DNA of 64,000 bases, from NCBI RefSeq assembly GCF_003096675.1, contig NZ_QEKW01000012.1, positions 1 through 64,000 on the forward strand, read 5' to 3'. The stretch's first letter is position 1; every line of letters begins with the position of its first letter. Source of the stretch: Actinomycetospora cinnamomea. Its GTDB lineage: Bacteria; Actinomycetota; Actinomycetes; Mycobacteriales; Pseudonocardiaceae. Under the pieces are notes generated by a model, which was not told the DNA's origin, did no database searches, and worked only from the letters and a program-made list of their open reading frames with translations. Below are positions 1 through 64,000 of the stretch, piece after piece. A program made the position numbers and the translations under genes.

Positions 1-335
1 ACGTCGCCGGCTGGCAAATCCGACAACCCACCCCCGGCCGGTTCGTCATCCGCACCCGCGCCGGCATCACCCACATCGTCGAGCCCCGCCGCATCCTCGA
101 ACCGCTACCCCCACCACGCCCGGCCGCCCGACCACGACCCCTGCCCCACGACGGCTGGCCCGACGACGACAGCTGGCCCGACGACGACCCGGAAGCGGTC
201 GCCGAACCCGTCGGCCGGCCCGCACCCCGACGCGTCACGGTCACACCAACACCAACACCAACACCAACACCGACACCAACACCGACACCAACACCGACAC
301 CGACCGCCGATCTCGACGACCCTCCTCCGTTCTGA
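1..335 (+). CDS. C-terminal fragment of a probable DUF222/HNH (13E12-repeat) protein
   Basis: The frame enters from the left edge (first whole codon at base 3) and stops at TGA 333-335, leaving about 110 C-terminal residues. The stretch GWQIRQPTPGRF followed by HIVEPRRILEPLP resembles the tail after the HNH nuclease motif in actinobacterial DUF222/13E12-repeat proteins; the catalytic motif itself would lie outside the window. Downstream come acidic W-P-D-D-D repeats and a long Thr-Pro run. Codon use is less GC-biased at third positions (CAA, ACA, CCA) than in the neighbours, which fits the mobile history of this family. The family call rests only on the tail, so it is moderate to low. Confidence 0.42.
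   Translation, partial: VAGWQIRQPTPGRFVIRTRAGITHIVEPRRILEPLPPPRPAARPRPLPHDGWPDDDSWPDDDPEAVAEPVGRPAPRRVTVTPTPTPTPTPTPTPTPTPTPTADLDDPPPF
243..304 (+). repeat. ACACCA/ACACCG hexamer repeat (Thr-Pro codons)
   Basis: About ten tandem copies of a six-base unit, ACACCA varying to ACACCG, encode a Thr-Pro linker at the C-terminus of the fragmentary gene. The tract is in frame and contains no spacers, so it is a coding minisatellite and not a CRISPR or an origin. Such tracts are prone to slippage. Confidence 0.8.
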
Positions 336-412
336 CCCCCAGCGGAGATCAGGTGTGGGACGCCTGCCGATGGTGTGATCCGGTTGCGCGTCCCCCCGGG
401 GGGTCCTGCTCG

Positions 413-1168
413 TCAGGCCGTCTGCGCGTGGGCCCCCGCCCCGGCCCACACGACCGCTTCGTCGACCTCGGCGGACGCGAACTGCCGGACCTCCGGGTGC
501 AGCAGGGTGCCGGCGATGCGCGCGGCGATGCCGACCGGCTGGCCGTCGACGGCCAGGGCGACCCGGCCGATCCGGCCCTGGTGCCCGCCCACGAACCGCA
601 GGTGCTGCACGAGCGCGCCCACGTTCTCCCAGCCCGGGAACGACGGGGCGTGCAGGACGAGGCCGGGGAGCTCGGCGTGGTCGCTGAGCCAGCTGTCCAC
701 CGCCGACGCGATGACCTCGACGTCCTCGCGGCGCAGCGCCTGACCGACGTCGACCACGACGACGCCCGCGGCCGGGTCGACCCGCACGGTCGCGAGCCGC
801 CCCGGCAGGGACTCCAGCCAGCGCAGGGCCTCGTCGCGCTCGCCGGCGCCGAAGACCCGGACGTGCCCGGGCAGGAAGAAGCCGGCGAGCCGGGTCGTGT
901 CGCGCACCCAGGGGAGGTCGCTCACCACGGCGCAGCCCTCGAGGTTGCGCATCGCGGCGAGCCCGAGCTTGACGTCGGCCCAGGCCGCGTCGGGGGTGAG
1001 GCCGCGGAAGTCCTCGTCGACGACGCAGAGGAAGCGCAGGCGACGGCCCTCCCGGGCGGCGGCGTCGAGCATCGGTACGACGACCGCGTCGTAGTCCTCC
1101 CGGCTCAGGGTGCCGACCGCGCGGACGGCGTCGATCCCCGCCGGGACGTCAGGGTCAGTCTCGATCAT
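413..1168 (-). CDS. Tandem SpoIIAA-like (DUF3478) STAS-fold protein
   Basis: Predicted 251-aa soluble protein with two SpoIIAA-like modules, roughly residues 8-115 (core strands LRFLCVVDEDF and FFLPGHVRVFG) and 120-245 (strands VVVVDVGQAL and GRVALAVDGQ). This family shares the STAS fold of anti-anti-sigma factors, but no conserved phosphorylatable Ser is evident, so a partner-switching role is only possible. The ATG at 1166-1168 has no ribosome binding site. A DosR-like box (1204-1217) is centred 42.5 bases upstream and a weak -10 (TGGACT) lies at -12 to -7, which fits a leaderless transcript. Its neighbour upstream, 82 bp away, is a CBS-type gene on the same strand. Confidence 0.7.
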   Translation of the reverse strand: MIETDPDVPAGIDAVRAVGTLSREDYDAVVVPMLDAAAREGRRLRFLCVVDEDFRGLTPDAAWADVKLGLAAMRNLEGCAVVSDLPWVRDTTRLAGFFLPGHVRVFGAGERDEALRWLESLPGRLATVRVDPAAGVVVVDVGQALRREDVEVIASAVDSWLSDHAELPGLVLHAPSFPGWENVGALVQHLRFVGGHQGRIGRVALAVDGQPVGIAARIAGTLLHPEVRQFASAEVDEAVVWAGAGAHAQTA

Positions 1169-1203
1169 GCGTCGAGTCCACGCCGGGCGTGCCGCACCGA
1201 CAC

Positions 1204-1217
1204 CGGCCGGACGGCCC
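1204..1217 (-). promoter_or_regulatory. DosR/DevR-like box upstream of the SpoIIAA-like gene
   Basis: CGGCCGGACGGCCC matches seven of the eight fixed positions of GGGnC-N4-GnCCC. Its centre is 42.5 bases upstream of the start codon at 1168, the same geometry as at four other genes in this window. Alone it would be weak in such GC-rich DNA. Confidence 0.35.
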
Positions 1218-1250
1218 GGGGGCCCGGGTCGCTGGTCCTGCGCGGCGTCG

Positions 1251-1706
1251 TCACGCCGATCGGGGCCACCCCCGCGCCACGCTGTGCAGGAGGGTCCCCG
1301 CATCGAGGACGCCGCACGGGCCGTCGTCGTCGGCGACGACCAACAGCGTGGCGCCGCCGGCGAGCATGAGCTCGGCCGCCCACGACCGGCGCGTCGTCGG
1401 CGCGACGGTCGGGGCCGGCGTCGCCACGGCGGAGACCGGGTCGGACATGCGGGCCGCGCGATGACCGCCGTCGAGCAGGTGGTGCAGCAGGTCGGCCTCG
1501 GACGCGGCACGCACCTGGCCGTGGGCGCGGGTCACGACGTGCTCGCGCCCGAGCTCGCGCAGCCGGTGCAGGGCGGTGCCGACCTCGGTCGAGCTCGGCA
1601 CCTCGATCGGTGCGAGCAGATCCATGACGAGGCCCACCGGCGGGTCGTCGAGGACGGGCGGCGCGGCGAGCCCTCGAGCCGTGGTGCTCACGTCGGTGGT
1701 GGTCAT
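1251..1706 (-). CDS. Degenerate CBS-pair protein
   Basis: Predicted 151-aa protein resembling a pair of CBS modules: residues about 15-65 (VMDLLAPIEVPSSTEVGTAL through RAASEADLLHHLL) and about 95-145 (AAELMLAGGATLLVVADDDG followed by GVLDAGTLLHSV). CBS pairs bind adenosyl nucleotides and act as energy sensors; here the usual G-x-[IV]-T/S-x-x-D ends are eroded, so ligand binding is doubtful. ATG 1704-1706 lacks a ribosome binding site, has a -10-like GAGGGT at -12 to -7 and a perfect DosR-like box centred 42.5 bases upstream. It lies head-to-tail with the SpoIIAA-like gene and is divergent from the DUF6544 gene. Confidence 0.62.
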   Translation of the reverse strand: MTTTDVSTTARGLAAPPVLDDPPVGLVMDLLAPIEVPSSTEVGTALHRLRELGREHVVTRAHGQVRAASEADLLHHLLDGGHRAARMSDPVSAVATPAPTVAPTTRRSWAAELMLAGGATLLVVADDDGPCGVLDAGTLLHSVARGWPRSA

Positions 1707-1741
1707 GGTCGGACCCTCGCCACGGGCGCGCACACCGATCA

Positions 1742-1755
1742 GGGCCGGAGGACCC
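1742..1755 (-). promoter_or_regulatory. DosR/DevR-like box between divergent CBS and DUF6544 genes
   Basis: GGGCCGGAGGACCC matches all eight fixed positions of GGGnC-N4-GnCCC. It is centred 42.5 bases upstream of the CBS start at 1706 and about 113 bases upstream of the divergent gene at 1862. Confidence 0.5.
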
Positions 1756-1861
1756 GGCGGGACCGGGTCGGGCGGCGGCCCCACAGACCGCCGGAGACCC
1801 TGCCGCCGCGCCGCTTCCCGCCCCCATCGTGCCCGGAGATCGACCGATGGAGGAGGACGTG

Positions 1862-2665
1862 ATGGTGGCGACGGATGCGCGGGGGACGGACCCGGGGACG
1901 ATGCCGGTGCTCGAGGACGGCCCGGGGACGCACCCGGCGATCGCGGCCCGGTTACTCGAGCGCTCACTGGCCCCGTCGGCCCGCGACGTGGTCGGCGCCC
2001 GCCTGCGGACACGCGGGGTCGCCCGGATCGGCCGCGCCTGGTGGCCCTACCGCGGGCACGAGGTGACCCTCCCGAGGCACGGCTACTTCCGCGAGCTGCG
2101 CGTGGCCGGCGTCCTGCGCGTCGTCGACTCGTGGGTCGCCGGGCGCGCCCGCCGGCGGACGACCCTGCTCGGCCGGTGCCTGCACCCGGCGCTGGTGGGC
2201 CCGGACCTCGCGCGCGCCGACCTGGCGCACGCCGCGCTCAGCGCGATGTGGGTCCCGTCGGTCCTCCAGCCGTCGGAGAGCGTGTGCTGGAGCGTCGAGG
2301 ACCGCGACACGGCCGCCGTCGCCTTCGACGTGGCGGGGACGGCGGCGCGGCTGCGCCTCACCCTGCACCGCGGCGGGCTGCCCCGGCGCGTGACGACGGC
2401 GCGGTGGGGCGACCCGGACGGCAGCGGCTTCTTCCGGGACGTGCCCTTCGGCGTGGAGGTCCTGGAACACCGGACCTTCCACGGCCTCACCGTGCCGAGC
2501 ACGGGCGTCCTCGGCTGGCGTCTCGACTCGCCCGGGCCCGTGCGCGAGGTCCTGCGCTTCCAGATCACCGACCTCGAGCCCGTCCACGCAACGGGACCGG
2601 TCCTGGGCGAGATGTGTGATCTCGACGCGGTCCCCGACGACATCGCGGAGGGCGAGATCGGCTGA
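1862..2665 (+). CDS. DUF6544/DUF6920-like protein
   Basis: Predicted 267-aa protein. It shares motifs with the gene at 15685-16482, especially RWGDPDG followed by a PFG strand, the RAWWPYRGHEV / RVWLPFRAEEV strand, and a C-terminal FR/FQ(I/L)T strand, so the two are paralogues of the DUF6544/DUF6920 family, whose function is unknown. No signal peptide or membrane helix is visible, and the beta-rich pattern suggests a barrel-like fold. The start at ATG 1862 was chosen because GGAGGAGG (about 1849-1857) precedes it; an upstream in-frame ATG (1847) and GTG (1829) lack such a site. It is divergent from the CBS gene and upstream of a USP operon. Confidence 0.6.
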   Translation: MVATDARGTDPGTMPVLEDGPGTHPAIAARLLERSLAPSARDVVGARLRTRGVARIGRAWWPYRGHEVTLPRHGYFRELRVAGVLRVVDSWVAGRARRRTTLLGRCLHPALVGPDLARADLAHAALSAMWVPSVLQPSESVCWSVEDRDTAAVAFDVAGTAARLRLTLHRGGLPRRVTTARWGDPDGSGFFRDVPFGVEVLEHRTFHGLTVPSTGVLGWRLDSPGPVREVLRFQITDLEPVHATGPVLGEMCDLDAVPDDIAEGEIG

Positions 2666-2712
2666 CCCCCGCTGCGCCCGGGACCTCGGGCCCCCGGTGG
2701 GCTCTCCGACGA

Positions 2713-2726
2713 CGGACTTCCGGCCC
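2713..2726 (+). promoter_or_regulatory. DosR/DevR-like box upstream of the USP operon
   Basis: CGGACTTCCGGCCC (followed by T) is close to the mycobacterial DosR motif GGGACTTTNGGCCCT. It lies about 87 bases before the first USP start, where a primary distal DosR site would be expected; a weaker six-of-eight match (2764-2777) lies nearer the gene. Confidence 0.5.
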
Positions 2727-2812
2727 TGCCGTCGAGGGGTGCGCACGCCGGAGGCTCGGGGCGTGGACAGCGGCCACCGGCCGCCGGTAGTGCGACCCGA
2801 GGAGGCAGAAGG

Positions 2813-3700
2813 ATGATCGATCGCTCGGTTCCCCCCGCCGGAGTGGTCGTCGGGGTGGACGGTGACCCGTCGACCCTGCGGGCGGTGGGATGGGCGGCCC
2901 GGGAGGCCGATCGTCGCCACCTGCCCCTCGACCTGGTGCAGGTGCTCCCGCCGTCGCACCGCCCGGACGACGAGCTGTACGCCCCGACCGGACGCGCGCT
3001 CTCGCTGCTCGAGCAGGCGCGGCGCATCGCCGCCGTCGACGCGCCGGACCTGACCATCCGCCTCTCGGTGGTCGACGGGGTCGCCGGCCCGGCGCTGGTC
3101 GCCACCGCACAGCGGGCGCACCTGCTGGTCCTCGGGTCCCGGGCCCTCGACGGCGCCCTCGACCTCACCCTCGGCCGCACGCTGGTGCACGCGATGTCGC
3201 AGGGCATCTGCCCGGTGATCGTGGTTCCGCCGCGGTGGGACCCGGTGGAGGCGCACACCGGCGCCGTGCTGGTCGGGGTCGACGGGTCACCGGAGTCCCA
3301 CGGCGCGGTCGCGTTCGCCACCGACGTCGCCGACCGCTGGCGTGTGCGGGTGACGGCGGTCGCCGTGGCCCCGCGCCGGGAGCCGGACGCCGACGGGGAG
3401 GCCCGCCGGCGGGTGATCGCCGAGGCGCGGGCCGGGATGCTCGAGCGTCACCCGGGAGTGCGCCTCCATGAGACGGTCGCCCACGGGACGCCGAGCGAGG
3501 AGCTCCTGCGCGAGGCGCGTCGGGGGGCGGCGCTCGTCGTGCTCGGGTCGCGCGGCCGGGGTGCGCTCGTCGGCACGCTGGTGGGGTCGACCAGCCAGGC
3601 CGTCGTCCGGGCCGCACCCTGTCCCGTCGCGGTGCTGCCGTCCCGGGCGGCGGCGCGCTGGATCGCGCCCGAGACCGTGTGGGCCGAGGAGGGCGTGTGA
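2813..3700 (+). CDS. Universal stress protein, tandem UspA domains
   Basis: Predicted 295-aa cytosolic protein with two UspA domains, about residues 8-140 and 146-285. Each opens with a VVVGVDG / VLVGVDGSPES strand. The second carries the ATP-binding pattern G-x2-G-x9-G-S (GSRGRGALVGTLVGSTSQ) and ends CPVAVLP; the first has a decayed version. Tandem ATP-binding USPs of this type are members of the mycobacterial dormancy regulon. The ATG at 2813 follows GAGGCAGAAGG. Its stop shares a base with the next start (TGATGA), so it opens a three-gene operon: USP, USP, kinase-like fusion. Confidence 0.9.
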   Translation: MIDRSVPPAGVVVGVDGDPSTLRAVGWAAREADRRHLPLDLVQVLPPSHRPDDELYAPTGRALSLLEQARRIAAVDAPDLTIRLSVVDGVAGPALVATAQRAHLLVLGSRALDGALDLTLGRTLVHAMSQGICPVIVVPPRWDPVEAHTGAVLVGVDGSPESHGAVAFATDVADRWRVRVTAVAVAPRREPDADGEARRRVIAEARAGMLERHPGVRLHETVAHGTPSEELLREARRGAALVVLGSRGRGALVGTLVGSTSQAVVRAAPCPVAVLPSRAAARWIAPETVWAEEGV

Positions 3701-4608
3701 TGACCGGCAGGGACGACGCCGTCGTGGTCGGCGTCGACGACGGGCTGCTCCGGCTGCGGGTGCTCGACCGCGCGATCGCCGAGGCCCGGCGGCGCGGCCG
3801 CCGCGTCTGCCTGGTCCACGCCCACGGGCCGGAGACGCCGCCCGCGCCGTGGCACGACGACGGCGGGCGGCGCGCCGAGGCCTACCTCGCCCGCGTCGCG
3901 CCCGACCTCGTGGTGGGGCTCGCGTGCCGGGTCGGGGACGTGACCGGCAACCTCGTGGGGGCCTGCGGTCCGGGGTCCGTGCTCATCCTGGGGGACCGGC
4001 ACCGCCGGCTCGGCAGCGAGGCCGGACGGACCACCGAGCGGGCGGTCGCCGAGGCGCCCTGCCCGGTCCTCGTCATCCCCGAGTACCGCGGACCGACGCC
4101 CCGGGGCGTGGTCAACCGGCGGGCGGTGGTGGTGGGTGTCGACGACGGGACGCACGCCGCCGCGGTCCTCGCGGTCGCGCTGCGGAGCGCGGCCGACCTC
4201 GACGTGCCGCTGGAGGCCGTCCGGGTCGTGGCGTCCGGAGAGGGCGCCGGGACGGCCGACGCCGACGAGGTCGCGGAGGTCCCGGACGTCGCGGACGTCC
4301 CGGAGGCCGACCTGGCCGCCGCCCAGCGGGAGCTCGACGCCGCCGTGGCGGCCGCGCGTCGGTCGGCCTCCGCCGTGCCGGTGAGCACCACCGTCGTCGC
4401 CGACCGACCGGCTCGCGCCCTGCTCGAGCGGGCCGCCGGGGCGGACGAGCTCGTGATCGGCCACCGGCGCCACACCCCCGACGCGACGATGCGGGGACCG
4501 GGGTCGACGGCGCGCTCGGTGCTGCTCGGGATGACCTGCCCGGTCGTCGTGCTCGGGCCGGGCGCCCTGCAGGGCACGGCGGTGGGGGTCCCGGAGAGCG
4601 TGCGGTGA
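3700..4608 (+). CDS. Universal stress protein, tandem UspA domains, divergent
   Basis: Predicted 302-aa protein with two Usp-like halves (AVVVGVDDG at the start of each). The nucleotide loops are altered: GDRHRRLGSEAGRTTERAV in the first half and GHRRHTPDATMRGPGSTARS in the second, so ATP binding is less certain than in the upstream gene. Between the halves there is an acidic repetitive linker built on EV-P-D-V-A-D-V units (about residues 188-205). It starts at ATG 3700 within the upstream stop, and its own TGA is overlapped by GTG of the kinase-like gene, so the three are almost certainly co-transcribed. Confidence 0.8.
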   Translation: MTGRDDAVVVGVDDGLLRLRVLDRAIAEARRRGRRVCLVHAHGPETPPAPWHDDGGRRAEAYLARVAPDLVVGLACRVGDVTGNLVGACGPGSVLILGDRHRRLGSEAGRTTERAVAEAPCPVLVIPEYRGPTPRGVVNRRAVVVGVDDGTHAAAVLAVALRSAADLDVPLEAVRVVASGEGAGTADADEVAEVPDVADVPEADLAAAQRELDAAVAAARRSASAVPVSTTVVADRPARALLERAAGADELVIGHRRHTPDATMRGPGSTARSVLLGMTCPVVVLGPGALQGTAVGVPESVR

Positions 4609-6137
4609 GCGACGCCGTCCTGCGCGTCGCGGCGCCCACCTCCGAACCCCCAGCCACCGGCGCCGGTCTCGCGCCCGCCGTGGCCGAGACCCACACGGCG
4701 GTGCTCTGGTTCGCCGGGGACCGCGTCCACAAGATGAAGAAGCCGGTCGACCTCGGGTTCTGCGACTTCACCACCCTCGAGCGCCGTCGCGAGGCCTGCC
4801 TGCGCGAGATCGCGCTCAACCGGCGGCTGAGCCCCGAGGCGTACCTCGGGCTCGAGGTCCTCCTCGGCCCCGACGGCACCGCCTCCGAGTACCTGGTCGC
4901 GATGCGCCGCATGCCCGCCGAGCGCAGCCTCGCCGCGCTGGTCCGGGCGGGCGAGCCCGTGGACGAGCACCTGCGGGCGGTGGCGCGGCGCCTCGCCGGG
5001 TTCCACAGCACCGCGGCGCGAGGACCCGAGGTGGACCGGCAGGGCACCGTCGACGCGGCCCGGTCCCGCTGGGCCGGCGTGCTCGACGGGCTGCGCCGCC
5101 ACGCCGGGACGCTCCTGCCCGCCGACCTCGTCGAGCACGTCGTCGCCCGGGCCGGGGAGTTCCTCGACGGCCGGCGCCCGGTGTTCGACGGGCGGATCGC
5201 CGAGGGCCGGGTGCTGGACGGGCATGGCGACCTGCTCGCCGACGACGTCTTCTGCCTGCCCGACGGCCCGGCGATCCTCGACTGCCTGGAGTTCGACGAC
5301 CACCTGCGCTGGGTCGACGGCCTCGACGACGCCGGGTTCCTCGCCATGGACCTGGAACGCCTCGGCGGGGCGGACCTCGCCGAGCGCTTCCTCCGGTGGT
5401 ACACGGAGTTCAGCGCGGACCCGGCACCTCCGGCGCTGCGCCACCACTTCGTCGCGTATCGCGCCGCGGTCCGCGCCGCGGTCACCTGTATCCGCGTCGA
5501 GCAGGGCGGCGACGGCGCCGGTCTGGCCCGCGACCTGCTCGACCTCGCCGCCCGCCACCTCGAGGCCGGGCGGGTGCGTCTGGTCCTCGTCGGCGGCCTG
5601 CCCGGCACGGGCAAGTCCACGGTGGCGGGCGGCCTCGCCGACCGGCTGGGGGCGACGCTGCTGTCCAGCGACCGGGTGCGCAAGGAGATCGCGGGCCTGG
5701 ACCCGGAGACGAGCGCCGCCGCCGGTTACCGCACGGGCCTGTACCGGCCGGAGCACACCGACGCCACCTACGCCGAGCTCCTGCGCCGCGCCGGGGACCT
5801 GCTGGCCCGGGGCGAGTCGGTGGTCCTCGACGCGTCGTGGACCGCCGACGCACAGCGCGAGGCGGCCGCCGCGCTGGCCGCCCGCAGCGCGGTGCCCCTG
5901 ACCGCCCTGCGGTGCGAGGCACCGCGCGCGGTGGCCGACGAGCGGATCCGCCGGCGGCACGGGTCGGCCTCCGACGCCACCCCGCTGGTGGCCGCGGTGA
6001 TGTCGGCCGACGCCGACCCCTGGCCCGAGGCCACGGCGATCGACACCGCGGGCACCGTCGACGACGCCGTCGCCGCGGCGCTGGCGGCGGTGCGCTCATC
6101 ACGCCCGCACGGCCGCTGGACGGTCGTCGAGGTCTGA
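4605..6137 (+). CDS. Phosphotransferase-like / AAA P-loop kinase fusion (Rv2004c-like)
   Basis: Predicted 510-aa two-domain protein. Residues about 25-300 resemble an aminoglycoside-phosphotransferase-like kinase (VHKMKKPVDLGF, then the catalytic-loop-like LDGHGDLLADDVF and the metal-loop-like LDCLEFDD). Residues about 325-510 are a P-loop kinase with Walker A GGLPGTGKST near residue 330, followed by LLSSDRVRKE. The same architecture is found in Mycobacterium tuberculosis Rv2004c, which sits next to a USP gene in the DosR regulon; here two USP genes precede it with a GTGA overlap. The substrate is unknown. The start is GTG 4605, fixed by translational coupling. Confidence 0.82.
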   Translation: MSDAVLRVAAPTSEPPATGAGLAPAVAETHTAVLWFAGDRVHKMKKPVDLGFCDFTTLERRREACLREIALNRRLSPEAYLGLEVLLGPDGTASEYLVAMRRMPAERSLAALVRAGEPVDEHLRAVARRLAGFHSTAARGPEVDRQGTVDAARSRWAGVLDGLRRHAGTLLPADLVEHVVARAGEFLDGRRPVFDGRIAEGRVLDGHGDLLADDVFCLPDGPAILDCLEFDDHLRWVDGLDDAGFLAMDLERLGGADLAERFLRWYTEFSADPAPPALRHHFVAYRAAVRAAVTCIRVEQGGDGAGLARDLLDLAARHLEAGRVRLVLVGGLPGTGKSTVAGGLADRLGATLLSSDRVRKEIAGLDPETSAAAGYRTGLYRPEHTDATYAELLRRAGDLLARGESVVLDASWTADAQREAAAALAARSAVPLTALRCEAPRAVADERIRRRHGSASDATPLVAAVMSADADPWPEATAIDTAGTVDDAVAAALAAVRSSRPHGRWTVVEV

Positions 6138-6138
6138 T

Positions 6139-6156
6139 CGGAGCGGTGAGGCTCCG
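6139..6156. terminator. Short hairpin between convergent genes
   Basis: CGGAGC-GGTGAG-GCTCCG, a 6-bp stem with a six-base loop, lies directly after the kinase-like gene and before the convergent antiporter stop. There is no T-run, so termination is only suggested by position. Confidence 0.35.
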
Positions 6157-6171
6157 CCGACGTGCGGACGC

Positions 6172-7464
6172 TCACGGCATGGCGCCGTCGCCGTGATGCC
6201 CGAGCCAGGGTGTCCGCCACCGGTGCTCGGCCGCGGACACGGTCTCCATCCTGGGGCGCGCCCCGGCCGGGTGCTCGCCGTACCAGCGGGCGTACCGCAC
6301 CGTCAGCGGTCTGGCGGTCACGCCGTGCAGGAAGATCGACAGAGCTACCGTGACGACAACCGCGGCCAGCAGCGTGGGCCCGTGCTCGAGAGTCGCCTCG
6401 TCGAGGAGGGTCACGGCGAAGACGATCGAGGCGAGCCCGCGCGGCCCGAACCACCCGAGGTAGGCGAGCGTGGGTCTGCGCGCACCGGTTCCGATCATGG
6501 CAGCCGCGACCGGCAGCACGCGGACGACGGTGAGGCTGGAAAGGGCGTAGACCAGCAGCTGCCAGGACAGGTGCCGCAGCGCCGGGGCGAGGATCACGGC
6601 GCCGAAGACGATGAAGGTGACGGCGTTGAGGAGCTCGCCGCTCTGGTCGACGAGGTAGGTCACCTCGGGACCGTGGTCCGGTCGCAGGGCGCTGAACACC
6701 AGGCCTGCCGTGAAGGCCGCGATGAAGATGCTCCCGCCCAGGGCGAGCGCGGTCCCCGCCGCGGTGGTCGCCGCGCCCACGCTCGGAATCTGCACCCACG
6801 GCCGACTGATGGTGTGGTGGCGCGCAGCGAATCGCAGCGACATCCCGGCGAGCAACGCCGCGACGATCCCGCCGACGAGCCCGAATCCGACCTCCTCCAC
6901 GACGATGGTGACGGCGCTCCACGCGGTCACGGTCTGCTCCGTGGCCTCGGTGAGGGCAACGGCGATGACGAACAGGGGAACGCACAGCCCGTCGTTGAGC
7001 CCGCTCTCGACGTTGAGGCCCTGCCGGACGCGCGAGGGCACCCGGCGGTCGGTCACCACGGCCTGTCCCAGAGCGGCGTCGGTACAGGCCAGCATGACGG
7101 CGAGGACGAGGGCCTCGAGGATCCCCACCCCGGGGAGGAGCAGGACCCCCGCGCCGGCGCCGGCGGCGATCGTCAGGGGAAGCCCGAGACCGAGCAGCCG
7201 CAGCGGCACGGTGTACTCCCGGCGCAGCCGGCGCAGGGAGATCCGGGAGGCGTCGGTGAACAGCACCAGGGTCAGCGTCGCCTCCGCGATCAGCTGCACC
7301 TCGCGTCCGCCGATGGGCAGGTCCAGCAGCCCCAGGCCGGGCCCGAAGGCCAGCCCGGTGGTCGTGAAGAACATCGCCGGGCTGAGGTTGTACGCCTCCA
7401 GGCGGTCCGAGACCACCGCGAACCCGATCAGCAACACGCCGATCGAGGCCAGTGCCCACGTCAT
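6172..7464 (-). CDS. Cation:proton antiporter (CPA1/NhaP-like)
   Basis: Predicted 430-aa integral membrane protein with about 12 helices. Family landmarks include the helix LACTDAALGQAVVTD (ion-binding Thr-Asp region of CPA antiporters), VRQGLNVESGLNDG (the E-S-G-x-N-D-G motif) and WFGPRGLASIVFAV (G-P-R-G). These indicate Na+/H+ or K+/H+ exchange across the plasma membrane. The start ATG 7464 follows GGAGAGG; an upstream in-frame ATG would add an Ala/Arg-rich leader without a ribosome binding site. It is monocistronic and convergent with the USP operon, where pH or ion homeostasis would suit a stress role. Confidence 0.88.
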   Translation of the reverse strand: MTWALASIGVLLIGFAVVSDRLEAYNLSPAMFFTTTGLAFGPGLGLLDLPIGGREVQLIAEATLTLVLFTDASRISLRRLRREYTVPLRLLGLGLPLTIAAGAGAGVLLLPGVGILEALVLAVMLACTDAALGQAVVTDRRVPSRVRQGLNVESGLNDGLCVPLFVIAVALTEATEQTVTAWSAVTIVVEEVGFGLVGGIVAALLAGMSLRFAARHHTISRPWVQIPSVGAATTAAGTALALGGSIFIAAFTAGLVFSALRPDHGPEVTYLVDQSGELLNAVTFIVFGAVILAPALRHLSWQLLVYALSSLTVVRVLPVAAAMIGTGARRPTLAYLGWFGPRGLASIVFAVTLLDEATLEHGPTLLAAVVVTVALSIFLHGVTARPLTVRYARWYGEHPAGARPRMETVSAAEHRWRTPWLGHHGDGAMP

Positions 7465-7607
7465 CGGTCCTCTCCGGGAGCCTGCGGCCGCGCCGTCGTC
7501 GTGCGCGGCCACCGTTCGAGCTCGGCGCGACGGCGGCACCGGTCATGGTGCCGCCGCCGTCCGGCACCCGCGCACACCACCGGGCTCAGCTGCGTTCCCT
7601 CGGCGGG

Positions 7608-9170
7608 TCAGACCGGCGCGCGGGCCGCTGCCTCGCGACCCCGGCGGTGGGCCGCGGCGACCGCCGCCGTGACCGCGGTGACCCCGAGCGCCACCAGTAC
7701 CGCCCCCGCCACGAGCAGGGCCAGCGAGAGCCCCCGCAGCCCGGGCACCGTGGCCCCGGCGTCCGCGGCCACGTCGATCCCGGGGCGCCCGTCGGGCTGG
7801 AGCACGACGAGGGTCCAGTCGCCGGGGGCGGGCCGCCAGGTGAGCGTCTGTGTCCCCGCCCCCGAGGCCTGCGCCACCCAGATGCCCGCGTCGGAGGGCG
7901 GGGTCGCCGGCGGACCGCCCGGCTGCTCCACGACCCAGGGCCGGGTGGCGCCCTCCCGGTCGGTCACCGTGCCGGACGCCACCCCGGCGAGGTAGCGGTC
8001 CACCGATGCCCGCGGGGCGATCCCGACGAAGACCGGGCGGCCGGGCTCCAGGGCCGCCGCGCGCACCCGGACGACGCCCAGCGCCGCGCCCGGCGAGAAC
8101 GTCGCGGTACCGCTCGGGTCGAGCAGCAGCTCCGGCGAGCGCACGGCGTAGCCGGCGCCGGTGACGACCGTCGGCGGGGTGGTGAGGAAGCCGGCGGAGT
8201 CCCGCGCCGAGGCGTCGGCCGCGAGCCCGGTGACCCCACCGATCACCGGCGGCACCGCGCCGAGGCACAGCAGCGCACCGAGGGCGAGCGCCACGATCGG
8301 GCCCGCGCTCCAGCCCGAGTGCGCGGGATGGACCGGCGGGGCGGTCTGGGGACCGGAGGCCGGGGGAGCGACTGCCGGGGGAGCGACTGCCGGGGGAGCG
8401 CCAGCCGGTCCGGGAGCCGCAGCCGGAGCAGCGCCGGCGGGGACGTCCGGCTCGCGCTCGCCCGGCTGGAGCAGGAACGGCGGGTAGCGGTCGGTCAGCA
8501 GCGTGACGTAGGCCGCGACGCGCAGCACCCACCGGTTCAGCCCCATGACCAGGTCGAACAGCGGCCGCGGGTAGGACCCGCGCACCGCGTGCACGACGAT
8601 GCCGACGAGGGCCAGCAGCCCGATCAGCCCGCCGGCGCCCACCGACCACTCGTAGCCCTGGTCCTGCCACACCCACCACGGGCTCGAGATCAGCAGCCCG
8701 ACCACGAGGAGGTGGGGGAGCGCCAGCAGCCACGACTTGACCAGCACGAGTCCGCGCGAGAGCCGCTCCGGGTACTCGACCTCGAGGTCGGCGGGGTAGT
8801 CGGGGTCGGGCTGGAGGCTGAACGGCGGGTACCGGTCGGTGCCGAAGGCGGCGTTGGTGTAGAAGGCGACGCGCCACGACCAGCGCAGCACGCCCACCGT
8901 GAAGTCGAACAGCACCCGCGGGTAGCGGCCGGTCACAAGGATCGCGACGAAGGCGACCACGCCGACGACGACCAACGCGATCCACAGGAACGCCAGGACG
9001 AACCAGTGCGGGATCGCCAGGAGCCACTTGACCAGCCACAGCCACCGTGACAGCCCGGGATCGAGCTCGCCGCGGACCCGAGCCGGATAGGACGGGGGCG
9101 GCGGCGGAGGCGGTGGGGGTGGCGGTGGCTGCGGGGACTGCGGGGACTGCGGCGGGTTCGTGGTCGTCAC
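7608..9170 (-). CDS. DUF4389 membrane protein, two DUF4389 units
   Basis: Predicted 520-aa membrane protein. After a Pro-rich N-terminus (12 consecutive Pro within residues 14-28) come two DUF4389 units, about 45-135 and 150-245, each with paired helices and the signature RYPR-LFDF/RYPPF(S/L)LQP. A Pro/Ala linker follows, then a single helix, an extracytoplasmic beta-rich region of about 170 residues, and a final C-terminal helix (LSLALLVAGAVLVALGVTAV). DUF4389 has no known function. The GTG start at 9170 is preceded by GGGAGG. A partial DosR-like box is centred near 42 bases upstream (9206-9219) but matches only six of eight positions. Confidence 0.78.
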   Translation of the reverse strand: MTTTNPPQSPQSPQPPPPPPPPPPPPSYPARVRGELDPGLSRWLWLVKWLLAIPHWFVLAFLWIALVVVGVVAFVAILVTGRYPRVLFDFTVGVLRWSWRVAFYTNAAFGTDRYPPFSLQPDPDYPADLEVEYPERLSRGLVLVKSWLLALPHLLVVGLLISSPWWVWQDQGYEWSVGAGGLIGLLALVGIVVHAVRGSYPRPLFDLVMGLNRWVLRVAAYVTLLTDRYPPFLLQPGEREPDVPAGAAPAAAPGPAGAPPAVAPPAVAPPASGPQTAPPVHPAHSGWSAGPIVALALGALLCLGAVPPVIGGVTGLAADASARDSAGFLTTPPTVVTGAGYAVRSPELLLDPSGTATFSPGAALGVVRVRAAALEPGRPVFVGIAPRASVDRYLAGVASGTVTDREGATRPWVVEQPGGPPATPPSDAGIWVAQASGAGTQTLTWRPAPGDWTLVVLQPDGRPGIDVAADAGATVPGLRGLSLALLVAGAVLVALGVTAVTAAVAAAHRRGREAAARAPV

Positions 9171-9262
9171 GACGGCCTCCCGTTCGGTCGGGCGTGTCCC
9201 CGGGAGGGTCGAGCGGTCGACCGCAGCGCAGCAGGGCCGACCGGACCGGGAGGCCCGGGCGT

Positions 9263-9670
9263 TCAGTCCTGGGGATCGTCGGCGTGCGCGAGGGCGGCGA
9301 GCGCGTCGGTCGCGGTGACGATGCCCACCACGACGCCGTCCTCGGTGACGAGGGTGGCCTCGAGCCCACCGGCGAGCACCGCCCGCGCGACCTGCGGTGA
9401 CGACGCGCCGGCCTCCACGGTCGGCACCGGCCGGCGGGCCAGGCGCCCGACGGGACCGGTGACGCCGTCGACCGCCGCGGCGATGAGGTCGCGGTCGACC
9501 AGCAGCCCCACGCACCGGTCCTCGGCGACCACCGGCAGGTGCCGCACGCCGGCCACCCGCATGACGCGCAGGGCGTCGGCCACCGTGGCCTGTTCGGTCA
9601 CCACCCGCACGGGGCGGCTGGGGTGGAGGCGCAGCGAGGGCTCGTGCGGGGTGGACCGGGTCGTCGCCAT
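9263..9670 (-). CDS. CBS-domain pair protein
   Basis: Predicted 135-aa protein consisting of two CBS modules: the first ends HLPVVAEDRCVGLLVDRDL, the second ends EDGVVVGIVTATDALAAL. Such stand-alone CBS pairs (compare Hrp1 of M. tuberculosis, a DosR-regulon member) bind nucleotides and are thought to sense energy state. Two in-frame ATGs are possible (9670 and 9679) and neither has a ribosome binding site. I prefer 9670 because it places the DosR-like box at the same distance as in the other CBS genes, with TGCGAT at -13 to -8. It is divergent from the flavodoxin operon. Confidence 0.8.
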   Translation of the reverse strand: MATTRSTPHEPSLRLHPSRPVRVVTEQATVADALRVMRVAGVRHLPVVAEDRCVGLLVDRDLIAAAVDGVTGPVGRLARRPVPTVEAGASSPQVARAVLAGGLEATLVTEDGVVVGIVTATDALAALAHADDPQD

Positions 9671-9706
9671 GGCGCCCATCGCACGCGCACGGCACGCCGG
9701 GCGGCA

Positions 9707-9720
9707 GGGGCGAGGGTCCC
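9707..9720 (-). promoter_or_regulatory. DosR/DevR-like box between CBS and flavodoxin operon
   Basis: GGGGCGAGGGTCCC matches all eight fixed positions of GGGnC-N4-GnCCC. It is centred 43.5 bases upstream of the CBS start at 9670 and about 117 bases upstream of the divergent flavodoxin gene. Confidence 0.48.
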
Positions 9721-9830
9721 GGTCGCGCGGCCCGACCGCCCTGCCCGTCGTCCCGAGCCGCGCGGCCCGTTCGACCCTGCCCGCGCCGCGGCCCCGCCGT
9801 CAGGGTGGCGGCGGCAGGAGGAGGTGGACC

Positions 9831-10358
9831 ATGTCCCGGGCCCTGGTGGTCTTCGAATCGATGTACGGCAACACCGAGGCGGTCGCCCGCGCGATCGCCG
9901 ACGGTCTCGCCACCCGCGTCCCGGTCGACCTCGTCGAGGTCGGCGTCGCGGCCGCGGTCCCGGACCCGGACGTCGGCCTCGTCGTCGTGGGCGGGCCCAC
10001 CCACGCCTTCGGCATGAGCCGCCCGTCGACCCGGCGGGACGCGGCCCAGAAGACGGGCCGGGCGACGGTGTCCCGCGCGGACGGGGTGCGGGAGTGGCTC
10101 GAGGCCCTGCCGTCGCGCCCGGACCTGCTGGCCGCGTCCTTCGACACCCGCATCGACCGGCCGCGGGTGCCGGGCTCCGCGGCCCGGGCGATCCGCCGGC
10201 GCCTCCGCCGCCGCGGCGCGACCACGGTCGACACGCCGCACAGCTTCTTCGTCGAGGGGTCCGAGGGCCCCCTGGTCGACGGCGAGCTCGACCGGGCCCG
10301 CGCCTGGGGCGCGGGTCTGGCGGCGGCGATCGCCGTGCCGGCCGGGGGTGCGTCGTGA
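9831..10358 (+). CDS. Flavodoxin-like protein
   Basis: Predicted 175-aa protein with the FMN phosphate loop near the N-terminus (ESMYGNTEAVARAIA, residues about 9-23) and the second flavodoxin strand VVVGGPTHAFGMSRP (about 52-66), which binds the isoalloxazine ring. A long insert is rich in Arg (RAIRRRLRRRG). It is likely a cytosolic electron carrier or oxidoreductase. ATG 9831 follows AGGAGGAGG at about 9817-9825. It leads a USP and CBS operon, coupled through GTGA. Confidence 0.85.
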   Translation: MSRALVVFESMYGNTEAVARAIADGLATRVPVDLVEVGVAAAVPDPDVGLVVVGGPTHAFGMSRPSTRRDAAQKTGRATVSRADGVREWLEALPSRPDLLAASFDTRIDRPRVPGSAARAIRRRLRRRGATTVDTPHSFFVEGSEGPLVDGELDRARAWGAGLAAAIAVPAGGAS

Positions 10359-11227
10359 CGGGCGAGCCCGTCGTCGTCGGGGTCTCGGGCGAGGGCGACG
10401 AGGAGCCCGCCGTGCGGTGGGCCGCCGCCGAGGCGCGCGCCCTGGGCGTCCACCTGCGCCTGGTGCACGGGCTCGTCGCGCCCCGACGGGGCCACCCCGG
10501 GTGTCCGCCGACCGGCGTCGACCCGCGGCAGGGCCTGCTCGGCCGGGCGCGGCAGGAGCTGCGCGCCCTGCGCGACGAGGCGCACGGGGTCGTCCCGGGT
10601 CTCGTCGTCGACCAGCAGGTGATCGAGCGTGAGCCGGTCCAGCTGCTGCGGACCCAGGGGCGCACGGCCTCCCTCCTCGTGATCGGCAGCCACGGTTTCG
10701 GCCCGCTCGGCGAGCGGGTCCTGGGCGGTGTCGCGCGCGGACTCGCCGGGCATGTCGACGTCCCCCTGGTCGTCGTCGCCCCCGCCTGTGCCCAGCGGAC
10801 GCCGGCGGACGCGCGCGGCGCGGTGGTGGTCGGGGACGACGGCACGGCCGGCGCGCGCGGTGCCCTGCATTTCGCGGCGCACCGCGCCGCGGCCCGGCGA
10901 GTCCCGCTGGTCGTCGTCCGCGCCGGACGCGAGGCGCGCCTGCTGCCCGACGAGGTCCCCGGCGTCGGACCGGGGCACCCGCCCGCCGTCCACGTCGTCA
11001 TCGCCGAGGACCGCGCGGACCGCGTCCTCGCCGAGCAGTCCCGCGACGCCGAGCTGGTGGTGCTCGGCGTGGAGGAGGACGGCCCGCTCCACGGGCGTCG
11101 CCCCCTCCGGCCCGACCTCGTCCGGCGGGTCTCGTGCCCCGTGGTCGTCGTGCCGCCGGGCCCGTCGACCGACGCCACGGCCGGACCGGTCGCGCCGGTC
11201 GCCCTGAGCTCGGAGGTCGGGACGTGA
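10355..11227 (+). CDS. Universal stress protein, tandem UspA domains
   Basis: Predicted 290-aa protein. The N-terminal Usp domain is well formed (VVVGVSGEGDE, then GSHGFGPLGERVLGGVARGL, an ATP-loop variant, ending VPLVVVAP). The C-terminal half is shorter (VVVGDDGTAGARGALHFAA ... CPVVVVPP) and lacks the G-x2-G-x9-G loop, so only one nucleotide site is likely. The GTG start at 10355 overlaps the flavodoxin stop; its TGA overlaps the GTG of the next CBS gene. Function is inferred from family and context as a stress or dormancy factor. Confidence 0.8.
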   Translation: MTGEPVVVGVSGEGDEEPAVRWAAAEARALGVHLRLVHGLVAPRRGHPGCPPTGVDPRQGLLGRARQELRALRDEAHGVVPGLVVDQQVIEREPVQLLRTQGRTASLLVIGSHGFGPLGERVLGGVARGLAGHVDVPLVVVAPACAQRTPADARGAVVVGDDGTAGARGALHFAAHRAAARRVPLVVVRAGREARLLPDEVPGVGPGHPPAVHVVIAEDRADRVLAEQSRDAELVVLGVEEDGPLHGRRPLRPDLVRRVSCPVVVVPPGPSTDATAGPVAPVALSSEVGT

Positions 11228-11892
11228 GGACCGGCGACGTCATGACCACCCCGGTGATCACCGTGGGTCCGGACACCACGGTCCGCGACGCGACCGCCCT
11301 GATGGCCGAGCACGGCGTGGCCCTCCTGCCGGTGGTGAGCGTGGACGGTCGGCTGGTCGGGGTGGTCGCCGAGTCCGACGTCCTCCGGGGGCGGGTGCGC
11401 CACGGTCCAGGAGACCGCGACGACGCGCTGGCGCGCACCGTGGGCGACGTGATGACCCGGGCGGTGTGCACCGTCTCGCCGTGGACCGACGTCGCCGCGG
11501 CCGTCGTGCTGATGGTGGACCGCGGCCTGCGCAGCCTGCCGGTGGTCGGCGAGGGCGGGCTCGTCGGGATCATCACGCGTCGCGACGTGGCGCGCGTGCT
11601 CGGGCGCAGCGACGAGGACCTGCGTCTCGCCGTGTCCCGGCGGCTGGACGCCTACGCGGGGTGTCATCGGTGGGAGGTCCACGCCCACCGGGGCGGGATC
11701 GTGCTCTGCGACGAGGAGGACGACCCCGTGCAGCAGCACATTGCCACGGTCCTCGCGGCCGCGGTCCCCGGCACCGTGCACGTCGCGACCCACCGCCGCG
11801 ACTCCTGCCCGGTGCACGCCGTTCGCGGCCTGAGCAGGCCGACCGTCGGAGTCGGGACCGGCGACCGGCGCAGGCAGGCCGTTGGTCCCTGA
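11224..11892 (+). CDS. CBS-domain pair protein with C-terminal extension
   Basis: Predicted 222-aa protein. Residues about 5-60 and 72-125 are clean CBS modules (VMTTPVITVGPDTTVRDA ... VVAESDVLRG and VMTRAVCTVSPWTDVAAA ... IITRRDVARVLG). A C-terminal region of about 90 residues (LRLAVSRRLDAYAG followed by HAHRGGIVLCDEEDD) is reminiscent of the BON-type extension seen in some CBS-BON proteins but is not convincing. It is the last gene of the flavodoxin-USP-CBS operon, with start GTG 11224 fixed by a 4-base overlap. Confidence 0.82.
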   Translation: MRTGDVMTTPVITVGPDTTVRDATALMAEHGVALLPVVSVDGRLVGVVAESDVLRGRVRHGPGDRDDALARTVGDVMTRAVCTVSPWTDVAAAVVLMVDRGLRSLPVVGEGGLVGIITRRDVARVLGRSDEDLRLAVSRRLDAYAGCHRWEVHAHRGGIVLCDEEDDPVQQHIATVLAAAVPGTVHVATHRRDSCPVHAVRGLSRPTVGVGTGDRRRQAVGP

Positions 11893-11973
11893 CCGCGGGC
11901 CACGGCCCGGGTGACCGTCACGACGGGCTCGTCGATCGACGGGTCCGATCCGTGGGTAGTGGGAGGAGGAGCC

Positions 11974-12450
11974 ATGAGCGAGCAGACCACCGGGGCACGC
12001 CCCGAGTACCGGGCGCAACCGGCCGGGACGACGGGCGGCGCGCCGGCGCCGGCTCCGGAGATGAGTGCCTGGGCCGGATGGGTCCGTTTCGGCGCCGTCG
12101 TGATGGTGGTCGTCGGGGTGTTCGGCGTGATCGAGGGCCTGGCCGCCATCGTGAGCCCGACGTACTTCGTGACCGCCACCGGGACGGTGCTCGTCCTGTC
12201 GTGGGCGACGTGGGGCTGGATCCACCTGATCCTGGGCGCCCTGGTCGCGATCGTCGGGGCCAGCCTGCTCGGTGAGGCGCCGACCTGGGCCCGGGGTGCG
12301 GGGATCGCCCTCGTCGGGCTGAGCGCGATCGTGCACCTGATCGCCATCCCGGTGGCGCCGGTCTGGTCGATCGTCGTCATCGCCCTGGACGTGGTGATCC
12401 TCTACGCGCTCATCACGACCTGGGGTGCGCCGCTGGACGCCCGAGGCTGA
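11974..12450 (+). CDS. DUF7144-like four-helix membrane protein
   Basis: Predicted 158-aa protein. Residues 1-30 form a polar cytosolic tail, followed by four membrane helices with the family-like WGWIHLILGALVAIVGASLL and PVWSIVVIALDVVILYAL segments of DUF7144 proteins, whose function is unknown. ATG 11974 follows a strong GGGAGGAGGA at 11961-11970. It has its own promoter region of about 80 bp and ends before a strong hairpin, so it is probably monocistronic. Confidence 0.78.
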   Translation: MSEQTTGARPEYRAQPAGTTGGAPAPAPEMSAWAGWVRFGAVVMVVVGVFGVIEGLAAIVSPTYFVTATGTVLVLSWATWGWIHLILGALVAIVGASLLGEAPTWARGAGIALVGLSAIVHLIAIPVAPVWSIVVIALDVVILYALITTWGAPLDARG

Positions 12451-12456
12451 CCCGCT

Positions 12457-12485
12457 CGCCCCCGGGCCGCGCCGGCTCGGGGGCG
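12457..12485 (+). terminator. GC-rich terminator hairpin
   Basis: The core CCCCCGGGCCG-CGC-CGGCTCGGGGG pairs over 11 bp with one G-U, extendable by two more pairs, and a three-base loop. It begins 6 bases after the DUF7144 stop. No T-run follows, as is common in actinomycetes. Confidence 0.6.
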
Positions 12486-12533
12486 GGCCCGTGCCCGTCC
12501 GGCGAGGTCCACGAAGGCTCCGGAGAGGTGATC

Positions 12534-13115
12534 GTGGTGACCGAGACGGGCCGGGCCGACATGCCCGACCGGATGCGCGACCTGGTCCTGGCCGTCGACG
12601 CGTACCGGCGCGCGTACGCCGACGTGCTCGGGCTGGGCGTGGGCGAGGTGCTGACCATCTCCGACCTCGGGCGCGAAGGCCCTCGCCCGGTCTCCCTCCT
12701 GGCCGCCCGGCTGGGCGTCGCCCCGCCGGCGGGCACGGCCCTGGTCGACCGGATGCAGAGCAAGGGGCTGGTGGTGCGCCGCCCGCACCCGACTGATCGC
12801 CGCAGCACGCTCGTCGACCTCACGCCGCGGGGCCGCCGCGTCGCGGAGCTCATGGGCCGGCTGTTCCAGGACGACGTGCAGTCCGCGCTGGACGACGCCT
12901 CTGTGGAGCACGTCGAGGAGCTCGCCGCCCTGCTCGACGGCATCGCCGCCGCCCTGCGCCATGGCGCGGCCGACGTCAACCGGCTGCGTCGCCGGTTGCT
13001 GCGCGAGGACACGGCCGGCGCGGACGACGGTGAGGACGCGCCGACGGCCCCGGCACCCCCGCCCACCCCCGCCGGGCCGGACGACACGGCGGAGTCGACA
13101 GGAGGAACACCGTGA
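12534..13115 (+). CDS. MarR-family regulator
   Basis: Predicted 193-aa winged-helix protein: DNA-binding core about residues 35-100 (VLTISDLGREGPRPVSLLAA, then PPAGTALVDRMQSKGLV as recognition helix, and the wing RRPHPTDRRSTLVDLTPRGR), flanked by dimerisation helices, with a disordered acidic/Pro-rich tail of about 35 residues. Ligand and targets are unknown. GTG 12534 is preferred because GGAGAGG lies about seven bases upstream; GTG 12528 or 12537 cannot be excluded. Its stop overlaps the start of the damaged USP gene, so it may control the USP genes behind it. Confidence 0.85.
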   Translation: MVTETGRADMPDRMRDLVLAVDAYRRAYADVLGLGVGEVLTISDLGREGPRPVSLLAARLGVAPPAGTALVDRMQSKGLVVRRPHPTDRRSTLVDLTPRGRRVAELMGRLFQDDVQSALDDASVEHVEELAALLDGIAAALRHGAADVNRLRRRLLREDTAGADDGEDAPTAPAPPPTPAGPDDTAESTGGTP

Positions 13116-14031
13116 ACCGTGCCCGCCCGGGGACCCCCGCACCGACCGGTGAGCAGCCGGGCCCGGTGCCCGAGGACCTCCCGGTCGCCGGGCCCCCGCT
13201 CGTCGTCGGGGTCGACGGCTCCCCGGACGCCACCGCTGCGGCCGTCTGGGCCGCCGAGGAGGCGGTCCGACGGCACCGGGCCTGCAGGTGCTGACCGTCC
13301 TGCCGGCCCGCGGCGTGCGGTCCGCCTTCTTCCCCGCCGACGCCGCCGAGGAGGCCCGGCGCGCGGTGCCCGGGCTCGCGGTGTCCACCGCGGTGCGCGA
13401 CGGCGACCCGGTCGAGCGGCTCCTCGAGGCCGCTCGGGACGCCGAGGCGCTCGTCGTGGGCCGCGGGCGCGGGGCGCTCGGCGGGCTCGCCCTCGGGTCC
13501 GTGGCCGCCGAGCTGGCCGCGCGGTCGGTCCGTCCCACCGTCGTGGTGCCCGAGGGGCAGCGGCCCCGGCCGGAGGGCCCGGTGGTCGTCGGCGTCGACG
13601 GCACCCCGGCCGGCGAGGCCGCGCTCGGATACGCCTTCGCCGCCGCCGACCGCGAGTCCGTGCCGCTGGTCGCCGTCCACGTCTGGCGCGACCTCGACGA
13701 CCCCGAGTGGTCCCCGGCCTTCGCAGACGACGCGGACGACGCCGACGGCGCCGACGACGCCGACGGCCCGGCCGCGACCCCCGAGGCGGAGCTGCTCGCC
13801 GAGCGGCTCGCGGGCTGGAGCGCCACGTACCCGGACGTCGAGGTCCAGCGCCGCCTGCCCGAGGGTCGCGCGGCCGGTGTTCTCGTCCGCTGGTCCGGCT
13901 CCGCACGGCTGCTCGTGCTCGGCACGCGGGGGCGTCGGGGGCTCACCGCGCTCGGACGGTCGGTCAGCCGGTCGGTGCTCGGCCGGACCGCGTGCCCGGT
14001 GGCGGTCGTCCCGCCGCACGACCGGGCGTAG
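13112..14031 (+). pseudogene. Universal stress protein gene with a -1 frameshift
   Basis: The frame opening at GTG 13112 encodes VVVGVDGSPDATAAAVW and then stops at 13292-13294, while the second frame continues from about 13280 to 14031 with a full second Usp domain (VVVGVDGTPAGEAAL ... GTRGRRGLTALGRSVSRSVL ... CPVAVVPP). Adding one G in the GGG run near 13277-13283 (CACCGGGCCTGCAG) would join them as RRHRGLQVLTVLPA, a normal Usp sequence. This is either a real lesion or a sequencing indel. The restored protein would be about 306 aa with tandem domains. It overlaps the MarR stop by 4 bases. Confidence 0.75.
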
Positions 14032-14141
14032 GGCGACCATCGACCCGCCGGGTCGGGCCCGGACGACCCGGGCGGCGAGCCGGCCGATGGTCGAGCGTCT
14101 CCTCGGGCGGGCGAGGGCCCGTGCGAGGAGAGGAGACCGCG

Positions 14142-14342
14142 ATGGACAGCACCACCGACTCCCGGCGCCGGGTCGTCGACCACGCCGGCGTGGGCATCGG
14201 CCGGGCCGGCGACGACGGCTGGGTCACCGACTTCGCGGGCGTGCGCATCGGCCGGGTCCTCGACGACGGCATCGTCGAGGACTTCTCCCACGTGCACATC
14301 GGGATGCTCGACGGGGCGCCGCGCCACGCGGCCGCCGCCTGA
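14142..14342 (+). CDS. 66-aa protein of three V-x-I-G-R repeats
   Basis: Small protein preceded by a strong GAGGAGAGGAGA. After an N-terminal polar stretch it consists of three imperfect repeats of about 17 residues: VDHAGVGIGRAGDDGW, VTDFAGVRIGRVLDDGI and VEDFSHVHIGML. Alternating hydrophobics and G-D turns suggest small beta-hairpin or flower-like blades, possibly completed by oligomerisation; this is inference. It sits between two USP genes, 8 bp before the next start, so it is probably co-expressed with stress genes. No known function. Confidence 0.75.
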   Translation: MDSTTDSRRRVVDHAGVGIGRAGDDGWVTDFAGVRIGRVLDDGIVEDFSHVHIGMLDGAPRHAAAA

Positions 14343-14350
14343 GCGCGCTC

Positions 14351-15280
14351 GTGGACGGCGACGTCCTCGGCCCCGGGCCGATCACGGTGGGGGTCGACGG
14401 CTCGCAGGCGGCACTCCGGGCCGTCCGCTGGGCGGCCCGCGCGGCCGCGGCCGGAGGGCGCGGCCTGCGGCTGGTGCTCGCGCACGTCCCCGTCGACCCG
14501 GCGCTGCTGATCGACGTGGCGCTGTGGCGCCGCGTCCAGCAGGACCTCCAGGAGGGCGCGCGCGAGCACCTCGCGCGGGCGGTCACGGCCGCCCACGACA
14601 TCGTGCCCGACCTGGCCGTCGCCGAGGAGGTCGTCGAGGGGCCGGCGGCGCCGACGCTGCTCGAGCGGGCCGGCGACGGGCTCCTCGTGGTCGGCGAACA
14701 CGGCGAGGGGGCCTTCGGTGGACCCGTCCCCGGATCGGTGGCCACGGCCGTCGCCGCGCACGCCGCCGGTCCGGTCGTGGTGGTGCGCGGGGAGGAGCCG
14801 ACCGCCTCCGACGCTCCCGTGGTGGTCGGCGTCGACGGCTCGCCGGCCAGCACGGCCGCGATCGACTTCGCGGTGGCCGCCGCGGACGCGGCCGGATGCC
14901 CGCTGGTGGCGGTGCACACGAGGTGGGACGTCCTCGTCGGCCCTGAGCTCGAGCCGCTGCTGGACTGGGGGGCGATCTCGGTCGACGAGCGCCGGGTGCT
15001 CGCCGAGCAGCTCGCGGGGCGGGCGACGACGCACCCCGACGTTCGGGTGATCCCCGTGGTGGAGCGCTCGCACCCGTCGCGGGTGCTGCTCTCGCGCGCG
15101 CGGGGGGCACGGCTGCTGGTGGTGGGGACGCGGGGCCGCGGGGGCTTCACGGGGCTGCTGCTGGGCTCGGTGAGCCGCACGATGGTGCATCGCGCGCCGT
15201 GCCCCGTCGCGGTCGTGCCGCCGCCCGGCGGGCCGCGCCACCCGCTGCGGGCGCCGCGGGTGGAGGCCGTCGTGCGGTGA
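14351..15280 (+). CDS. Universal stress protein, tandem UspA domains
   Basis: Predicted 309-aa protein with two Usp domains: first from TVGVDGSQAALRAVRWAARA to VVVVRGEE with a reduced loop (GEHGEGAFGGPVPGSVATAV), second from VVVGVDGSPASTAAIDFAVA with the canonical loop GTRGRGGFTGLLLGSVSRTM and CPVAVVPP ending. The GTG start at 14351 is the first in-frame start after the 66-aa gene and lies 8 bp behind it. It is the last gene of the MarR-USP-repeat protein-USP cluster. Confidence 0.85.
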   Translation: MDGDVLGPGPITVGVDGSQAALRAVRWAARAAAAGGRGLRLVLAHVPVDPALLIDVALWRRVQQDLQEGAREHLARAVTAAHDIVPDLAVAEEVVEGPAAPTLLERAGDGLLVVGEHGEGAFGGPVPGSVATAVAAHAAGPVVVVRGEEPTASDAPVVVGVDGSPASTAAIDFAVAAADAAGCPLVAVHTRWDVLVGPELEPLLDWGAISVDERRVLAEQLAGRATTHPDVRVIPVVERSHPSRVLLSRARGARLLVVGTRGRGGFTGLLLGSVSRTMVHRAPCPVAVVPPPGGPRHPLRAPRVEAVVR

Positions 15281-15379
15281 GGGGACCTCCGGGGATCAAC
15301 GACCCTGGTGGCCGCTGCGTGGGCTCCCCAGGCTGGCGAGGGCCAGGGCGTTCGAGACGGGGACGGCGGGGATCGAGAC

Positions 15380-15688
15380 ATGGACGGCGAGGCGATGGTG
15401 CTCCGAGGGCTGGTCGACGAGGGTCTGGTCGCCGGCCTCGACGCTCGGCGGACCGGGCACGGGCCCGTCGACCTCCGGGAGGTCACGGGGTGGACGTCGG
15501 GCGGGGTGCGCGCCCTGTCGGCCCTCCTCGACCGCGAGGACGGGGTCCGGGTGCACCCGCCCCGCCGGTCGTCGTTCCTCGAACTGCTGCGGACCGCGGA
15601 ACTCGCCGAGACCTGGCCGCTGTACCGCGACGTCCACCGGATCCTCGCCGCGGCGCGGGTGCCCGACCGGCCGGAGGTCCGCGCATGA
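15380..15688 (+). CDS. Small STAS-like protein
   Basis: Predicted 102-aa protein with a STAS-like core: PVDLREVTGWTSGGVRALSA corresponds to the strand-loop-helix that carries the phosphorylatable Ser in anti-anti-sigma factors (usually D-S-S-G), here T-S-G-G, followed by VRVHPPRRSSFLELLRTAEL. It may act in partner switching, but the changed loop weakens this. The start could be ATG 15380 or 15395; the first is preceded by GGGGA. Its TGA overlaps the ATG of the DUF6544 paralogue, indicating co-translation. Confidence 0.6.
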   Translation: MDGEAMVLRGLVDEGLVAGLDARRTGHGPVDLREVTGWTSGGVRALSALLDREDGVRVHPPRRSSFLELLRTAELAETWPLYRDVHRILAAARVPDRPEVRA

Positions 15689-16482
15689 TCACCACCCGTG
15701 AGCTGGACGCCCTGTTCGGGGCCGTGGGTGCGGCGTCGGCGCCGCTCGCGACCGGCGCGGCGTCCGACGTCGGGCCCACGGTCTTCTGGCCGTGCGACCT
15801 GCGGGACCGGGTGCCGGCGCCGGTCGTGCGGTACTTCGCACAGTCGCTGCTCCCGGGTGCCCCCGTCGTCCCCGCGGTGCGCCTGCGGATGCGGGGCCGG
15901 CTGCGGCTCGGGCGGGTGTGGCTGCCGTTCCGGGCCGAGGAGGTCCTCGCCCCGCGGCAGGGCTTCCGCTGGTCGGCCACGGTCGCGGGGCTGATCCGCG
16001 GCGCCGACACCGGCGGCGCGGGACCGGGGCGGCTGCACTGGCGCCTGGCCGGCCTGCTCACGCTGGTGGACGCCGAGGGGCCCGACGTCGCCCGCAGCGC
16101 CGCCGGGCGCTGCGGTGCCGAGGCGATCTGGGCGCCCGCCGCGGTGCTGCCGGGCCCGGGTGTCGCGTGGTCGGCGCTCGACGACCGGCACCTGCGCGTG
16201 CGGTTCGGGGTGGGCGACACCCCGGTCGACCTCCACCTCCACCTCGACGAGGGCGGCCACCTGCAGGCGTTCCGCACGATGCGGTGGGGCGACCCCGACG
16301 GCACCGGCCGCTGGGACTGGCACCCCTTCGGCGGACGTGTCCTCGCGAGCAGGCTCTTCGGGACCTCCGTGGTCCCGGCGAGCGGTGCGGTGGGCTGGTA
16401 CCCCGACCGCCCCGACGCCCGCCGTCGCGAGTTCTTCCGCTTCCGCCTCACGTCCCTGACGCCGACGAGCGCGGCGGCGTGA
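15685..16482 (+). CDS. DUF6544/DUF6920-like protein
   Basis: Predicted 265-aa soluble protein and paralogue of the gene at 1862. Shared landmarks are RVWLPFRAEEVLAPRQGFRW, an A-x-x-L-P loop (AAVLPGPGVAWSALDD), the diagnostic RWGDPDGTGRWDWHPFGG and a final FFRFRLTSL strand. Function unknown; members of the family often resemble beta-barrel lipid- or polymer-binding proteins, but that is only a fold impression. It begins at ATG 15685 inside the stop of the STAS-like gene. Confidence 0.65.
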   Translation: MITTRELDALFGAVGAASAPLATGAASDVGPTVFWPCDLRDRVPAPVVRYFAQSLLPGAPVVPAVRLRMRGRLRLGRVWLPFRAEEVLAPRQGFRWSATVAGLIRGADTGGAGPGRLHWRLAGLLTLVDAEGPDVARSAAGRCGAEAIWAPAAVLPGPGVAWSALDDRHLRVRFGVGDTPVDLHLHLDEGGHLQAFRTMRWGDPDGTGRWDWHPFGGRVLASRLFGTSVVPASGAVGWYPDRPDARRREFFRFRLTSLTPTSAAA

Positions 16483-16494
16483 CCGGCGGTCGGC

Positions 16495-17127
16495 ATGCAG
16501 ATCGGGGTGCTGGGCAGCGGAGACGTCGGGCGGGCGCTGGGTCGGGGATGGGCTCGGCACGGCCACCGGATCGTCCTCGGGACGGGTGACCCGGGGCGAC
16601 CGGAGCTCAAGGAGTGGGCAGAGGACACGGGCCAGCAGGTCGCGGGCTTCGGCGAGGCGGTCCGGGACGCTGAGCTGGTCGCCCTGGCGCTGCGGGGCAG
16701 CGCGACGCTGGCGGTGCTGGAACAGGTCGGACCGGAGCGCTTCGCGGGCAAGGTGGTCGTCGACGCGACGAACCCGCTCCGCTTCGAGGGCGGCCGGCCG
16801 GGGCTGTTCGTGGGGCACACCGACTCGCTCGGTGAGCAGGTCCAGCGCGCCCTGCCCGAGGCCCGGGTGGTGAAGGCCTACAACACGGTGGGCAACGCGT
16901 TGATGGTCGACCCGCAGCTGCCGGGCGGGCCGCCCACGATGTTCCTGGCCGGTGACGACGCCGAGGCCAAGCAGACGGTGGTCGACCTGCTCGCCGCCAC
17001 AGGCTGGGACAGCGCCGATCTCGGGGACATCAGCGCCGCCCGCGCGCTCGAGCCGATGTGCCTGGCCTGGGTCCGCTACGGCGCGACCGCCGGCACCTGG
17101 GGTCACGCCTTCAAGCTCCTGCGCTGA
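16495..17127 (+). CDS. NADPH-dependent F420 reductase-like / NAD(P)-binding protein
   Basis: Predicted 210-aa Rossmann protein with the dinucleotide loop GVLGSGDVGRALGRGWARHG at residues 3-22, then VVVDATNP and VVKAYNTVGNALM, the landmarks of the F420H2:NADP oxidoreductase / NADPH-dependent F420 reductase-like family. It may move hydride between NADP and F420 or reduce a small substrate. It starts at ATG 16495, 12 bases after the preceding gene, and is convergent with a MarR gene 15 bp away. Confidence 0.8.
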   Translation: MQIGVLGSGDVGRALGRGWARHGHRIVLGTGDPGRPELKEWAEDTGQQVAGFGEAVRDAELVALALRGSATLAVLEQVGPERFAGKVVVDATNPLRFEGGRPGLFVGHTDSLGEQVQRALPEARVVKAYNTVGNALMVDPQLPGGPPTMFLAGDDAEAKQTVVDLLAATGWDSADLGDISAARALEPMCLAWVRYGATAGTWGHAFKLLR

Positions 17128-17142
17128 CGGGCGCTCCCCCGG

Positions 17143-17613
17143 TCAGACCGGGTCGGCCGTCCCGGCCAGCCCCGAGCGGATCGCGTCGAACGAGGCGACG
17201 ACCTCGGTCAAGGTCCGCACGACGGCCTCGCGCCCGGGATCGTCGAGTTCCGCGTCGATCCGGCCGATCCGCTCGCCGACCGGACGGTAGACCCGCGCCA
17301 GCGCCTGCCAGGTCGCCGGACGGAGCTCCACGGCGGCGGCGCGGCGATCGCCGGGGACGGACGTCCGCGACACGTAGCCGGCCTCCTCGAGCCGACCGAT
17401 CAGCGCCGTCACGGCGGGGCGGGTCCGTCCGAGGCGGCGGGCCAGCGTCGACGGGCGGAGCGGCCCGTGCTCGAGCAGGTTCAGCGCGCGCAGGTCGCTG
17501 CGCCCCAGCCCCAGCGCGACGCACGCGGCCTCGTCGAACTCGTCCATGGCGCGGACGAGCTCCCGGCAGACCAGCAGCAGCGGGGCGTCGAGGTGCGGGT
17601 CGGGCGAGGTCAT
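17143..17613 (-). CDS. MarR-family regulator, probably leaderless
   Basis: Predicted 156-aa winged-helix regulator: LRALNLLEHGPLRPSTLARR, recognition helix around TRPAVTALIGRLEEAGYV, wing RTSVPGDRRAAAVEL. The ATG at 17611-17613 has no ribosome binding site; instead GACGAT lies at -12 to -7 and TTGGTT at -35 to -30, a good leaderless promoter. An 11-bp inverted repeat covers this promoter, so autorepression and control of the divergent SRPBCC gene are likely. Confidence 0.87.
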   Translation of the reverse strand: MTSPDPHLDAPLLLVCRELVRAMDEFDEAACVALGLGRSDLRALNLLEHGPLRPSTLARRLGRTRPAVTALIGRLEEAGYVSRTSVPGDRRAAAVELRPATWQALARVYRPVGERIGRIDAELDDPGREAVVRTLTEVVASFDAIRSGLAGTADPV

Positions 17614-17647
17614 GGTTCCATCGTCTCATCGTTCACCGATCGAACCA
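17613..17647. promoter_or_regulatory. Inverted-repeat operator between marR and SRPBCC genes
   Basis: Arms TGGTTCCATCG (17613-17623) and CGATCGAACCA (17637-17647) are complementary at 10 of 11 positions with a 13-base centre. The repeat covers the predicted -35 to +1 of the leaderless marR promoter and lies 16 bases before the divergent SRPBCC start codon. A MarR dimer is the obvious candidate ligand. Confidence 0.65.
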
Positions 17648-17662
17648 ACGGAGGGCAGAACG

Positions 17663-18136
17663 ATGGAGTGGACGAGGAGCATCGTCGTCGACCGGCGGCT
17701 GCCGCAGGTGCAGGAGGCCGTGGCCGACGAGCACCGCCTCGTGGAGTGGTCGGCCTGGCCCGACGCCACCGGCTACCGCTGCGCGATCGACGGCGACGGG
17801 CGCTCGCTCGGTTCGGCCATCGTGTTCCGCGACGGCGCCGGGGCCGAGAAGGGGCGCCAGCGCCTGGCCGCGGTGGAGCCGGGGCGGGTCTCGTACCGGC
17901 TGCGCAACGAGGGCCCCGGCGGGCGGGTGATGACCCCGGAGGTCGACTTCCGGCTCGAGCCGGTCGACGGGACGCGCACCCGTGTCCACCTCGACTTCCG
18001 TGCCACGGCCCCGCTCCCGCCCGGCGTGCGGCAGCTCGTGGAACGGCTGATGGGCCGCCGCATCCGTCGCCTCCACGACGAGGACCTCGAGCGGCTCAAG
18101 GCCCACGTCGAGCAGGCCCCGGCCCGGCGGGACTGA
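17663..18136 (+). CDS. SRPBCC (START-like) family protein
   Basis: Predicted 157-aa protein of the polyketide cyclase/START superfamily: N-terminal IVVDRRLPQVQEAVADEHR helix, VEWSAWPDATGYRC strand and the long C-terminal helix (LMGRRIRRLHDEDLERLKAH). It probably binds a small hydrophobic ligand in the helix-grip cavity. CGGAGGG precedes ATG 17663. It is divergent from the MarR gene across a 49-bp operator-containing gap and is followed 8 bp later by the DUF6958-like gene. Confidence 0.8.
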   Translation: MEWTRSIVVDRRLPQVQEAVADEHRLVEWSAWPDATGYRCAIDGDGRSLGSAIVFRDGAGAEKGRQRLAAVEPGRVSYRLRNEGPGGRVMTPEVDFRLEPVDGTRTRVHLDFRATAPLPPGVRQLVERLMGRRIRRLHDEDLERLKAHVEQAPARRD

Positions 18137-18143
18137 GCCGGAC

Positions 18144-18563
18144 GTGGACCGCGACACGCACCGCGACGCGCACAGTGACCCTCACAGCAACCCTCACAGC
18201 GGCCCGGTCTCCGAGCGGGCCTGGCACGCGGACGCGATCGCCCGCGAGCGCGGCCGCGTCGAGATCTTCAATGCCACACGGCCCGACGGCCTGGACGGCT
18301 GGACCATGGACCGCGCGCAGTACGAGCTGATGCGGGCCCACATCCTGGAGATGATCGACGACGAGGCGGGCGAGGACGGCAGCATCGCCCTGCGCGACGT
18401 GGTCCGCGCCGCGCAGGAGCGCTACGCCACCCACCCGCTGTTCCCGGGTGGGCGCACGCGCAACTACTGCACCTTCACCAAGGTCGACCTCGAGGCGCGG
18501 CGCGAGATCGAGCGGGTGCCGGGGGCGAGTCCGCAGCGCATTCGCAGGGCGCCCCGTCGGTAG
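18144..18563 (+). CDS. DUF6958-like protein
   Basis: Predicted 139-aa protein. The N-terminus carries a short HS/HR-D-P-H repeat (DAHSDPHSNPHSGP). The rest matches the DUF6958 pattern: VEIFNATRPDG, YELMRAHILEMI, HPLFPGGRTRNYCTFTKVDL and EIERVPGASPQRIRR. Function unknown. GTG 18144 is the likely start, 8 bp after the SRPBCC stop and so probably in the same MarR-controlled transcript. Confidence 0.65.
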   Translation: MDRDTHRDAHSDPHSNPHSGPVSERAWHADAIARERGRVEIFNATRPDGLDGWTMDRAQYELMRAHILEMIDDEAGEDGSIALRDVVRAAQERYATHPLFPGGRTRNYCTFTKVDLEARREIERVPGASPQRIRRAPRR

Positions 18564-18588
18564 CGGCCGGGAGAAATCTGCGCCGGGG

Positions 18589-18615
18589 TGTCCGTCCCGG
18601 CGCGTGCTGTTCGTC
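18589..18615 (+). promoter_or_regulatory. Candidate ECF42-type promoter
   Basis: TGTCCG and CGTC separated by 17 bases lie about 50 bases upstream of the YCII gene. Published ECF42 promoters use a TGTCGA-like -35 and a CG(A/T)C-like -10, so the -35 match is partial (four of six). Confidence 0.3.
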
Positions 18616-18665
18616 CATCGGGTGTCGCCGGATGATGGAGCCGGCCGGACCCAATAGGAGAGATC

Positions 18666-19010
18666 ATGACGACCTACGCAGCACTGATCTACGCCGCCGA
18701 CGTCGACTGGACGGCCCCCGAGCACGCCGAGGAGATGGCGGAGTACGGGGAGTTCGGCCGCGGCGCGGCGGCCGTGATCCGCGGTGGGGCCGCGCTCTAC
18801 CCGACGTCCACCGCCACCACGGTCCGGGTCTCGGGCGGCAAGGGGGGCGACGTCGTGACCGGAGACGGCCCGTACGCGGAGACCAAGGAGGTGCTGACGG
18901 GCTTCTACCTGCTCGAGTGCAGCGACCTCGACGAAGCCGTCGCCACCGCGGCGAGGATCCCCGCCGCGTGGCACGGCGTGGTCGAGGTCCGGCCCGTCAT
19001 CCCGATGTGA
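18666..19010 (+). CDS. YCII-related (DGPF) protein
   Basis: Predicted 114-aa single-domain YCII-related protein with the motif GDGPYAETKEVLTGFYLLEC typical of the DGPF/YCII proteins encoded beside ECF42 sigma factors. The family fold is a small ferredoxin-like dimer, and some members are hydrolases or hydratases; the role here is unknown. ATG 18666 follows GGAG at 18657-18660. Its stop overlaps the GTG of the sigma factor, so the pair is translationally coupled. Confidence 0.88.
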   Translation: MTTYAALIYAADVDWTAPEHAEEMAEYGEFGRGAAAVIRGGAALYPTSTATTVRVSGGKGGDVVTGDGPYAETKEVLTGFYLLECSDLDEAVATAARIPAAWHGVVEVRPVIPM

Positions 19011-20344
19011 CCGAGCACCACGACGGCCAATTCGACGGCCACGCCACCCTCGTCCGCCTCGTGCGCGACGAGGGCCGGCGTGTGCTGGCCACCCTCATCC
19101 GCACCGTCGGCGACTGGCAGGTCGCCGAGGACGCCGTCGCCGACGCCGTCGAGCGCGCGCTGGCGACGTGGCCCCGCACGGGCGTCCCCGCGCAGCCCCG
19201 TGCCTGGCTGATCGTGACCGCCCGCCGGTGCGCCATCGATCTGCTTCGGCGCGAGCGCCGGCGCGCCGAGAAGGAGGCGTCCGCCGTGGACCTCCTGCCG
19301 CCACCCGGGGAGCGGGACGACGACACGATCGACGACGACCTGCTCCGCCTGGTCTTCACCTGCTGCCATCCGGCGCTGGAGCCGTCGGCCCAGGTGGCGC
19401 TGGCCCTGCGCACCCTGTGCGGCCTGAGCACGGCGGAGGTCGCCCGGGCGCTCCTGGTGGGCGAGGCGACCATGGGCAAGAGGATCACGCGGACCAAGCA
19501 GAAGATCGCCCGGGCCGGGATCCCCTACCGCGTGCCGGACGCCCACGAGCTGTCCGATCGCCTGCTCGGCGTGGCGGCCACCGTGTACTTCCTGTTCAAC
19601 GAGGGCTACTCGGCCACGTCCGGCGACGTGCCCCTGCGCGCCGACCTCGCCGCGGAGGCGGTCCGGCTGGCGCGTCTCGTGCACGACCTGCTGCCCGACG
19701 AGCCAACCGCGATCGGGCTCCTCGCCCTGTTGCTGCTCCAGCACTCCCGCCGCGACGCGCGCGTCGACGCCGAGGGGCGGCCGGTGCTGCTCGCCGAGCA
19801 GGACCGGGCCCGCTGGCACCGCGAGGAGATCGTGGAGGCCGTCGCCCTCATCGGGCGTGGGCTGCGCCGCTGTCCCGACCGGCCCGACCCCTACCTCACC
19901 CAGGCGGCGATCGCGGCCTGCCACGCCCTCGCCCCGAGCCCGCCCGAGACCGACTGGGCCGCGATCGTGTCCTGGTACGACGTCCTGCTCACCGTCCGCG
20001 ACGGTCCCGTCGAGCGACTGAACCGCGCGGTCGCGATCGGCGAGCGCGACGGGCCCGCGGCCGGCCTTGCGGCTGTGGACGCCGTCGACGGTCTCGGGGA
20101 CTACGCGCCCTGGCTCGCCTCGCGCGCCCTGCTGCTCGCCCGACTCGGACGGGACGCCGACGCGCGCGACGCCGTCGACCTCGCCCTCGCCGCCGAGACC
20201 AACGCGGCCCGGCGCGACGACCTACACCGACGCGTCGCGCTGCTGAGACCGGTGAGCAGCACCGACGCGTCCCACGGGCCGGGGAGCACGAAGATCGCGA
20301 ACGGGTCCCGAGGGGACGGACCGGACCGCCCGCGGCCGGCGTGA
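19007..20344 (+). CDS. ECF42-type RNA polymerase sigma factor
   Basis: Predicted 445-aa sigma-70 family ECF factor. Sigma2 (about residues 12-85) has DWQVAEDAVADAVERALATW; sigma4 (about 120-180) has LALRTLCGLSTAEVARALLV and GEATMGKRITRTKQKI; a C-terminal extension of about 240 residues begins at the DUF6596 motif LLGVAATVYFLFNEGYSAT and contains TPR-like helices. This architecture plus the adjacent YCII gene defines the ECF42 group, where the extension is thought to control activity in place of an anti-sigma factor. The start GTG 19007 is fixed by the GTGA overlap. The usual target is its YCII partner operon. Confidence 0.92.
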   Translation: MTEHHDGQFDGHATLVRLVRDEGRRVLATLIRTVGDWQVAEDAVADAVERALATWPRTGVPAQPRAWLIVTARRCAIDLLRRERRRAEKEASAVDLLPPPGERDDDTIDDDLLRLVFTCCHPALEPSAQVALALRTLCGLSTAEVARALLVGEATMGKRITRTKQKIARAGIPYRVPDAHELSDRLLGVAATVYFLFNEGYSATSGDVPLRADLAAEAVRLARLVHDLLPDEPTAIGLLALLLLQHSRRDARVDAEGRPVLLAEQDRARWHREEIVEAVALIGRGLRRCPDRPDPYLTQAAIAACHALAPSPPETDWAAIVSWYDVLLTVRDGPVERLNRAVAIGERDGPAAGLAAVDAVDGLGDYAPWLASRALLLARLGRDADARDAVDLALAAETNAARRDDLHRRVALLRPVSSTDASHGPGSTKIANGSRGDGPDRPRPA

Positions 20345-20353
20345 CCGGCGTGC

Positions 20354-21223
20354 TCACCGCCGCTCGGTCGTCTGCTCGGTCGTCTGCTCGGCGCGCAGCA
20401 GGTCCCCGCGGCTCACGACGCCAACGACGCGGTCGTCCGCGTCGACGACCGGGACGAGCCGCAGGCCGCGGGCCGCCACGGCGCGGACGAGGTCCTCGAC
20501 CGGTGCCCGGTCCCGCACGGAGATCGTGTCGGCGCTCATGATCCCGCCGACCGTCGTCGGGGCCGCCGTGCGCCGCCCGGTGAGACGATCGGGCACGAGG
20601 TCGGCCTCGCTCACTATGCCGACCAGGTGGTCGTCCTCGTCCAGCACGGGCAGCGCGGTCAGGCGGTTCTCGGCCAGTAGCGCGGCGGCCACCGCCGTCG
20701 GGGTGGTCTCCTCGACCCAGAGGACGTCCTCGAGCGGCGTCATCAGGTCGGCGGCGCAACGCCCGGCGCGCTCCTCGTCGCCCCAGCCGATCAGATGCCT
20801 CCGCTCGGGGTGCCGGAGGCGGTGCCACCACCGTCCGACGGGCCCGCCCGTGGCCGGGCGGCGCAGCAGATCCCCGCGGGTGACGATCCCGGCGAGCACA
20901 CCGTGCTCGACGATCGGCATCACCCGGCGCTCGCCGTAACGGCGCAGCCGGTGGGCGATGATGCGCACGTCCGCATCGGGGGTCATGTGCATCGGATTGC
21001 GCGTCATCACAGCGCCGACCCGCTTGCCGGCGAGCCCGCCCCCGGCGTCGGCGCGCAGGACGTCGAGGGTGGTGACGATGCCGACCAGGCGGTGCCTCTC
21101 GTCCACGACGGGCAGGGCGCTGAAGCGGTTCTCGGCCAGCACGTCCCGGACCCACGTGAGCGGGGTCTGCGGCATGGCCGTCACGACGCGGCGGGTCATC
21201 ACCTCGCGGGCCCGGAGCACCAT
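20354..21223 (-). CDS. Four-CBS-domain protein
   Basis: Predicted 289-aa protein made of four CBS modules in two Bateman pairs: VMTRRVVTAMPQTPL..., VMTRNPMHMTPDADV..., LMTPLEDVLWVEETTPTAVA... and IMSADTISVRDRAPVED..., each closing with a GIV(T/S)xxDL-type strand. It probably binds adenine nucleotides as an energy sensor. ATG 21221-21223 has no ribosome binding site, has CACGCT at -12 to -7, and a DosR-like box centred 43.5 bases upstream, so it may be leaderless. It converges on the ECF sigma gene with a 9-bp gap. Confidence 0.85.
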   Translation of the reverse strand: MVLRAREVMTRRVVTAMPQTPLTWVRDVLAENRFSALPVVDERHRLVGIVTTLDVLRADAGGGLAGKRVGAVMTRNPMHMTPDADVRIIAHRLRRYGERRVMPIVEHGVLAGIVTRGDLLRRPATGGPVGRWWHRLRHPERRHLIGWGDEERAGRCAADLMTPLEDVLWVEETTPTAVAAALLAENRLTALPVLDEDDHLVGIVSEADLVPDRLTGRRTAAPTTVGGIMSADTISVRDRAPVEDLVRAVAARGLRLVPVVDADDRVVGVVSRGDLLRAEQTTEQTTERR

Positions 21224-21259
21224 GCACCGAGCGTGCGCCGACCCGGCCGGCCGGCGCCC

Positions 21260-21273
21260 GGGCCGATCCTCCC
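21260..21273 (-). promoter_or_regulatory. DosR/DevR-like box upstream of the four-CBS gene
   Basis: GGGCCGATCCTCCC matches seven of eight fixed positions of GGGnC-N4-GnCCC and is centred 43.5 bases upstream of the start codon at 21223. Confidence 0.42.
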
Positions 21274-21315
21274 GGGTCGGTGGCACGGTGGTCCCTCGTC
21301 AGGGAACCCGCGGGG

Positions 21316-21750
21316 TCACGACGCCAACGCTGCCGCAGGCGCAGCGAGCGCGGCACGCCGGGCGTCGACGGGGAGAGCACCCAGGGCGGTGGCGATGTCG
21401 CGGCGGGCGACGATGCCGACGAGCTCGTCGCCGTCCACGACCGGGACGCTGGAGAGCCCCGTGTGCCACAGCAGGCGCACGAGGTCGCCCAGGGTGGTGT
21501 CGGGGCCGGCGGTGGTCACCGAGCGCCTCATGACGTCGGCCGCGGTGCCGGCCTGGTGCCGGGGACGCGGAATGAGGCCCGCGGTTGGCGGCAGGTCGAC
21601 GGGCCGCACGACACCGACGACGTGACGGTCCGCGTCGACGACGGGGATGGTGGCGAACCCCGTCTCGAGCAGCAGCATCTCGACGTCGGCGAGTGCCGTC
21701 TCGGGCCCGACGGTGACGACGAACGGGCTCATGACGGCGGTCGTGTCCAC
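21316..21750 (-). CDS. CBS-domain pair protein
   Basis: Predicted 144-aa CBS pair: VMSPFVVTVGPETALADVEM ... TIPVVDADRHVVGVVRPVDL and VMRRSVTTAGPDTTLGDLVR ... SVPVVDGDELVGIVARRDI. Likely nucleotide-sensing. The GTG at 21748-21750 is the only plausible start (no in-frame ATG upstream). GATGGT occupies -12 to -7 and a perfect DosR-like box sits 43.5 bases upstream, with no convincing ribosome binding site, so a leaderless message is proposed. It lies just upstream of the four-CBS gene on the same strand. Confidence 0.85.
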   Translation of the reverse strand: MDTTAVMSPFVVTVGPETALADVEMLLLETGFATIPVVDADRHVVGVVRPVDLPPTAGLIPRPRHQAGTAADVMRRSVTTAGPDTTLGDLVRLLWHTGLSSVPVVDGDELVGIVARRDIATALGALPVDARRAALAAPAAALAS

Positions 21751-21786
21751 CTCACCACCATCGACCGCGGCGGAGAGCGTTGACCA

Positions 21787-21800
21787 GGGCCATTGGTCCC
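21787..21800 (-). promoter_or_regulatory. DosR/DevR-like box, best match in the window
   Basis: GGGCCATTGGTCCC has all eight fixed positions of GGGnC-N4-GnCCC plus an AT-rich centre, giving 11 of 14 matches to the DosR core GGGACTWWAGTCCC. Centre 43.5 bases upstream of the CBS start at 21750. Confidence 0.6.
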
Positions 21801-21872
21801 GATATCACGGCGGGGTCGCGTCCACGTCTCGCCGGGGTCGGAGCTCAGGGCGCGGCCTCGCGCGGTGGCGGG

Positions 21873-22127
21873 TCACAGCAGGTCACGCGCCGCGCGCCGC
21901 AGCGCAGCGTCGATCCGGGCCTCGTCCCGGTCGACGACCGCGAGCGCTCGGCACGCCCACCACAGGTGGTGGGCGACGTCGGGGCGGGGTTCGTGCCGGA
22001 TGGAGGCGCGCGCCTAGTCCAGCACGGCGAGGACCGTCACCGGCGATGCGCCCCGGCGGCGCAGCTCGACGGCGTGCGCGACCAGGTCGTACGCCTCCGT
22101 CGGGGACCGGTCGGGTGCCGTCGTCAT
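21873..22127 (-). pseudogene. 84-codon ORF interrupted by an in-frame TAG
   Basis: Reading from ATG 22127 gives 37 codons with normal high-GC codon use (AYDLVAHAVELRRRGASPVT), then TAG at 22014-22016, and the same frame continues for 46 more good codons (HEPRPDVAHHLWWACRALAV ... ALRRAARDLL) to TGA at 21873-21875. A single C-to-T change (CAG to TAG) explains the break. The gene starts 8 bp after the hsp20 stop and is probably in its operon. Family unknown. Either a nonsense pseudogene, a sequencing error, or a 37-aa peptide followed by decayed DNA. Confidence 0.6.
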
Positions 22128-22135
22128 GGCGGCGA

Positions 22136-22699
22136 TCAGCGGCGGTGCGACACGGGAATCTCGACGCGCTCGACCGGCGTCGGGGGCGCGGGCAGCGGGA
22201 CGCGGACGATCAGCAGCCCGTCGGCGTAGGACGCGGTGATCGCTGTCGGGTCGGTGTGCGGCGGCAGCGCCAGCTCGCGGGACAGGGTCCCCGTCCGCCG
22301 CTCCCGGCGACGCAGTCCGCCGGGCCGGGCCTCGCGCTCCGCCCGCAGCAGCAGCCGTCCGCCCTCCACGGCGACGCGGATGTCGTCGGGGGTGAGCCCG
22401 GGCAGCTCCGCCTCGACGACGAGGGTGTCCTCGTCGACGCGCTCGTCCACCGTGATCGAGGCCCGGGGGCGCCGTCCGAGCAGGCTGTCGGTCACCGGCG
22501 CACTCATCGCCCCGCCGACGGCGCGGACGCCGCGGAGAAGGGCGCCGGTCACGCCGCCCGACGCCTCCGGAGGTGCCGTACCGCTCTCGCTCTGCGCCTC
22601 GGGTGTGGTGCCCTCGGCCGTGGCGTCGGTGGCGGCCTCCGCCGGTGTGTCGGGCCGCTCCTCGGTCCCGGTGCGTCGTGCTCGGGTCGGCGTGCCCAT
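22136..22699 (-). CDS. Small heat-shock protein (Hsp20/alpha-crystallin)
   Basis: Predicted 187-aa chaperone. Residues 1-70 are disordered Ala/Thr/Glu-rich; the alpha-crystallin domain spans about 85-180 with VDEDTLVVEAELPGLTPDDI, GGRLLLRAEREAR, the hallmark SRELALPPHTDPTAITASYA and A-D-G-L-L-I-V-R-V. It would hold unfolded proteins during stress; the mycobacterial Acr (HspX) homologue is a core DosR-regulon protein. ATG 22699 follows GGGAGGAGC. An imperfect DosR-like box GGGACACCAGACCG lies at 22739-22752. Confidence 0.9.
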   Translation of the reverse strand: MGTPTRARRTGTEERPDTPAEAATDATAEGTTPEAQSESGTAPPEASGGVTGALLRGVRAVGGAMSAPVTDSLLGRRPRASITVDERVDEDTLVVEAELPGLTPDDIRVAVEGGRLLLRAEREARPGGLRRRERRTGTLSRELALPPHTDPTAITASYADGLLIVRVPLPAPPTPVERVEIPVSHRR

Positions 22700-22720
22700 G
22701 GTGCTCCTCCCGTCGGTCGC

Positions 22721-22743
22721 GTCCCGGCCGTGCGGACCGGGAC
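22721..22743. promoter_or_regulatory. Inverted repeat upstream of hsp20
   Basis: GTCCCGG-N9-CCGGGAC is a perfect 7-bp inverted repeat 22 bases upstream of the hsp20 start and overlapping an imperfect DosR-like box (22739-22752). It may be an operator for hsp20, but its short arms make it uncertain. Confidence 0.35.
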
Positions 22744-22847
22744 ACCAGACCGCCACCGTCGACGCGCGCGGAGCAGGGCCGGTGGGCCCGTCGGGAGGCG
22801 ACCGAGGGACCCGGAACGCTCTCGCGCCGGTCCGTCGCGCCGGGTCC

Positions 22848-22861
22848 GGGACGGACGGCCC
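22848..22861 (+). promoter_or_regulatory. DosR/DevR-like box upstream of the phosphoribosyltransferase fusion
   Basis: GGGACGGACGGCCC matches all eight fixed positions of GGGnC-N4-GnCCC and lies 109 bases upstream of the start at 22970, in the divergent gap shared with hsp20. Confidence 0.42.
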
Positions 22862-22969
22862 GGCGGACGGGGACCGATCGCTCCTGGGACCGGCCGGCAC
22901 CGCGGAGGACGCTCGCGATCTCGGCTCGACCGCCCGTCGGGTCCGCCGCCGGGACTCCGGGAGGGACTC

Positions 22970-24349
22970 ATGAAGTTCTACGACCGCGAGGACGCCGGAC
23001 GGCGGCTGGCCGACCGCCTGCACGACCGGGCGGGTCGGGACGGGGTGGTGCTCGGGATCGCGCGCAGCGGCGTGCCGGTCGCCGCGGTCGTGGCCCGTGC
23101 CCTCGGTGCGCCGTTGGACGTGGTCGTGACCCGCAGGCTGGGCGTGCCCTTCCAGCCGGGCACGGGGCTGGGCGCGGTCGGCGAGGACGGGACCCTGGTG
23201 GTCGACGACGGCGTGGTGCGCGCGGTGGGCGCCGGGGAGGCGGAGCTGGCCGAGGTCGAGCGCCGCGAGCGGGAGACCGTGACGCGGCTCGTGGCGCGCT
23301 ACCGGTCCGTGCGGCCGCCCGAGCCGATCGAGGGTCGGACCGCGGTGGTCGTGGACGAGGGCGCGGTCACCGGGAGCAGCGCCCGGGCGGCCTGTCGCTC
23401 GGTCCGTGCGCGCGGTGCGTCGCGGATCGTGCTGGCGGTCCCGTTCTGCCCGGTCGGCGTGATGGCCGGTCTGCGGGAGGTGGCTGACGAGGTCGTCGTG
23501 CTCGAGGTGGCCCGCGAGCTCCGTGCGCTCGGCGAGGACTACGCCGTCCATCCGCCCGTCGACGACGACGAGGTCCTCGCCGTCCTGGGCCGGCGCGGCC
23601 CGGTGCGGTCCACCCGGCCGATCGACGGCGAGCCGGTGGCCCACGTCGACATCCGGGTGGACCGGGTCGCCGTCTCGGGGCACCTCGTGGTGCCCGTCGA
23701 GGCGACCGGGCTGGTCGTGTTCGCCCACGCGAGCGGGAGCAGCCGCTTCGACCCCCGGCACCGGGAGACCGCACGGAGTCTCCGTGCCGCCGGTATGGCG
23801 ACGTTCGTGGTCGACCTGCTCGCACCGCGTGAGGAGCTCGTCCGCGAGCGCGTCTTCCGGACCGGGATGCTCGCGACACGTCTGGGCGCGGCCCTCACCG
23901 ACGTCCGCCGTCGCCCGACCTGCCGTGGACTGCCTGTCGGCCTGCTCGCGGAGAGCACCGCGGGCGCGGCGGCGCTGGCCACCGCCGCCCGGCGTGACGA
24001 CGTCGACGCGGTGGTGTGTGGCAACGGTCGCCCCGACCTCGTGGCCCCGGAGCTTCCGCGGATCGTGGCACCGGTCCTGCTGATCGTCGGCGACCGCGAC
24101 CCGGTGCTGGTCGACCTCAACCGCCGCGCGCGGCAGGCGCTCCCGCCGAACAGCCGGCTCCGGGTGGTGGCGGGCACCGGGCGGGCCGATGGGGAGCACG
24201 TCCCGCACGGGGCACCGACCCGGGCGGCCGAGCTGGCCTGCGACTGGTTCGCGCGCCACCTGCCGGCGGTGCCCACAGGGGCCGACGGTGGCCCCGTCGG
24301 CGCCGGGACCTTCGACCCTGCCGACGTCGTCCGCGCCGGGTCACCGTGA
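22970..24349 (+). CDS. Phosphoribosyltransferase - alpha/beta hydrolase fusion (Rv0571c-like)
   Basis: Predicted 459-aa two-domain protein. Residues 1-215 are a type I phosphoribosyltransferase with the PRPP loop VVVDEGAVTGSSARAA (about 124-139; usual form D-D-G-x-x-T-G, here D-E-G). Residues about 225-440 are a dienelactone-hydrolase-like alpha/beta hydrolase: VVFAHASGSSRFDPR oxyanion region and nucleophile elbow LLAESTAGAAAL with Ser in place of the enzyme-typical Cys, and a late D-x-D-P-V-L (GDRDPVL). The same fusion, M. tuberculosis Rv0571c, belongs to the DosR regulon. ATG 22970 follows GGGAGGG. Substrates unknown. Confidence 0.88.
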   Translation: MKFYDREDAGRRLADRLHDRAGRDGVVLGIARSGVPVAAVVARALGAPLDVVVTRRLGVPFQPGTGLGAVGEDGTLVVDDGVVRAVGAGEAELAEVERRERETVTRLVARYRSVRPPEPIEGRTAVVVDEGAVTGSSARAACRSVRARGASRIVLAVPFCPVGVMAGLREVADEVVVLEVARELRALGEDYAVHPPVDDDEVLAVLGRRGPVRSTRPIDGEPVAHVDIRVDRVAVSGHLVVPVEATGLVVFAHASGSSRFDPRHRETARSLRAAGMATFVVDLLAPREELVRERVFRTGMLATRLGAALTDVRRRPTCRGLPVGLLAESTAGAAALATAARRDDVDAVVCGNGRPDLVAPELPRIVAPVLLIVGDRDPVLVDLNRRARQALPPNSRLRVVAGTGRADGEHVPHGAPTRAAELACDWFARHLPAVPTGADGGPVGAGTFDPADVVRAGSP

Positions 24350-24483
24350 CCACGGGTCGCTCCGAACCGGGCGGTACGAGGGGATCGGCGCCGCGGCCGG
24401 TCACACGGCGCGACCCGGCCCGGCGCGGGCGGGGGTCGACTGCGCCGCCCGTCGCGGCGCGCGCCGCCGCACCCGCGCGGGCC

Positions 24484-24525
24484 GCCGGACGCCGTCCCTT
24501 CGTCGCACCGGGGACGGCGTCCGGC
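24484..24525 (+). terminator. Strong 15-bp hairpin
   Basis: GCCGGACGCCGTCCC (24484-24498) and GGGACGGCGTCCGGC (24511-24525) pair perfectly around a 12-base loop. It lies between the phosphoribosyltransferase fusion and the avidin gene, so it probably ends the former transcript. Confidence 0.65.
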
Positions 24526-24591
24526 ACCACCCCAGACGGCCCCGACCACCCACCGGGGCCGGCGACGGGTGCCGCCCTCGAGGAGGAGCTC

Positions 24592-24999
24592 ATGGGACCG
24601 GAAGGCGCCTGGCGCAACGAGCTCGGCGCGACGATGAGGCTGGTCGCGTCGCCCGACGGTCTGCTCACCGGCACCTACGAGTCGCACGTCGGCCGTGCCG
24701 CGGGGCGCTATCCCCTCGCGGGGCGCTTCGACCCGGCGCCACCCGCGGACGCGCACGCGGCGGTGGGGTGGACGGTGGTGTGGAACAACGAGCGCGGCAA
24801 CTCCCACTCGGTCACGACGTGGTGCGGCCGTTACGACCCCGAGGCCGACCTGGTGCACGCCACCTGGCTGCTGACCGCCGAGGGCGCCGAGCACACCGGG
24901 TGGTGCTCCACGCGCGTCGGTCAGGACCTGTTCATCCGCCTGGACGCGACGGTGCGGCCGGGGGACAGCGCGTCGGCCGACGCGGTCAGTCGATCGTGA
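24592..24999 (+). CDS. Avidin/streptavidin-family protein
   Basis: Predicted 135-aa avidin homologue without a signal peptide. It aligns with streptavidin throughout: WRNELGATM, LLTGTYESHVG, GRYPLAGRFD, GWTVVWNNE, NSHSVTTW, TWLLTAEG, GWCST and VGQDLFI. Biotin-contact residues equivalent to streptavidin N23, Y43, S45, W79, S88, T90, W92, W108, W120 and D128 are present, but S27 is Ala and N49 is Arg, which may weaken or alter binding. Lack of a secretion signal suggests an intracellular role. ATG 24592 follows GAGGAGGAG. The 3' end overlaps the convergent DUF4386 gene by 14 bases. Confidence 0.9.
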   Translation: MGPEGAWRNELGATMRLVASPDGLLTGTYESHVGRAAGRYPLAGRFDPAPPADAHAAVGWTVVWNNERGNSHSVTTWCGRYDPEADLVHATWLLTAEGAEHTGWCSTRVGQDLFIRLDATVRPGDSASADAVSRS

Positions 25000-25726
25000 G
25001 GGTCGTCGGACGGAAGCCCTTCACGGTCAGCCACACGCCCAGGGAGAACTCCCACAGGGCGATGGGCAGCGCGCACAGGCTGCCGGCGAGGGACACCTGG
25101 TCCCAGGCGCCGAACATCGTCGCGGTCGCCGACACGATGATCAGCGGGGCGCCGATGAGGCCGACCGCCGGGATGACGCGGGGGACCAGCCGCGACCGGT
25201 ACATCACATAGCCGAGGAACAGGGCGTTGAGGCCGGGGATCAGGCCCGGACCCACCAGGAACGACCACTGACGGACCTCGACCAGGGCCTGGCCGACGAC
25301 GCCGAGGGCGTCCGCCTGCGCGCCGACGGCGGACGCGAGGTCGCCGCGCAGGGCCACGACGGTCAGCACGCACAGGACTCCGACGAGGATCATGGTGGCC
25401 TCGACGACGCGGGAGGTCACGAAGCCGATCGCCGCGGTCCGGCTGATCCGGCGGGCGACCGGGTAGAGCGCGACGGCGGTGCCGATGCCGGCGAACGCGG
25501 TGACGATCTCGAGCCACGACCCCCACAGCACGGCGGTGTCGCTGCCGGGGGAGCGGACGAAGCCCACGGGGTCGGCGACGAGGTCGGCGAAGAGCGCGAG
25601 CTGGGGGATCGAGGCGGCGAAGGTGACGAGGTAGAGCAGGCCGCCGGCGAGGGCCACCTTCCTCATCGGGTCCGTCCGGCGTGTGGTCGACCGGATGTCG
25701 TGGGTGGTGTGGACGTCGGTGGTCAC
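24986..25726 (-). CDS. DUF4386 membrane protein
   Basis: Predicted 246-aa protein with six or seven membrane helices in the DUF4386 pattern: LAGGLLYLVTFAASIPQLAL at the first helix, ALYPVARRISRTAAIGFVTS before the RVVEA helix, and LIPGLNALFLGYVMYRSRLV. Function unknown. GTG 25726 is preferred because a perfect AGGAGG lies just upstream; it overlaps the stop of the 81-aa gene. The pair follows a LAL-type regulator, a frequent arrangement for DUF4386 genes. Confidence 0.8.
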   Translation of the reverse strand: MTTDVHTTHDIRSTTRRTDPMRKVALAGGLLYLVTFAASIPQLALFADLVADPVGFVRSPGSDTAVLWGSWLEIVTAFAGIGTAVALYPVARRISRTAAIGFVTSRVVEATMILVGVLCVLTVVALRGDLASAVGAQADALGVVGQALVEVRQWSFLVGPGLIPGLNALFLGYVMYRSRLVPRVIPAVGLIGAPLIIVSATATMFGAWDQVSLAGSLCALPIALWEFSLGVWLTVKGFRPTTLTID

Positions 25727-25968
25727 GGGGTCCTCCTGGAGGTGTGGGCCGGCTCGTCGGTCGCGGTGACGGAGACGAGGGGCACGCCGAGGTCGCTGAT
25801 CGTGCGGAGCAGGCCGTGGAGCGCGGGCTGGTCGGCGATGGGGCCGTCGATGACCGTGGTGCCGTCGTCCTGGGGGACGAGCGCCATGCCGTCGAACCAC
25901 GAGGCCCAGCGGGGGCCGAGATGTCGCCGCACCCGGATCTCGTAGCGTTGTGGTCCGCTGCTGCTCAT
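25723..25968 (-). CDS. Conserved 81-aa protein
   Basis: Small cytosolic protein (RYEIRVRRHLGPRWASWFDG, then DDGTTVIDGPIADQPALHGL and DLGVPLVSVTATD). The pattern suggests a compact beta-alpha-beta domain of the kind often encoded in front of DUF4386 genes and near LuxR-type regulators in actinomycetes; its role is unknown. ATG 25968 was chosen over an upstream in-frame ATG because the conserved pattern begins there. A perfect inverted repeat lies 20 bases upstream. Confidence 0.75.
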   Translation of the reverse strand: MSSSGPQRYEIRVRRHLGPRWASWFDGMALVPQDDGTTVIDGPIADQPALHGLLRTISDLGVPLVSVTATDEPAHTSRRTP

Positions 25969-25987
25969 GCCGTGACGATGGGCGCCG

Positions 25988-26020
25988 ACGTGGTGAGCGG
26001 GCCTCACCACGTGTGGTGAG
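25988..26020. promoter_or_regulatory. Perfect 10-bp inverted repeat plus third half-site
   Basis: ACGTGGTGAG (25988-25997) and CTCACCACGT (26003-26012) pair perfectly around five bases, and a further GTGGTGAG copy follows at 26013-26020. The block fills the gap between the LAL regulator stop and the 81-aa/DUF4386 operon. It may be the regulator's operator, or a terminator for the regulator gene. Confidence 0.55.
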
Positions 26021-26026
26021 TGACGG

Positions 26027-28711
26027 TCAGCGACGGCGCGGGAGCACGCCGAGGTCGTGGGCCCGGCGGACGGCGGCGCGGCGGCTGCCGACACCGAGCT
26101 TCGCGTAGATGCTCTTGGTGTGGGTCCGCACGGTGTTCAGCGAGACCGACAGCTCGCGGGCGATGTCCGGCCCGTCGAGGTCCGAGCCGAGCAGGCGCAG
26201 GACGTCGAGCTCGCGGGCGCTCAGGGGATCGACCAGCGTCGACGCCGCTGACGTGCTTCCGGCGCACGCGGCGAGGAGCCGGCGACCGAAGGCGTACGCG
26301 GGGTCGTGCTTCGGCAGCGCCCGCAGCAGCGCCGCGACCGGCGGCCCCTCGTCGGCGACGACACGGACGACGCCCTCGGGTTCCGCGAGCGCGACGGCGC
26401 GGCGCAGGGCGTCGAGCGCGGAGGGGACGTCGCCCCGGGTCTGCGCGACGAGCGCCTGCAGCACGAGGATCTCGAGCACGCTGCCCGCCCGCCCACCGTC
26501 CTCGGCGGCCGCGCGCAGCCGCGCGAGCAAGCCGGCCGCGGCGTCGTCCCGGCGGGCGAGGAGCAGCCGGGCCAGGGTGAGGTGCTCGTACTCGCGCAGA
26601 TAGCTCGGATCGTCGTCGGGGGAGAGCTGCCGCTGCCGGGCCCAGGCCTCGGCGTGGCGCAGCTCGCCCCGCCGGAGGCGCAGACGGGCGCGGACCGCGG
26701 GCACGGGTGCCACCTCGGGCGAGTAGTCGCCCTCGTAGAGGTGCTCGGCCTCGTCGAGCAGCGCGAGCGCGGCGTCGGGATCCCCGCGCGCCTCGAGGAG
26801 GCGCGCCTCGACGACCCGGGAGCGGTACGGGTTCTGCGGCAGGCCGCGGTGCTCGCCCAGCCGCCGGCTCGCCTCCAGGTGCACGGCGGCCGTGGTGAGG
26901 TCGTCCCGCTCGATCAGGGCGCCGGCCAGGGCGACGTGCATGTCGGCCGCACCGCGGACCGGCGCCGCCGGGTCGGCCAGGTCGAGGGCCCACCGGTGGA
27001 GTCGCTCCGCGGCGCCCGGCCGCCCGAGTGTTCGGCGGATGTCCCCGAGGGCGACGGCGCAGCCCAGCACGTCGGCGAGGGAGCCGGCCCGGTGCAGCCC
27101 GGCGATCGCCTCCACGTAGGCGGCCTCCGCCGCGACCAGGTCGCCGCGTGTCCACGAGGCGAGCCCGCCCAGGGCGCCGGCGGCGGCCCGGGTGAGGTCG
27201 TCGGACTCCGGGGTCAGCGCGAGGGCCCGTCGCGCGTGCGCGGCCGCGGCGTCGAGGTCCGCCGACCGCAACGCGAGCGCCGCCCGGTAGACCTCGAGCC
27301 CGGCGGGCACCGAGCGGTACCCCTCCTCGTCGAGGACGACCAGGCCGGGCGGGGCCTGCGACGGCCAGGCACCGCCGCCCGGTCGCACCGAGCGCTCGAC
27401 GTCGGCCAGGCGCTGCTCGACGGTGTCGAACGCGGAGGCCTGGGCGAGGACACCGACGAAGGCCATCCCGAGCACCGGGCGCACCCGCACGACCTCGTCC
27501 GGCAGCGACCGCACCCATCGCCGGAGCTCGGTCTCCCGTCGCTCGCGTCGCATTGCCGGCATCGCCCGTTCCATGAGGTCCGCGGCCCGGTCGACGTGGC
27601 CGCCGGCGAGGGCGTGGTCGACGGCGGCCGGGGTGTCGCCGTTCTCGGCGAACCAGAGGCCCGCTCGGCGGTGGAGCTCCGGCACCGTCCCCGGACGCTC
27701 GTCGACCAGGTGCGCGCGCAGGACGTCGGCGAACAGATGGTGGTAGCGGTACCACTGCCGCCGGTCGTCGAGCGGCACCAGGAACAGGTTGGCGCGCTCC
27801 AGGGCCACGAGCGTGGTCCGGCTCCCGCCGCGACCGGTGACGGCGTCGCACAGCGGGCCGGTGAGCCGCTCCAGGAGCGACGTCTCGAGCAGGAAGGCCC
27901 GGACGTCCTCCGGCTGGCGGGCCAGGACCTCCTCGACCAGGTAGTCGACGACGTAGCGGTCGTCGCCGGCGAACCCGGCGATGAACGCGCCGACGTCGTC
28001 GCGGCCTCGCATCGACAGCGCCGCCAGCTGCAGCGCGGCGATCCAGCCCTCGGCCCGCCCGTCGAGGGTGGCGACGTCGTGCTCGGACAGCGACAGCCCC
28101 ATCGGTCCGTAGAGGTAGGCCGCGGACTCCTGCGGGGTGAAGCGGAGATCGGCGGCCCGCGCCTCGAGCAGCTCGCCACGCGCGCGACACCGTGCCAAGG
28201 GCAGCGGGGGATCGACCCGGGTGGCGAGCACCAGGTGCAGCCGCGGCGGGCGGTGCTCGAGGAGGAACGCGATCCCGTCGTGCACCGCCGGCGAGGTCAC
28301 GAGGTGGAGGTCGTCCAGGACGAGCACCAGGTCCTGCGACATCCCGCCGAGGTCGTTCAGCACCGCCACGAGCGCGGCGTCGATCGATGCCGGCGTCGAT
28401 CCCATCAGCCGCAGCGCGTCGTCGCCGACGCCCGCGGCGGCCCGCATCGCCGTGAGGGCGTAGGTCCAGAAGACCGTGGGGTCGTCGTCCCGCTCGTCCA
28501 GCGCGAGGCACGCGACCGCGGCGGTGCTCGCGGGGACCTCGGCGAGCCACTCGGCCAGCAGCGTGGACTTGCCGAACCCAGCCGGCGCCGAGACCACCGT
28601 CAAGGCCGTCCGGACCGCGCCGCCGAGCGCGCGGACCAGGCGCGGGCGGGCCACCGTCCCGGGCCGAGGGCGAGGGACGCGGTACTTGCTCTCCAGCAGC
28701 GGCCCCACCAC
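26027..28711 (-). CDS. LAL/MalT-type LuxR regulator
   Basis: Predicted 894-aa ATP-dependent transcription regulator. Walker A APAGFGKST lies near residues 42-50 and a Walker-B-like LVLVLDDLHL near 130; WYRYHHLFADVLRAHL marks the winged-helix end of the NTPase. About 400 residues of TPR-like helical repeats follow, then a C-terminal LuxR helix-turn-helix (LSARELDVLRLLGSDLDGPD ... LNTVRTHTKSIYAKLGV). Such STAND regulators bind an inducer through the repeat region. GTG 28711 (or 28708) follows GGGAGG. It probably controls the 81-aa/DUF4386 operon behind it. Confidence 0.9.
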   Translation of the reverse strand: MVGPLLESKYRVPRPRPGTVARPRLVRALGGAVRTALTVVSAPAGFGKSTLLAEWLAEVPASTAAVACLALDERDDDPTVFWTYALTAMRAAAGVGDDALRLMGSTPASIDAALVAVLNDLGGMSQDLVLVLDDLHLVTSPAVHDGIAFLLEHRPPRLHLVLATRVDPPLPLARCRARGELLEARAADLRFTPQESAAYLYGPMGLSLSEHDVATLDGRAEGWIAALQLAALSMRGRDDVGAFIAGFAGDDRYVVDYLVEEVLARQPEDVRAFLLETSLLERLTGPLCDAVTGRGGSRTTLVALERANLFLVPLDDRRQWYRYHHLFADVLRAHLVDERPGTVPELHRRAGLWFAENGDTPAAVDHALAGGHVDRAADLMERAMPAMRRERRETELRRWVRSLPDEVVRVRPVLGMAFVGVLAQASAFDTVEQRLADVERSVRPGGGAWPSQAPPGLVVLDEEGYRSVPAGLEVYRAALALRSADLDAAAAHARRALALTPESDDLTRAAAGALGGLASWTRGDLVAAEAAYVEAIAGLHRAGSLADVLGCAVALGDIRRTLGRPGAAERLHRWALDLADPAAPVRGAADMHVALAGALIERDDLTTAAVHLEASRRLGEHRGLPQNPYRSRVVEARLLEARGDPDAALALLDEAEHLYEGDYSPEVAPVPAVRARLRLRRGELRHAEAWARQRQLSPDDDPSYLREYEHLTLARLLLARRDDAAAGLLARLRAAAEDGGRAGSVLEILVLQALVAQTRGDVPSALDALRRAVALAEPEGVVRVVADEGPPVAALLRALPKHDPAYAFGRRLLAACAGSTSAASTLVDPLSARELDVLRLLGSDLDGPDIARELSVSLNTVRTHTKSIYAKLGVGSRRAAVRRAHDLGVLPRRR

Positions 28712-29109
28712 GCCGGTCCTCCCAGGTTGCCCGGGAGCCGGTCTACACCCTGCGCGCCGCGCCGCACAGGGCGCGTGCGGCTACGCGACCGACCGGACCG
28801 TCGTCGGGCACCGCGTCGACACCCGCGTCGCCCACCGCATCGGCCATCCCGGAGCGCCCCCGAACCCGGTGCCCCGGCCCGGGGGCGCCGGCACGGCGCC
28901 CACCGGCGTCGGCTCGGGAGGTGGGCAGGGCCGGCCGTCCTCCGGGAGGTCGCCGATCAGGTCGCGCAGGTTGCCCAGCAGGCTCATGCCGCACCTCTCG
29001 CTCGGGGTGCCGGGGTCGTCGAGGGGGAGGGGTCCGCCCCCTGCTCCTCCAGGTGACCACGAGCGCTCTCCCCGTGGGCTTGCGGTGAGCTGACGATCAA
29101 CCCTCGTCG
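28712..29109. other. 398-bp gap with at most one small ORF
   Basis: Between the LAL regulator start and the copper oxidase stop (both on the minus strand) I see no family-recognisable gene. One weak 68-aa frame (28781-28987) starts plausibly; the rest is Pro/Gly-coding in every frame. The promoter of the LAL gene should be here, but no clear element stands out. Confidence 0.5.
28781..28987 (-). CDS. Possible 68-aa hypothetical protein
   Basis: Begins MSLLGNLRDLIGDLPEDGRP after GAGAGG, which looks like a genuine short amphipathic N-terminus; the second half is Pro/Gly/Arg-rich without pattern and may be non-coding. It is just downstream of the copper oxidase gene on the same strand. No family recognised, and it may be spurious. 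Confidence 0.3.
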   Translation of the reverse strand: MSLLGNLRDLIGDLPEDGRPCPPPEPTPVGAVPAPPGRGTGFGGAPGWPMRWATRVSTRCPTTVRSVA

Positions 29110-31068
29110 TCACTCCCGGCGGCTCCCGCCGTCCCCGCCGACGTGGAGGACGTGCCCGGTGGAGGGCACGCCGCGGTCGTCGACGAGGAAGAGCATGTAG
29201 AAGCCGCTCGGGACGGTCCGGACGGACGCGGGCACGTCGACCTGGACGCCGCGGGCGGTGCGCTGCAGATCGAGGGCCACCGCACGCTGGTCGACGCTGG
29301 TGACGTGGGTCGAGCTCGCGAGGCGCAGCAGGCGGGCGCGCTGCACGCGGGCCGGCTCGGGTGTGGCGACGAGCGCGGTGTCACCGCGTTCGACCGTCTC
29401 GGGCGCCTCCGTGATCTCGGGCCGCGGCCCGCGGAAGAGGTACGGCGGCGAGTAGATCTCGAGGCGCTGCTCGAAGGTGCCCGGCACCGTGTTGTGCTCG
29501 TCGTCGAAGAGCGGATCCGAGCCGGCGGTGAGCACACGTCCGTCGGGGAGCAGGAGGCCCTCGGTGTGGTAGTTCCGGCCGACCTCCGGGGCGGCCGCCT
29601 CCGTCAGCGTGCCGCCGTCGGGACCCGGGTGATAGAGCCGCGCGAGCAGGTGGTCCGAGGCGCCCTTGCCGCGGTAGTCCCGCGACCCGTTGCTGATGAG
29701 CATGGTGTCGTCGGGCAGCGTGACGAGGTTCGGGTAGCGGGTCGGTGCCGGCAGGTCCGGTCCCGGGACGAAGTGCGGGGCGGGCTCGTCGAGGTCGACG
29801 ACGTCGATGCGGGCGGTGGACCGCGGGCTCTCCCCGATCCCGCCGCCCCCGACCACGGCCATGCGCTGGTCCTGCACGGGCCCGACCCAGGCGGCGCCGG
29901 AGGTCTCGAGCAGGTCGGGATCGCGCAGCCCCGGCACCGGGGTCAGGGTGTTGTCGTTGAGGTCCCACAGGCCGGGCACGCGTCCCCGGTCGGCGGGCCC
30001 GTAGCCCGCGGTCGTGCCGGCGTAGAACATCTCGTCCGGCCGGGCGGTGGTGAAGATGCCCGGGTAGGTCGGGAAGTACTGGGTGAGGTCCTTGCGCTCG
30101 GTCCAGGTGTTCGTGACCGGGTCGAAGATCTCGGTCTGGCCGTTGAGCACCTCGCCGACGCCGTCGAGGCCGGCCGTGGCCATCACGCGCCCGTCGACCA
30201 TCGGGGTCAGGGTCGGGTACCAGCGGGCGAACTCCATGTCGCCGACCCGGGTCCAGGTCTCGGCCACCGGGTCGAAGGTGAACGCCTTGTCCGTGCCCTG
30301 GTAGTCCTGCTTGTCCAGGGTCATGGGCGCGCCGAGGCCGTAGAGGTTCCGGCTCTGCTCCGGGGGCAGCCCCGCGATGGCGTACTGCTCCCGGACCGGG
30401 TTCACCGCCCCCGGGCCGGGCGTGACGGCCTCGACGAACACGGTGACCTCGCTCGCGGTCACGACGGCGCCGGTGCTGGTGGCCGTCTTCGCCGCCGGCG
30501 GCACGAGGGCGTCGCGGACGCTGCGGTAGCGCTGACCGGCGGGGGAGACGAACTCGGTGCCGGCCGGCACGGGACGGGCGACGTCGGGGTTCTCGTTCTT
30601 CACCCGCATCGCCCCGGCGGCGTGGGTGACGGCCCCGTCGAGCTTCTCGTAGCGGGCGGTTCCGCCCGCCACGAGCAGGCGGCCGTCGGGGAGCAGCGTC
30701 TGCCCGCCGCAGAACATGTCGTCCGGCACGGGGATCATCCGCGTCGAACCGTCGCGGGGGTCGTAGAGCAGGCTCTTCAGCGCCTTGGTGGCGAAGAGGT
30801 CCTCCTTGTTGCCCGAGCCCGCGATCAGCAGGACCTTGCCGCTCGGCAGCAGCGCGGCGTGGATGGCGTTGACCCGGTCCTGCGGCGGCACCTGGACGAC
30901 GTCCCAGCGGCCGTGCTCCTGCATGTAGGCCGGACTGTTGATCAGCCGCTCGTGGCGCCAGCGGGCGACGTAGCCGAGCGCGGGCGGCAGGTTCACGCCC
31001 AGGAGCACGGCCACGACCAGCACGCCCCACAGCGCCGACAGGGCCCGGCGACGCGGAGTGCGCGGCAC
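29110..31068 (-). CDS. glxA: GlxA-like copper radical oxidase (galactose oxidase fold)
   Basis: Predicted 652-aa protein with an N-terminal membrane anchor (about residues 8-28), a Kelch-type seven-bladed propeller and a C-terminal DUF1929 domain. All active-site residues of the galactose oxidase/GlxA family are visible: Cys120 (DMFCGGQTLL) for the Tyr-Cys thioether, Tyr284 (RWYPTLTP), Tyr500-His501 (NYHTEGLLLPDG) and His588 (STHVTSVDQ). In Streptomyces GlxA acts outside the membrane on a glycan made by CslA; no cslA is in this window. GTG 31068 follows GAGGAGG. Catalysis would oxidise an alcohol to an aldehyde with H2O2 release. Confidence 0.9.
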   Translation of the reverse strand: MPRTPRRRALSALWGVLVVAVLLGVNLPPALGYVARWRHERLINSPAYMQEHGRWDVVQVPPQDRVNAIHAALLPSGKVLLIAGSGNKEDLFATKALKSLLYDPRDGSTRMIPVPDDMFCGGQTLLPDGRLLVAGGTARYEKLDGAVTHAAGAMRVKNENPDVARPVPAGTEFVSPAGQRYRSVRDALVPPAAKTATSTGAVVTASEVTVFVEAVTPGPGAVNPVREQYAIAGLPPEQSRNLYGLGAPMTLDKQDYQGTDKAFTFDPVAETWTRVGDMEFARWYPTLTPMVDGRVMATAGLDGVGEVLNGQTEIFDPVTNTWTERKDLTQYFPTYPGIFTTARPDEMFYAGTTAGYGPADRGRVPGLWDLNDNTLTPVPGLRDPDLLETSGAAWVGPVQDQRMAVVGGGGIGESPRSTARIDVVDLDEPAPHFVPGPDLPAPTRYPNLVTLPDDTMLISNGSRDYRGKGASDHLLARLYHPGPDGGTLTEAAAPEVGRNYHTEGLLLPDGRVLTAGSDPLFDDEHNTVPGTFEQRLEIYSPPYLFRGPRPEITEAPETVERGDTALVATPEPARVQRARLLRLASSTHVTSVDQRAVALDLQRTARGVQVDVPASVRTVPSGFYMLFLVDDRGVPSTGHVLHVGGDGGSRRE

Positions 31069-31500
31069 GCCTAGGACCTCCTCACGACCTCGCCCGGGCG
31101 GTCGGTCGTGCGGCGGTCGTCCATCGTCGGGCTCCTCCTGACGGGTGCGGTGCGACGAGGCGGAGCGCGGCCGCCCCCTCGACGGCCGCGCACCGCCCAC
31201 GGAGGAGAACGATCGCCGCCCGCGGCGGGTGAGGGTCCGCGCCTTGCGATCGCCTGACGACGGCTCGCCGGAGTGGCGGGCGAGGCGCCTGAGCGGTCCA
31301 CTGCACGACGACGGCGAGGAGAGGGGACGGAGGAGTGCGGAGCGCAGGGCCGGCTCGGCGCGGGCTGACGTGCGCCCTGTCCGCGTGCCGATCCTCGTGG
31401 ACCGGGGCATGATCCCTCGTCCTGCACGCGCCGGTACCGTCCGCGGCCCGCAACGACGTACCGTTTCCGTCCGCGCCCTGATGCAGGAGGAGCCCGCTCC
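31069..31500. other. 432-bp divergent promoter region, glxA-like / BCCT
   Basis: No supported gene lies here. Frames covering the gap on both strands are Arg/Pro-rich with no ribosome binding site and no conserved pattern. It must hold the promoters of both flanking genes. The only structure I see is a pair of direct repeats near the BCCT start. Confidence 0.6.
31434..31470 (+). promoter_or_regulatory. GTACCGT direct repeats upstream of the BCCT gene
   Basis: GTACCGT occurs at 31434-31440 and 31458-31464, 24 bases apart, each followed within a few bases by TCCG(C). Repeats phased by about two helical turns could be regulator half-sites controlling the osmolyte transporter. Confidence 0.3.
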
Positions 31501-33291
31501 ATGATCCGCTACCTACGCGAGCACACCAGCCCGCCCGTGTTCATCTCCTCCGCGACGATCGCGCTCGCGCTCGTCCTCTGGGGCGTGATCTCGCCGTCGT
31601 CGGTGTCCGCGGCGGGGAGTGCGGCCAACTCGTTCATCGTCACGTACTTCGGCTGGCTCTACATCTTCAGTGCCAGCGTCTTCCTGATCTTCGTCATCGT
31701 GCTCATGGCGTCGCGCTACGGGCGCATCCGGCTCGGACCGGCCGACTCGAAGCCCGAGTACGGCACGATGTCGTGGTTCGCCATGCTGTTCACCGCGGGC
31801 ATGGGCATCGGGCTGGTGTACTACGCGGTCAGCGAGCCGGTGACCTACCTCCAGGAACCCCCGGTGGGTCCGGGCGGCACGCCCCAGGCCGCCCAGAACG
31901 CGATGTTCCTGACGTTCTTCCACTGGGGCCTGCACCCATGGGCCATCTACATCGTGCTCGGGCTGGCGCTCGGCTACTTCGCGTTCCGCAAGGGCCTGCC
32001 GCTGCGCCCGGCCTCGGCGCTCTACCCCCTGCTCGGCGAGCGGATCAACCAGTGGCCGGGCTTCCTGGTCGACGTCCTCGCGGTGTTCGGCACCCTGTTC
32101 GGCCTGGCCACCTCCCTGGGCCTGGGCGCCCAGCAGGTGGGGGCCGGCCTCGAGGCGCTGTTCGGCCTCACCAACACCACGACGCTGCAGGTCTTCCTGA
32201 TCCTCGGCATCACCGCGATCGCGGTGGTCTCGGTCATGCTGGGGATCGACAAGGGCATCCGGAACCTGTCGCTGATCAACCTGTGGCTCGCGTTCGCGCT
32301 GATGGTGTTCGTGTTCGCGTTCGGCCCGACGCGCGACCTGCTCAACACCACGGTCACCAACGTCGGCTACTACCTGCAGAACCTGCCCGCGCAGAGCTTC
32401 CAGACCTACCCGGGCAACCCGGCGGCCCAGGAGTGGCAGGCCAGCTGGACGCTCTTCTACTGGGGCTGGTGGATCTCCTGGTCGCCGTTCGTCGGTATGT
32501 TCCTGGCCCGCATCTCCTACGGGCGCACGATCCGCTCGTTCATCGCCGGGGCGCTGTTCGCGCCCGTCGGCGCCTCGATGGTGTGGCTGACGGTCTTCGG
32601 TGACACCGCGCTGGCACTGCTGCTGCAGAACCCCACCAACCCCCTGGCCGAGGCGACCACCGACACGGGCATGTTCGTGCTGCTCCAGCAGCTCCCGGTC
32701 GCCGGGATCGTCTCGCTCATCGCGTCGGCCGTCGCGATCATCGTCGTGGTCCTCTTCTTCGCGACGTCGTCCGACTCGGGCTCCCTGGTCGTCGACATCC
32801 TCACCAACGGCGGCGACCCGAACCCCCGGTGGCAGCAGCGGCTGTTCTGGGCGGTGATGGAGGGGGTGATCGCCGCGGTCCTGCTCGGAGCCGGGGCCGC
32901 GAGCGGCGCCGATGCCCTCAGCGCGTTGCAGACCGCGTCGATCCTCGCCGGGCTGCCCTTCTGCCTCGTGCTGATCGCGATGTGTGTCGGGCTCACCAAG
33001 GCGATGTCGACGGAGCGCTTCGTGGTCCGCATGCCCTCCCAGGCCTCCCCGATGCCGGGCCTGCGGGCGGCGGCCCGCCCGGCCGGGGCGGTGTTCACCA
33101 CCGCGGGCAACGGGGACCGTGAGCACACCGGCGCCGACACCTCGGACCACAACGAGCCCGCCGAGGGCTCCGGCCTGCACGAGGAGGAGGCCGTCGACCC
33201 GTCCCTCGGGGAGACCACCGTCGCCGAGTTCTCCCAGGCCCACGATTCGGCCTCGAGCCGTTCGTCGACCACGGGAGTGACGACGCGGTGA
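31501..33291 (+). CDS. BCCT-family betaine/choline-type transporter
   Basis: Predicted 596-aa protein with 12 membrane helices and the BCCT signature WGWWISWSPFVGMFLARISY at about residues 321-340, plus the glycine-rich AMLFTAGMGIGLVYYAVSEP of helix 3. It should import betaine, carnitine, choline or a related quaternary amine with Na+ or H+. A hydrophilic C-terminal tail of about 80 residues rich in Ser, Thr and acidic residues could be an osmosensing domain. ATG 31501 follows GCAGGAGG. It is divergent from the copper oxidase gene. Confidence 0.93.
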   Translation: MIRYLREHTSPPVFISSATIALALVLWGVISPSSVSAAGSAANSFIVTYFGWLYIFSASVFLIFVIVLMASRYGRIRLGPADSKPEYGTMSWFAMLFTAGMGIGLVYYAVSEPVTYLQEPPVGPGGTPQAAQNAMFLTFFHWGLHPWAIYIVLGLALGYFAFRKGLPLRPASALYPLLGERINQWPGFLVDVLAVFGTLFGLATSLGLGAQQVGAGLEALFGLTNTTTLQVFLILGITAIAVVSVMLGIDKGIRNLSLINLWLAFALMVFVFAFGPTRDLLNTTVTNVGYYLQNLPAQSFQTYPGNPAAQEWQASWTLFYWGWWISWSPFVGMFLARISYGRTIRSFIAGALFAPVGASMVWLTVFGDTALALLLQNPTNPLAEATTDTGMFVLLQQLPVAGIVSLIASAVAIIVVVLFFATSSDSGSLVVDILTNGGDPNPRWQQRLFWAVMEGVIAAVLLGAGAASGADALSALQTASILAGLPFCLVLIAMCVGLTKAMSTERFVVRMPSQASPMPGLRAAARPAGAVFTTAGNGDREHTGADTSDHNEPAEGSGLHEEEAVDPSLGETTVAEFSQAHDSASSRSSTTGVTTR

Positions 33292-33301
33292 TGGCCGACC
33301 C

Positions 33302-33320
33302 CACGGTGACGCCCACCGTG
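33302..33320 (+). terminator. 7-bp hairpin after the BCCT gene
   Basis: CACGGTG-ACGCC-CACCGTG, perfect 7-bp stem beginning 10 bases after the transporter stop. It probably works together with the larger hairpin at 33352. Confidence 0.5.
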
Positions 33321-33351
33321 TGACGACGACGGCTGCACCGGGCAGCCTGGA

Positions 33352-33385
33352 CGTGGGGTCGGGGCGACCAGGTCCCGACCCCACG
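33352..33385 (+). terminator. 12-bp perfect hairpin between BCCT and small acidic protein
   Basis: CGTGGGGTCGGG (33352-33363) and CCCGACCCCACG (33374-33385) pair perfectly around a 10-base loop. It lies 25 bases before the start of the next gene, so besides terminating the BCCT transcript it could act as an attenuator of that small gene. Confidence 0.6.
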
Positions 33386-33410
33386 ACCCCCCGTCGCTCG
33401 AGGAGGAGCG

Positions 33411-33581
33411 ATGAACGACGAGAACAAGCGCGCCGCGCAGCACGCGCAGGAGAACGTGCGCCGTTTGCCCGAGGACTACGACGACGAGGGGCGGCCCGCC
33501 GCCTCCCGCGCCCGCAACCACGACGCGTCGGAGGAAGGACCGGACTCGACGACGTTCTCGGACGAGGACGACCGCACGTAG
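33411..33581 (+). CDS. 56-aa acidic small protein
   Basis: ATG 33411 follows a perfect AGGAGGAG at 33401-33408. The product is highly charged and disorder-prone: NDENKRAAQHAQENVRRLPE near the start, then DYDDEGRPAASRAR and a very acidic end (FSDEDDRT). No family recognised; the composition is reminiscent of small stress-associated intrinsically disordered proteins. It is too short for routine ORF calling. Its TAG at 33579-33581 directly abuts the stop of the convergent winged-helix gene. Confidence 0.72.
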   Translation: MNDENKRAAQHAQENVRRLPEDYDDEGRPAASRARNHDASEEGPDSTTFSDEDDRT

Positions 33582-34318
33582 CTATTGTCCCGTGCGGTAG
33601 CCCGAGCCGCGGACGGTGAGGACGAGCCCGGGGTGGCTCGGGTCGTCCTCGATCTTCCGCCGGAGCCGTCGGACGTGGACGTCGAGCATCCGCGTGTCGT
33701 CCACGTGCCGGTGCTCCCACACCCGTCGGAGGAGTTCCTCGCGGGTGACGACCCGGCCCCGGGCCGCGGCGAGCTCGAGCAGGAGCAGGAACTGCGGGTC
33801 AGGGGCACCGTGCGGCCACGGCGCCGCACGATCTCGCGCCCGGGGTCGACGGAGAGGTCACCCAGGTGCAGGAGCGGGAGGGCCTGCCGGTACCGGGACC
33901 GGCTGCCGGTCGGCATGCCCCGCGCCGGCGAGGGATCGGTGCCGGTGGTCCCGTCGGGGGCGGGGACGCGGCCGCAGAGCAACTGGCAGTCGTTGCCGGC
34001 GTCGCGCTGCGCGGACCAGAAGCGCCGTAGGAGCGCCACGAGATCGCCGGACCCGGGGTCGACGCCGGTGACGTCGACGACCGTCGGCGAGGTGACGCGG
34101 TCGGGGTTGGCCAGCAGGGCGTCCAGGTGCTCGAGATCCTCGGGCTCGACGGTCGCGGGCACCTGGACGGCGAGGCGCAGCGGCTCGCGGCTCCCGGCTC
34201 GCCCGTCGGAGCCCATCACCGCCCGCACGTGGACCCGTCGTCGCGGCGCGGGGTACGCCGTCGTCGACCCGGTCCGCGCCGCGCGCCCGCCGTCCCCGGT
34301 CGACCGGGCATCGTTCAT
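33582..34318 (-). pseudogene. Winged-helix (OmpR/PhoB C-type) regulator with a -1 frameshift
   Basis: From ATG 34318 the frame encodes an N-terminal domain of about 125 residues (LRLAVQVPATVEPEDLEHLD ... TVVDVTGVDPGSGDLVALL, possibly STAS-like) and the first strands of a winged helix (HLGDLSVDPGREIVRRRGRT). Near 33792-33801 the frame breaks; the minus-strand run CTGACCCGCAG needs one more C to continue as LTPQFLLLLELAAARGRVVT, then EELLRRVWEHRHVDDTRMLD and LTVRGSGYRTGQ, ending at TAG 33582-33584. Restored, it would be a 245-aa DNA-binding regulator. It overlaps the USP stop (ATGA), so the two form an operon. Confidence 0.75.
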
Positions 34319-34794
34319 CGTGCGCCGGCCCGGGGCGCGTCGGGCCCCGGCACCATCAGCACCGCGCACCGGGCGTTGCGGGCGACCTGCTCGGCGACCC
34401 CGTACCACCGATCGTGGACGCCGTGCCCCGGCGCGGCGATCACGAGCAACCGGGCGTGCCGCGTCGCCTCGATCAGGACCTCGGCGGGGCGGCCGGGCTC
34501 GGCCCGGCGCGCGACGGTGGCCTCCTCACCGAGGACCGCCTGCACCTCGCGGTCGACCATCTCCGTGGCCTCCCGGGCGGCATCGTCGGGCTCGGAGAGC
34601 GTCGACGGCGGGGCGTCCTCGCCCTCGGTGGACGGGTCTGTGGACGGTGGCGGGCTCTGCCACGCGGTGAGGACGTGAAGGTGCCACCCCCGCTGGTCCG
34701 CCTCGTCGGCGGCCCAGGCGAGGGCGAGCCGTGAGGCCAGGGATCCGTCGATCCCGGCGACGACGACGTCGGTGTGGTGCGCGGTGTCGGTCAC
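34315..34794 (-). CDS. Single-domain universal stress protein
   Basis: Predicted 159-aa protein with one Usp domain: VVVAGIDGSLASRLALAWAA at the start, LLVIAAPGHGVHDRWYGVAE at the nucleotide loop and CAVLMVPG at the end. The loop lacks the usual G-x2-G-x9-G-S spacing, so ATP binding is uncertain. A polar insert (about residues 45-70) follows the first helix. GTG 34794 follows GAGGAGGA. Encoded upstream of, and coupled to, the frameshifted regulator and divergent from an MFS gene. Confidence 0.82.
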   Translation of the reverse strand: MTDTAHHTDVVVAGIDGSLASRLALAWAADEADQRGWHLHVLTAWQSPPPSTDPSTEGEDAPPSTLSEPDDAAREATEMVDREVQAVLGEEATVARRAEPGRPAEVLIEATRHARLLVIAAPGHGVHDRWYGVAEQVARNARCAVLMVPGPDAPRAGAR

Positions 34795-35042
34795 GAGTCC
34801 TCCTCGGGCCGTCCTCCGGGTGGGTGTCGGTCGACCACGGCCGGGTGCTGGGTGACCCGCACCCGTCGGCTTGCCGATGGGCGCGTCCCGGTAACCCCGC
34901 CGGGCGACGGCCGGGACCGGGTCCCGATCGTCAGGTCCGCGCAAGGTTGCGGACGCCGGATGGTCGGCAACCCCGCGCCTCGGAGCAGGGAGGTCACCGA
35001 CGGGCGCAGGGCCTGGCGGACATCGGGTCGAGCGAGGTGCTG

Positions 35043-36305
35043 GTGACGACGCCGATCGACGGCACGGCGCCCGATCAGCCGGCCGAGGGCGAGGCCGACC
35101 GGCGCGCCCGGTGGCCGTTCCTCGTCGTGCTCGGGGCACCGGCGTTCGGCACCACGTTCGCCATCACCGCCCTGACCACCTACCTGCCGACGCTGCTGGG
35201 CCGGGAGTCGGGCCCGCTCGTGACGGGCCTGGTGATCGGCGGGGAGGGGGCGGCGGGCCTGGTCCTGCCGCTGCTGGTGGGTCTGGCGAACGACCGCACC
35301 GCGCGGTCGGTGGCGCACCGGCTCTGGTTCGTCCTCGTCGCGGCCCCGCTGTGCCTGACCGGGCTGCTGCTGGTGGCGACCGACCTCAGCCGCACCGTGC
35401 TCATCGTCGGGGCCGCCGCGTACTTCATCGGGCACTTCATCTACCTGACGCCGTACGAGGCGCTCTACCCCGACCTCGTCCCGAAGGAGGTCAGCGGCCG
35501 TTCCCGGACCGCCGCGTCCTCCTGGCGGTTCGCCGGGCTGGGCGCGGCCCTGGTCGGCGGCGGCTTCCTGCTCGACCTGTGGGCGCCGGCGGTGTTCCTC
35601 GTCGCGGCGGGAGCCGTCGCGATCGGCACGGTCGCCCTCCTCGCCGGCCTCTGGTCGTCACGCGGGGAACCGCTCGTCGGGGCCGGCCCGACCTCACCGG
35701 GCGGGCTGCGGGCGGTCCTCCAGCTGGTACGTGACCGGGACGTCGCCGTCGTCCTCGGCGCCACCCTGCTCTGGAACGTCGCTCTCCAGGGCCTCAAGGC
35801 GTTCGTCGTCCTGTTCTTCACGGTCGGGCTCGGACGCAGCGCGAGCTTCGTGTCCGGGGTGGTGTTCCCCCTCGTGGCCCTCGGTCTCGTCCTCGCCGTG
35901 CCCCTGGCCGGACGGATCGCCGACACCGTCGGGCACCGGCGCGTCCTCGCCGTCGCGTCGGTGGTCTACGGAGCCGGACTCATCGGCGCCGGGCTGTCCC
36001 ACAGCGCGTGGATGATCGCGCTGGTCCCGCTGCCCGCGGCGGGCGCGGGCGTGGTGATGACCCTCAACTACTCCGCGCTCATGCAGGTGCTGCCCGCCGA
36101 GCACCACGGCGGCGCCGCCGGGCTCTTCCTCCTCAGCCGCGGGGCGGGTTGCCTGATCGGGCCGCTGGCCGTCGGCGCCGCCGTGTCCGTGGCCGCGCCG
36201 CTGTTCCCCGCCACCGAGGGCTACAACGCGATGTGGTTCGTCATCGGACCGGCCGTGCTGGCCGCCGTCCCGCTGCTCCTGTGGACGCGCGGGAGCCGGT
36301 CGTGA
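35043..36305 (+). CDS. MFS transporter
   Basis: Predicted 420-aa major-facilitator permease with 11-12 helices; characteristic loops are GLANDRTARSVAHRLWF after helix 2 and GRIADTVGHRRVLAVASVVY after helix 8. The segment FIYLTPYEALYPDLVPKEVS GRSR-like (helix 4 to loop) resembles the sugar/cation symporter branch. Substrate unknown. GTG 35043 was chosen because GAGCGAGG precedes it; GTG 35037 is an alternative. It overlaps the AI-2E gene start (GTGA), so the two are co-transcribed. Confidence 0.83.
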   Translation: MTTPIDGTAPDQPAEGEADRRARWPFLVVLGAPAFGTTFAITALTTYLPTLLGRESGPLVTGLVIGGEGAAGLVLPLLVGLANDRTARSVAHRLWFVLVAAPLCLTGLLLVATDLSRTVLIVGAAAYFIGHFIYLTPYEALYPDLVPKEVSGRSRTAASSWRFAGLGAALVGGGFLLDLWAPAVFLVAAGAVAIGTVALLAGLWSSRGEPLVGAGPTSPGGLRAVLQLVRDRDVAVVLGATLLWNVALQGLKAFVVLFFTVGLGRSASFVSGVVFPLVALGLVLAVPLAGRIADTVGHRRVLAVASVVYGAGLIGAGLSHSAWMIALVPLPAAGAGVVMTLNYSALMQVLPAEHHGGAAGLFLLSRGAGCLIGPLAVGAAVSVAAPLFPATEGYNAMWFVIGPAVLAAVPLLLWTRGSRS

Positions 36306-37432
36306 CCGGGGGCGGCACCGAGGGCGTGGGACGGGAACTCGTTCCGCGCTGGTTTCGTCGCGCCGTCGTCCTCTGCGGCGGGCTGCTGGTCATCGGTGCC
36401 GTGGTGTGGGTGCTCGGGTGGATCGCCCTGAAGCTGGCCCTGGTCACGCTGTCGGTGGCGACGGCGCTGCTCCTGGCCGCGCTGCTCTCCCCGCTCGCCC
36501 GGCTGCTCCACCGCGCGTTGCCGGCCTGGCTCGCGGCCGGCCTCAGTGTGGTGTTCCTCGTCGCCGTCGTCGGGGGCACCGGCTACCTCCTCGAGCAGCG
36601 GATCCGCGGGCAGCTCGAGAACCTCGCGTCGTCGCTGACCGCGAGCATCAACGGCATCCGTGACTGGCTGGTGACGGGGCCGCTGTCGCTGCGACCCGAG
36701 CAGGTGGACCAGGTGCGCAGCCAGATCGTCGACGCCGTCCGCGCCGCGGCACCCAGCGGCGTCGCCGCGGCGAACACGGTGATCTCGGTGCTCTCCGGGC
36801 TCCTCATCGCGCTGTTCGTCCTGTTCTTCTTCCTCAAGGACGGGGCGGGTATGTGGCGCTCGGTGGTCGCCGTCGGGCCGGCGCGGCACCGGGAGCGTCT
36901 CGAGGAGGCGGGGCGGCGTGGCTGGGAGACGCTGAGCAGGTACGTCCGCGGCGTGGTCGTCATCGCCGTGGCCGACGCCGTGCTGATCGGGATCGGCCTC
37001 TTCGTGCTCGGCGTGCCGCTCGCGCTCACGCTGAGCCTGCTCGTGTTCCTCGGGGCCTTCGTGCCCCTGATCGGCGCCACGGTCAGCGGTGCGGCCGCGG
37101 TCCTGGTGGCGCTGGTGACGCGCGGGCCCGTGATCGCCCTCCTCGTGCTCGGGATCGTGCTCGTGGTGCAGAACGTCGAGGGCAACCTCCTCCAACCGTT
37201 CGTCCAGAGCCGGGCGGTCAAGCTGCACCCCGTCGTCATCCTGCTGTCGGTCACCGCCGGCTACCTGCTCTTCGGTGTGGCGGGTGCGGTCATCGCGGTC
37301 CCGCTCGTCGCCGTCGCGCGCAGCGTCACCGAGGCCCTGCACAGCCATGGTGCTGCTCCGCAGGAGACACCGGCGCCCGAGGTGGAGCCGGACCGCGCCG
37401 AGGCGTCCGCGGCGTTGCGCGATCCACCGTGA
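36302..37432 (+). CDS. AI-2E family transporter-like membrane protein
   Basis: Predicted 376-aa membrane protein of the AI-2E/PerM family: N-terminal paired helices, a central amphipathic region (about residues 95-155), ALFVLFFFLKDGAGMWRSVV, and a C-terminal helical block with LSLLVFLGAFVPLIGATVSG and NVEGNLLQPFVQSRAVKLHP, both family hallmarks. Members export small signals or act as antiporters; the substrate is not predictable. The GTG start at 36302 overlaps the MFS stop by 4 bases. Confidence 0.88.
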   Translation: MTGGGTEGVGRELVPRWFRRAVVLCGGLLVIGAVVWVLGWIALKLALVTLSVATALLLAALLSPLARLLHRALPAWLAAGLSVVFLVAVVGGTGYLLEQRIRGQLENLASSLTASINGIRDWLVTGPLSLRPEQVDQVRSQIVDAVRAAAPSGVAAANTVISVLSGLLIALFVLFFFLKDGAGMWRSVVAVGPARHRERLEEAGRRGWETLSRYVRGVVVIAVADAVLIGIGLFVLGVPLALTLSLLVFLGAFVPLIGATVSGAAAVLVALVTRGPVIALLVLGIVLVVQNVEGNLLQPFVQSRAVKLHPVVILLSVTAGYLLFGVAGAVIAVPLVAVARSVTEALHSHGAAPQETPAPEVEPDRAEASAALRDPP

Positions 37433-37454
37433 TCCGGTCTCCTGGCACCGTCCT

Positions 37455-37472
37455 GGTTGACGTCCCCAGCCG
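37455..37472 (+). promoter_or_regulatory. GGTTGAC-N6-AGCC leader element, copy 1
   Basis: GGTTGACGTCCCCAGCCG begins 43 bases upstream of the lipoprotein start, 13 bases before its GGAGGAGG. With flanks, CTGGTT and AGCCGG can pair over six positions (two G-U) around a nine-base loop. Confidence 0.6.
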
Positions 37473-37497
37473 GTCGCACCGTGCTGGAGGAGGACCC

Positions 37498-38157
37498 GTG
37501 GCCGTTCGCCGCATCGCCGTCGTCGCCGTGCTGCTGGCCGGGCTGGGAGCGTGTGCCAACGGGCCCGGACCCTCCACCACGGTGCCGACGGTCGTCCCCG
37601 CGATCGACCCGGGGCCGCCGCCGATCGCGCAGGTCGTCCCGCCCGCCGCGGTCCGCGTGGACGGCGTGCACGCCTCCATCGAGTTCGTGCCGGCCTCCGA
37701 GCGCGCCCTCGACGACGACCTGATCGAGCTGAAGACCGAGGAGCCGACGCTCGGCCAGCTCCCCGGCTGGAAGGACGGCAGCGACACCGCGCACCTGCCG
37801 ATCACCGAGGGTGAGCTCCTGCTCGCGGCGACGCCGCCGCGGGGACACGTGCGCACCGAGGGGATGTTCATGCTGAGCCGACAGGGCTCGAACGTGCAGT
37901 TCGAGGACCTCGAGATCGACCTCGACGCTGCCCGCGTGACCGGGACGGTCGAGGGTCGACCGATCACGGTCTTCGACCTCGACGTCTCGAGGGCCCGCGT
38001 CGAGGACCTGCCGTCGCTGCCTCCCATGGTGGTCGACGTCGACGGGCGCATGAGCGAGGAGGCGCTGCGCGAGCTGCAGGAGAAGCTCGGCGCCGGGCTC
38101 ACGCCGGAGGACACCCGTGTGGGCATCGTGCTCCGCCTCCGGCCGGTCGGCTCCTAG
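37498..38157 (+). CDS. Secreted lipoprotein, LmeA/DUF2993-like
   Basis: Predicted 219-aa lipoprotein: positively charged start, hydrophobic core and lipobox LAGLGAC (Cys near residue 19), then a Pro-rich linker and a beta-rich domain (LPITEGELLLAATPPRGHVR, FMLSRQGSNVQFEDLEIDLD, VTGTVEGRPITVFDLDVSRA) with the DUF2993/LmeA-like strand pattern. It would sit on the outer face of the membrane and perhaps bind lipids. The DUF2993 assignment is tentative. GTG 37498 follows GGAGGAGGA. It has its own leader element and is followed by the convergent respiratory operon. Confidence 0.7.
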   Translation: MAVRRIAVVAVLLAGLGACANGPGPSTTVPTVVPAIDPGPPPIAQVVPPAAVRVDGVHASIEFVPASERALDDDLIELKTEEPTLGQLPGWKDGSDTAHLPITEGELLLAATPPRGHVRTEGMFMLSRQGSNVQFEDLEIDLDAARVTGTVEGRPITVFDLDVSRARVEDLPSLPPMVVDVDGRMSEEALRELQEKLGAGLTPEDTRVGIVLRLRPVGS

Positions 38158-38178
38158 CCCACTCCTAGGCCTGGCTGC

Positions 38179-39294
38179 TCACCCGCGGGGCTCGCGCGAC
38201 CAGAACCCTGGGCCGACGGGCTCGATGAAGTCGTGGGGGGCGTAGAGGTAGCCCCGCTCGTCCACCGCGAGCGGCAGCTGGGGCAGGGGGCGGGCACCGG
38301 GCCCGAAGACGGCGCGGGCGTACTCGTTGGCCTGGAACTCGGTCTGGTGGCACGGGCACAGGATCCGCAGGGTGGTCTGCTCGAAGAGCGAGACGGGGCA
38401 CCCCATGTGCGTGCAGATCTTCGAGTACGCGTAGAGGCCGCCGAGGTTGAAGTCCTCCTGGCCGATCTGCTCGACCACCGGCGTGCCGGGGGCGAAGCGC
38501 AGCAGGATCACCGAGCTGTCCGCGCTGCGCAGGATCTTCGAGAGCTTCTCCGGGTCCCCGCGCATGGACTCCCGGAACGGGAAGACGGTCAGCAGGCCGC
38601 CCGGGACCATGTCCTCGGGGCGCACGAGGGTCACGCTGTGCGGGTCGCCGGTGTCCATGCGCAGGTAGGTGCGCTCGCCGTCGGGGGAGTGCCACTCGGT
38701 GGTGACCAGGGGCGCCGGTCCCTCCGACCGCCACGGGTTGCGGATGAGCGAGCCGAGCGCGGTGACGGCGAGGATGCCGGCGAAGGCCGTGCCGGCCGCG
38801 AGCACGGTCCGGCGCAGGAGCTTGCTGCGTCGCAGCCCGGTCTGCTCGAGGATCTCGACGGTCCGGGCGGCGAACGTGCGCTGGGCGACCGGCGGCGACG
38901 GGCCGTCGTGACGCTGCTGGATCGCGACGTCCGGGGGAGCGACCGTCTTCGACCACTCCAGCAGCCCCATCGCCAGCGCGAGCACGGAGATCGCGAAGGT
39001 GATCCCGAGCATCGGGGTGAACCACGAGCGCAGCGTCTCCTGCGGACCGGTGCTCGTGTACTGCCAGGGCCAGAGCACGTAGACGACGACGAAGCCGATC
39101 GCGCCCAGCACGCTGAGCACGAACCATGCCGCCACGCGCCGGATGGCCCGCCGCTCGCCGGGGCCGCCCGGCTCGTGCCGCGGGCTGTCGTCGACCACCT
39201 CGACGTCGTCGAGGTGCGCGCCGAGCCGCCCGAGCTCCCGGACGTCCATCCGGTCGAGGTCACGCTCGGAGGGGGTCGATCCGTCCTCGCTCAC
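38179..39294 (-). CDS. qcrA: Cytochrome bc1 Rieske iron-sulfur subunit QcrA
   Basis: Predicted 371-aa actinobacterial-type Rieske protein with three membrane helices (about residues 56-75, 92-113 and 162-185) and a C-terminal [2Fe-2S] domain whose ligands are in CTHMGCPVSLF and CPCHQTEF. It accepts electrons from menaquinol at the Qo site of QcrB and passes them to QcrC. The GTG start at 39294 overlaps the qcrB stop by 4 bases, making it the last gene of the ctaC-ctaD-qcrB-qcrA operon. The three-helix form is typical of actinobacterial bcc complexes. Confidence 0.95.
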   Translation of the reverse strand: MSEDGSTPSERDLDRMDVRELGRLGAHLDDVEVVDDSPRHEPGGPGERRAIRRVAAWFVLSVLGAIGFVVVYVLWPWQYTSTGPQETLRSWFTPMLGITFAISVLALAMGLLEWSKTVAPPDVAIQQRHDGPSPPVAQRTFAARTVEILEQTGLRRSKLLRRTVLAAGTAFAGILAVTALGSLIRNPWRSEGPAPLVTTEWHSPDGERTYLRMDTGDPHSVTLVRPEDMVPGGLLTVFPFRESMRGDPEKLSKILRSADSSVILLRFAPGTPVVEQIGQEDFNLGGLYAYSKICTHMGCPVSLFEQTTLRILCPCHQTEFQANEYARAVFGPGARPLPQLPLAVDERGYLYAPHDFIEPVGPGFWSREPRG

Positions 39295-40802
39295 GACTCA
39301 CCTCGCAGCCGTTGCGGCGTCGGTGTCTTGGGCACGCGGGCGCCGTCGTACTCCGGGTCGTGCTCCCCGCCGTCGGCGTCGACCCCGACGAACGGCTGCT
39401 GCACCGAGCGGTAGGCCCCGTCGACCGGCCGCTCGAGGATGCCGGTGGCGATCCCGCCGGAGAGCGCCTCGCGGTCCGAGCGCTGCAGGCGCTCGCACAG
39501 GCGCCTGGTCACGAGGTAGACCAGCGGCGGCAGCACGAACACCGCCCCCCGCTCGACCCAGCGCAGGGGCTCCAGGGGGATCGACAGCACCGTGGCGGAG
39601 ACGTCGTCGGTGCCGGCGAGGGTGAGCACGCCGAACAGGGCGAGGGCCATCGCCCCGATCGCGGTGCGCTGCGGGGCGTCGCGGGGACGGTCGAGCACGT
39701 TGTGCAGTTCCCGGTCGGGGTCGCGGAGGCGGTCGATCAGCGGCCACGCGAAGAGCAGCAGGATCAGCACCAGGGGGATCATGACCCCGCTGAAGAAGCC
39801 CCCGGGGATCGTGTACTCCCCGCCGACCGAGATGTCGGTCGGCGGGAACAGCTTGAGCGACCCGATCAGCCACAGCGCGTACCAGTCGGGCTGGGACCCG
39901 TTGCTCACCTGCGTCGGGTTGTAGGGACCCCAGTGGAAGATGGGGTTGATCTGCGCGACACCGGCGAGGAGCCCGAGGACGCCCGTGGTGATGAGCAGCA
40001 TGGTGATGCTGTGCATGGCGAACACCGGCAGCGTCCGGTTGCCGACCACGTTCGACTCGCGGGCCCGAGGCCCCTTGAAGTGGGTGTGCTTCTGGTACCA
40101 GACCACGGCGAGGTGCACGGCGATCAGCGCGAGGAGGATCCCGGGCAGCAGGAGCACGTGCGCGATGAAGAACCGCTCGATGTAGATCTCGCCCGGGTAC
40201 GCGCTCTCGAAGACCATCCAGTGCAGCCAGGTCCCGATCACCGGGATCGACAGCAGGATCCCCGAGAAGATCCGGACGCCGGTGCCCGAGAGCAGGTCGT
40301 CGAGCATCGAGTAGCCGAGGTAGCCCTCGAAGATCGCGACGACGAGCATGGCGACGCCGATGAACCAGTTGATCTCCCGGGGCGCCCGGTAGGCGCCGGT
40401 GAAGAAGATCCGGGCCATGTGCAGCATGATCGCGGCGAGGAAGATCAGCGCCGCCCAGTGGTGGAGCTGGCGCAGGAAGAGCCCCCCGTGCACGTCCACC
40501 GAGATCTGCATGACCGAGACCCACGCGCGGCTCGCCTCGAGGCCGTAGGTCGGGGCGTACGAACCCTGGTAGATCACCTCGTCCATCGAGGGCACGTAGA
40601 AGAGGGTGAGGAGGATCCCCGAGCCGAGGAGTACGACGAACGAGTAGAGCGCGAGCTCGCCCCACAGGAACGAGAAGTGCCACGGGAAGACCTTGTTGAT
40701 CTGGTGGCGGGCCAGGCCGGCGAGCTGGAAACGCCGCTCGGCACCCCGGGCGGCGCCCGCGGTGAGGCTGTAGCGGCGGGGGCGGTAGCCGCGGCTGGTC
40801 AT
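39291..40802 (-). CDS. qcrB: Cytochrome bc1 cytochrome b subunit QcrB
   Basis: Predicted 503-aa membrane protein. Heme ligands are in LRQLHHWAALIFLAAIMLHM and FIAHVLLLPGILLALIAVHL, and the quinol-oxidation motif is PDWYALWLIGS (P-D-W-Y, the actinobacterial variant of P-E-W-Y). A long C-terminal extension of about 75 hydrophilic residues after the last helices is typical of actinobacterial QcrB. It oxidises menaquinol and transfers one electron to QcrA and one across heme b. ATG 40802 overlaps the upstream small membrane gene (ATGA). Confidence 0.96.
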   Translation of the reverse strand: MTSRGYRPRRYSLTAGAARGAERRFQLAGLARHQINKVFPWHFSFLWGELALYSFVVLLGSGILLTLFYVPSMDEVIYQGSYAPTYGLEASRAWVSVMQISVDVHGGLFLRQLHHWAALIFLAAIMLHMARIFFTGAYRAPREINWFIGVAMLVVAIFEGYLGYSMLDDLLSGTGVRIFSGILLSIPVIGTWLHWMVFESAYPGEIYIERFFIAHVLLLPGILLALIAVHLAVVWYQKHTHFKGPRARESNVVGNRTLPVFAMHSITMLLITTGVLGLLAGVAQINPIFHWGPYNPTQVSNGSQPDWYALWLIGSLKLFPPTDISVGGEYTIPGGFFSGVMIPLVLILLLFAWPLIDRLRDPDRELHNVLDRPRDAPQRTAIGAMALALFGVLTLAGTDDVSATVLSIPLEPLRWVERGAVFVLPPLVYLVTRRLCERLQRSDREALSGGIATGILERPVDGAYRSVQQPFVGVDADGGEHDPEYDGARVPKTPTPQRLRGES

Positions 40803-41317
40803 CGCGTCCTCTCCATCGGTGCAGCCGCCACCCGCTCCTCCGCCGCGACCCAGCGCAGGGTGAGCACGATGGCCACGAGTCCGATCGGCAGCATCCCGAC
40901 GATCATCGCGATACCGGCGGGCTCGTCGCCTCGCACGACGAGCGCGAGCGCCGCGGTGTCGAGGACGGGGCAGGCCAGGAACAGGTAGATCGACCGGCCC
41001 GCCTCGGGCAGGCGCGTGGTGCCGCGGCCGAGCACCGGCAGCCAGAAGACGACGGCGCCGGCGAGCACGGCGGCGTGGAGGGCCAGGCCGAGGCCGGGGT
41101 CGGTCCCCGGACCCACGCCCAGCACGGTGACCGCGTGGACCACGGCGAACACCACCAGGATCCCCGCGGCACGCCACGGGTGCGGCCGGGACCACGGCTC
41201 GCGGGCCGCCGGCCGGAGCCGGTGCCCGGCGAGGACGAGCAGCGGTGCGAGGACCGAGGTGATCAGGCCCATGAGCGCCGGGCCGACGATCCCCGTGTGC
41301 ATCGCGTGCCCGGTCAC
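40799..41317 (-). CDS. Four-helix membrane protein, possibly CtaG-like
   Basis: Predicted 172-aa protein with four or five helices. The order H-A-A-V-L-A-G-A-V-V-F-W-L-P-V-L followed by LPEAGRSIYLFLACPVLD resembles the C-terminal half of CtaG-type copper chaperones for cytochrome oxidase, but it is shorter than usual (about 300 aa). It may help insert copper or be an accessory subunit. GTG 41317 and its stop are both overlapped by neighbours, so it is translated with the oxidase and bc1 genes. Confidence 0.6.
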   Translation of the reverse strand: MTGHAMHTGIVGPALMGLITSVLAPLLVLAGHRLRPAAREPWSRPHPWRAAGILVVFAVVHAVTVLGVGPGTDPGLGLALHAAVLAGAVVFWLPVLGRGTTRLPEAGRSIYLFLACPVLDTAALALVVRGDEPAGIAMIVGMLPIGLVAIVLTLRWVAAEERVAAAPMERTR

Positions 41318-41826
41318 GTCGCCTCCCCCCGTCGACGTCGCTGCTGCGCGTGGTGGATCTCCAGCGCCCGGTCGCGGACCTCGTCGCTCGTGGGCGCCCG
41401 GTCGACCGGCACCGACCGTGGGGCCCGCAGCGCGGGGGCGCCCGAGGCGTCGGCGGCCGCCGCCGACAGCCGCTCGCCGCGGACGGCCATGATCACGGCG
41501 ACGACCAGGGGGTAGGGCAGCAGCGCGAGGACCCACACCCCGTAGACCCACGCCAGGCAGAGGACGAGGACGGCCACGCCCGTGGCCCCCGCGGCCACGC
41601 TGCGGTAGGGCAGCCGGAGCTGGGGTCCGGTGCCGCGGCGGCGCAGGGTCACGAGGACCGCGACACCGTAGATCGCGACCAGCGTGGTCCCGAGGAGGTG
41701 GAGGACCACGGGCAGGGGCCCCGGGTCGTAGAAGAGGATCGCCAGGGCGAGGGCGCCGTTCAGCGTCGCCCACAGGCCCACGACGTGGGCCGGCGCCGCG
41801 CCCTTCAGCCCGGCCGCCGGGCTCAT
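41314..41826 (-). CDS. Membrane protein of the cytochrome oxidase operon
   Basis: Predicted 170-aa protein with four helices (GLWATLNGALALAILFY, VVLHLLGTTLVAIYGVAVLV, VAAGATGVAVLVLCLAWVY, LLPYPLVVAVIMAV) and a charged C-terminal tail of about 60 residues. It is not a recognisable subunit III, which would have seven helices, nor a standard actinobacterial subunit IV. Its place, 7 bp behind ctaD and overlapping the CtaG-like gene, suggests an accessory oxidase subunit. Confidence 0.65.
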   Translation of the reverse strand: MSPAAGLKGAAPAHVVGLWATLNGALALAILFYDPGPLPVVLHLLGTTLVAIYGVAVLVTLRRRGTGPQLRLPYRSVAAGATGVAVLVLCLAWVYGVWVLALLPYPLVVAVIMAVRGERLSAAAADASGAPALRAPRSVPVDRAPTSDEVRDRALEIHHAQQRRRRGEAT

Positions 41827-41833
41827 CCGGCGC

Positions 41834-43546
41834 TCACCGCCCGCCGCCCGAGCGCAGCCCGCCGTGCTCGGTCGGGTCGTCCCCGGTGCGCTCCTCGCCC
41901 TCCTCGCGCGCCCGCTCGTCGAGCAGCGGCGCGAAGCTCGGCACCCGCGGCAGCGGGTGCTCCCGGTCGAAGTTGGTCGGCGGGGGCGGCGAGGACGTCG
42001 CCCACTCCAGCGTGAACCCCTGCCAGGGATCGTCGCCGGCCGGCCGGCGACGGTCGCGCACGGAGGTGACGACGTTGGCGATCGTGACGATGACGCTCAG
42101 CGCGATGAGGACGGCACCGGCGCTCGCGATGACGTTGGCGGTGGTGAATCCGTCCTGGGGCAGGTAGGTCGCGATGCGCCGCGGCATGCCCTCGAGACCG
42201 AGCCAGAACATCGGCAGGAACGTCACGTTGGTGCCGATCGTCAGCAGCCAGAACTGCCATCGACCGAGGCGCTCGTCGAGCAGCAGCCCCGTCGCCTTCG
42301 GGAACCAGAAGTGGAACGCGGCGAACATCCCGAACAGCGAGCCGGCCGCCAACGTGTAGTGCCAGTGGGCCACGATGAAGTAGCTGTCGGTCACCTGGTA
42401 GTCGATCACCGGGGTCGCGACCATGATCCCGGTGAGCCCCCCGATGAGGAACTGCGGGACGAACGCGATCGCGAAGAGCATGGGGACGGTGAAGCGCAGC
42501 TGCCCGCCGATGACGGTGGCGAGGAAGCCGAAGTACTCCACCCCGGCCGGGACGAGCAGCAGGATGGAGGTCAGCGAGTAGTAGTCGTTGCTGGCCTGCC
42601 CGGTCGAGAACATGTGGTGGCCCCACACGCTCATCGAGAAGGCCGCGAAGGTCAGCAGGGAGACCACCGTGGCGCGGTAGCCGAAGAACCGCCGTCCGGA
42701 GAAGGTCGAGAGCACCTCGGCGACCACCCCGACGAACGGGAAGAACATGACGTAGACGACGGGGTGGGCGAAGAACCAGAACAGGTGCTGGTAGGCGATG
42801 TTCCAGAGGTTCTCGGTGAAGATGTTCGGGAACACGCGGCCCCACGCCAGCAGGCCCATGGCCGCCAGCAGGGACGGGAACGCCCCGATCACCATGAGGT
42901 TCGTCGCGATCGACGACCAGGTGAACACCGGCATCCGCATCAGCGTCACCGGCTTGGCGCGCTTGAGCAGCGCGGTCCACAGCACGGTGCCGGCCTGGAA
43001 GATCATGCCCAGGACCGCGATGAAGACCCCGGCGATCCAGAGGCTCTGCCCCGTGCCGGGGAGGTAGCGGGAGCTGTTCAGCGGGGGATAGGCGTACCAG
43101 CCGCCCGCGGCCGGGCCCAGGGCCGTGGCGAACCCCGCGAAGATCAGGACGGTGCCGGCGAGGTAGAGCCAGAATCCGGTCATCGCCAGGCGTGGAGCCG
43201 CCACGGCGGGCGCGCCCACCTGCAGCGGGACCAGGTAGAGGCCCAGGGCGATCGCCACCGGCGTCACGACCAGGTAGATCATCCCGGAGCCGTGGATCGT
43301 GAACAGGCCGTTGTAGAAGTCGTTGCTGACCAGGTGCTGGTCGGGCAGCGTCAGCTGCGCCCGCACGACCAGGGCGAGGACGCCGACCACGATGAACAGC
43401 ACCAGTGCGGTGCCCAGCGTCAGCAGGGCGATGCGCTTGTGGTCGGTGGTCGTGAGCCACGCGGCCGCGGTCCCGCGCCGGCTCCGGGGCGGGACGTCCT
43501 CCTGCCGGTGCTCGGGCTGCTGCGCGGACTCGGTCTCCGCCGTCAC
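41834..43546 (-). CDS. ctaD: Cytochrome c oxidase subunit I CtaD, non-canonical proton channels
   Basis: Predicted 570-aa heme-copper oxidase subunit I with 12 helices. Redox ligands are intact: low-spin heme His in TIHGSGMIYL, CuB His and cross-linked Tyr in HPVVY, CuB His pair in GHHMFSTG, and heme ligands in HWHYTLAAG. However the D-channel Glu of the usual G-H-P-E-V-Y is Val (AHPVVY) without the alternative Tyr-Ser of A2-type oxidases, and the K-channel Lys of P-T-G-I-K is Glu (VPAGVEYFGF). The GTG start overlaps the ctaC stop. Terminal electron acceptor role is clear; proton pumping is doubtful. Confidence 0.94.
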   Translation of the reverse strand: MTAETESAQQPEHRQEDVPPRSRRGTAAAWLTTTDHKRIALLTLGTALVLFIVVGVLALVVRAQLTLPDQHLVSNDFYNGLFTIHGSGMIYLVVTPVAIALGLYLVPLQVGAPAVAAPRLAMTGFWLYLAGTVLIFAGFATALGPAAGGWYAYPPLNSSRYLPGTGQSLWIAGVFIAVLGMIFQAGTVLWTALLKRAKPVTLMRMPVFTWSSIATNLMVIGAFPSLLAAMGLLAWGRVFPNIFTENLWNIAYQHLFWFFAHPVVYVMFFPFVGVVAEVLSTFSGRRFFGYRATVVSLLTFAAFSMSVWGHHMFSTGQASNDYYSLTSILLLVPAGVEYFGFLATVIGGQLRFTVPMLFAIAFVPQFLIGGLTGIMVATPVIDYQVTDSYFIVAHWHYTLAAGSLFGMFAAFHFWFPKATGLLLDERLGRWQFWLLTIGTNVTFLPMFWLGLEGMPRRIATYLPQDGFTTANVIASAGAVLIALSVIVTIANVVTSVRDRRRPAGDDPWQGFTLEWATSSPPPPTNFDREHPLPRVPSFAPLLDERAREEGEERTGDDPTEHGGLRSGGGR

Positions 43547-44196
43547 ACCGACGCTCCCCCGGAGGCGAGGTACTGCTGGTACTCCTGCTCCGACACCGCC
43601 CGGATGAAGAACTCCATCGTCGGGTGGTGCGTGCCGCAGAACTCGGAGCACTTGCCCAGCCACGTGCCCGCGTGGTCGAACGTGGTGGCCAGGACGTTCG
43701 TGTGGTCGGGATAGACGTCGCTCTTGAGGGCGAGGTCGGGGATCCACATCGCATGCACGACGTCGCGGGAGGTCAGGCGCAGCTCCACGGGCCTCCCGAC
43801 GGGCACGACCAGGGTCGGCCGGGTGGCGGGGTCCTCCGCGCAGGCGCCGGTCACGGTCACCGGGCCGTCCCGGTGGGCGAACTCCCAGCACCACTGGAAG
43901 CCCGTGACGTCGACGGTCACGACGTCGGCCGCGGCCAGCACGGCCTCCTGGCGCTGCGCCTGACGTCCGTTCGCGTTCGCCGTCACGACCACCAGGAAGA
44001 TCGCGATGCCGAGGAGGGCGACCGCGTAGCCGATCTCCAGCGGCATGTTGTCCGCCCGGGACGAGGGCGGACGTCCGGCACCGGCCCGCCGGCGCCACAG
44101 CGACACGGCGAGCAGCACGGCGATGACCGCGAAGACCACGCTCGCGATGACGATCTCGAGCAGGAAGATGTCGCGGAAGATCGGCAGGAAGGACAC
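43543..44196 (-). CDS. ctaC: Cytochrome c oxidase subunit II CtaC
   Basis: Predicted 217-aa protein with two N-terminal helices (about residues 10-32 and 53-72) and a CuA cupredoxin domain. The CuA ligands are in RDVVHAMWIPDL and GKCSEFCGTHHPTMEF (C-x3-C, His and Met). It accepts electrons from cytochrome c. The mature domain is short and there is no fused cytochrome. GTG 44196 follows GAGGAGG. It heads a six-gene operon, and its leader carries an inverted pair of GGTTGA/TCAACC sites. Confidence 0.94.
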   Translation of the reverse strand: MSFLPIFRDIFLLEIVIASVVFAVIAVLLAVSLWRRRAGAGRPPSSRADNMPLEIGYAVALLGIAIFLVVVTANANGRQAQRQEAVLAAADVVTVDVTGFQWCWEFAHRDGPVTVTGACAEDPATRPTLVVPVGRPVELRLTSRDVVHAMWIPDLALKSDVYPDHTNVLATTFDHAGTWLGKCSEFCGTHHPTMEFFIRAVSEQEYQQYLASGGASV

Positions 44197-44231
44197 GCGC
44201 CTCCTCGCTTTCCGGCGTCCGGGACGTGGCC

Positions 44232-44260
44232 GGTTGAGGAAGGGGCTGCGGTGGTCAACC
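44232..44260 (-). promoter_or_regulatory. GGTTGAC-N6-AGCC leader element, copy 2, with inverted partner
   Basis: On the minus strand GGTTGACCACCGCAGCC (44260 to 44244) begins 64 bases before the ctaC start. On the plus strand GGTTGAGG (44232-44239) faces it, so GGTTGA and TCAACC form an inverted pair 17 bases apart, the only copy with such an arrangement. Confidence 0.55.
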
Positions 44261-44336
44261 TCCGTCGGGGCGCCGAGCATCGCGCGCACCGCGGGAGAAG
44301 AGCAAGTCGGACACCCCGTCGACGAGGAGGACGGTC

Positions 44337-44615
44337 ATGCCCACGAGGGGACAGGTCAGCCGGGCGCTGGCCGGAGGGACGGACTACGCGGCGGCGGGCC
44401 GAGCACTCGGCATCCCGGCCGGGCAGGTCTACATGATCATGACCGGCGTCCCCGCCGACGGCAGCGGGACGACGCGGGCGGGGGAGGCGCCCGAGGGGGT
44501 CCTGAAGACCGCGCAGCAGCTCGTCCACCCGCCGGCCCAGAACCCGACGACGAAGCCGGCCGTGCACCGGTGGGTCGCGCGGCGCGCCGCCGAGCTGGAG
44601 GCCGGGAGCTCCTGA
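44337..44615 (+). CDS. 92-aa protein preceding formate dehydrogenase
   Basis: Small basic protein: VSRALAGGTDYAAAGRALGI then PAGQVYMIMTGVPADGSG and a C-terminal PTTKPAVHRWVARRAAELEA. The first half looks like a helix-turn-helix-like motif (A-A-G-R-A-L-G-I-P-A-G-Q-V-Y), suggesting nucleic-acid binding, but there is no full domain. ATG 44337 follows GAGGAGGA. Its place directly upstream of the formate dehydrogenase on the same strand suggests a regulatory or accessory role. Confidence 0.75.
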   Translation: MPTRGQVSRALAGGTDYAAAGRALGIPAGQVYMIMTGVPADGSGTTRAGEAPEGVLKTAQQLVHPPAQNPTTKPAVHRWVARRAAELEAGSS

Positions 44616-44706
44616 CGGTCGGCTGACGATCGCCGTGCGGCACGCCGGGCAGCGGTCCGTCGGTGGCGGCAGCTCCGAGCCCGGGTCTACGGTCCCCGGC
44701 GGAGCC

Positions 44707-44724
44707 GGTTGACCCCCTCAGCCG
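44707..44724 (+). promoter_or_regulatory. GGTTGAC-N6-AGCC leader element, copy 3
   Basis: GGTTGACCCCCTCAGCCG begins 57 bases upstream of the formate dehydrogenase ATG at 44764. CGGTT and AGCCG can pair over five positions around a nine-base loop. Confidence 0.6.
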
Positions 44725-44763
44725 TCACCAGACCGGGACACATCACGGGACGGGGTGGGGTCG

Positions 44764-47700
44764 ATGGGGGTCGGGCAGTGGTTGGCGTCGTGGCCGGTGG
44801 TCCGGCAGGTCACCCAGGGCGACCCCGGCGCCCACGGGGCGGCGGTGAAGAGCCCCGAGAGCGCCCACCTCGCGCCGCGCACCGCGGACGCGGACCGGGT
44901 GGTGAAGTCGATCTGTCCCTTCTGCGCCGTGGGCTGCGGGCAGAACATCTCGGTGAAGGACGACCGCGTCACCCAGATCGAGGGTGACCCGGACTCCCCG
45001 GTGAGCCGGGGACGGTTGTGCGCCCGCGGGTCGTCGAGCCTGCAGCTGGTGACCAACCCGCAGCGCGAGCACCGCGTGCGCTACCGGCGCCCCCACGGCA
45101 CCGAGTGGGAGGACCTCGACCTCGACACCGCGATGGACATGATCGCGGACCGGGTGATCGCCTCCCGCCGCCAGGGCTGGGAGTGGGAGTCCGGCGGCTA
45201 CCACGTCCGCCGCACGCTCGGGGTCGCGTCGCTGGGCGGGGCGACGCTGGACAACGAGGAGAACTACCTCATCAAGAAGCTGTTCACGGCCATGGGCGCG
45301 GTCCAGGTCGAGAACCAGGCCCGCATTTGACACTCCGCCACCGTCCCCAGTCTGGGGACCAGCCTCGGCCGCGGCGGCGCCACCACCTTCCAGCAGGACC
45401 TGCAGAACTCCGACCTGATCTTCGAGCAGGGCTCGAACATGGCCGAGTGCCACCCGGTCGGCTTCCAGTGGGTCATGGAGGCCAAGGCGCGCGGGGCGAA
45501 GGTGATCCACGTCGACCCCCGGTTCACGCGGACCAGCGCACTGGCCGACATCCACGTCCCCCTGCGCGCCGGCACCGACATCGCCTTCCTCGGCGGCCTG
45601 ATCAACCACGTGCTGGCGAACGGGCACGAGTTCCGCGACTACGTCCTCTCCTACACCAACGCCGCGACCATCCTCACCGAGGAGTTCGCCGACACCGAGG
45701 ACCTCGCCGGGGTGTTCTCGGGGCTCGACGCGGACGAGCGCACCTACGACTTCCACACCTGGAGCTACGAGGGCACCGAGGTGCAGGCCGCGGCCGGCCA
45801 GCGCGAGAAGATGCGCCCCGACCGGTCGGCGCCCGCGGGGGTGGCCGCCTCCGGGCGGGGCGAGGCCCACGGCTCGGGCGGGGCGCGCGTGCCGTCCGAC
45901 GCCCCGCGGGACGAGACCCTGACCCACCCGCGGTGCGTCTTCCAGGTGCTCAAGCGCCACTACGCCCGCTACACCCCCGAGATGGTCGAGGAGGTCTGCG
46001 GGGTCCCGCCGGACGTCTTCGCCCAGGTCTGCGACCTCCTGGTGGCCAACTCGGGCCGGGAGCGGACCACCTCGTGGGTCTACTCGGTGGGCTGGACCCA
46101 GCACACCGTCGGGGTCCAGTACATCCGGGCGGCGGCGATCCTCCAGCTCCTGCTCGGCAACATCGGCCGGCCCGGCGGCGGCATCCTCGCCCTGCGCGGC
46201 CACGCCTCGATCCAGGGCTCGACCGACATCCCCACGCTGTTCAACCTCCTGCCCGGCTACATCCCCATGCCGCACGCTGCGAGCAACGAGGGGCTGCGGG
46301 AGTACCTCGACACCGAGTCGACCCAGAAGGGGTACTGGGCCTACGCCGACGCCTACCTGATCAGCCTGCTCAAGGCCTGGTGGGGCGGGGCGGCGAAGGC
46401 CGACAACGACTGGTGCTACGACTACCTGCCCCGGCTGACCGGCAGCCACAGCACCTTCGAGACGGTGATGGCCCAGCTCGAGGGCACCTGCACGGGCTAC
46501 TTCGTGCTCGGCCAGAACCCGGCGGTCGGCACCTCCAACGCCAAGATGCAGCGCCTCGGCATGGCCAACCTCGACTGGCTCGTCGTGCGGGACTTCCAGC
46601 TCATCGAGAGCGCCACCTGGTGGTCGGACGGGCCCGAGATCGAGACCGGGGAGATGCGCACCGAGGACATCGGCACCGAGGTCTTCTTCCTGCCCGCCGC
46701 GGCGCACACCGAGAAGGACGGCAGCTTCACCAACACCCAGCGCATGCTGCAGTGGCACCACCAGGCCGTCGAGCCCGACGGGGACGCCCGCAGCGACCTG
46801 TGGTTCACCTACCACCTCGGGCGCCGCATCCGGCAGAAGCTCGCGGCCGCGCAGGAGACGGCCACTCCCGAGGACCGGGACCGGGATCGGCCCCTGCTCG
46901 ACCTGACGTGGGACTACCCCACCAAGGGCCCGCTGGACGAGCCCGAGGCCGAGGCCGTGCTCGCCGAGATCAACGGGTGGGACGCGGACGGGAACCCGCT
47001 GTCGAGCTACGAGCAGCTCCAACCCGACGGCTCCACCGCCTGCGGGTGCTGGATCTACTGCGGGGTCTACGCGGACGGCGTGAACCAGGCGGCGCGGCGT
47101 CGCCCGCAGGCCGAGCAGAGCTGGGTCGCGCCGGAATGGGGCTGGGCCTGGCCGGCGAACCGGCGCATCCTCTACAACCGCGCGTCGGCCGACCCGGACG
47201 GCAAGCCCTGGAGCGAGCGCAAGGCCTACCTGTGGTGGGACGCCGAGCAGGAGAAGTGGACGGGGCACGACATCCCCGACTTCCCGCCGACCAAGGCCCC
47301 GGGCTACACCGCACCGGAGGGCGCCCGCGGCAAGGACGCCCTCGCCGGCGACGACCCGTTCATCATGCAGGCCGACGGCAAGGGCTGGCTCTACGTCCCG
47401 ACCGGGCTGCTCGACGGGCCGCTGCCGACGCACTACGAGCCCCAGGAATCGCCGGTGACCAACGCGCTGTACTCCCAGCAGCGCAACCCGGTGCGCCAGA
47501 TCAGCGCGTTCGTCCACCCCGCCGACCGCTTCGCGCCCAGCGGGCACGAGCCGGGGGCCGACGTCTTCCCGTTCGCGCTCGGGACGTACCGGATCGCCGA
47601 GCACCACACCGCCGGCGGCATGAGCCGCTGGTCGCCGTACCTCGCCGAGCTGGCCCCGGAGCTGTTCTGCGAGGTGTCCCCCGAGCTCGCCCGGCTCCGC

Positions 47701-48048
47701 GGCCTCGAGCACGGCGGCTGGGCGACGATCGCGACCGCGCGCGGCGTCATCGAGACCCGCGTGCTGGTGACCGAGCGGATGGCCCCGTTCCGGATGGCCG
47801 GACGCACCACGTACCAGGTGGGTCTGCCCTACCACTGGGGCCACGGCGGGCCGGCGCCCGGCGACGCGGTCAACGAGCTGACCCACATGGCGCTCGACCC
47901 GAACTCCCACATCATGGAGACCAAGGCCCTGACCTGCGACATCCGGCCCGGCCGCCGCCCTCGCGGGGCGGCCCGGCTCGACCTCCTGCGCGACTACCAG
48001 CGCCGCGCGGGCATCACCGCCGAGACCGGGACGGAGGTCTCCGGATGA
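44764..48048 (+). CDS. fdhA: Formate dehydrogenase catalytic subunit, selenocysteine-containing
   Basis: Predicted 1094-aa Mo/W-bis-MGD formate dehydrogenase read through TGA 45328-45330 as selenocysteine at residue 189. Both sides are in one frame: VQVENQARI before and HSATVPSLGTSLGRGGAT after, exactly the N-Q-A-R-I-U-H-S context of FDH-N/O enzymes. The N-terminal [4Fe-4S] motif is CPFCAVGCGQ with a later RGRLCARG. A SECIS hairpin starts 12 bases after TGA. No Tat signal is visible, so the enzyme is probably cytosolic-facing. It oxidises formate to CO2. ATG 44764 is preferred; GTG 44755 is possible. The next gene overlaps its stop. Confidence 0.95.
45328..45359 (+). promoter_or_regulatory. 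Selenocysteine codon (TGA) and SECIS hairpin
   Basis: After TGA (45328-45330) a stem GTCCCC (45343-45348) and GGGGAC (45354-45359) closes a loop AGTCT. In E. coli fdhF the apical loop is AGGTCT, and its conserved G-T falls 20-21 bases after TGA, the same register as here. It recruits SelB to the ribosome. Confidence 0.9.
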
Positions 48049-49028
48049 CGATCCACCCCCTTCCCGATCCCGTGGTCGCGAGCGGCTGGACCGATGCGCC
48101 CCCGCGGATGGGGTTCTTCACCGACACGAGCGTCTGCATCGGGTGCAAGGCCTGCGAGGTGGCGTGCAAGGAGTGGAACGCCATCCCCGCCCGCGGCACG
48201 GAGGGCTCCTCGGATCTCGCCCAGGACTTCACGGCGATGTCGATGGACAACAGCATGGGCCTCGGCGCCGACACGTGGCGGCACGTCGCGTTCATCGAGC
48301 AGCGCAAGCCCCTCGGGATCCAGGAGCCGGGACAGTTCCACGGTGACGACCCCTCCGGGAGCGACGTGCTCGCCCTCGCCGCGCAGGGCTCGGGCACCCC
48401 ACCCTCCGAGGCCGGGATGACGCCGACGACGCCCGGGCCGGCCGGGGAGTTCCGGTGGCTCATGGCCTCCGACGTCTGCAAGCACTGCACCCACGCCGCC
48501 TGCCTGGACGTCTGCCCGACGGGATCGCTGTTCCGGACCGAGTTCGGCACCGTCGTGGTGCAGGAGGACATCTGCAACGGGTGCGGCTACTGCGTGCCCG
48601 CCTGCCCCTACGGCGTCATCGACCAGCGCCCCGAGGACGGCCGGGCCTGGAAGTGCACGCTGTGCTACGACCGGATCTCGGTCGGCGCCGAGCCGGCGTG
48701 CGCGAAGGCGTGCCCCACCGACTCCATCCAGTTCGGCCCGCTCGACGAGCTGCGGGCCCGCGCCGACGCCCGCCTGGCGTCGATGCACGAGAACGGGGTC
48801 ACCGACGCGCGGCTCTACGGCCGCGACCCCGACGACGGGGTGGGCGGCGACGGCGCGTTCTTCCTGCTGCTCGACGAGCCCGAGGTCTACGGGCTGCCGC
48901 CCGACCCGGTCGACACGACCCGGGACCTGGCGTCGATGTGGCGCCACGCGGCGACCGCCGCCGTCACCGTGCTCGCCGGGATCGCGGTCACGTTCGCCGG
49001 TGGATCGGGACGGAGGTCGCGCCGATGA
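48045..49028 (+). CDS. fdhB: Formate dehydrogenase iron-sulfur subunit
   Basis: Predicted 327-aa ferredoxin-type subunit with four [4Fe-4S] cluster motifs: CIGCKACEVAC (about residue 28), CKHCTHAACLDVCP, CNGCGYCVPACP and CTLCYDRISVGAEPACAKAC. An insert between the first two motifs (about 70-140) is longer than in E. coli FdnH. A C-terminal hydrophobic segment (ATAAVTVLAGIAVTFAGG) may anchor it to the membrane subunit. It relays electrons from FdhA to the NrfD-like protein. ATGA overlap with fdhA fixes the start. Confidence 0.95.
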   Translation: MTIHPLPDPVVASGWTDAPPRMGFFTDTSVCIGCKACEVACKEWNAIPARGTEGSSDLAQDFTAMSMDNSMGLGADTWRHVAFIEQRKPLGIQEPGQFHGDDPSGSDVLALAAQGSGTPPSEAGMTPTTPGPAGEFRWLMASDVCKHCTHAACLDVCPTGSLFRTEFGTVVVQEDICNGCGYCVPACPYGVIDQRPEDGRAWKCTLCYDRISVGAEPACAKACPTDSIQFGPLDELRARADARLASMHENGVTDARLYGRDPDDGVGGDGAFFLLLDEPEVYGLPPDPVDTTRDLASMWRHAATAAVTVLAGIAVTFAGGSGRRSRR

Positions 49029-50086
49029 GCACGTCGGACGTCACCCGCGACGGTCTGCGGGGCGCGCACCCCGAACGCGAGGCCACGACCGGGGTGGCCA
49101 CCGGGCGGCGCGGACGCCGGCGGGGGGAGCAGCCGCGCGTCGAGGCCGGGGCGGGCAGCTCGTACTACGGGCTCCCGGTGCTCAACCAGGTGACGTGGGA
49201 GACGACCGACATCGGCGGCTACCTCTACCTCGGCGGGCTCGCCGGCGCGTCGTCCGTCCTCGCCGCCGGCGCGGAGCTGACCGACCGGCCGGTGCTCGCA
49301 CGGGCCACGCGGGCGAGCGCACTCGGCGCCGTCGGGCTCTCGCTGGTCGCGCTGATCCACGATCTCGGGCGCCCCGAGCGGTTCCTGCACATGCTGCGGG
49401 TGGCCAAACCGTCCTCGCCGATGAACGTCGGTTCCTGGCTGCTCACGGTGTACGGACCCGTGGCCGGCGTCGCCGCGGCGGCGGACATCGCCGGTGTCCT
49501 GCCGCGGACCCGGCGGGCCGCCACCCTCGCCGCCGCCGCCCTCGGCCCGGCCGTGGCCTCGTACACCGCCGTCCTCATCAGCGACACCGCCGTCCCCGCC
49601 TGGCACGACGGGTACCGCGAGATGCCGTACCTGTTCGTCGGCTCGGGTGCGACCGCGGCGGCCGGTCTCGGCATGATCGCGGCCCCGCCCTACGAGGCCG
49701 GGCCCGCGCGCCGGACCGCTCTGGTCGGCGCCGTCCTCGAGGTCGGCGCGGGGCGGTTGATGCAGCGCCGGCTGGGGATGGTGGCCGAGCCCTACGAGCA
49801 CGGCCGCTCCGGCGCGCTGGTCCGTGCCGGGGAGATCGGCACCACCGTGTCGGCGCTCGCGGCGCAGGTCGTCGACCGTGTTCCGGGGGGACGGGGCCGC
49901 GCGGCCGCCGTGGCGTGCGGCGCGGCGCTGATGGTGTCGTCGGCGCTGACCCGTTTCGGGATCTTCCTCGCCGGCAAGGCGTCGGCCGCGGACCCCCGCT
50001 ACACCGTGGAGCCGCAGCGCCGGCGCCTGACCGAGCGCCGGGTCGAGCGCGGCGACGGGAGCGGCGCCGAGGGGGCCGGCGGATGA
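49025..50086 (+). CDS. NrfD/PsrC-like membrane subunit
   Basis: Predicted 353-aa membrane protein of the NrfD/PsrC family. After a basic N-terminal segment it reads SSYYGLPVLNQVTWETTDIG, the conserved entry to the first helix, then eight or so helices with HDLGRPERFLHMLRVAKPSS (family H-D-L-G-R-P motif), MNVGSWLLTVYGP and YTAVLISDTAVPAWHD. It carries no heme and should pass electrons from the Fe-S subunit to menaquinone, replacing the cytochrome b of FDH-N. ATG 49025 overlaps the fdhB stop and its own stop overlaps qcrC. Confidence 0.9.
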   Translation: MSTSDVTRDGLRGAHPEREATTGVATGRRGRRRGEQPRVEAGAGSSYYGLPVLNQVTWETTDIGGYLYLGGLAGASSVLAAGAELTDRPVLARATRASALGAVGLSLVALIHDLGRPERFLHMLRVAKPSSPMNVGSWLLTVYGPVAGVAAAADIAGVLPRTRRAATLAAAALGPAVASYTAVLISDTAVPAWHDGYREMPYLFVGSGATAAAGLGMIAAPPYEAGPARRTALVGAVLEVGAGRLMQRRLGMVAEPYEHGRSGALVRAGEIGTTVSALAAQVVDRVPGGRGRAAAVACGAALMVSSALTRFGIFLAGKASAADPRYTVEPQRRRLTERRVERGDGSGAEGAGG

Positions 50087-50886
50087 CCCCGGACGAGGGA
50101 GTGCGCCCGGGACGCGGCCGGGCGCGCCGCCGGTTCCGGACGGCGCTCACCCTGGCGGTGATGCTCGTCCTGATGGGTGGGGCCTACGCGTGGGTCATGC
50201 CCGAACCGGTGGCGCGCGCCCAGGACCCGGCCCTCGTCCGTGAGGGTGAGCAGCTCTACGAGGGTTCCTGCATCACCTGCCACGGTGCCGACCTGCGTGG
50301 CATCCCGGGTCGCGCTCCCAGCATCGTCGGCGCGGGCGCGTCCGCCGCGTTCTTCCAGCTCTCCACCGGGCGGATGCCCCTGGCCCAGCAGGACGGCCAG
50401 GCCCAACGCAAGGCCCCGCGGTTCACACCGCAGCAGATCGACGCGCTCATGGCCTACGTGCAGGTCCACGGCGGCGGTCCGGTGCCCCCGGAGGAGCGCG
50501 GCGCCGCGCTCGTGGGCGAGGATGCGTCCCGAGGGGGCCACCTCTTCCGGCTCAACTGCGCGCAGTGCCACAACTTCACCGGTCGTGGCGGAGCGCTCTC
50601 GCAGGGGAAGTTCGCCCCGCCCCTGGACAACGCGAGCCCGGAGCAGGTCTACACCGCCATGCAGAGCGGTCCCGGCGCGATGCCGGTGTTCGCCGACACC
50701 ATGCTCACCGCCGGGGAGAAGCGCGACATCATCGCCTACGTCCTCGCGGTCCGCGGTGTCGGCGAGAACAGCCCCGGAGGACAGCGGCTCGGCGGCTTCG
50801 GCCCGGTGTCCGAGGGCTTCGTCGCCTTCGCGGTCGGGATGGCCGCGCTGGTGGGCTTCACGCTCTGGGTCGGCTCCCGCCGGTGA
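50083..50886 (+). CDS. qcrC: Diheme cytochrome c subunit QcrC
   Basis: Predicted 267-aa protein with an N-terminal helix (about residues 15-32), two heme-binding motifs CITCH (Cys63) and CAQCH (Cys159), and a C-terminal anchor (FVAFAVGMAALVGFTLWVG). Segments FQLSTGRMPLAQ, GPGAMPVFADTMLTAGEKRD and GGFGPVSEGFVAF are hallmarks of actinobacterial QcrC, the dicytochrome that wires the bc1 complex to cytochrome oxidase. It is encoded in the formate dehydrogenase operon instead of with qcrA and qcrB. ATGA and GTGA overlaps join it to both neighbours. Confidence 0.94.
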   Translation: MTPDEGVRPGRGRARRRFRTALTLAVMLVLMGGAYAWVMPEPVARAQDPALVREGEQLYEGSCITCHGADLRGIPGRAPSIVGAGASAAFFQLSTGRMPLAQQDGQAQRKAPRFTPQQIDALMAYVQVHGGGPVPPEERGAALVGEDASRGGHLFRLNCAQCHNFTGRGGALSQGKFAPPLDNASPEQVYTAMQSGPGAMPVFADTMLTAGEKRDIIAYVLAVRGVGENSPGGQRLGGFGPVSEGFVAFAVGMAALVGFTLWVGSRR

Positions 50887-52064
50887 CCCGACCTGAGGTG
50901 GGGGCGGACGGGCACACCGCGAGCCCGTCGCCGGATGCGGAGCAGGAGCAGGGCCGGCGCCGTGTCGTCGGGGTCCTCGCCGACCCCGACCGTCCGGCCG
51001 AGCTCGCGCGCTCCCTCGCCGGCGACGGACGGCTGGCCCGCAGGCTCGGGCAGCAACTCGCGGAGCTCGAGCCCTCGGTGGACTGGGACGTCCAGGTGCG
51101 GGTCAACGCGCTGGCCGAGCAGCTCGGCGACCTGCCCGACGTGTTCGACGCGGCCGACCGCCGTCGTCGCGCGGAGGAGTGGGACTGGGTCGTCTACCTC
51201 ACCGACCTGCCGGTACGTACCGCGGGCAGCACGGTCGTGGCCGACGTCGACACCGATCTGGGGGTGGCCGCCCTGTCCCTGCCGGCGCTCGGGGGGATCG
51301 CGCTGCACCGGCGGGTCACCGCGGTCATGGTCCGCCTCGTCGCCCGGCTCACCGGCACAGCGGCCCACGCCCAGGGCGACCCGGACTCGGGGCTCCGGCG
51401 CGTCCGGCGGGCGGCATCGATGCTCTCCGCCCCGGTGCAGCCCACGGACGCGCCGAGCCGTGACGTCGAGCAGCGCCTGACCGTGCCCGGGTGGCGCGGG
51501 CGCATGCGCCTTCTCGCCGGCATGCTCCGCGCCAACCACCCCGGACAGCTCCTCGTCGGGATGGCGACGGCGTTCGCCGCGACCACCGCGGCCAGCGCCT
51601 TCATGATCTTCAACTCCTCGACGTGGCGGATCGCCACCAGTGCCGGTCTGGTGCGCCTCGGGCCGGCGGTCCTCGCGGGGATGGTGCTGCTCGTCGCGTG
51701 GATCGTGGTACGCCACGGGCTGTGGGAGGGCCGCCACGATCAGCCCGACCGGGAGCTGCGGAGGCTCTACAACCTCGCCACCCTGGCCACCGTCGGCCAG
51801 GGTGTCGTCGCCCTCGCGACGGCGACGTTCCTGGTCGACCTGGGCGCCGTGCTGCTCCTGATCACCCCCGAGGCGCTGTCGGCGACGTTGGAGCGGCCGC
51901 CGATCGTCACCGACTGGTTCGCGATCGCGACCCTCGCCACGGTCGCGGCGACGCTGGCCGGCGCCCTCGGCGTCGGGCTGCAGCGCGAGCAGGACGTGCG
52001 CAACGCCGCCTACGGCTACCGCCAGCGCGAGCATCAGCGGCTGGCCCGTGACGCGCAGGGTTGA
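50883..52064 (+). CDS. Four-helix membrane protein of the FDH-qcrC operon
   Basis: Predicted 393-aa protein. The N-terminal half (about 1-215) is soluble and looks like a small alpha/beta domain (VVGVLADPDRPAELARSLAG, VDWDVQVRVNALAEQL, DWVVYLTDLPVRTAGSTVVA, DTDLGVAALSLPALGG). The C-terminal half has four helices (about 225-375), AFAATTAASAFMIFNSSTWR being the first. I do not recognise the family. Its GTG overlaps the qcrC stop, so it is expressed with the respiratory genes; an assembly or accessory role is possible. Confidence 0.75.
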   Translation: MTRPEVGADGHTASPSPDAEQEQGRRRVVGVLADPDRPAELARSLAGDGRLARRLGQQLAELEPSVDWDVQVRVNALAEQLGDLPDVFDAADRRRRAEEWDWVVYLTDLPVRTAGSTVVADVDTDLGVAALSLPALGGIALHRRVTAVMVRLVARLTGTAAHAQGDPDSGLRRVRRAASMLSAPVQPTDAPSRDVEQRLTVPGWRGRMRLLAGMLRANHPGQLLVGMATAFAATTAASAFMIFNSSTWRIATSAGLVRLGPAVLAGMVLLVAWIVVRHGLWEGRHDQPDRELRRLYNLATLATVGQGVVALATATFLVDLGAVLLLITPEALSATLERPPIVTDWFAIATLATVAATLAGALGVGLQREQDVRNAAYGYRQREHQRLARDAQG

Positions 52065-52322
52065 TCCAGTCGATCGTGGCGTCTTCACGGCACGCAGGTC
52101 GCCGGCGATGCGGACACCAGCGACCGCCGCCGGCGTCGATGGAGGCGCTGCGGCAGCGCTCCTCAGCGTGCGAAGCCACGGAACCTGCCGTTCCGGCCGG
52201 CCGCGAGGATCGCGTTGGACGGTCGTGGTCCGGTTGCGCGGAGGCAGATCCGTCGTCACGGGGGGATGGGCTCCCCGGTGTGCACGGGCCTAACATCATC
52301 CCATCGAGGAGGGAGGGTCCAC

Positions 52323-52586
52323 ATGATCGGGTTCATCGTGGCCGGACTGATCATCGGTGCACTCGCGAGGCTGATCAAGCCGGGCAGGCAGAACCTCGGC
52401 ATCCTCGCCACCCTGCTCCTCGGCCTCGTCGGCTCCGTCATCGGCGGGTCCGTGGCGAGCTTCCTCGGGACGGGGAGCATCTTCGAGCTGAACGTCCTCG
52501 GCTTCGTCGTCGCCGTCGTCGCCGCGGTGCTCCTCATCGGGGTCGCCGAGGGACTCGCCGGGCGCCGCCGCACGACCCGCACATGA
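52323..52586 (+). CDS. GlsB/YeaQ/YmgE-family membrane protein
   Basis: Predicted 87-aa protein with three helices and the transglycosylase-associated (YeaQ/YmgE) pattern: GFIVAGLIIGALARLIKPG, then LLGLVGSVIGGSVASFLG and a final VVAVVAAVLLIGVAEGLAG. Members are general stress proteins of unknown mechanism. ATG 52323 follows GAGGAGGGAGG. TAACAT at about 52290 could be a -10. The preceding 258 bp contain no supported gene. Confidence 0.88.
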   Translation: MIGFIVAGLIIGALARLIKPGRQNLGILATLLLGLVGSVIGGSVASFLGTGSIFELNVLGFVVAVVAAVLLIGVAEGLAGRRRTTRT

Positions 52587-52788
52587 CCGTGCTCCGGCAG
52601 CCTGCCGCCCCCGAGGGGACCGCCCGCGCGTTCTCGTAGCCCGGCGCGGCTGCCGGTCCGGTCGATCGGGCCCGCCTTACGTGGGCCTGACGAATGTTCC
52701 GGCCACCTCGCCATCCCGTTTCTCGCGCGGACGCTTCCGGGGATCACGACCGTCGTTCCGGGATGGGCGAGCAGGACGGAGGTCCCTC

Positions 52789-53790
52789 GTGGCCAAGGTG
52801 GCGGTGGTGACCGGGGGCACGGCCGGTGTCGGCCGGGCGACGGTGCGCGAGCTCGCTGAGGCGGGCTACGACGTCGGCGTGGTCGCCCGCGGCCGCGCCG
52901 GCCTCGACGCCGCCGTGGCCGACGTCGAGCAGCGGGGCCGGCGGGGGCTGGCGGCGGTCGCCGACGTCGCCGACCACGACGCGGTGGAGCGCGCTGCGTC
53001 CCAGATCGAGACCGGTCTGGGGGAGATCGACCTTTGGGTCAACTGCGCCTTCTCCGGCTCGCTGGCGTACTTCTGGGACACCTCGATGGAGGAGTTCAAG
53101 CGGCTGACGGAGGTGACCTATTACGGCCAGGTGCACGGCACGGAGGTCGCCCTGCGTCGAATGCGCCCTCGGAATCGAGGGGTGGTCATCAACGTCGGGT
53201 CGGCGATGGCCTACCGCTCCATCCCGCTCCAGTCGGCCTACTGCGGGGCCAAGCACGCCATCAAGGGCTTCACCGAGTCGGTGATGACCGAGCTGGTCCA
53301 CGAGAAGAGCGCGGTGAAGCTGTGCACCATCCAGCTCCCGGGGCTCAACACCCCGCAGTTCACCTGGAACCTCAACAAGATGCCCCGGCACCCCATGCCG
53401 GTCGCGCCGATCTTCCAACCGGAGCTCGCGGCCCGCGGCATCCGCTACCTCGCCGAGCATCCCCGGCGGAACATGTGGGTCGGGATCGCGACCGCCTACA
53501 CGATCTTGGGGGAGCGGTTCGCGCCGAAGGTGGTGGACCTCTACCTCGGCCGCAAAGGGGTGTCCGGGCAGCAGACCGACCGGGACACGCCGCGGCACGG
53601 GTCGAACGTCTTCGCCCCGGCCGACGAGGACGCCGACCGCGGCGCGCACGGACCCTTCGACGACCGGGCCCACGAGCGCGATCCCCAGCTGTGGGCCTCG
53701 ATGCACCGCCGGGGGCTTCTCGCCGGGGCCGCGGCCCTCGCCGCGGGCGTCGGCGGCGCCGTCACCACGCTCGCCCGGTCGCGCCGATGA
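52789..53790 (+). CDS. Short-chain dehydrogenase/reductase with C-terminal anchor
   Basis: Predicted 333-aa classical SDR: cofactor loop VVTGGTAGVGRATVRELAEA (residues 6-25), active-site Ser in VINVGSAMAYRS and Tyr-x3-Lys in YCGAKHAIKGFTES. Substrate unknown. After the catalytic domain a polar linker of about 60 residues (DTPRHGSNVFAPADEDADRG) leads to a hydrophobic C-terminal helix (GLLAGAAALAAGVGGAVTTL), so the enzyme may be membrane-tethered. GTG 52789 follows ACGGAGG. Its stop overlaps the next start. Confidence 0.88.
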   Translation: MAKVAVVTGGTAGVGRATVRELAEAGYDVGVVARGRAGLDAAVADVEQRGRRGLAAVADVADHDAVERAASQIETGLGEIDLWVNCAFSGSLAYFWDTSMEEFKRLTEVTYYGQVHGTEVALRRMRPRNRGVVINVGSAMAYRSIPLQSAYCGAKHAIKGFTESVMTELVHEKSAVKLCTIQLPGLNTPQFTWNLNKMPRHPMPVAPIFQPELAARGIRYLAEHPRRNMWVGIATAYTILGERFAPKVVDLYLGRKGVSGQQTDRDTPRHGSNVFAPADEDADRGAHGPFDDRAHERDPQLWASMHRRGLLAGAAALAAGVGGAVTTLARSRR

Positions 53791-54146
53791 GCACCCTGCC
53801 GCCGCGGCCGCCGCGCGCTGCGGTCGCCGGCGTCCGCATCGCGTACGGCGTCCTGCTGATCCTCGTGCCGACCGAGGCGCTGCCCACCACATCCGACCGC
53901 GTCGGGGCGGTCGTGGCCCGGCTGCTCGGCGCGCGGTTCCTCGTCCAGGGTCTCGCCGCAACGTGGGTCCCGAGGCTGGTCACGGCGCGGCGCGGCGCGC
54001 TGGTCGACGGCGCGCACGCGACCAGCATGCTCGGTTGGGCGGTGCTCGACCGCGGGCACCGGCGCGCGGCCCTCGTCAACGCGGTGATCGCCGGCCTGTG
54101 GGTGCTCGTCGAAACGGAGACCGCGAGACGAGAACAGGACCGCTGA
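53787..54146 (+). CDS. Small membrane protein downstream of the SDR gene
   Basis: Predicted 119-aa protein with three or four helices (AGVRIAYGVLLILVPTEALP, VVARLLGARFLVQGLAATWV, AALVNAVIAGLWVLVETETA). No family recognised with confidence; similar small proteins appear beside SDR genes in actinomycetes. ATG 53787 overlaps the SDR stop (ATGA), so it is coupled to the tethered dehydrogenase and may interact with its anchor. Confidence 0.7.
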   Translation: MSTLPPRPPRAAVAGVRIAYGVLLILVPTEALPTTSDRVGAVVARLLGARFLVQGLAATWVPRLVTARRGALVDGAHATSMLGWAVLDRGHRRAALVNAVIAGLWVLVETETARREQDR

Positions 54147-54234
54147 CGGGCCTCCTGGTTCCACCGGCAGATTGAAGCCGATCCGTCACCCCGCGACGGC
54201 ACCGGCTCCGACGAAGGACCCTCGAGGAGCTCTC

Positions 54235-54486
54235 GTGCTCGACGCCCGGAACAGCACATCCTGCACACCATCGAACGCCAGCTGGCGAGCGGTGATCCGC
54301 GTCTCGACCGGCTCAGCCGCAAGCTCCACCGGCGAGCGCCGTGGGGGCCGGCCTCAACGCTCGCCGTCGGCGTGCTCGTCGGGGTCTTCCTGGTGACGCT
54401 CGGAGTGGTCGGTCACGCGCTGCTGCTCGTCGCGGTGGCGGCGCCGCAGCGCACCGCGGAAGGGCCGCTCACCCGATCACCCCTGA
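54235..54486 (+). pseudogene. DUF3040-type membrane protein gene with frameshift
   Basis: GTG 54235 after GAGGAG opens a DUF3040-like start (V-L-D-A-R), but the frame breaks at 54248-54251. One extra G in CCCGGAACAG would give REQHILHTIERQLASGDPRL, the conserved DUF3040 helix, then two membrane helices (STLAVGVLVGVFLVTLGVVG and LLLVAVAAP). No stop follows in that frame before the convergent GH15 gene, while TGA at 54484-54486 is in the starting frame, so a second lesion is likely. The 3' end is approximate. Confidence 0.55.
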
Positions 54487-54497
54487 CGCGGTGGTCG

Positions 54498-56279
54498 TCA
54501 GGCCGTGCCGGCGTCATCGGCCTCCAGAGGCTCGAGCACCGCGGCGCACTCGAGCAGCATCGCGTGCACGAAGGCCTGCGGCAGGTTGCCGCGCAGCTGA
54601 CGCTCGGTGACGTCGAACTCCTCGGTGAACAACCCGGCGGGACCGCAGGCGGACCGGGCGCGTTCGAACAGGTGTCGCGCGGTGAGGGCGTCGCCCTGCT
54701 GGTGGCACGCCAGGGCGGCGACGAAGTTGCAGAGCAGGAAGGCACCCTCGGAAGTGCCGAGCGGGCGACCGTCGGCCCGGAAGCGGTAGGCGTAGCCCTC
54801 CCGGGTGAGGCCACTCAGGTAGGTGTCCAAGGTCCGCCGGCACCGCGGGTCGTCGGCGGGCAGGGCTCCCCGCAGCGCCGGGAGCAGCAGGGCCCCGTCG
54901 TGGCCCGGGTCGTCCGGGGACCGCTGCCAGCGCCCGTCGGGGTGGGTCGAGGTCGCCGCGGTGTGGGCGAGCAGCCGGTCGGCGAGCGCCGACCACCGCC
55001 CACTCAGTGCGGCGTGGCCAGGTCCCACGGCGGCGGCGACGTCGCGGAGCCCGGCTACGCAGCTCAGACGGCTGTGCGTCCACTCGCGGTCGTCGAGCTC
55101 CCAGATGCCCGCGTCGGGCTCCGTCCACCGCTGCTCGATCGCCTCGGTGACCACCAGGACCGCGCGCCATCCGTCGGCGTCCAGACGGTCGTGCCGGGCG
55201 GCCGCGGCGAAGAGCGTGAGCACCTCGCCGAACGCGTCGAGCTGGAACTGCCCGCCGGCGCGGTTGCCGAGGCGGTGGCCGCCACCGGGGTAGCCGGGGA
55301 CGTCGAGATCACGCTCACCGGGGACACGATCGCCGGCAACGGTGTAGCAGGGCGCGAGACGGGGGCCGTCGTCGAGCACCCGGGCGCCGAGGAAGCGGAC
55401 CGCGTCGCCGAGCAGGTCGTCGACGCCGGCAATCGCGGCGGCCCGACCCGCGAAGCACTGGTCGCGCACCCACACGTAGCGGTAGTCGTAGTCGCCGGCG
55501 CCGCCGAGGCGCTCGGGCAGGCTCGTCGTTGCGGCACCGACCATCCCGCCGCCGGAGGCCGTGAGCCCGCGCAACACGCATGCCGCGTGGGCGGCGTCGC
55601 GGGGCGCGGCGCCGATGCGGGGCGGCGTGGTCTCGTGCCAGCGGGTCTCGGTGCGCTCCCACGCTCGCTCCGGTTCCGGGGGAGGGCCCACGGGCTCGGC
55701 GCGACCGATCTCGAGGACGAGGTCGTGCCGGCTGCCCGGGGGCACGCACAGGTCGAGCTCCAGGCGGGGCGCGCCGTGGACGTCGGACACGGTCGCGCCG
55801 GGTGCGCCGCTCCAGCGCAGATGCAGGTCACCGAGGCGACCGGTCCAGCAGCCGTCATCGGCCTGCCCCAGGTCACGCAGCGCGCCGGCGCCGAAGTCTG
55901 CCCGGGGGTCGAGGACGACGTGGACCGCGGCAGGGACGTCGTGGGCCAGCACGCGACGCAGGAGTACCAGCCGGTCGACCTCACCGGGGAACGCGAGCGC
56001 CTCCCGGCACTCGAGGATTCCGGAGTTCGTGGCCCAGCGGTTGCGCCAGATGAGCGTGGCGTCCTCGTAGTACCCGCCCCACACGAACCGCTCGGTCGGG
56101 GTGATCGTGTAGTGCCCCGGTGCGCCCATGAGTGAGGTGAACACCGCGGGCGAGTCCCAGCGCGGGGCGCACATCCACGCGACGTCCCCCCGCGGTCCCA
56201 CCACGGCTCCCCGCTCGCCGTCCGCGAGCACGGCGTACTCGCGCAGCACGTGGGGTGAGCTCTTCGGGCTATCGGTCAC
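54498..56279 (-). CDS. GH15 family glucoamylase/trehalase-like protein
   Basis: Predicted 593-aa cytosolic glycoside hydrolase of family 15. N-terminal beta domain about residues 1-255; (alpha/alpha)6 barrel from GGAGDYDYRYVWVRDQCFAG onward. The catalytic acid is Glu394 in AGIWELDDREWTHSRL, and the base region is GLFTEEFDVTERQLRGNLPQ (Glu553/554) with PQAFVHAML. Actinobacterial relatives hydrolyse trehalose or malto-oligosaccharides. The GTG start at 56279 follows CGGAGGGCC, 12 bases behind the enolase-superfamily gene, so they form an operon under leader element copy 4. Confidence 0.9.
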   Translation of the reverse strand: MTDSPKSSPHVLREYAVLADGERGAVVGPRGDVAWMCAPRWDSPAVFTSLMGAPGHYTITPTERFVWGGYYEDATLIWRNRWATNSGILECREALAFPGEVDRLVLLRRVLAHDVPAAVHVVLDPRADFGAGALRDLGQADDGCWTGRLGDLHLRWSGAPGATVSDVHGAPRLELDLCVPPGSRHDLVLEIGRAEPVGPPPEPERAWERTETRWHETTPPRIGAAPRDAAHAACVLRGLTASGGGMVGAATTSLPERLGGAGDYDYRYVWVRDQCFAGRAAAIAGVDDLLGDAVRFLGARVLDDGPRLAPCYTVAGDRVPGERDLDVPGYPGGGHRLGNRAGGQFQLDAFGEVLTLFAAAARHDRLDADGWRAVLVVTEAIEQRWTEPDAGIWELDDREWTHSRLSCVAGLRDVAAAVGPGHAALSGRWSALADRLLAHTAATSTHPDGRWQRSPDDPGHDGALLLPALRGALPADDPRCRRTLDTYLSGLTREGYAYRFRADGRPLGTSEGAFLLCNFVAALACHQQGDALTARHLFERARSACGPAGLFTEEFDVTERQLRGNLPQAFVHAMLLECAAVLEPLEADDAGTA

Positions 56280-56291
56280 ACGGCCCTCCGG

Positions 56292-57425
56292 TCAGGCCAC
56301 ACGGAACCGCTCCATGTCCGTCGTGCGCAGCTCGAGCCCGTGGCCCGGGCGGGAGCGGTCCGGGCGCAGCCGTCCACCGGGTTCCGGGTGGAGCACCCCG
56401 TCGAAGGCCATCCCCTCGATGCGGACGTGGTCGTGGAAGTACTCCAGGTGTCGCAGGTGCCAGATCGCCGTCCCCACGTGGGCACTGATCTGGGGTGCGC
56501 AGTGCAGCGAGAGGTCGATGTTGCGCGCGTCGCACAGCGCCGCCACCCGGGTCGTGGCGGTGATCCCGCCGCAGCGGGTGACGTCGGCCTGGAGGCAGTC
56601 CACCGCGCCCGCGGCGAGCATGCGGTGAAAGGTGGGCAGGTCGTAGCCGTACTCGCCGGCGGCGATGTCCAGCCCGCCGGGGCCGTGGTCGCGCAGGAGC
56701 GCGAGGCCTTCCAGGTCGTCGGAGGTCACGGGCTCCTCCAGCCACCGGACGCCCTGGTCGGCCAGGCGCTGTGCCCAGGCGAGTGCCTGCTTGCGGGTGT
56801 AGGCGCCGTTGGCGTCGACGAAGAGCCCGACCGCGGATCCGACGACCTCCCGGGTCAGGGCGAGTCGGTGCGGGTCCGCGTCGGGGTCGCGTCCCACCTT
56901 GATCTTCACCTGTGGCAGGCCCGCCGCGAGCCAGCCCTCCAGCTGGGCGCGCAGCTGCTGGTCGTCGTAAGAGGTGAACCCGCCGCTGCCGTAGATCGGG
57001 GTGGCGTCGTGCACCGGGCCGAGGACGACCGACAGTGGCAGCCCGAGTACCCGCGCGTGCAGGTCCCAGAGCGCGATGTCGACCGCGGAGATCGCCTCGG
57101 CGACCACGCCGGGACGCCCCAGGTTGCGCACGGCGGCGTGCATCGCCGACCACGCCGCCGGCACGGCCAGCACGTCGCGGCCCTCCACGATCCCGGCCAG
57201 CGTCGAGCTCACCGTGGTCGCCGCGGGCGGCCCGGCGTAGGTGTAGCCGAGGCCGACGTGCCCGGCCGCGTGCGCCTGCACCACCACGAGCGTGGTGGCG
57301 TCCCACTCGAGCGTGCCGTCCGACTCGGGCGCGTCCGTGGGCACCGTGTAGGCCGCGACGTCGATGCCCTCGCACGGCACGGGCCCGCTCGTGGCGGCTG
57401 ATCCCGGCGCTGCGCTCCTCCCCAC
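56292..57425 (-). CDS. Mandelate racemase/enolase-superfamily enzyme
   Basis: Predicted 377-aa enolase-superfamily protein: capping domain in the first 120 residues, then the barrel with K-x-K (Lys174 and Lys176 in QVKIKVGRDPDAD), metal ligand Asp in LFVDANGAY, Glu in WLEEPVTSDDLEG, Glu in AAGEYGYD and a late His in LSLHCAPQISAH. This set fits mandelate-racemase-type sugar acid dehydratases or related enzymes; substrate unknown. GTG 57425 is chosen because GAGGGAGG precedes it, whereas GTG 57452 has no site. It heads the operon with the GH15 gene. Confidence 0.88.
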   Translation of the reverse strand: MGRSAAPGSAATSGPVPCEGIDVAAYTVPTDAPESDGTLEWDATTLVVVQAHAAGHVGLGYTYAGPPAATTVSSTLAGIVEGRDVLAVPAAWSAMHAAVRNLGRPGVVAEAISAVDIALWDLHARVLGLPLSVVLGPVHDATPIYGSGGFTSYDDQQLRAQLEGWLAAGLPQVKIKVGRDPDADPHRLALTREVVGSAVGLFVDANGAYTRKQALAWAQRLADQGVRWLEEPVTSDDLEGLALLRDHGPGGLDIAAGEYGYDLPTFHRMLAAGAVDCLQADVTRCGGITATTRVAALCDARNIDLSLHCAPQISAHVGTAIWHLRHLEYFHDHVRIEGMAFDGVLHPEPGGRLRPDRSRPGHGLELRTTDMERFRVA

Positions 57426-57451
57426 GGCGTCCTCCCTCGGGGTGCGGGTCA

Positions 57452-57468
57452 CGGCTGGGAGGTCAACC
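57452..57468 (-). promoter_or_regulatory. GGTTGAC-N5-AGCC leader element, copy 4
   Basis: On the minus strand GGTTGACCTCCCAGCCG runs from 57468 to 57452. It begins 43 bases before the enolase-superfamily start, 12 bases before GAGGGAGG. CGGTT and AGCCG can pair around an eight-base loop. Confidence 0.6.
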
Positions 57469-57686
57469 GGGTCTCAGCGTCGAGGTGGCCGGGCGTGGCC
57501 GCAATGCGCGGACGCCCCGCATGTCCCGGAACGCCCGTTTTCTGGACGCAACGCAAGGCGACCGACAGGTCCGGACCGTCCCGGTCGGCCGCCGCCTGCG
57601 CAACGCTGGTCGACGACGAGGAGCGCCGCCGTCGAACACACGGCCGGTCGCGCACCGCTCCAGCATGAGAGCTCGAGAGGTAGCCC

Positions 57687-58559
57687 ATGTCCCGTCGACG
57701 CCCAGCCGTACACGACCCGGGACGGTCCGACCCCGTGACTCCGGAGCCGCTCGCTCACGACCCGCTCGCCCCGGATCCCCTGACCTGCCTCCTCGATCCC
57801 GACCACCCGCACAGGCCACGGATCGTGACGGAGGGCCCGGTCGCCTGGCTCACCGCGCTGCTCGCGGGCGCCGTCTTCGCGATCGACGGGGCCGACGTCG
57901 GCAGCGTCGTCGGGCTGAGCAGCGAGGGGGCCCGCACCTGGGCGGCCACGCTCCCGGTGGCGGAGGATCTCGACCGGCGGGGCGTGGAGTGGGGAGAGGG
58001 GCCCGGCGCCGACGCACTCCGCGGGCGAACGCCGCCCGGCACCGTGACGGTCACCCCTCTCGACGAGGTCGCGACCCGGCGCTGGCCGCGTTGGTCGGCG
58101 CGGGCCCGCTCGGTGGGGATCGCGGCGACGCTGTCGGTGGTCCTGCCCGGAGGGTCGCCCAAGAGGCCCGCGGTGCTGGTGGTGCACGGGCCCGACACGT
58201 CATCGTTCGGGGCCTCGTCCGTGAGCGCCGCCCGGGCGTTCGCCGCACCCGTAGCGGTGGCCGTGCAGGCCACCGCGCGCGTCGCAGGCCTGGAGCGGGC
58301 GCTCGAGAACCGGGACGTCATCGGTCGCGCCAAGGGTCTGCTGATGGCACGCGGAGGTGTCGACGACGAGGAGGCCTTCGGCCAGCTCGTCGCGGTCTCC
58401 CAGCGCCGGAACCTCCGCCTGGCGGAGGTCGCCGCCGAAATCGTCGAGCGTCACTCGGCGCGGCGGCCGGCGCCGCACCCCGCACCGGGTCCGACGCCGG
58501 ACGCGACCCCGCGTCCGGGACCGCGTCCGGCACCGCCGGCATCACGCCGGGCCGGCTGA
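57687..58559 (+). CDS. GAF-ANTAR RNA-binding regulator
   Basis: Predicted 290-aa cytosolic regulator: a GAF-like sensor about residues 45-205 and an ANTAR domain about 208-265 (ALENRDVIGRAKGLLMARGG, then EEAFGQLVAVSQRRNLRLAE and VAAEIV), followed by a Pro-rich tail. ANTAR proteins bind paired RNA hairpins and prevent transcription termination. Its targets are unknown, but the leader stem-loops upstream of the two flanking genes make it a candidate worth testing. ATG 57687 lies in a 261-bp gap that contains a perfect GGTCCGGACC palindrome (57568-57577). Confidence 0.88.
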   Translation: MSRRRPAVHDPGRSDPVTPEPLAHDPLAPDPLTCLLDPDHPHRPRIVTEGPVAWLTALLAGAVFAIDGADVGSVVGLSSEGARTWAATLPVAEDLDRRGVEWGEGPGADALRGRTPPGTVTVTPLDEVATRRWPRWSARARSVGIAATLSVVLPGGSPKRPAVLVVHGPDTSSFGASSVSAARAFAAPVAVAVQATARVAGLERALENRDVIGRAKGLLMARGGVDDEEAFGQLVAVSQRRNLRLAEVAAEIVERHSARRPAPHPAPGPTPDATPRPGPRPAPPASRRAG

Positions 58560-58576
58560 ACATCGGCCAGGGAGAC

Positions 58577-58593
58577 GGTTGACCCTCCAGCCG
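58577..58593 (+). promoter_or_regulatory. GGTTGAC-N5-AGCC leader element, copy 5
   Basis: GGTTGACCCTCCAGCCG begins 46 bases before the ThDP enzyme start and 14 bases before its GAGGAGGG. CGGTT and AGCCG can pair around an eight-base loop. Confidence 0.6.
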
Positions 58594-58622
58594 CTCCCGT
58601 CGCGTCAGAGGAGGGATCGCTC

Positions 58623-60434
58623 GTGCAGGTCGCCGACTACATCCTGGCCCGGCTGCGGGACTGGGGCATCCACCGGATCTACGGCTATCCCGGGGACGGG
58701 ATCAACGCGTTCCTCGGCGCTCTGGACCGCGCCGACGGGGACCCGGAGCTGATCCAGCCGCGCCACGAGGAGATGGGCGCGTTCATGGCGACGGCCCACG
58801 CCAAGTTCACCGGGGAGATCGGCTGCTGCATGGCCACCTCCGGCGGTGGCACCGTCCACCTGCTCAACGGGCTCTACGACGCGAAGCTCGACCACCAGCC
58901 CGTGGTGGCGATCGTCGGGCAGCAGAAGCGCATCTCGTTGGGATCGGCCTACCAGCAGGAGATCGACCCGAACACGCTCTACAAGGACGTCTCGTCGGAC
59001 TTCCTGCAGACCTGCATGCATCCCGCGCAGGCCCGCCACCTCGTCGACCGCGCCTGCAAGGTCGCGCTCTCGAACCGCACGGTCGCGACCATCATCGTCC
59101 CGGACGACGTGGGGGAGGAGGACGCGGTTCCCTCGCCGCCGCGCGAGCACGGGGCCGTCTACTCCAGCATCGGCTGGACCCGTTCGCGCGTGCTCCCGGA
59201 CGAGGCCGAGCTGCGCAAGGCCGCCGACGTCCTCAACGCCGGGCAGAAGGTCGCCATGGTCGTGGGGCAGGGCGCCCAGACCGCGGCCGACGAGGTGATG
59301 GAGGTCGCCGACCTCCTCGGGGCCGGGGTGGCCAAGACCTCGCTCGGGCGCGTCGAGCCATCCGACGACCTACCCTACGTGACGGGTCCGATCGGTCTGC
59401 TCGGGTCCACGGCCACCGAGGACATGATCTCCAACTGCGACACGCTGTTCTTCGTCGGCACCAGCTTCCCCTATGCGGAGTGGCTGCCGCAGGAGGGCCA
59501 GGCGCGCGGCGTCGAGATCGACATCGATGGCCGCTACATCGGCATCCGCTACCCGATGGAGGCCCACCTCGTCGGTGACGCGGGAGACACCCTGCGCGAG
59601 CTCCGACCGCTGCTCGAGCGCAAGACCGATCGGTCGTGGCGGGAGCGGATCGAGAGCCGGGTGGACGAGTGGCACCGGGTCCTCGACGACCGTGCCCACG
59701 ACGCCGCGGATCCGCTCAACCCCGAGCTGGTGGTCCACGAGCTCTCGCAGCGCCTGCCCGCCGGGGCGATCGTGACGACCGACGCCGGGTCGGTGGCCAA
59801 CTGGTGGGCGCGCCACCTCGTGCTGCGCCGCGGGATGAAGGCGTCGCTGGCCGGCAACCTGGCGACGATGGGGCCGGGCACCCCCTACGCCATCGCCGCG
59901 CGCTTCGCGTTCCCCGACCGCCCCGTCATCGCCGTCATCGGGGACGGGGTGTTCCAGATGAACGGCATGGCCGAGATGATCACGATCAAGCGCTACTGGG
60001 ACCGTTTCCAGAGCGCGCCGCTGGTGTTCTGCGTGTTCAACAACCAGGACCTCAACCAGGTCACCTGGGAACAACGGGCGATGGCGGGTGATCCGAAGTA
60101 CCCGGGCTCCCAGTGGATCCCCGACGTCCCCTACGCCGAGTACGCGAGGCTGCTCGGCCTGCGGGGCATCCGCTGCGACAGCCCGGAGGAGATCGGGCGT
60201 GCGTGGGACGAGGCGTTGGGCTCGACCGTGCCGTGCGTGCTGGAGGTCGTCGTCGACCCCGAGATCCCGCCGGTGCCACCGCACATCATGAGCGAGCAGG
60301 CCAAGAAGGCCGCGACGGCGATGGCCAAGGGTGACCCCGAGGCCGCCGGACTCATGCGCAAGGGCGTCAAGCAGAAGGCCCACGAGTTCACCGAATCCGT
60401 GAAGACCCACCTTCCGGGCGGCAGCGACCGCTGA
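58623..60434 (+). CDS. ThDP-dependent enzyme, pyruvate-oxidase/acetolactate-synthase-like
   Basis: Predicted 603-aa enzyme with the three domains of the pyruvate oxidase family: Pyr domain about 1-175 (catalytic Glu in QPRHEEMGAFMATAHAK), central domain about 195-325 and PP domain about 365-545, with the ThDP-Mg motif starting IGDGVFQMNG near residue 439 and ending VFCVFNNQDL. The substrate is likely pyruvate or another 2-oxoacid, decarboxylated with electrons passed to quinone or oxygen. The tail EAAGLMRKGVKQKAHEFTES may bind membrane. GTG 58623 follows GAGGAGGG; the next gene starts 28 bp on. Confidence 0.88.
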   Translation: MQVADYILARLRDWGIHRIYGYPGDGINAFLGALDRADGDPELIQPRHEEMGAFMATAHAKFTGEIGCCMATSGGGTVHLLNGLYDAKLDHQPVVAIVGQQKRISLGSAYQQEIDPNTLYKDVSSDFLQTCMHPAQARHLVDRACKVALSNRTVATIIVPDDVGEEDAVPSPPREHGAVYSSIGWTRSRVLPDEAELRKAADVLNAGQKVAMVVGQGAQTAADEVMEVADLLGAGVAKTSLGRVEPSDDLPYVTGPIGLLGSTATEDMISNCDTLFFVGTSFPYAEWLPQEGQARGVEIDIDGRYIGIRYPMEAHLVGDAGDTLRELRPLLERKTDRSWRERIESRVDEWHRVLDDRAHDAADPLNPELVVHELSQRLPAGAIVTTDAGSVANWWARHLVLRRGMKASLAGNLATMGPGTPYAIAARFAFPDRPVIAVIGDGVFQMNGMAEMITIKRYWDRFQSAPLVFCVFNNQDLNQVTWEQRAMAGDPKYPGSQWIPDVPYAEYARLLGLRGIRCDSPEEIGRAWDEALGSTVPCVLEVVVDPEIPPVPPHIMSEQAKKAATAMAKGDPEAAGLMRKGVKQKAHEFTESVKTHLPGGSDR

Positions 60435-60462
60435 CATCCGCACGGCCGAGAGGAGGAGCCGG

Positions 60463-63400
60463 ATGGTCGTCCACCTGCAGGATCCGGTCGTACGGCGACG
60501 CCGTGGGGAGGGCGGCGCCCTCGAGGCGGCGTTGCGGGCCCGCGTCGAGGGCGAGGTGCGCTTCGACGCGGGTACCCGCGCGACCTACTCCACCGACGCG
60601 TCGAACTACCGAGAGGTACCGATCGGCGTCGTCGTCCCGCGCAGCGTCGACGACGCGGTGGCGGCGATCGCCGTGTGCCACGAGCACGGTGCCCCGGTGC
60701 TCTCGCGCGGCGGCGGGACGAACCTCGCCGGCAGTACCACCAACACCGCGGTGGTGATCGACTGGACGAAGTACTGCGACCGCCTGGTCTCGCTCGACGT
60801 CGACGCGCGGACGGCCGTGGTGGAGCCGGGGGTCGCGCTCGACCCGCTCAACGACCAGCTGGCCCCGCACGGGCTCAAGGTCGGACCGAAGCCGTCCACC
60901 CACGTCAGCTGCTCGCTCGGCGGCATGATCGGCAACAACTCCTGCGGCTCCACGGCGCAGGCCTACGGCAAGATGGTCGACTCGGTCCGGCGGCTCGAGG
61001 TGCTCACCCACGACGGCGAGCGGTTCTGGTGCGGCCCGACCGACGAGGAGGAGTACACCCGGATCGTGCGGGCGGGCGACCGCCGGGCGGAGATCTACCG
61101 GCGGCTCCGGGAGCTGCGGGACACCTACGCCGACGACATCCGCGCCCGCTTCCCGGACATCCCGCGCCGCGTGTCGGGCTACAACCTCGACTCGCTGCTG
61201 CCCGAGAAGGGCTTCGACGTGGCGAAGGCGCTGGTCGGGAGCGAGAGCACGCTGGTGACGGTGCTGCAGGCCGAGATCGACCTCTTCACGACGCGTCAGG
61301 GCTCGACGCTCGTCGTCCTGGGCTATCCCGACGTGGTCGCCGCGGCCCGGGACGTCCCTGCGGTCGTGGCGCACGGGCCGGCGGCCCTGGAGGGGGTCGA
61401 CCAGCGGCTGGTCGAGCTCGAACGACGGGAGTCGCTGAGCCTCGGGGCGATCGCGCAGCTGCCGCAGGGCCAGGCGTGGCTGCTCGCCCAGTTCTCCGGC
61501 GACGACCAGGACGCCGCCGACCGAGCGGCGCGGAGCCTGGTCGAGGAGTTCCGGGCGCACGACGACGGCCCGAGCGTCGAGCTCGTCGACGAGCCGGTCA
61601 GCGAGGAGCAGCTCTGGGAGGCCCGGGAGGCCGGGTTGGCGGCCACCGCCTACCCCCCGCTCGGGCGGGAGACCCACCCGGGCTGGGAGGACGCGGCGGT
61701 GGCGCCCGACCGGCTCGGGGACTACCTGTCCGAGTTCTGCGACCTGCTCGAACGCTACGGCTACGGCTCCTCGGCGATCTACGGGCACTTCGGTCAGGGC
61801 TGCGTCCACTGCCGCATCCCCTTCGACCTCGGCACCGCCGGCGGGATCCGTCACTACCGGGAGTTCGTGGAGGAGGCCGCACGGCTCGTCGCGTCCTACG
61901 GCGGGTCGCTCTCGGGCGAGCACGGCGACGGCCAGGCCCGCGGCGAGCTGTTGTCGATCATGTTCGGCGACCGGGTCGTCGAGGCGTTCGGCGAGGTCAA
62001 GGCCCTGTTCGACCCCCACGACCGGATGAACCCGGGCAAGGTGGTGCACCCGCGGGCCGTCGACGCGGACCTGCGCCAGGGCGTCGACTACCGGCCCTGG
62101 CAACCCGAGACGTGGTTCGACTATCCCGACGACGCGGGGAAGTTCTCGAACGCCGCGGCCCGCTGTGTCGGCATCGGCAAGTGCCGTGGCGAGGAGAGCG
62201 GGGTCATGTGCCCGAGCTACCGGGCCACCCGCGAGGAGGAGCACTCCACCCGCGGCCGCGCGCGTGTCCTGTTCGAGATGCTGCAGGGTGACGTGATCAC
62301 CGACGGGTGGCGTTCGGAGGAGGTCCGCGACGCCCTCGACCTCTGCCTCGCCTGCAAGGGCTGCAAGAGCGACTGCCCGGTCAGCGTCGACATGACGACG
62401 TACAAGGCCGAGTTCCTCACCCACCACTACGCGCGCCGGCCCTGGCGCCGGCCGCTCGCGCACTGGTCGATGGGGTGGCTGCCGCTGTGGGCCCACCTGG
62501 CGACGCTGGGACGGCCGCTGGCCCGCACGGTCAACGCCGTCACCGCGACCCCGGGGCTCGCTCGCGTGGTCAAGACCCTCGGCGGGGTCGCGCCCCAGCG
62601 CGAGGTGCCCGCCTTCGCCGAGCAACGCTTCACCGACTGGTTCCGTGGCCGCCCACGGGACGACGGGGCGGGCGAGGCGCCGCAGGGCCGGGTGCTGCTG
62701 TGGCCCGACACGTTCACCGACCACTTCCACCCCGCGATCGCCCGCGCCGCGGTGGACGTGCTCGAGGACGCGGGGTTCGAGGTGACGATCCCCGCCACCA
62801 CCGTGTGCTGCGGCCTGACCTGGATCTCCACCGGCCAGCTGCCGGTCGCCCAGCGGGTGCTGGAGCGGACCCTCGAGGTCCTGCGCCCGCAGCTGCACGA
62901 CGGCACACCGATCGTGGTCCTCGAGCCCAGCTGCGCCGCGACCTTCCGCTCGGACCTTCCGGAGCTCATGGCCGGTGACGAGGACGCCCACCGGCTGGCG
63001 GGACAGACGGTCACGCTCGCCGAGCTGCTGGTGCAGCGGGCGCCGGACTGGCGTCCTGGCACGTCCCTCGGGCGCGACGCCATCGCCCAGCCGCACTGCC
63101 ACCAGCACGCGATCATGGGCACGAGCGCGGACCGGCAGGTCATGGCGGCGGCCGGGCTCGACGCCGAGATCCTCGACGCCGGTTGCTGCGGGCTCGCCGG
63201 CAACTTCGGCTTCGAGGCGGGGCACTACGACGTGTCGATGGCCTGCGCGGAGGACAAGCTGCTGCCGCGGGTGCGCGACACCGCAGACTCGACCCTCGTG
63301 CTGGCCGACGGATTCAGCTGCCGGAGCCAGATCGAGCAGTCCGGCGTCGGCCGGACCCCGGTGCACCTCGCCGAGGTGCTCGCCGCGGCCGTGCGGGGCC

Positions 63401-63573
63401 ACCGGCCGGGATCCCGGCCCGACGACGACCTCGCCGAGCGGCCGGCCAGACCGGAGGGTATCGCTCGCGCGGCGATCCTCGCGATCCTCGCGGGCCTCGG
63501 CGCGGGGCTCGCGGCCGCGGGCGGGGGCGCCCTGCTCGCCGCTGGGACGGCCGGCCGCCGCCGGACCGCTTGA
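60463..63573 (+). CDS. FAD-linked oxidase / Fe-S oxidoreductase fusion (GlcD-GlcF type)
   Basis: Predicted 1036-aa fusion. Residues about 40-260 are an FAD-binding-4 domain (VLSRGGGTNLAGSTTN, GGMIGNNSCGSTAQAYGKM), followed by a GlcD-type C-terminal domain to about 530 (SGEHGDGQARGELL, NPGKVVHP). Two [4Fe-4S] sites follow: CVGIGKCRGEESGVMCPSY (Cys568) and CLACKGCKSDCP (Cys628). The CCG domains have VCCGLTW and AGCCGLAGNFGF (about 908). A C-terminal helix (AAILAILAGLGAGLAAAGGG) anchors it to the membrane. It probably oxidises D-lactate or another 2-hydroxyacid to feed quinone, and its product would suit the ThDP enzyme upstream. Confidence 0.92.
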   Translation: MVVHLQDPVVRRRRGEGGALEAALRARVEGEVRFDAGTRATYSTDASNYREVPIGVVVPRSVDDAVAAIAVCHEHGAPVLSRGGGTNLAGSTTNTAVVIDWTKYCDRLVSLDVDARTAVVEPGVALDPLNDQLAPHGLKVGPKPSTHVSCSLGGMIGNNSCGSTAQAYGKMVDSVRRLEVLTHDGERFWCGPTDEEEYTRIVRAGDRRAEIYRRLRELRDTYADDIRARFPDIPRRVSGYNLDSLLPEKGFDVAKALVGSESTLVTVLQAEIDLFTTRQGSTLVVLGYPDVVAAARDVPAVVAHGPAALEGVDQRLVELERRESLSLGAIAQLPQGQAWLLAQFSGDDQDAADRAARSLVEEFRAHDDGPSVELVDEPVSEEQLWEAREAGLAATAYPPLGRETHPGWEDAAVAPDRLGDYLSEFCDLLERYGYGSSAIYGHFGQGCVHCRIPFDLGTAGGIRHYREFVEEAARLVASYGGSLSGEHGDGQARGELLSIMFGDRVVEAFGEVKALFDPHDRMNPGKVVHPRAVDADLRQGVDYRPWQPETWFDYPDDAGKFSNAAARCVGIGKCRGEESGVMCPSYRATREEEHSTRGRARVLFEMLQGDVITDGWRSEEVRDALDLCLACKGCKSDCPVSVDMTTYKAEFLTHHYARRPWRRPLAHWSMGWLPLWAHLATLGRPLARTVNAVTATPGLARVVKTLGGVAPQREVPAFAEQRFTDWFRGRPRDDGAGEAPQGRVLLWPDTFTDHFHPAIARAAVDVLEDAGFEVTIPATTVCCGLTWISTGQLPVAQRVLERTLEVLRPQLHDGTPIVVLEPSCAATFRSDLPELMAGDEDAHRLAGQTVTLAELLVQRAPDWRPGTSLGRDAIAQPHCHQHAIMGTSADRQVMAAAGLDAEILDAGCCGLAGNFGFEAGHYDVSMACAEDKLLPRVRDTADSTLVLADGFSCRSQIEQSGVGRTPVHLAEVLAAAVRGHRPGSRPDDDLAERPARPEGIARAAILAILAGLGAGLAAAGGGALLAAGTAGRRRTA

Positions 63574-63619
63574 GGAGCAGCGGCCTGGCGGACGGTGACG
63601 GCCTCCTCGAGCGATGTCG

Positions 63620-64000
63620 TCAGCGGGGTCCCGGTGCGCAGCGTTCACTCGACTCCTCGACGTCCTGAGAGGGGCGCCGGGACTCGCTCGGGCGCTGGGG
63701 ATGCTCGGCGTGGCGCAGCAGCAGGAGGGCGGCGGCCGCCACCACGACGGCGGCGACGCCGGCGAGGGCCAGCCAGGCGCCGTCGCGGACGTCCTCGCCG
63801 AACACCAGGACGCCCCACAGGACCGACGCCAGGGGGTTGACGAGGGTGAAGCCGGGCTGGGAGGCGACGAGGCTGCCGGCCTGCAGGGCCTTCTGCAGCA
63901 GGAAGAACGACGTCGGCCCCACCACCACGGCGGCGTAGGTCTGCCAGCTCGTCAGTACCATGTCCAGGCCGCCGTGCCGCCACAGCGCGCCGACCCCCGC
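63620..64000 (-). CDS. DMT-type transporter, C-terminal part
   Basis: The frame runs off the right edge; about 127 C-terminal residues are visible ending at 63620. Segments TSWQTYAAVVVGPTSFFLLQ, PGFTLVNPLASVLWGVLVFG and a final helix LALAGVAAVVVAAAALLLLR match the C-terminal half of small-multidrug/EamA-like (DMT) permeases. A polar tail of about 30 residues follows. Substrate unknown, and the N-terminal helices lie outside the window. It is convergent with the oxidase fusion. Confidence 0.7.
   Translation of the reverse strand, partial: AGVGALWRHGGLDMVLTSWQTYAAVVVGPTSFFLLQKALQAGSLVASQPGFTLVNPLASVLWGVLVFGEDVRDGAWLALAGVAAVVVAAAALLLLRHAEHPQRPSESRRPSQDVEESSERCAPGPR

Follow-up and report, generated by a model that had tools for sequence, protein, structure and literature searches.

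The window analysed here is a 64-kb stretch of the Actinomycetospora cinnamomea genome, in which the pattern GGTTGAC-N5-6-AGCC has exactly five matches, all of them between called genes. Shuffled versions of the window gave a mean of 0.04 matches and a maximum of 1, and five were reached in 0 of 100 shuffles, which agrees with an earlier sequence-only reading in which well below one copy was estimated to arise by chance. That reading had already recognized the five intergenic copies, and it located every site correctly, with ends that are off by one in four of the five. The copies and their associated features, with coordinates in the window, are the following.

37455..37471, plus strand: copy 1, GGTTG-ACGTCCC-CAGCC, preceding a lipoprotein gene (37498-38157)
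44244..44260, minus strand: copy 2, GGTTG-ACCACCG-CAGCC, preceding ctaC (COX2; 44196-43543)
44688..44693, plus strand: TACGGT, a -10-like sequence (putative promoter) upstream of copy 3, read from the sequence and picked by a scored scan
44707..44723, plus strand: copy 3, GGTTG-ACCCCCT-CAGCC, preceding a selenocysteine formate dehydrogenase gene
44764..48048, plus strand: formate dehydrogenase catalytic subunit (Pfam), with an in-frame TGA at codon 189 in the context QARI-U-HSATVP
57453..57468, minus strand: copy 4, GGTTG-ACCTCC-CAGCC, preceding an MR_MLE (enolase superfamily) gene
58577..58592, plus strand: copy 5, GGTTG-ACCCTC-CAGCC, preceding a TPP-enzyme gene (58623-60434)
58607..58615, plus strand: Shine-Dalgarno (SD) region of copy 5, complementary to the copy 5 loop, with rank 0.018 among 328 background SD regions

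The distances from the start of the element to the start codon are 43, 64, 57, 43 and 46 nt for copies 1 to 5, confirming the range of 43-64 nt first given; for copy 4 the distance is counted to the likely GTG start at 57425, and a second candidate start lies at 57380. The gene names assigned from the sequence alone agree with Pfam for four of the targets (COX2, a molybdopterin Fe4S4 domain in the formate dehydrogenase, MR_MLE of the enolase superfamily, and a TPP enzyme), and the Pfam search returned no match for the lipoprotein gene. An ANTAR-domain gene (57687-58559) sits between copies 4 and 5.

All five copies carry an additional C ahead of AGCC, which gives arms of GGTTG and CAGCC around loops of 6-7 nt that begin with AC. 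The original description, with GGTT and AGCC arms and loops of 8-9 bases, was therefore correct in its core and is sharpened to longer arms and shorter loops. In relatives the loops are 6, 7 or 8 nt long and, as read from these sequences, the sharper form of the element is GGTTGAC-N4..6-CAGCC, with 5-nt arms and a loop of 6-8 nt that is usually C-rich. The flanking positions that would close the stem are T-G, A/C (unpaired), C-G, C-G and C-G in the five copies, as had been noted for the outer pair of three copies with C-G and one with U-G.

We considered how the element is distributed beyond the window. The whole genome holds 20 exact matches compared with 3 for a reversed control, and part of the 20 fall within coding sequence; placement in coding or intergenic DNA was assigned with our own simple codon-usage gene caller. 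The exact element recurs, in clusters, in 18 genomes of the genus. A pattern that couples the element to an SD sequence gave 62 matches and 0 for the control in the 16 genus genomes of a family sample, where the total includes repeated matches at one site and some matches in coding sequence, a search of the kind proposed with the sequence-only reading. In other genera the rows for the SD-coupled pattern look similar to those of the controls in a by-eye comparison. The element looks restricted to Actinomycetospora within the sampled family, judging from these counts. In an order-wide scan with a stricter pattern, 24 of the 28 opened matches outside the genus lie within coding sequence, and no called start follows within 100 nt of the other four. 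Among 28 listed matches from nine other genomes with an excess, six are intergenic and no more than 85 nt from a called start, one of them (L325) with GTAC at a fitting distance; isolated copies may therefore occur outside the genus. The many exact genome matches that lie elsewhere, within coding sequence, would suit an origin by chance or as a mobile repeat. We find that explanation scarcely credible, however, given five copies in a window where 0.04 are expected, 62 matches in the genus against none for the control, and the presence of the element at 27 unrelated gene groups with different flanks.

These 27 gene groups come from a curated set of 63 leaders from Actinomycetospora genomes. The leaders were drawn from 194 unique contexts that matched exactly or with a single mismatch, under a pattern that let only some positions vary; 58 passed an automatic filter, two were removed by hand, and seven for which the start caller had failed were added by hand. 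Three start positions were set by hand, two of which (in L081_16609 and L139_16256) lead into short frames only and are to be regarded as doubtful. The start of L083_9931 was changed by hand before the background-SD and folding tests, its earlier value of 22 being a placeholder. The element is exact in 56 of the 63 leaders; three differ in the loop C (GGTTGAG) and four, all from one gene group, have CAGCT. Because the loci were mostly fetched for holding an exact match, exact counts within them are biased. A mismatch scan over the upstream regions of the same loci found seven genes with a one-mismatch copy, compared with 0.7 for shuffled patterns. Throughout the curated set the element lies on the coding strand, 24-66 nt (median 32) ahead of the start codon, with loops of 6, 7 and 8 nt in 27, 21 and 15 leaders, respectively. 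Among 64 listed copies in reverse orientation, eight are near a start, and seven of the eight are the divergent gene's own leader (the exception is L154).

The regulon is defined, as the sequence-only reading had it, but its scope is much wider than respiration, formate and sugar-acid metabolism. Pfam was run on 20 target proteins and named COX1, COX2, molybdopterin oxidoreductase, hemerythrin, STAS and CheB methylesterase among the families, with PCMT, a metallo-beta-lactamase fold, a TPP enzyme, an enolase-superfamily enzyme and a nuoA-like chain as further targets; four targets have no Pfam family. The names AraC-like, WhiB-like and P450-like for other targets come from recognition by eye only.

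Conservation at orthologous genes had been set beforehand as a test, and the element is kept in the leaders of ctaC (three genomes: that of the window and those of leaders L072 and L157), of formate dehydrogenase (the window's genome and five others) and of the lipoprotein gene (the orthologous leader L142 in A. lemnae). For ctaD (COX1), 30 of at least 44 matches were opened, three of which had no anchor; an exact element lies within 460 nt of the anchor in 3 of the 27 loci with a usable anchor, and the majority of the ctaD paralogues opened do not have it. For the nuoA-like gene the element is found in the window's own genome only (1 of 14 loci, most of the other 13 not being clear orthologues); its called start is 89 nt away, and the gene stands outside the 63 leaders. 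Among 30 formate dehydrogenase leaders read across the family, L270-L272 carry the element, a paralogue from the window's own genome (L273) has it with one mismatch, GGTTC, that breaks a pair, and L276, from genome G313 of the same genus, is without it. The element is present in 0 of the 25 formate dehydrogenase leaders of other genera, where L280 shows a two-mismatch similarity. Taken together, these results show a regulon element that is real and particular to this lineage, and that may act as RNA or as DNA.

The DNA upstream of the element provides a view of where transcription might begin. An unsupervised search of the upstream 45 nt, run with no positional prior, returned the motif GGTACCCt. 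Its best site ends 6-13 nt ahead of GGTTGAC in 50 of the 63 leaders, and 22 of the 27 groups include one or more leaders with a site so placed. An AT peak at -14 to -12 likewise lies upstream of the element in the 63 leaders. Copy 3 is the one window copy with a -10 candidate at 6-13 nt, and for the TACGGT listed above the unsupervised search picked a different, overlapping site; the missing -10 at this distance in the other four copies speaks against a uniform promoter. GTG or GTT occurs 25 times at offsets of -22 to -20 from the -10 among 47 leaders with a clear -10, orthologues kept in. Promoters of SigB homologues of Streptomyces coelicolor are described with GTT or GTG at -35, GGGTA or GGGCA at -10 and a start shortly downstream (PMC8346170), and like -35 and -10 words stand upstream of many of the leaders; in contrast to those promoters, GGTTGAC...CAGCC is an additional module. 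The upstream -10 resembles the SigB-homologue promoters, and a SigB homologue is the putative factor that recognizes it. Of 41 GGGTA-type promoter matches, loosely defined, in the same loci, 30 lack the element downstream, though some of these 30 are probably chance; the element is therefore more than a piece of the promoter. We infer from the upstream -10 that the transcript starts just before the element, which would put the element in roughly the first eight bases of the RNA.

A different arrangement would make the TTGAC within the element the -35 of a sigma factor, with its -10 downstream, and the window copies other than copy 3 have no upstream -10 at 6-13 nt. Across the 63 leaders, however, the -10-like element and the AT peak are upstream and not downstream. 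In addition, SD sites occupy the position where such a promoter would be expected to start transcription, the reason for which the sequence-only reading had set aside an ordinary -35 in three copies, and CAGCC would be left unexplained. We consider this arrangement very improbable.

The evidence for a hairpin in the RNA is mixed. The closing pair is C-G in 31 leaders, G-C in 10 and T-G in 5, with 47 of 63 paired where 33.5 are expected (p 0.0002), and the same test with one leader per group is marginal (median p 0.054). Position 6, which a hairpin model does not need, also reaches p 0.004, and thus relatedness inflates the closing-pair test; flanking pairs 2-5, 7 and 8 gave no covariation signal in the 63 leaders. 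The core arms show no compensatory change among the curated leaders. The Watson-Crick form GGCTG/CAGCC is not enriched (12 matches compared with 24 for the control, and 0 of the 12 within 400 nt upstream of a called start), nor is the second pair-preserving change of the inner U-G pair (0 compared with 1). Since neither change is enriched, we take the arms to be read as sequence, by a factor that sees either RNA or DNA. In folding calculations the hairpin probability exceeds 0.5 in 19 of 63 leaders and is below 0.1 in 36. These results bear on the idea that a hairpin at the 5' end stabilizes the mRNA, blocking 5'-dependent decay of stress transcripts with no switching involved. The short stem and the proposed position at the extreme 5' end of the RNA would be suitable, but a stabilizer should need structure over sequence, while the perfect Watson-Crick version is not enriched and more leaders fall below a hairpin probability of 0.1 than above it. 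We think this explanation unlikely.

The loops themselves are related to the SD sequences of their genes. Over the 63 leaders, own loops fit own SDs better than in swapped pairs (z -4.3, p 1e-4), as they do with one leader from each of the 27 groups (p 0.0075); the same loop test against an upstream control region gave p 0.12, and the strictest version, variable-only on single leaders from each group, falls short of significance (p 0.11). When compared with the 328 background SD regions, 9 of 63 leaders reach the best 5% and 22 the best fifth, with p 3e-5 by the KS test and p 0.002 on group medians; the remaining 41 loops are outside the best fifth. Loop-SD complementarity is thus a trend, not a rule. 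At copy 5, the loop GACCCTCC is able to pair with its own SD region GGAGGGATC. Further pairs of loop and SD are found in two hemerythrin leaders, L086 (GACCCCTC with GAGGGGTC) and L084 (GACCCTGC with ACAGGG), and in the formate dehydrogenase leader L080 (GACCTCTC with GAGAGGTC), and in some cases loop and SD change together within orthologous groups. In pseudoknot-free folding, loop-SD pairing is 2.02 for native leaders and 1.52 (sd 0.095) for 12 chimera sets, and the SD is less accessible in native leaders (0.28) than in chimeras (0.33, sd 0.014); forcing the hairpin raises accessibility to 0.44 in both.

Fixed strand, variable loop length (6-8 nt), closing-pair covariation and the complementarity between own loop and own SD favor a reading at the level of RNA, and the stem-loop first proposed is supported to this extent; the unenriched changes of the inner U-G pair and the small number of leaders that fold with a probability above 0.5 (19 of 63) speak against a hairpin that depends on structure only. 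Alternatively, a putative genus-specific regulator could bind the element as a DNA operator, with GGTTGAC and CAGCC as unequal half-sites just downstream of the start site, and repress or activate the gene. Arm changes that keep pairing are not enriched, the element keeps a tighter distance from the -10 (6-13 nt in 50 of 63 leaders) than from the start codon, where the range is 24-66 nt, and the first 20 bases of the transcript, where the element would lie, are a classic position for repressor sites. An operator would not, however, readily explain the single orientation relative to the gene of a site that is nearly an inverted repeat, or spacing that varies between 4, 5 and 6 nt, and a DNA site has no need of loops that fit their own SD better than swapped ones. 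We regard an operator as possible, on the improbable side. Our best guess, on which we could as easily be wrong as right, is that the element would form a handle at the 5' end of the RNA, with an anti-SD loop matched to its own gene, and control translation. The caution with which RNA and operator had been named side by side from the sequence alone was appropriate.

Rfam 15 gave no match at the gathering score in the window and, at a permissive threshold in eight loci, four sub-threshold matches, none of them at an element. A literature search of limited extent found no description of the element. In leader switches that sequester the SD, including pseudoknot riboswitches of the preQ1-I type, a short hairpin presents a C-rich loop that is able to pair with the SD further downstream. 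The element is similar in its C-rich loop and possible SD pairing; in contrast to these switches, it has a fixed arm sequence, loops that differ from gene to gene, many unrelated targets, complementarity that is not universal, and no Rfam match. The ANTAR-target RNAs of actinobacteria are described as two stem-loops whose six-base loops carry A1 and G4 (PMC8164766). They share with the element a small stem-loop near the ribosome binding site of actinobacterial leaders and an A at loop position 1, which is fixed here by the search pattern. However, the loops here are 6-8 nt, and G4 is present in 10 of 63 leaders and in 5 of the 27 six-base loops. No consistent second hairpin between element and SD was seen by eye in single-sequence folds; such a hairpin (P2) had been suggested by eye in some groups and was dropped, as the folds share no common structure. 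With no consistent second hairpin, and with unfitting loop lengths and G4, the element does not qualify as an ANTAR-target RNA.

We suggest that the RNA handle might work as the 5'-terminal leader element of a lineage-specific stress and respiration regulon. The RNA would begin with GGUUG...CAGCC, presenting a variable, usually C-rich loop that would tend to be an anti-SD fitted to its own gene. When a partner is absent, the loop would pair with the SD and translation would be held down; a putative shared trans-acting partner, either a protein or a small RNA, would read the arms and shift the balance toward the hairpin, leaving the SD free, or act in the opposite sense. A subset of the stress-sigma transcripts would in this way be gated at translation. 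A more far-reaching version, which we put forward only tentatively and think doubtful, is a modular RNA switch family in which an unvarying handle at the 5' end, GGUUGAC...CAGCC with an obligatory U-G pair, would be read by a single putative genus-specific trans-acting factor, with loops fitted to the SD of each gene, so that dozens of unrelated SigB-type stress transcripts would be gated in translation.

One short leader element joins into a regulon the genes for respiration, for a selenocysteine formate dehydrogenase, for redox-related proteins and for sigma-factor signalling proteins, and we found little literature on regulation in this genus. If the RNA reading is true, translation would be a second, shared layer of control over a general-stress promoter, with loops that evolve to fit each gene.

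Codon 189 of the formate dehydrogenase frame that follows element copy 3 (window 44764-45553, plus strand) is an in-frame TGA that interrupts the frame; its residue context is QARI-U-HSATVP, the arrangement known from selenocysteine enzymes. At L058, the orthologous formate dehydrogenase locus, the SECIS_3 match was weak and below threshold (26.9 bits, E 0.035). Another formate dehydrogenase is encoded in the same genome (G000:C14:108504, locus L273), and its leader, GGTTCACCCCCCAGCC, is the element with a single mismatch, which breaks the inner pair of the putative hairpin.

Several element leaders whose genes are unrelated (L078-L084) share another recurrent word, GACGAC(A/G)GGAG, at their Shine-Dalgarno (SD) position, and ACGACA occurs in 5 of the 63 curated leaders versus none of 328 background SD regions.

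The gene lying directly 5' of the TPP-enzyme leader, between element copies 4 and 5, is:

Window 57687-58559, plus strand: ANTAR-domain protein gene

CBS-domain-like and universal-stress-like proteins (names assigned by eye) are densely clustered at window 413-34794, a run in which an exact-pattern search of the window found no exact copy of the element.

Some intergenic occurrences of the element arms are enclosed in a longer, near-perfect stem, the inverted repeat CCCTGGCC-GGTTGAC..CAGCC-GG(T/C)CAGGG:

L007, positions 1501 and 1612: inverted repeat
L055, position 1501: inverted repeat
L141, position 15608: inverted repeat

The genome from which the window comes has two copies inside 130 bases. 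These repeats may be terminators, or they may form a repeat family of their own.
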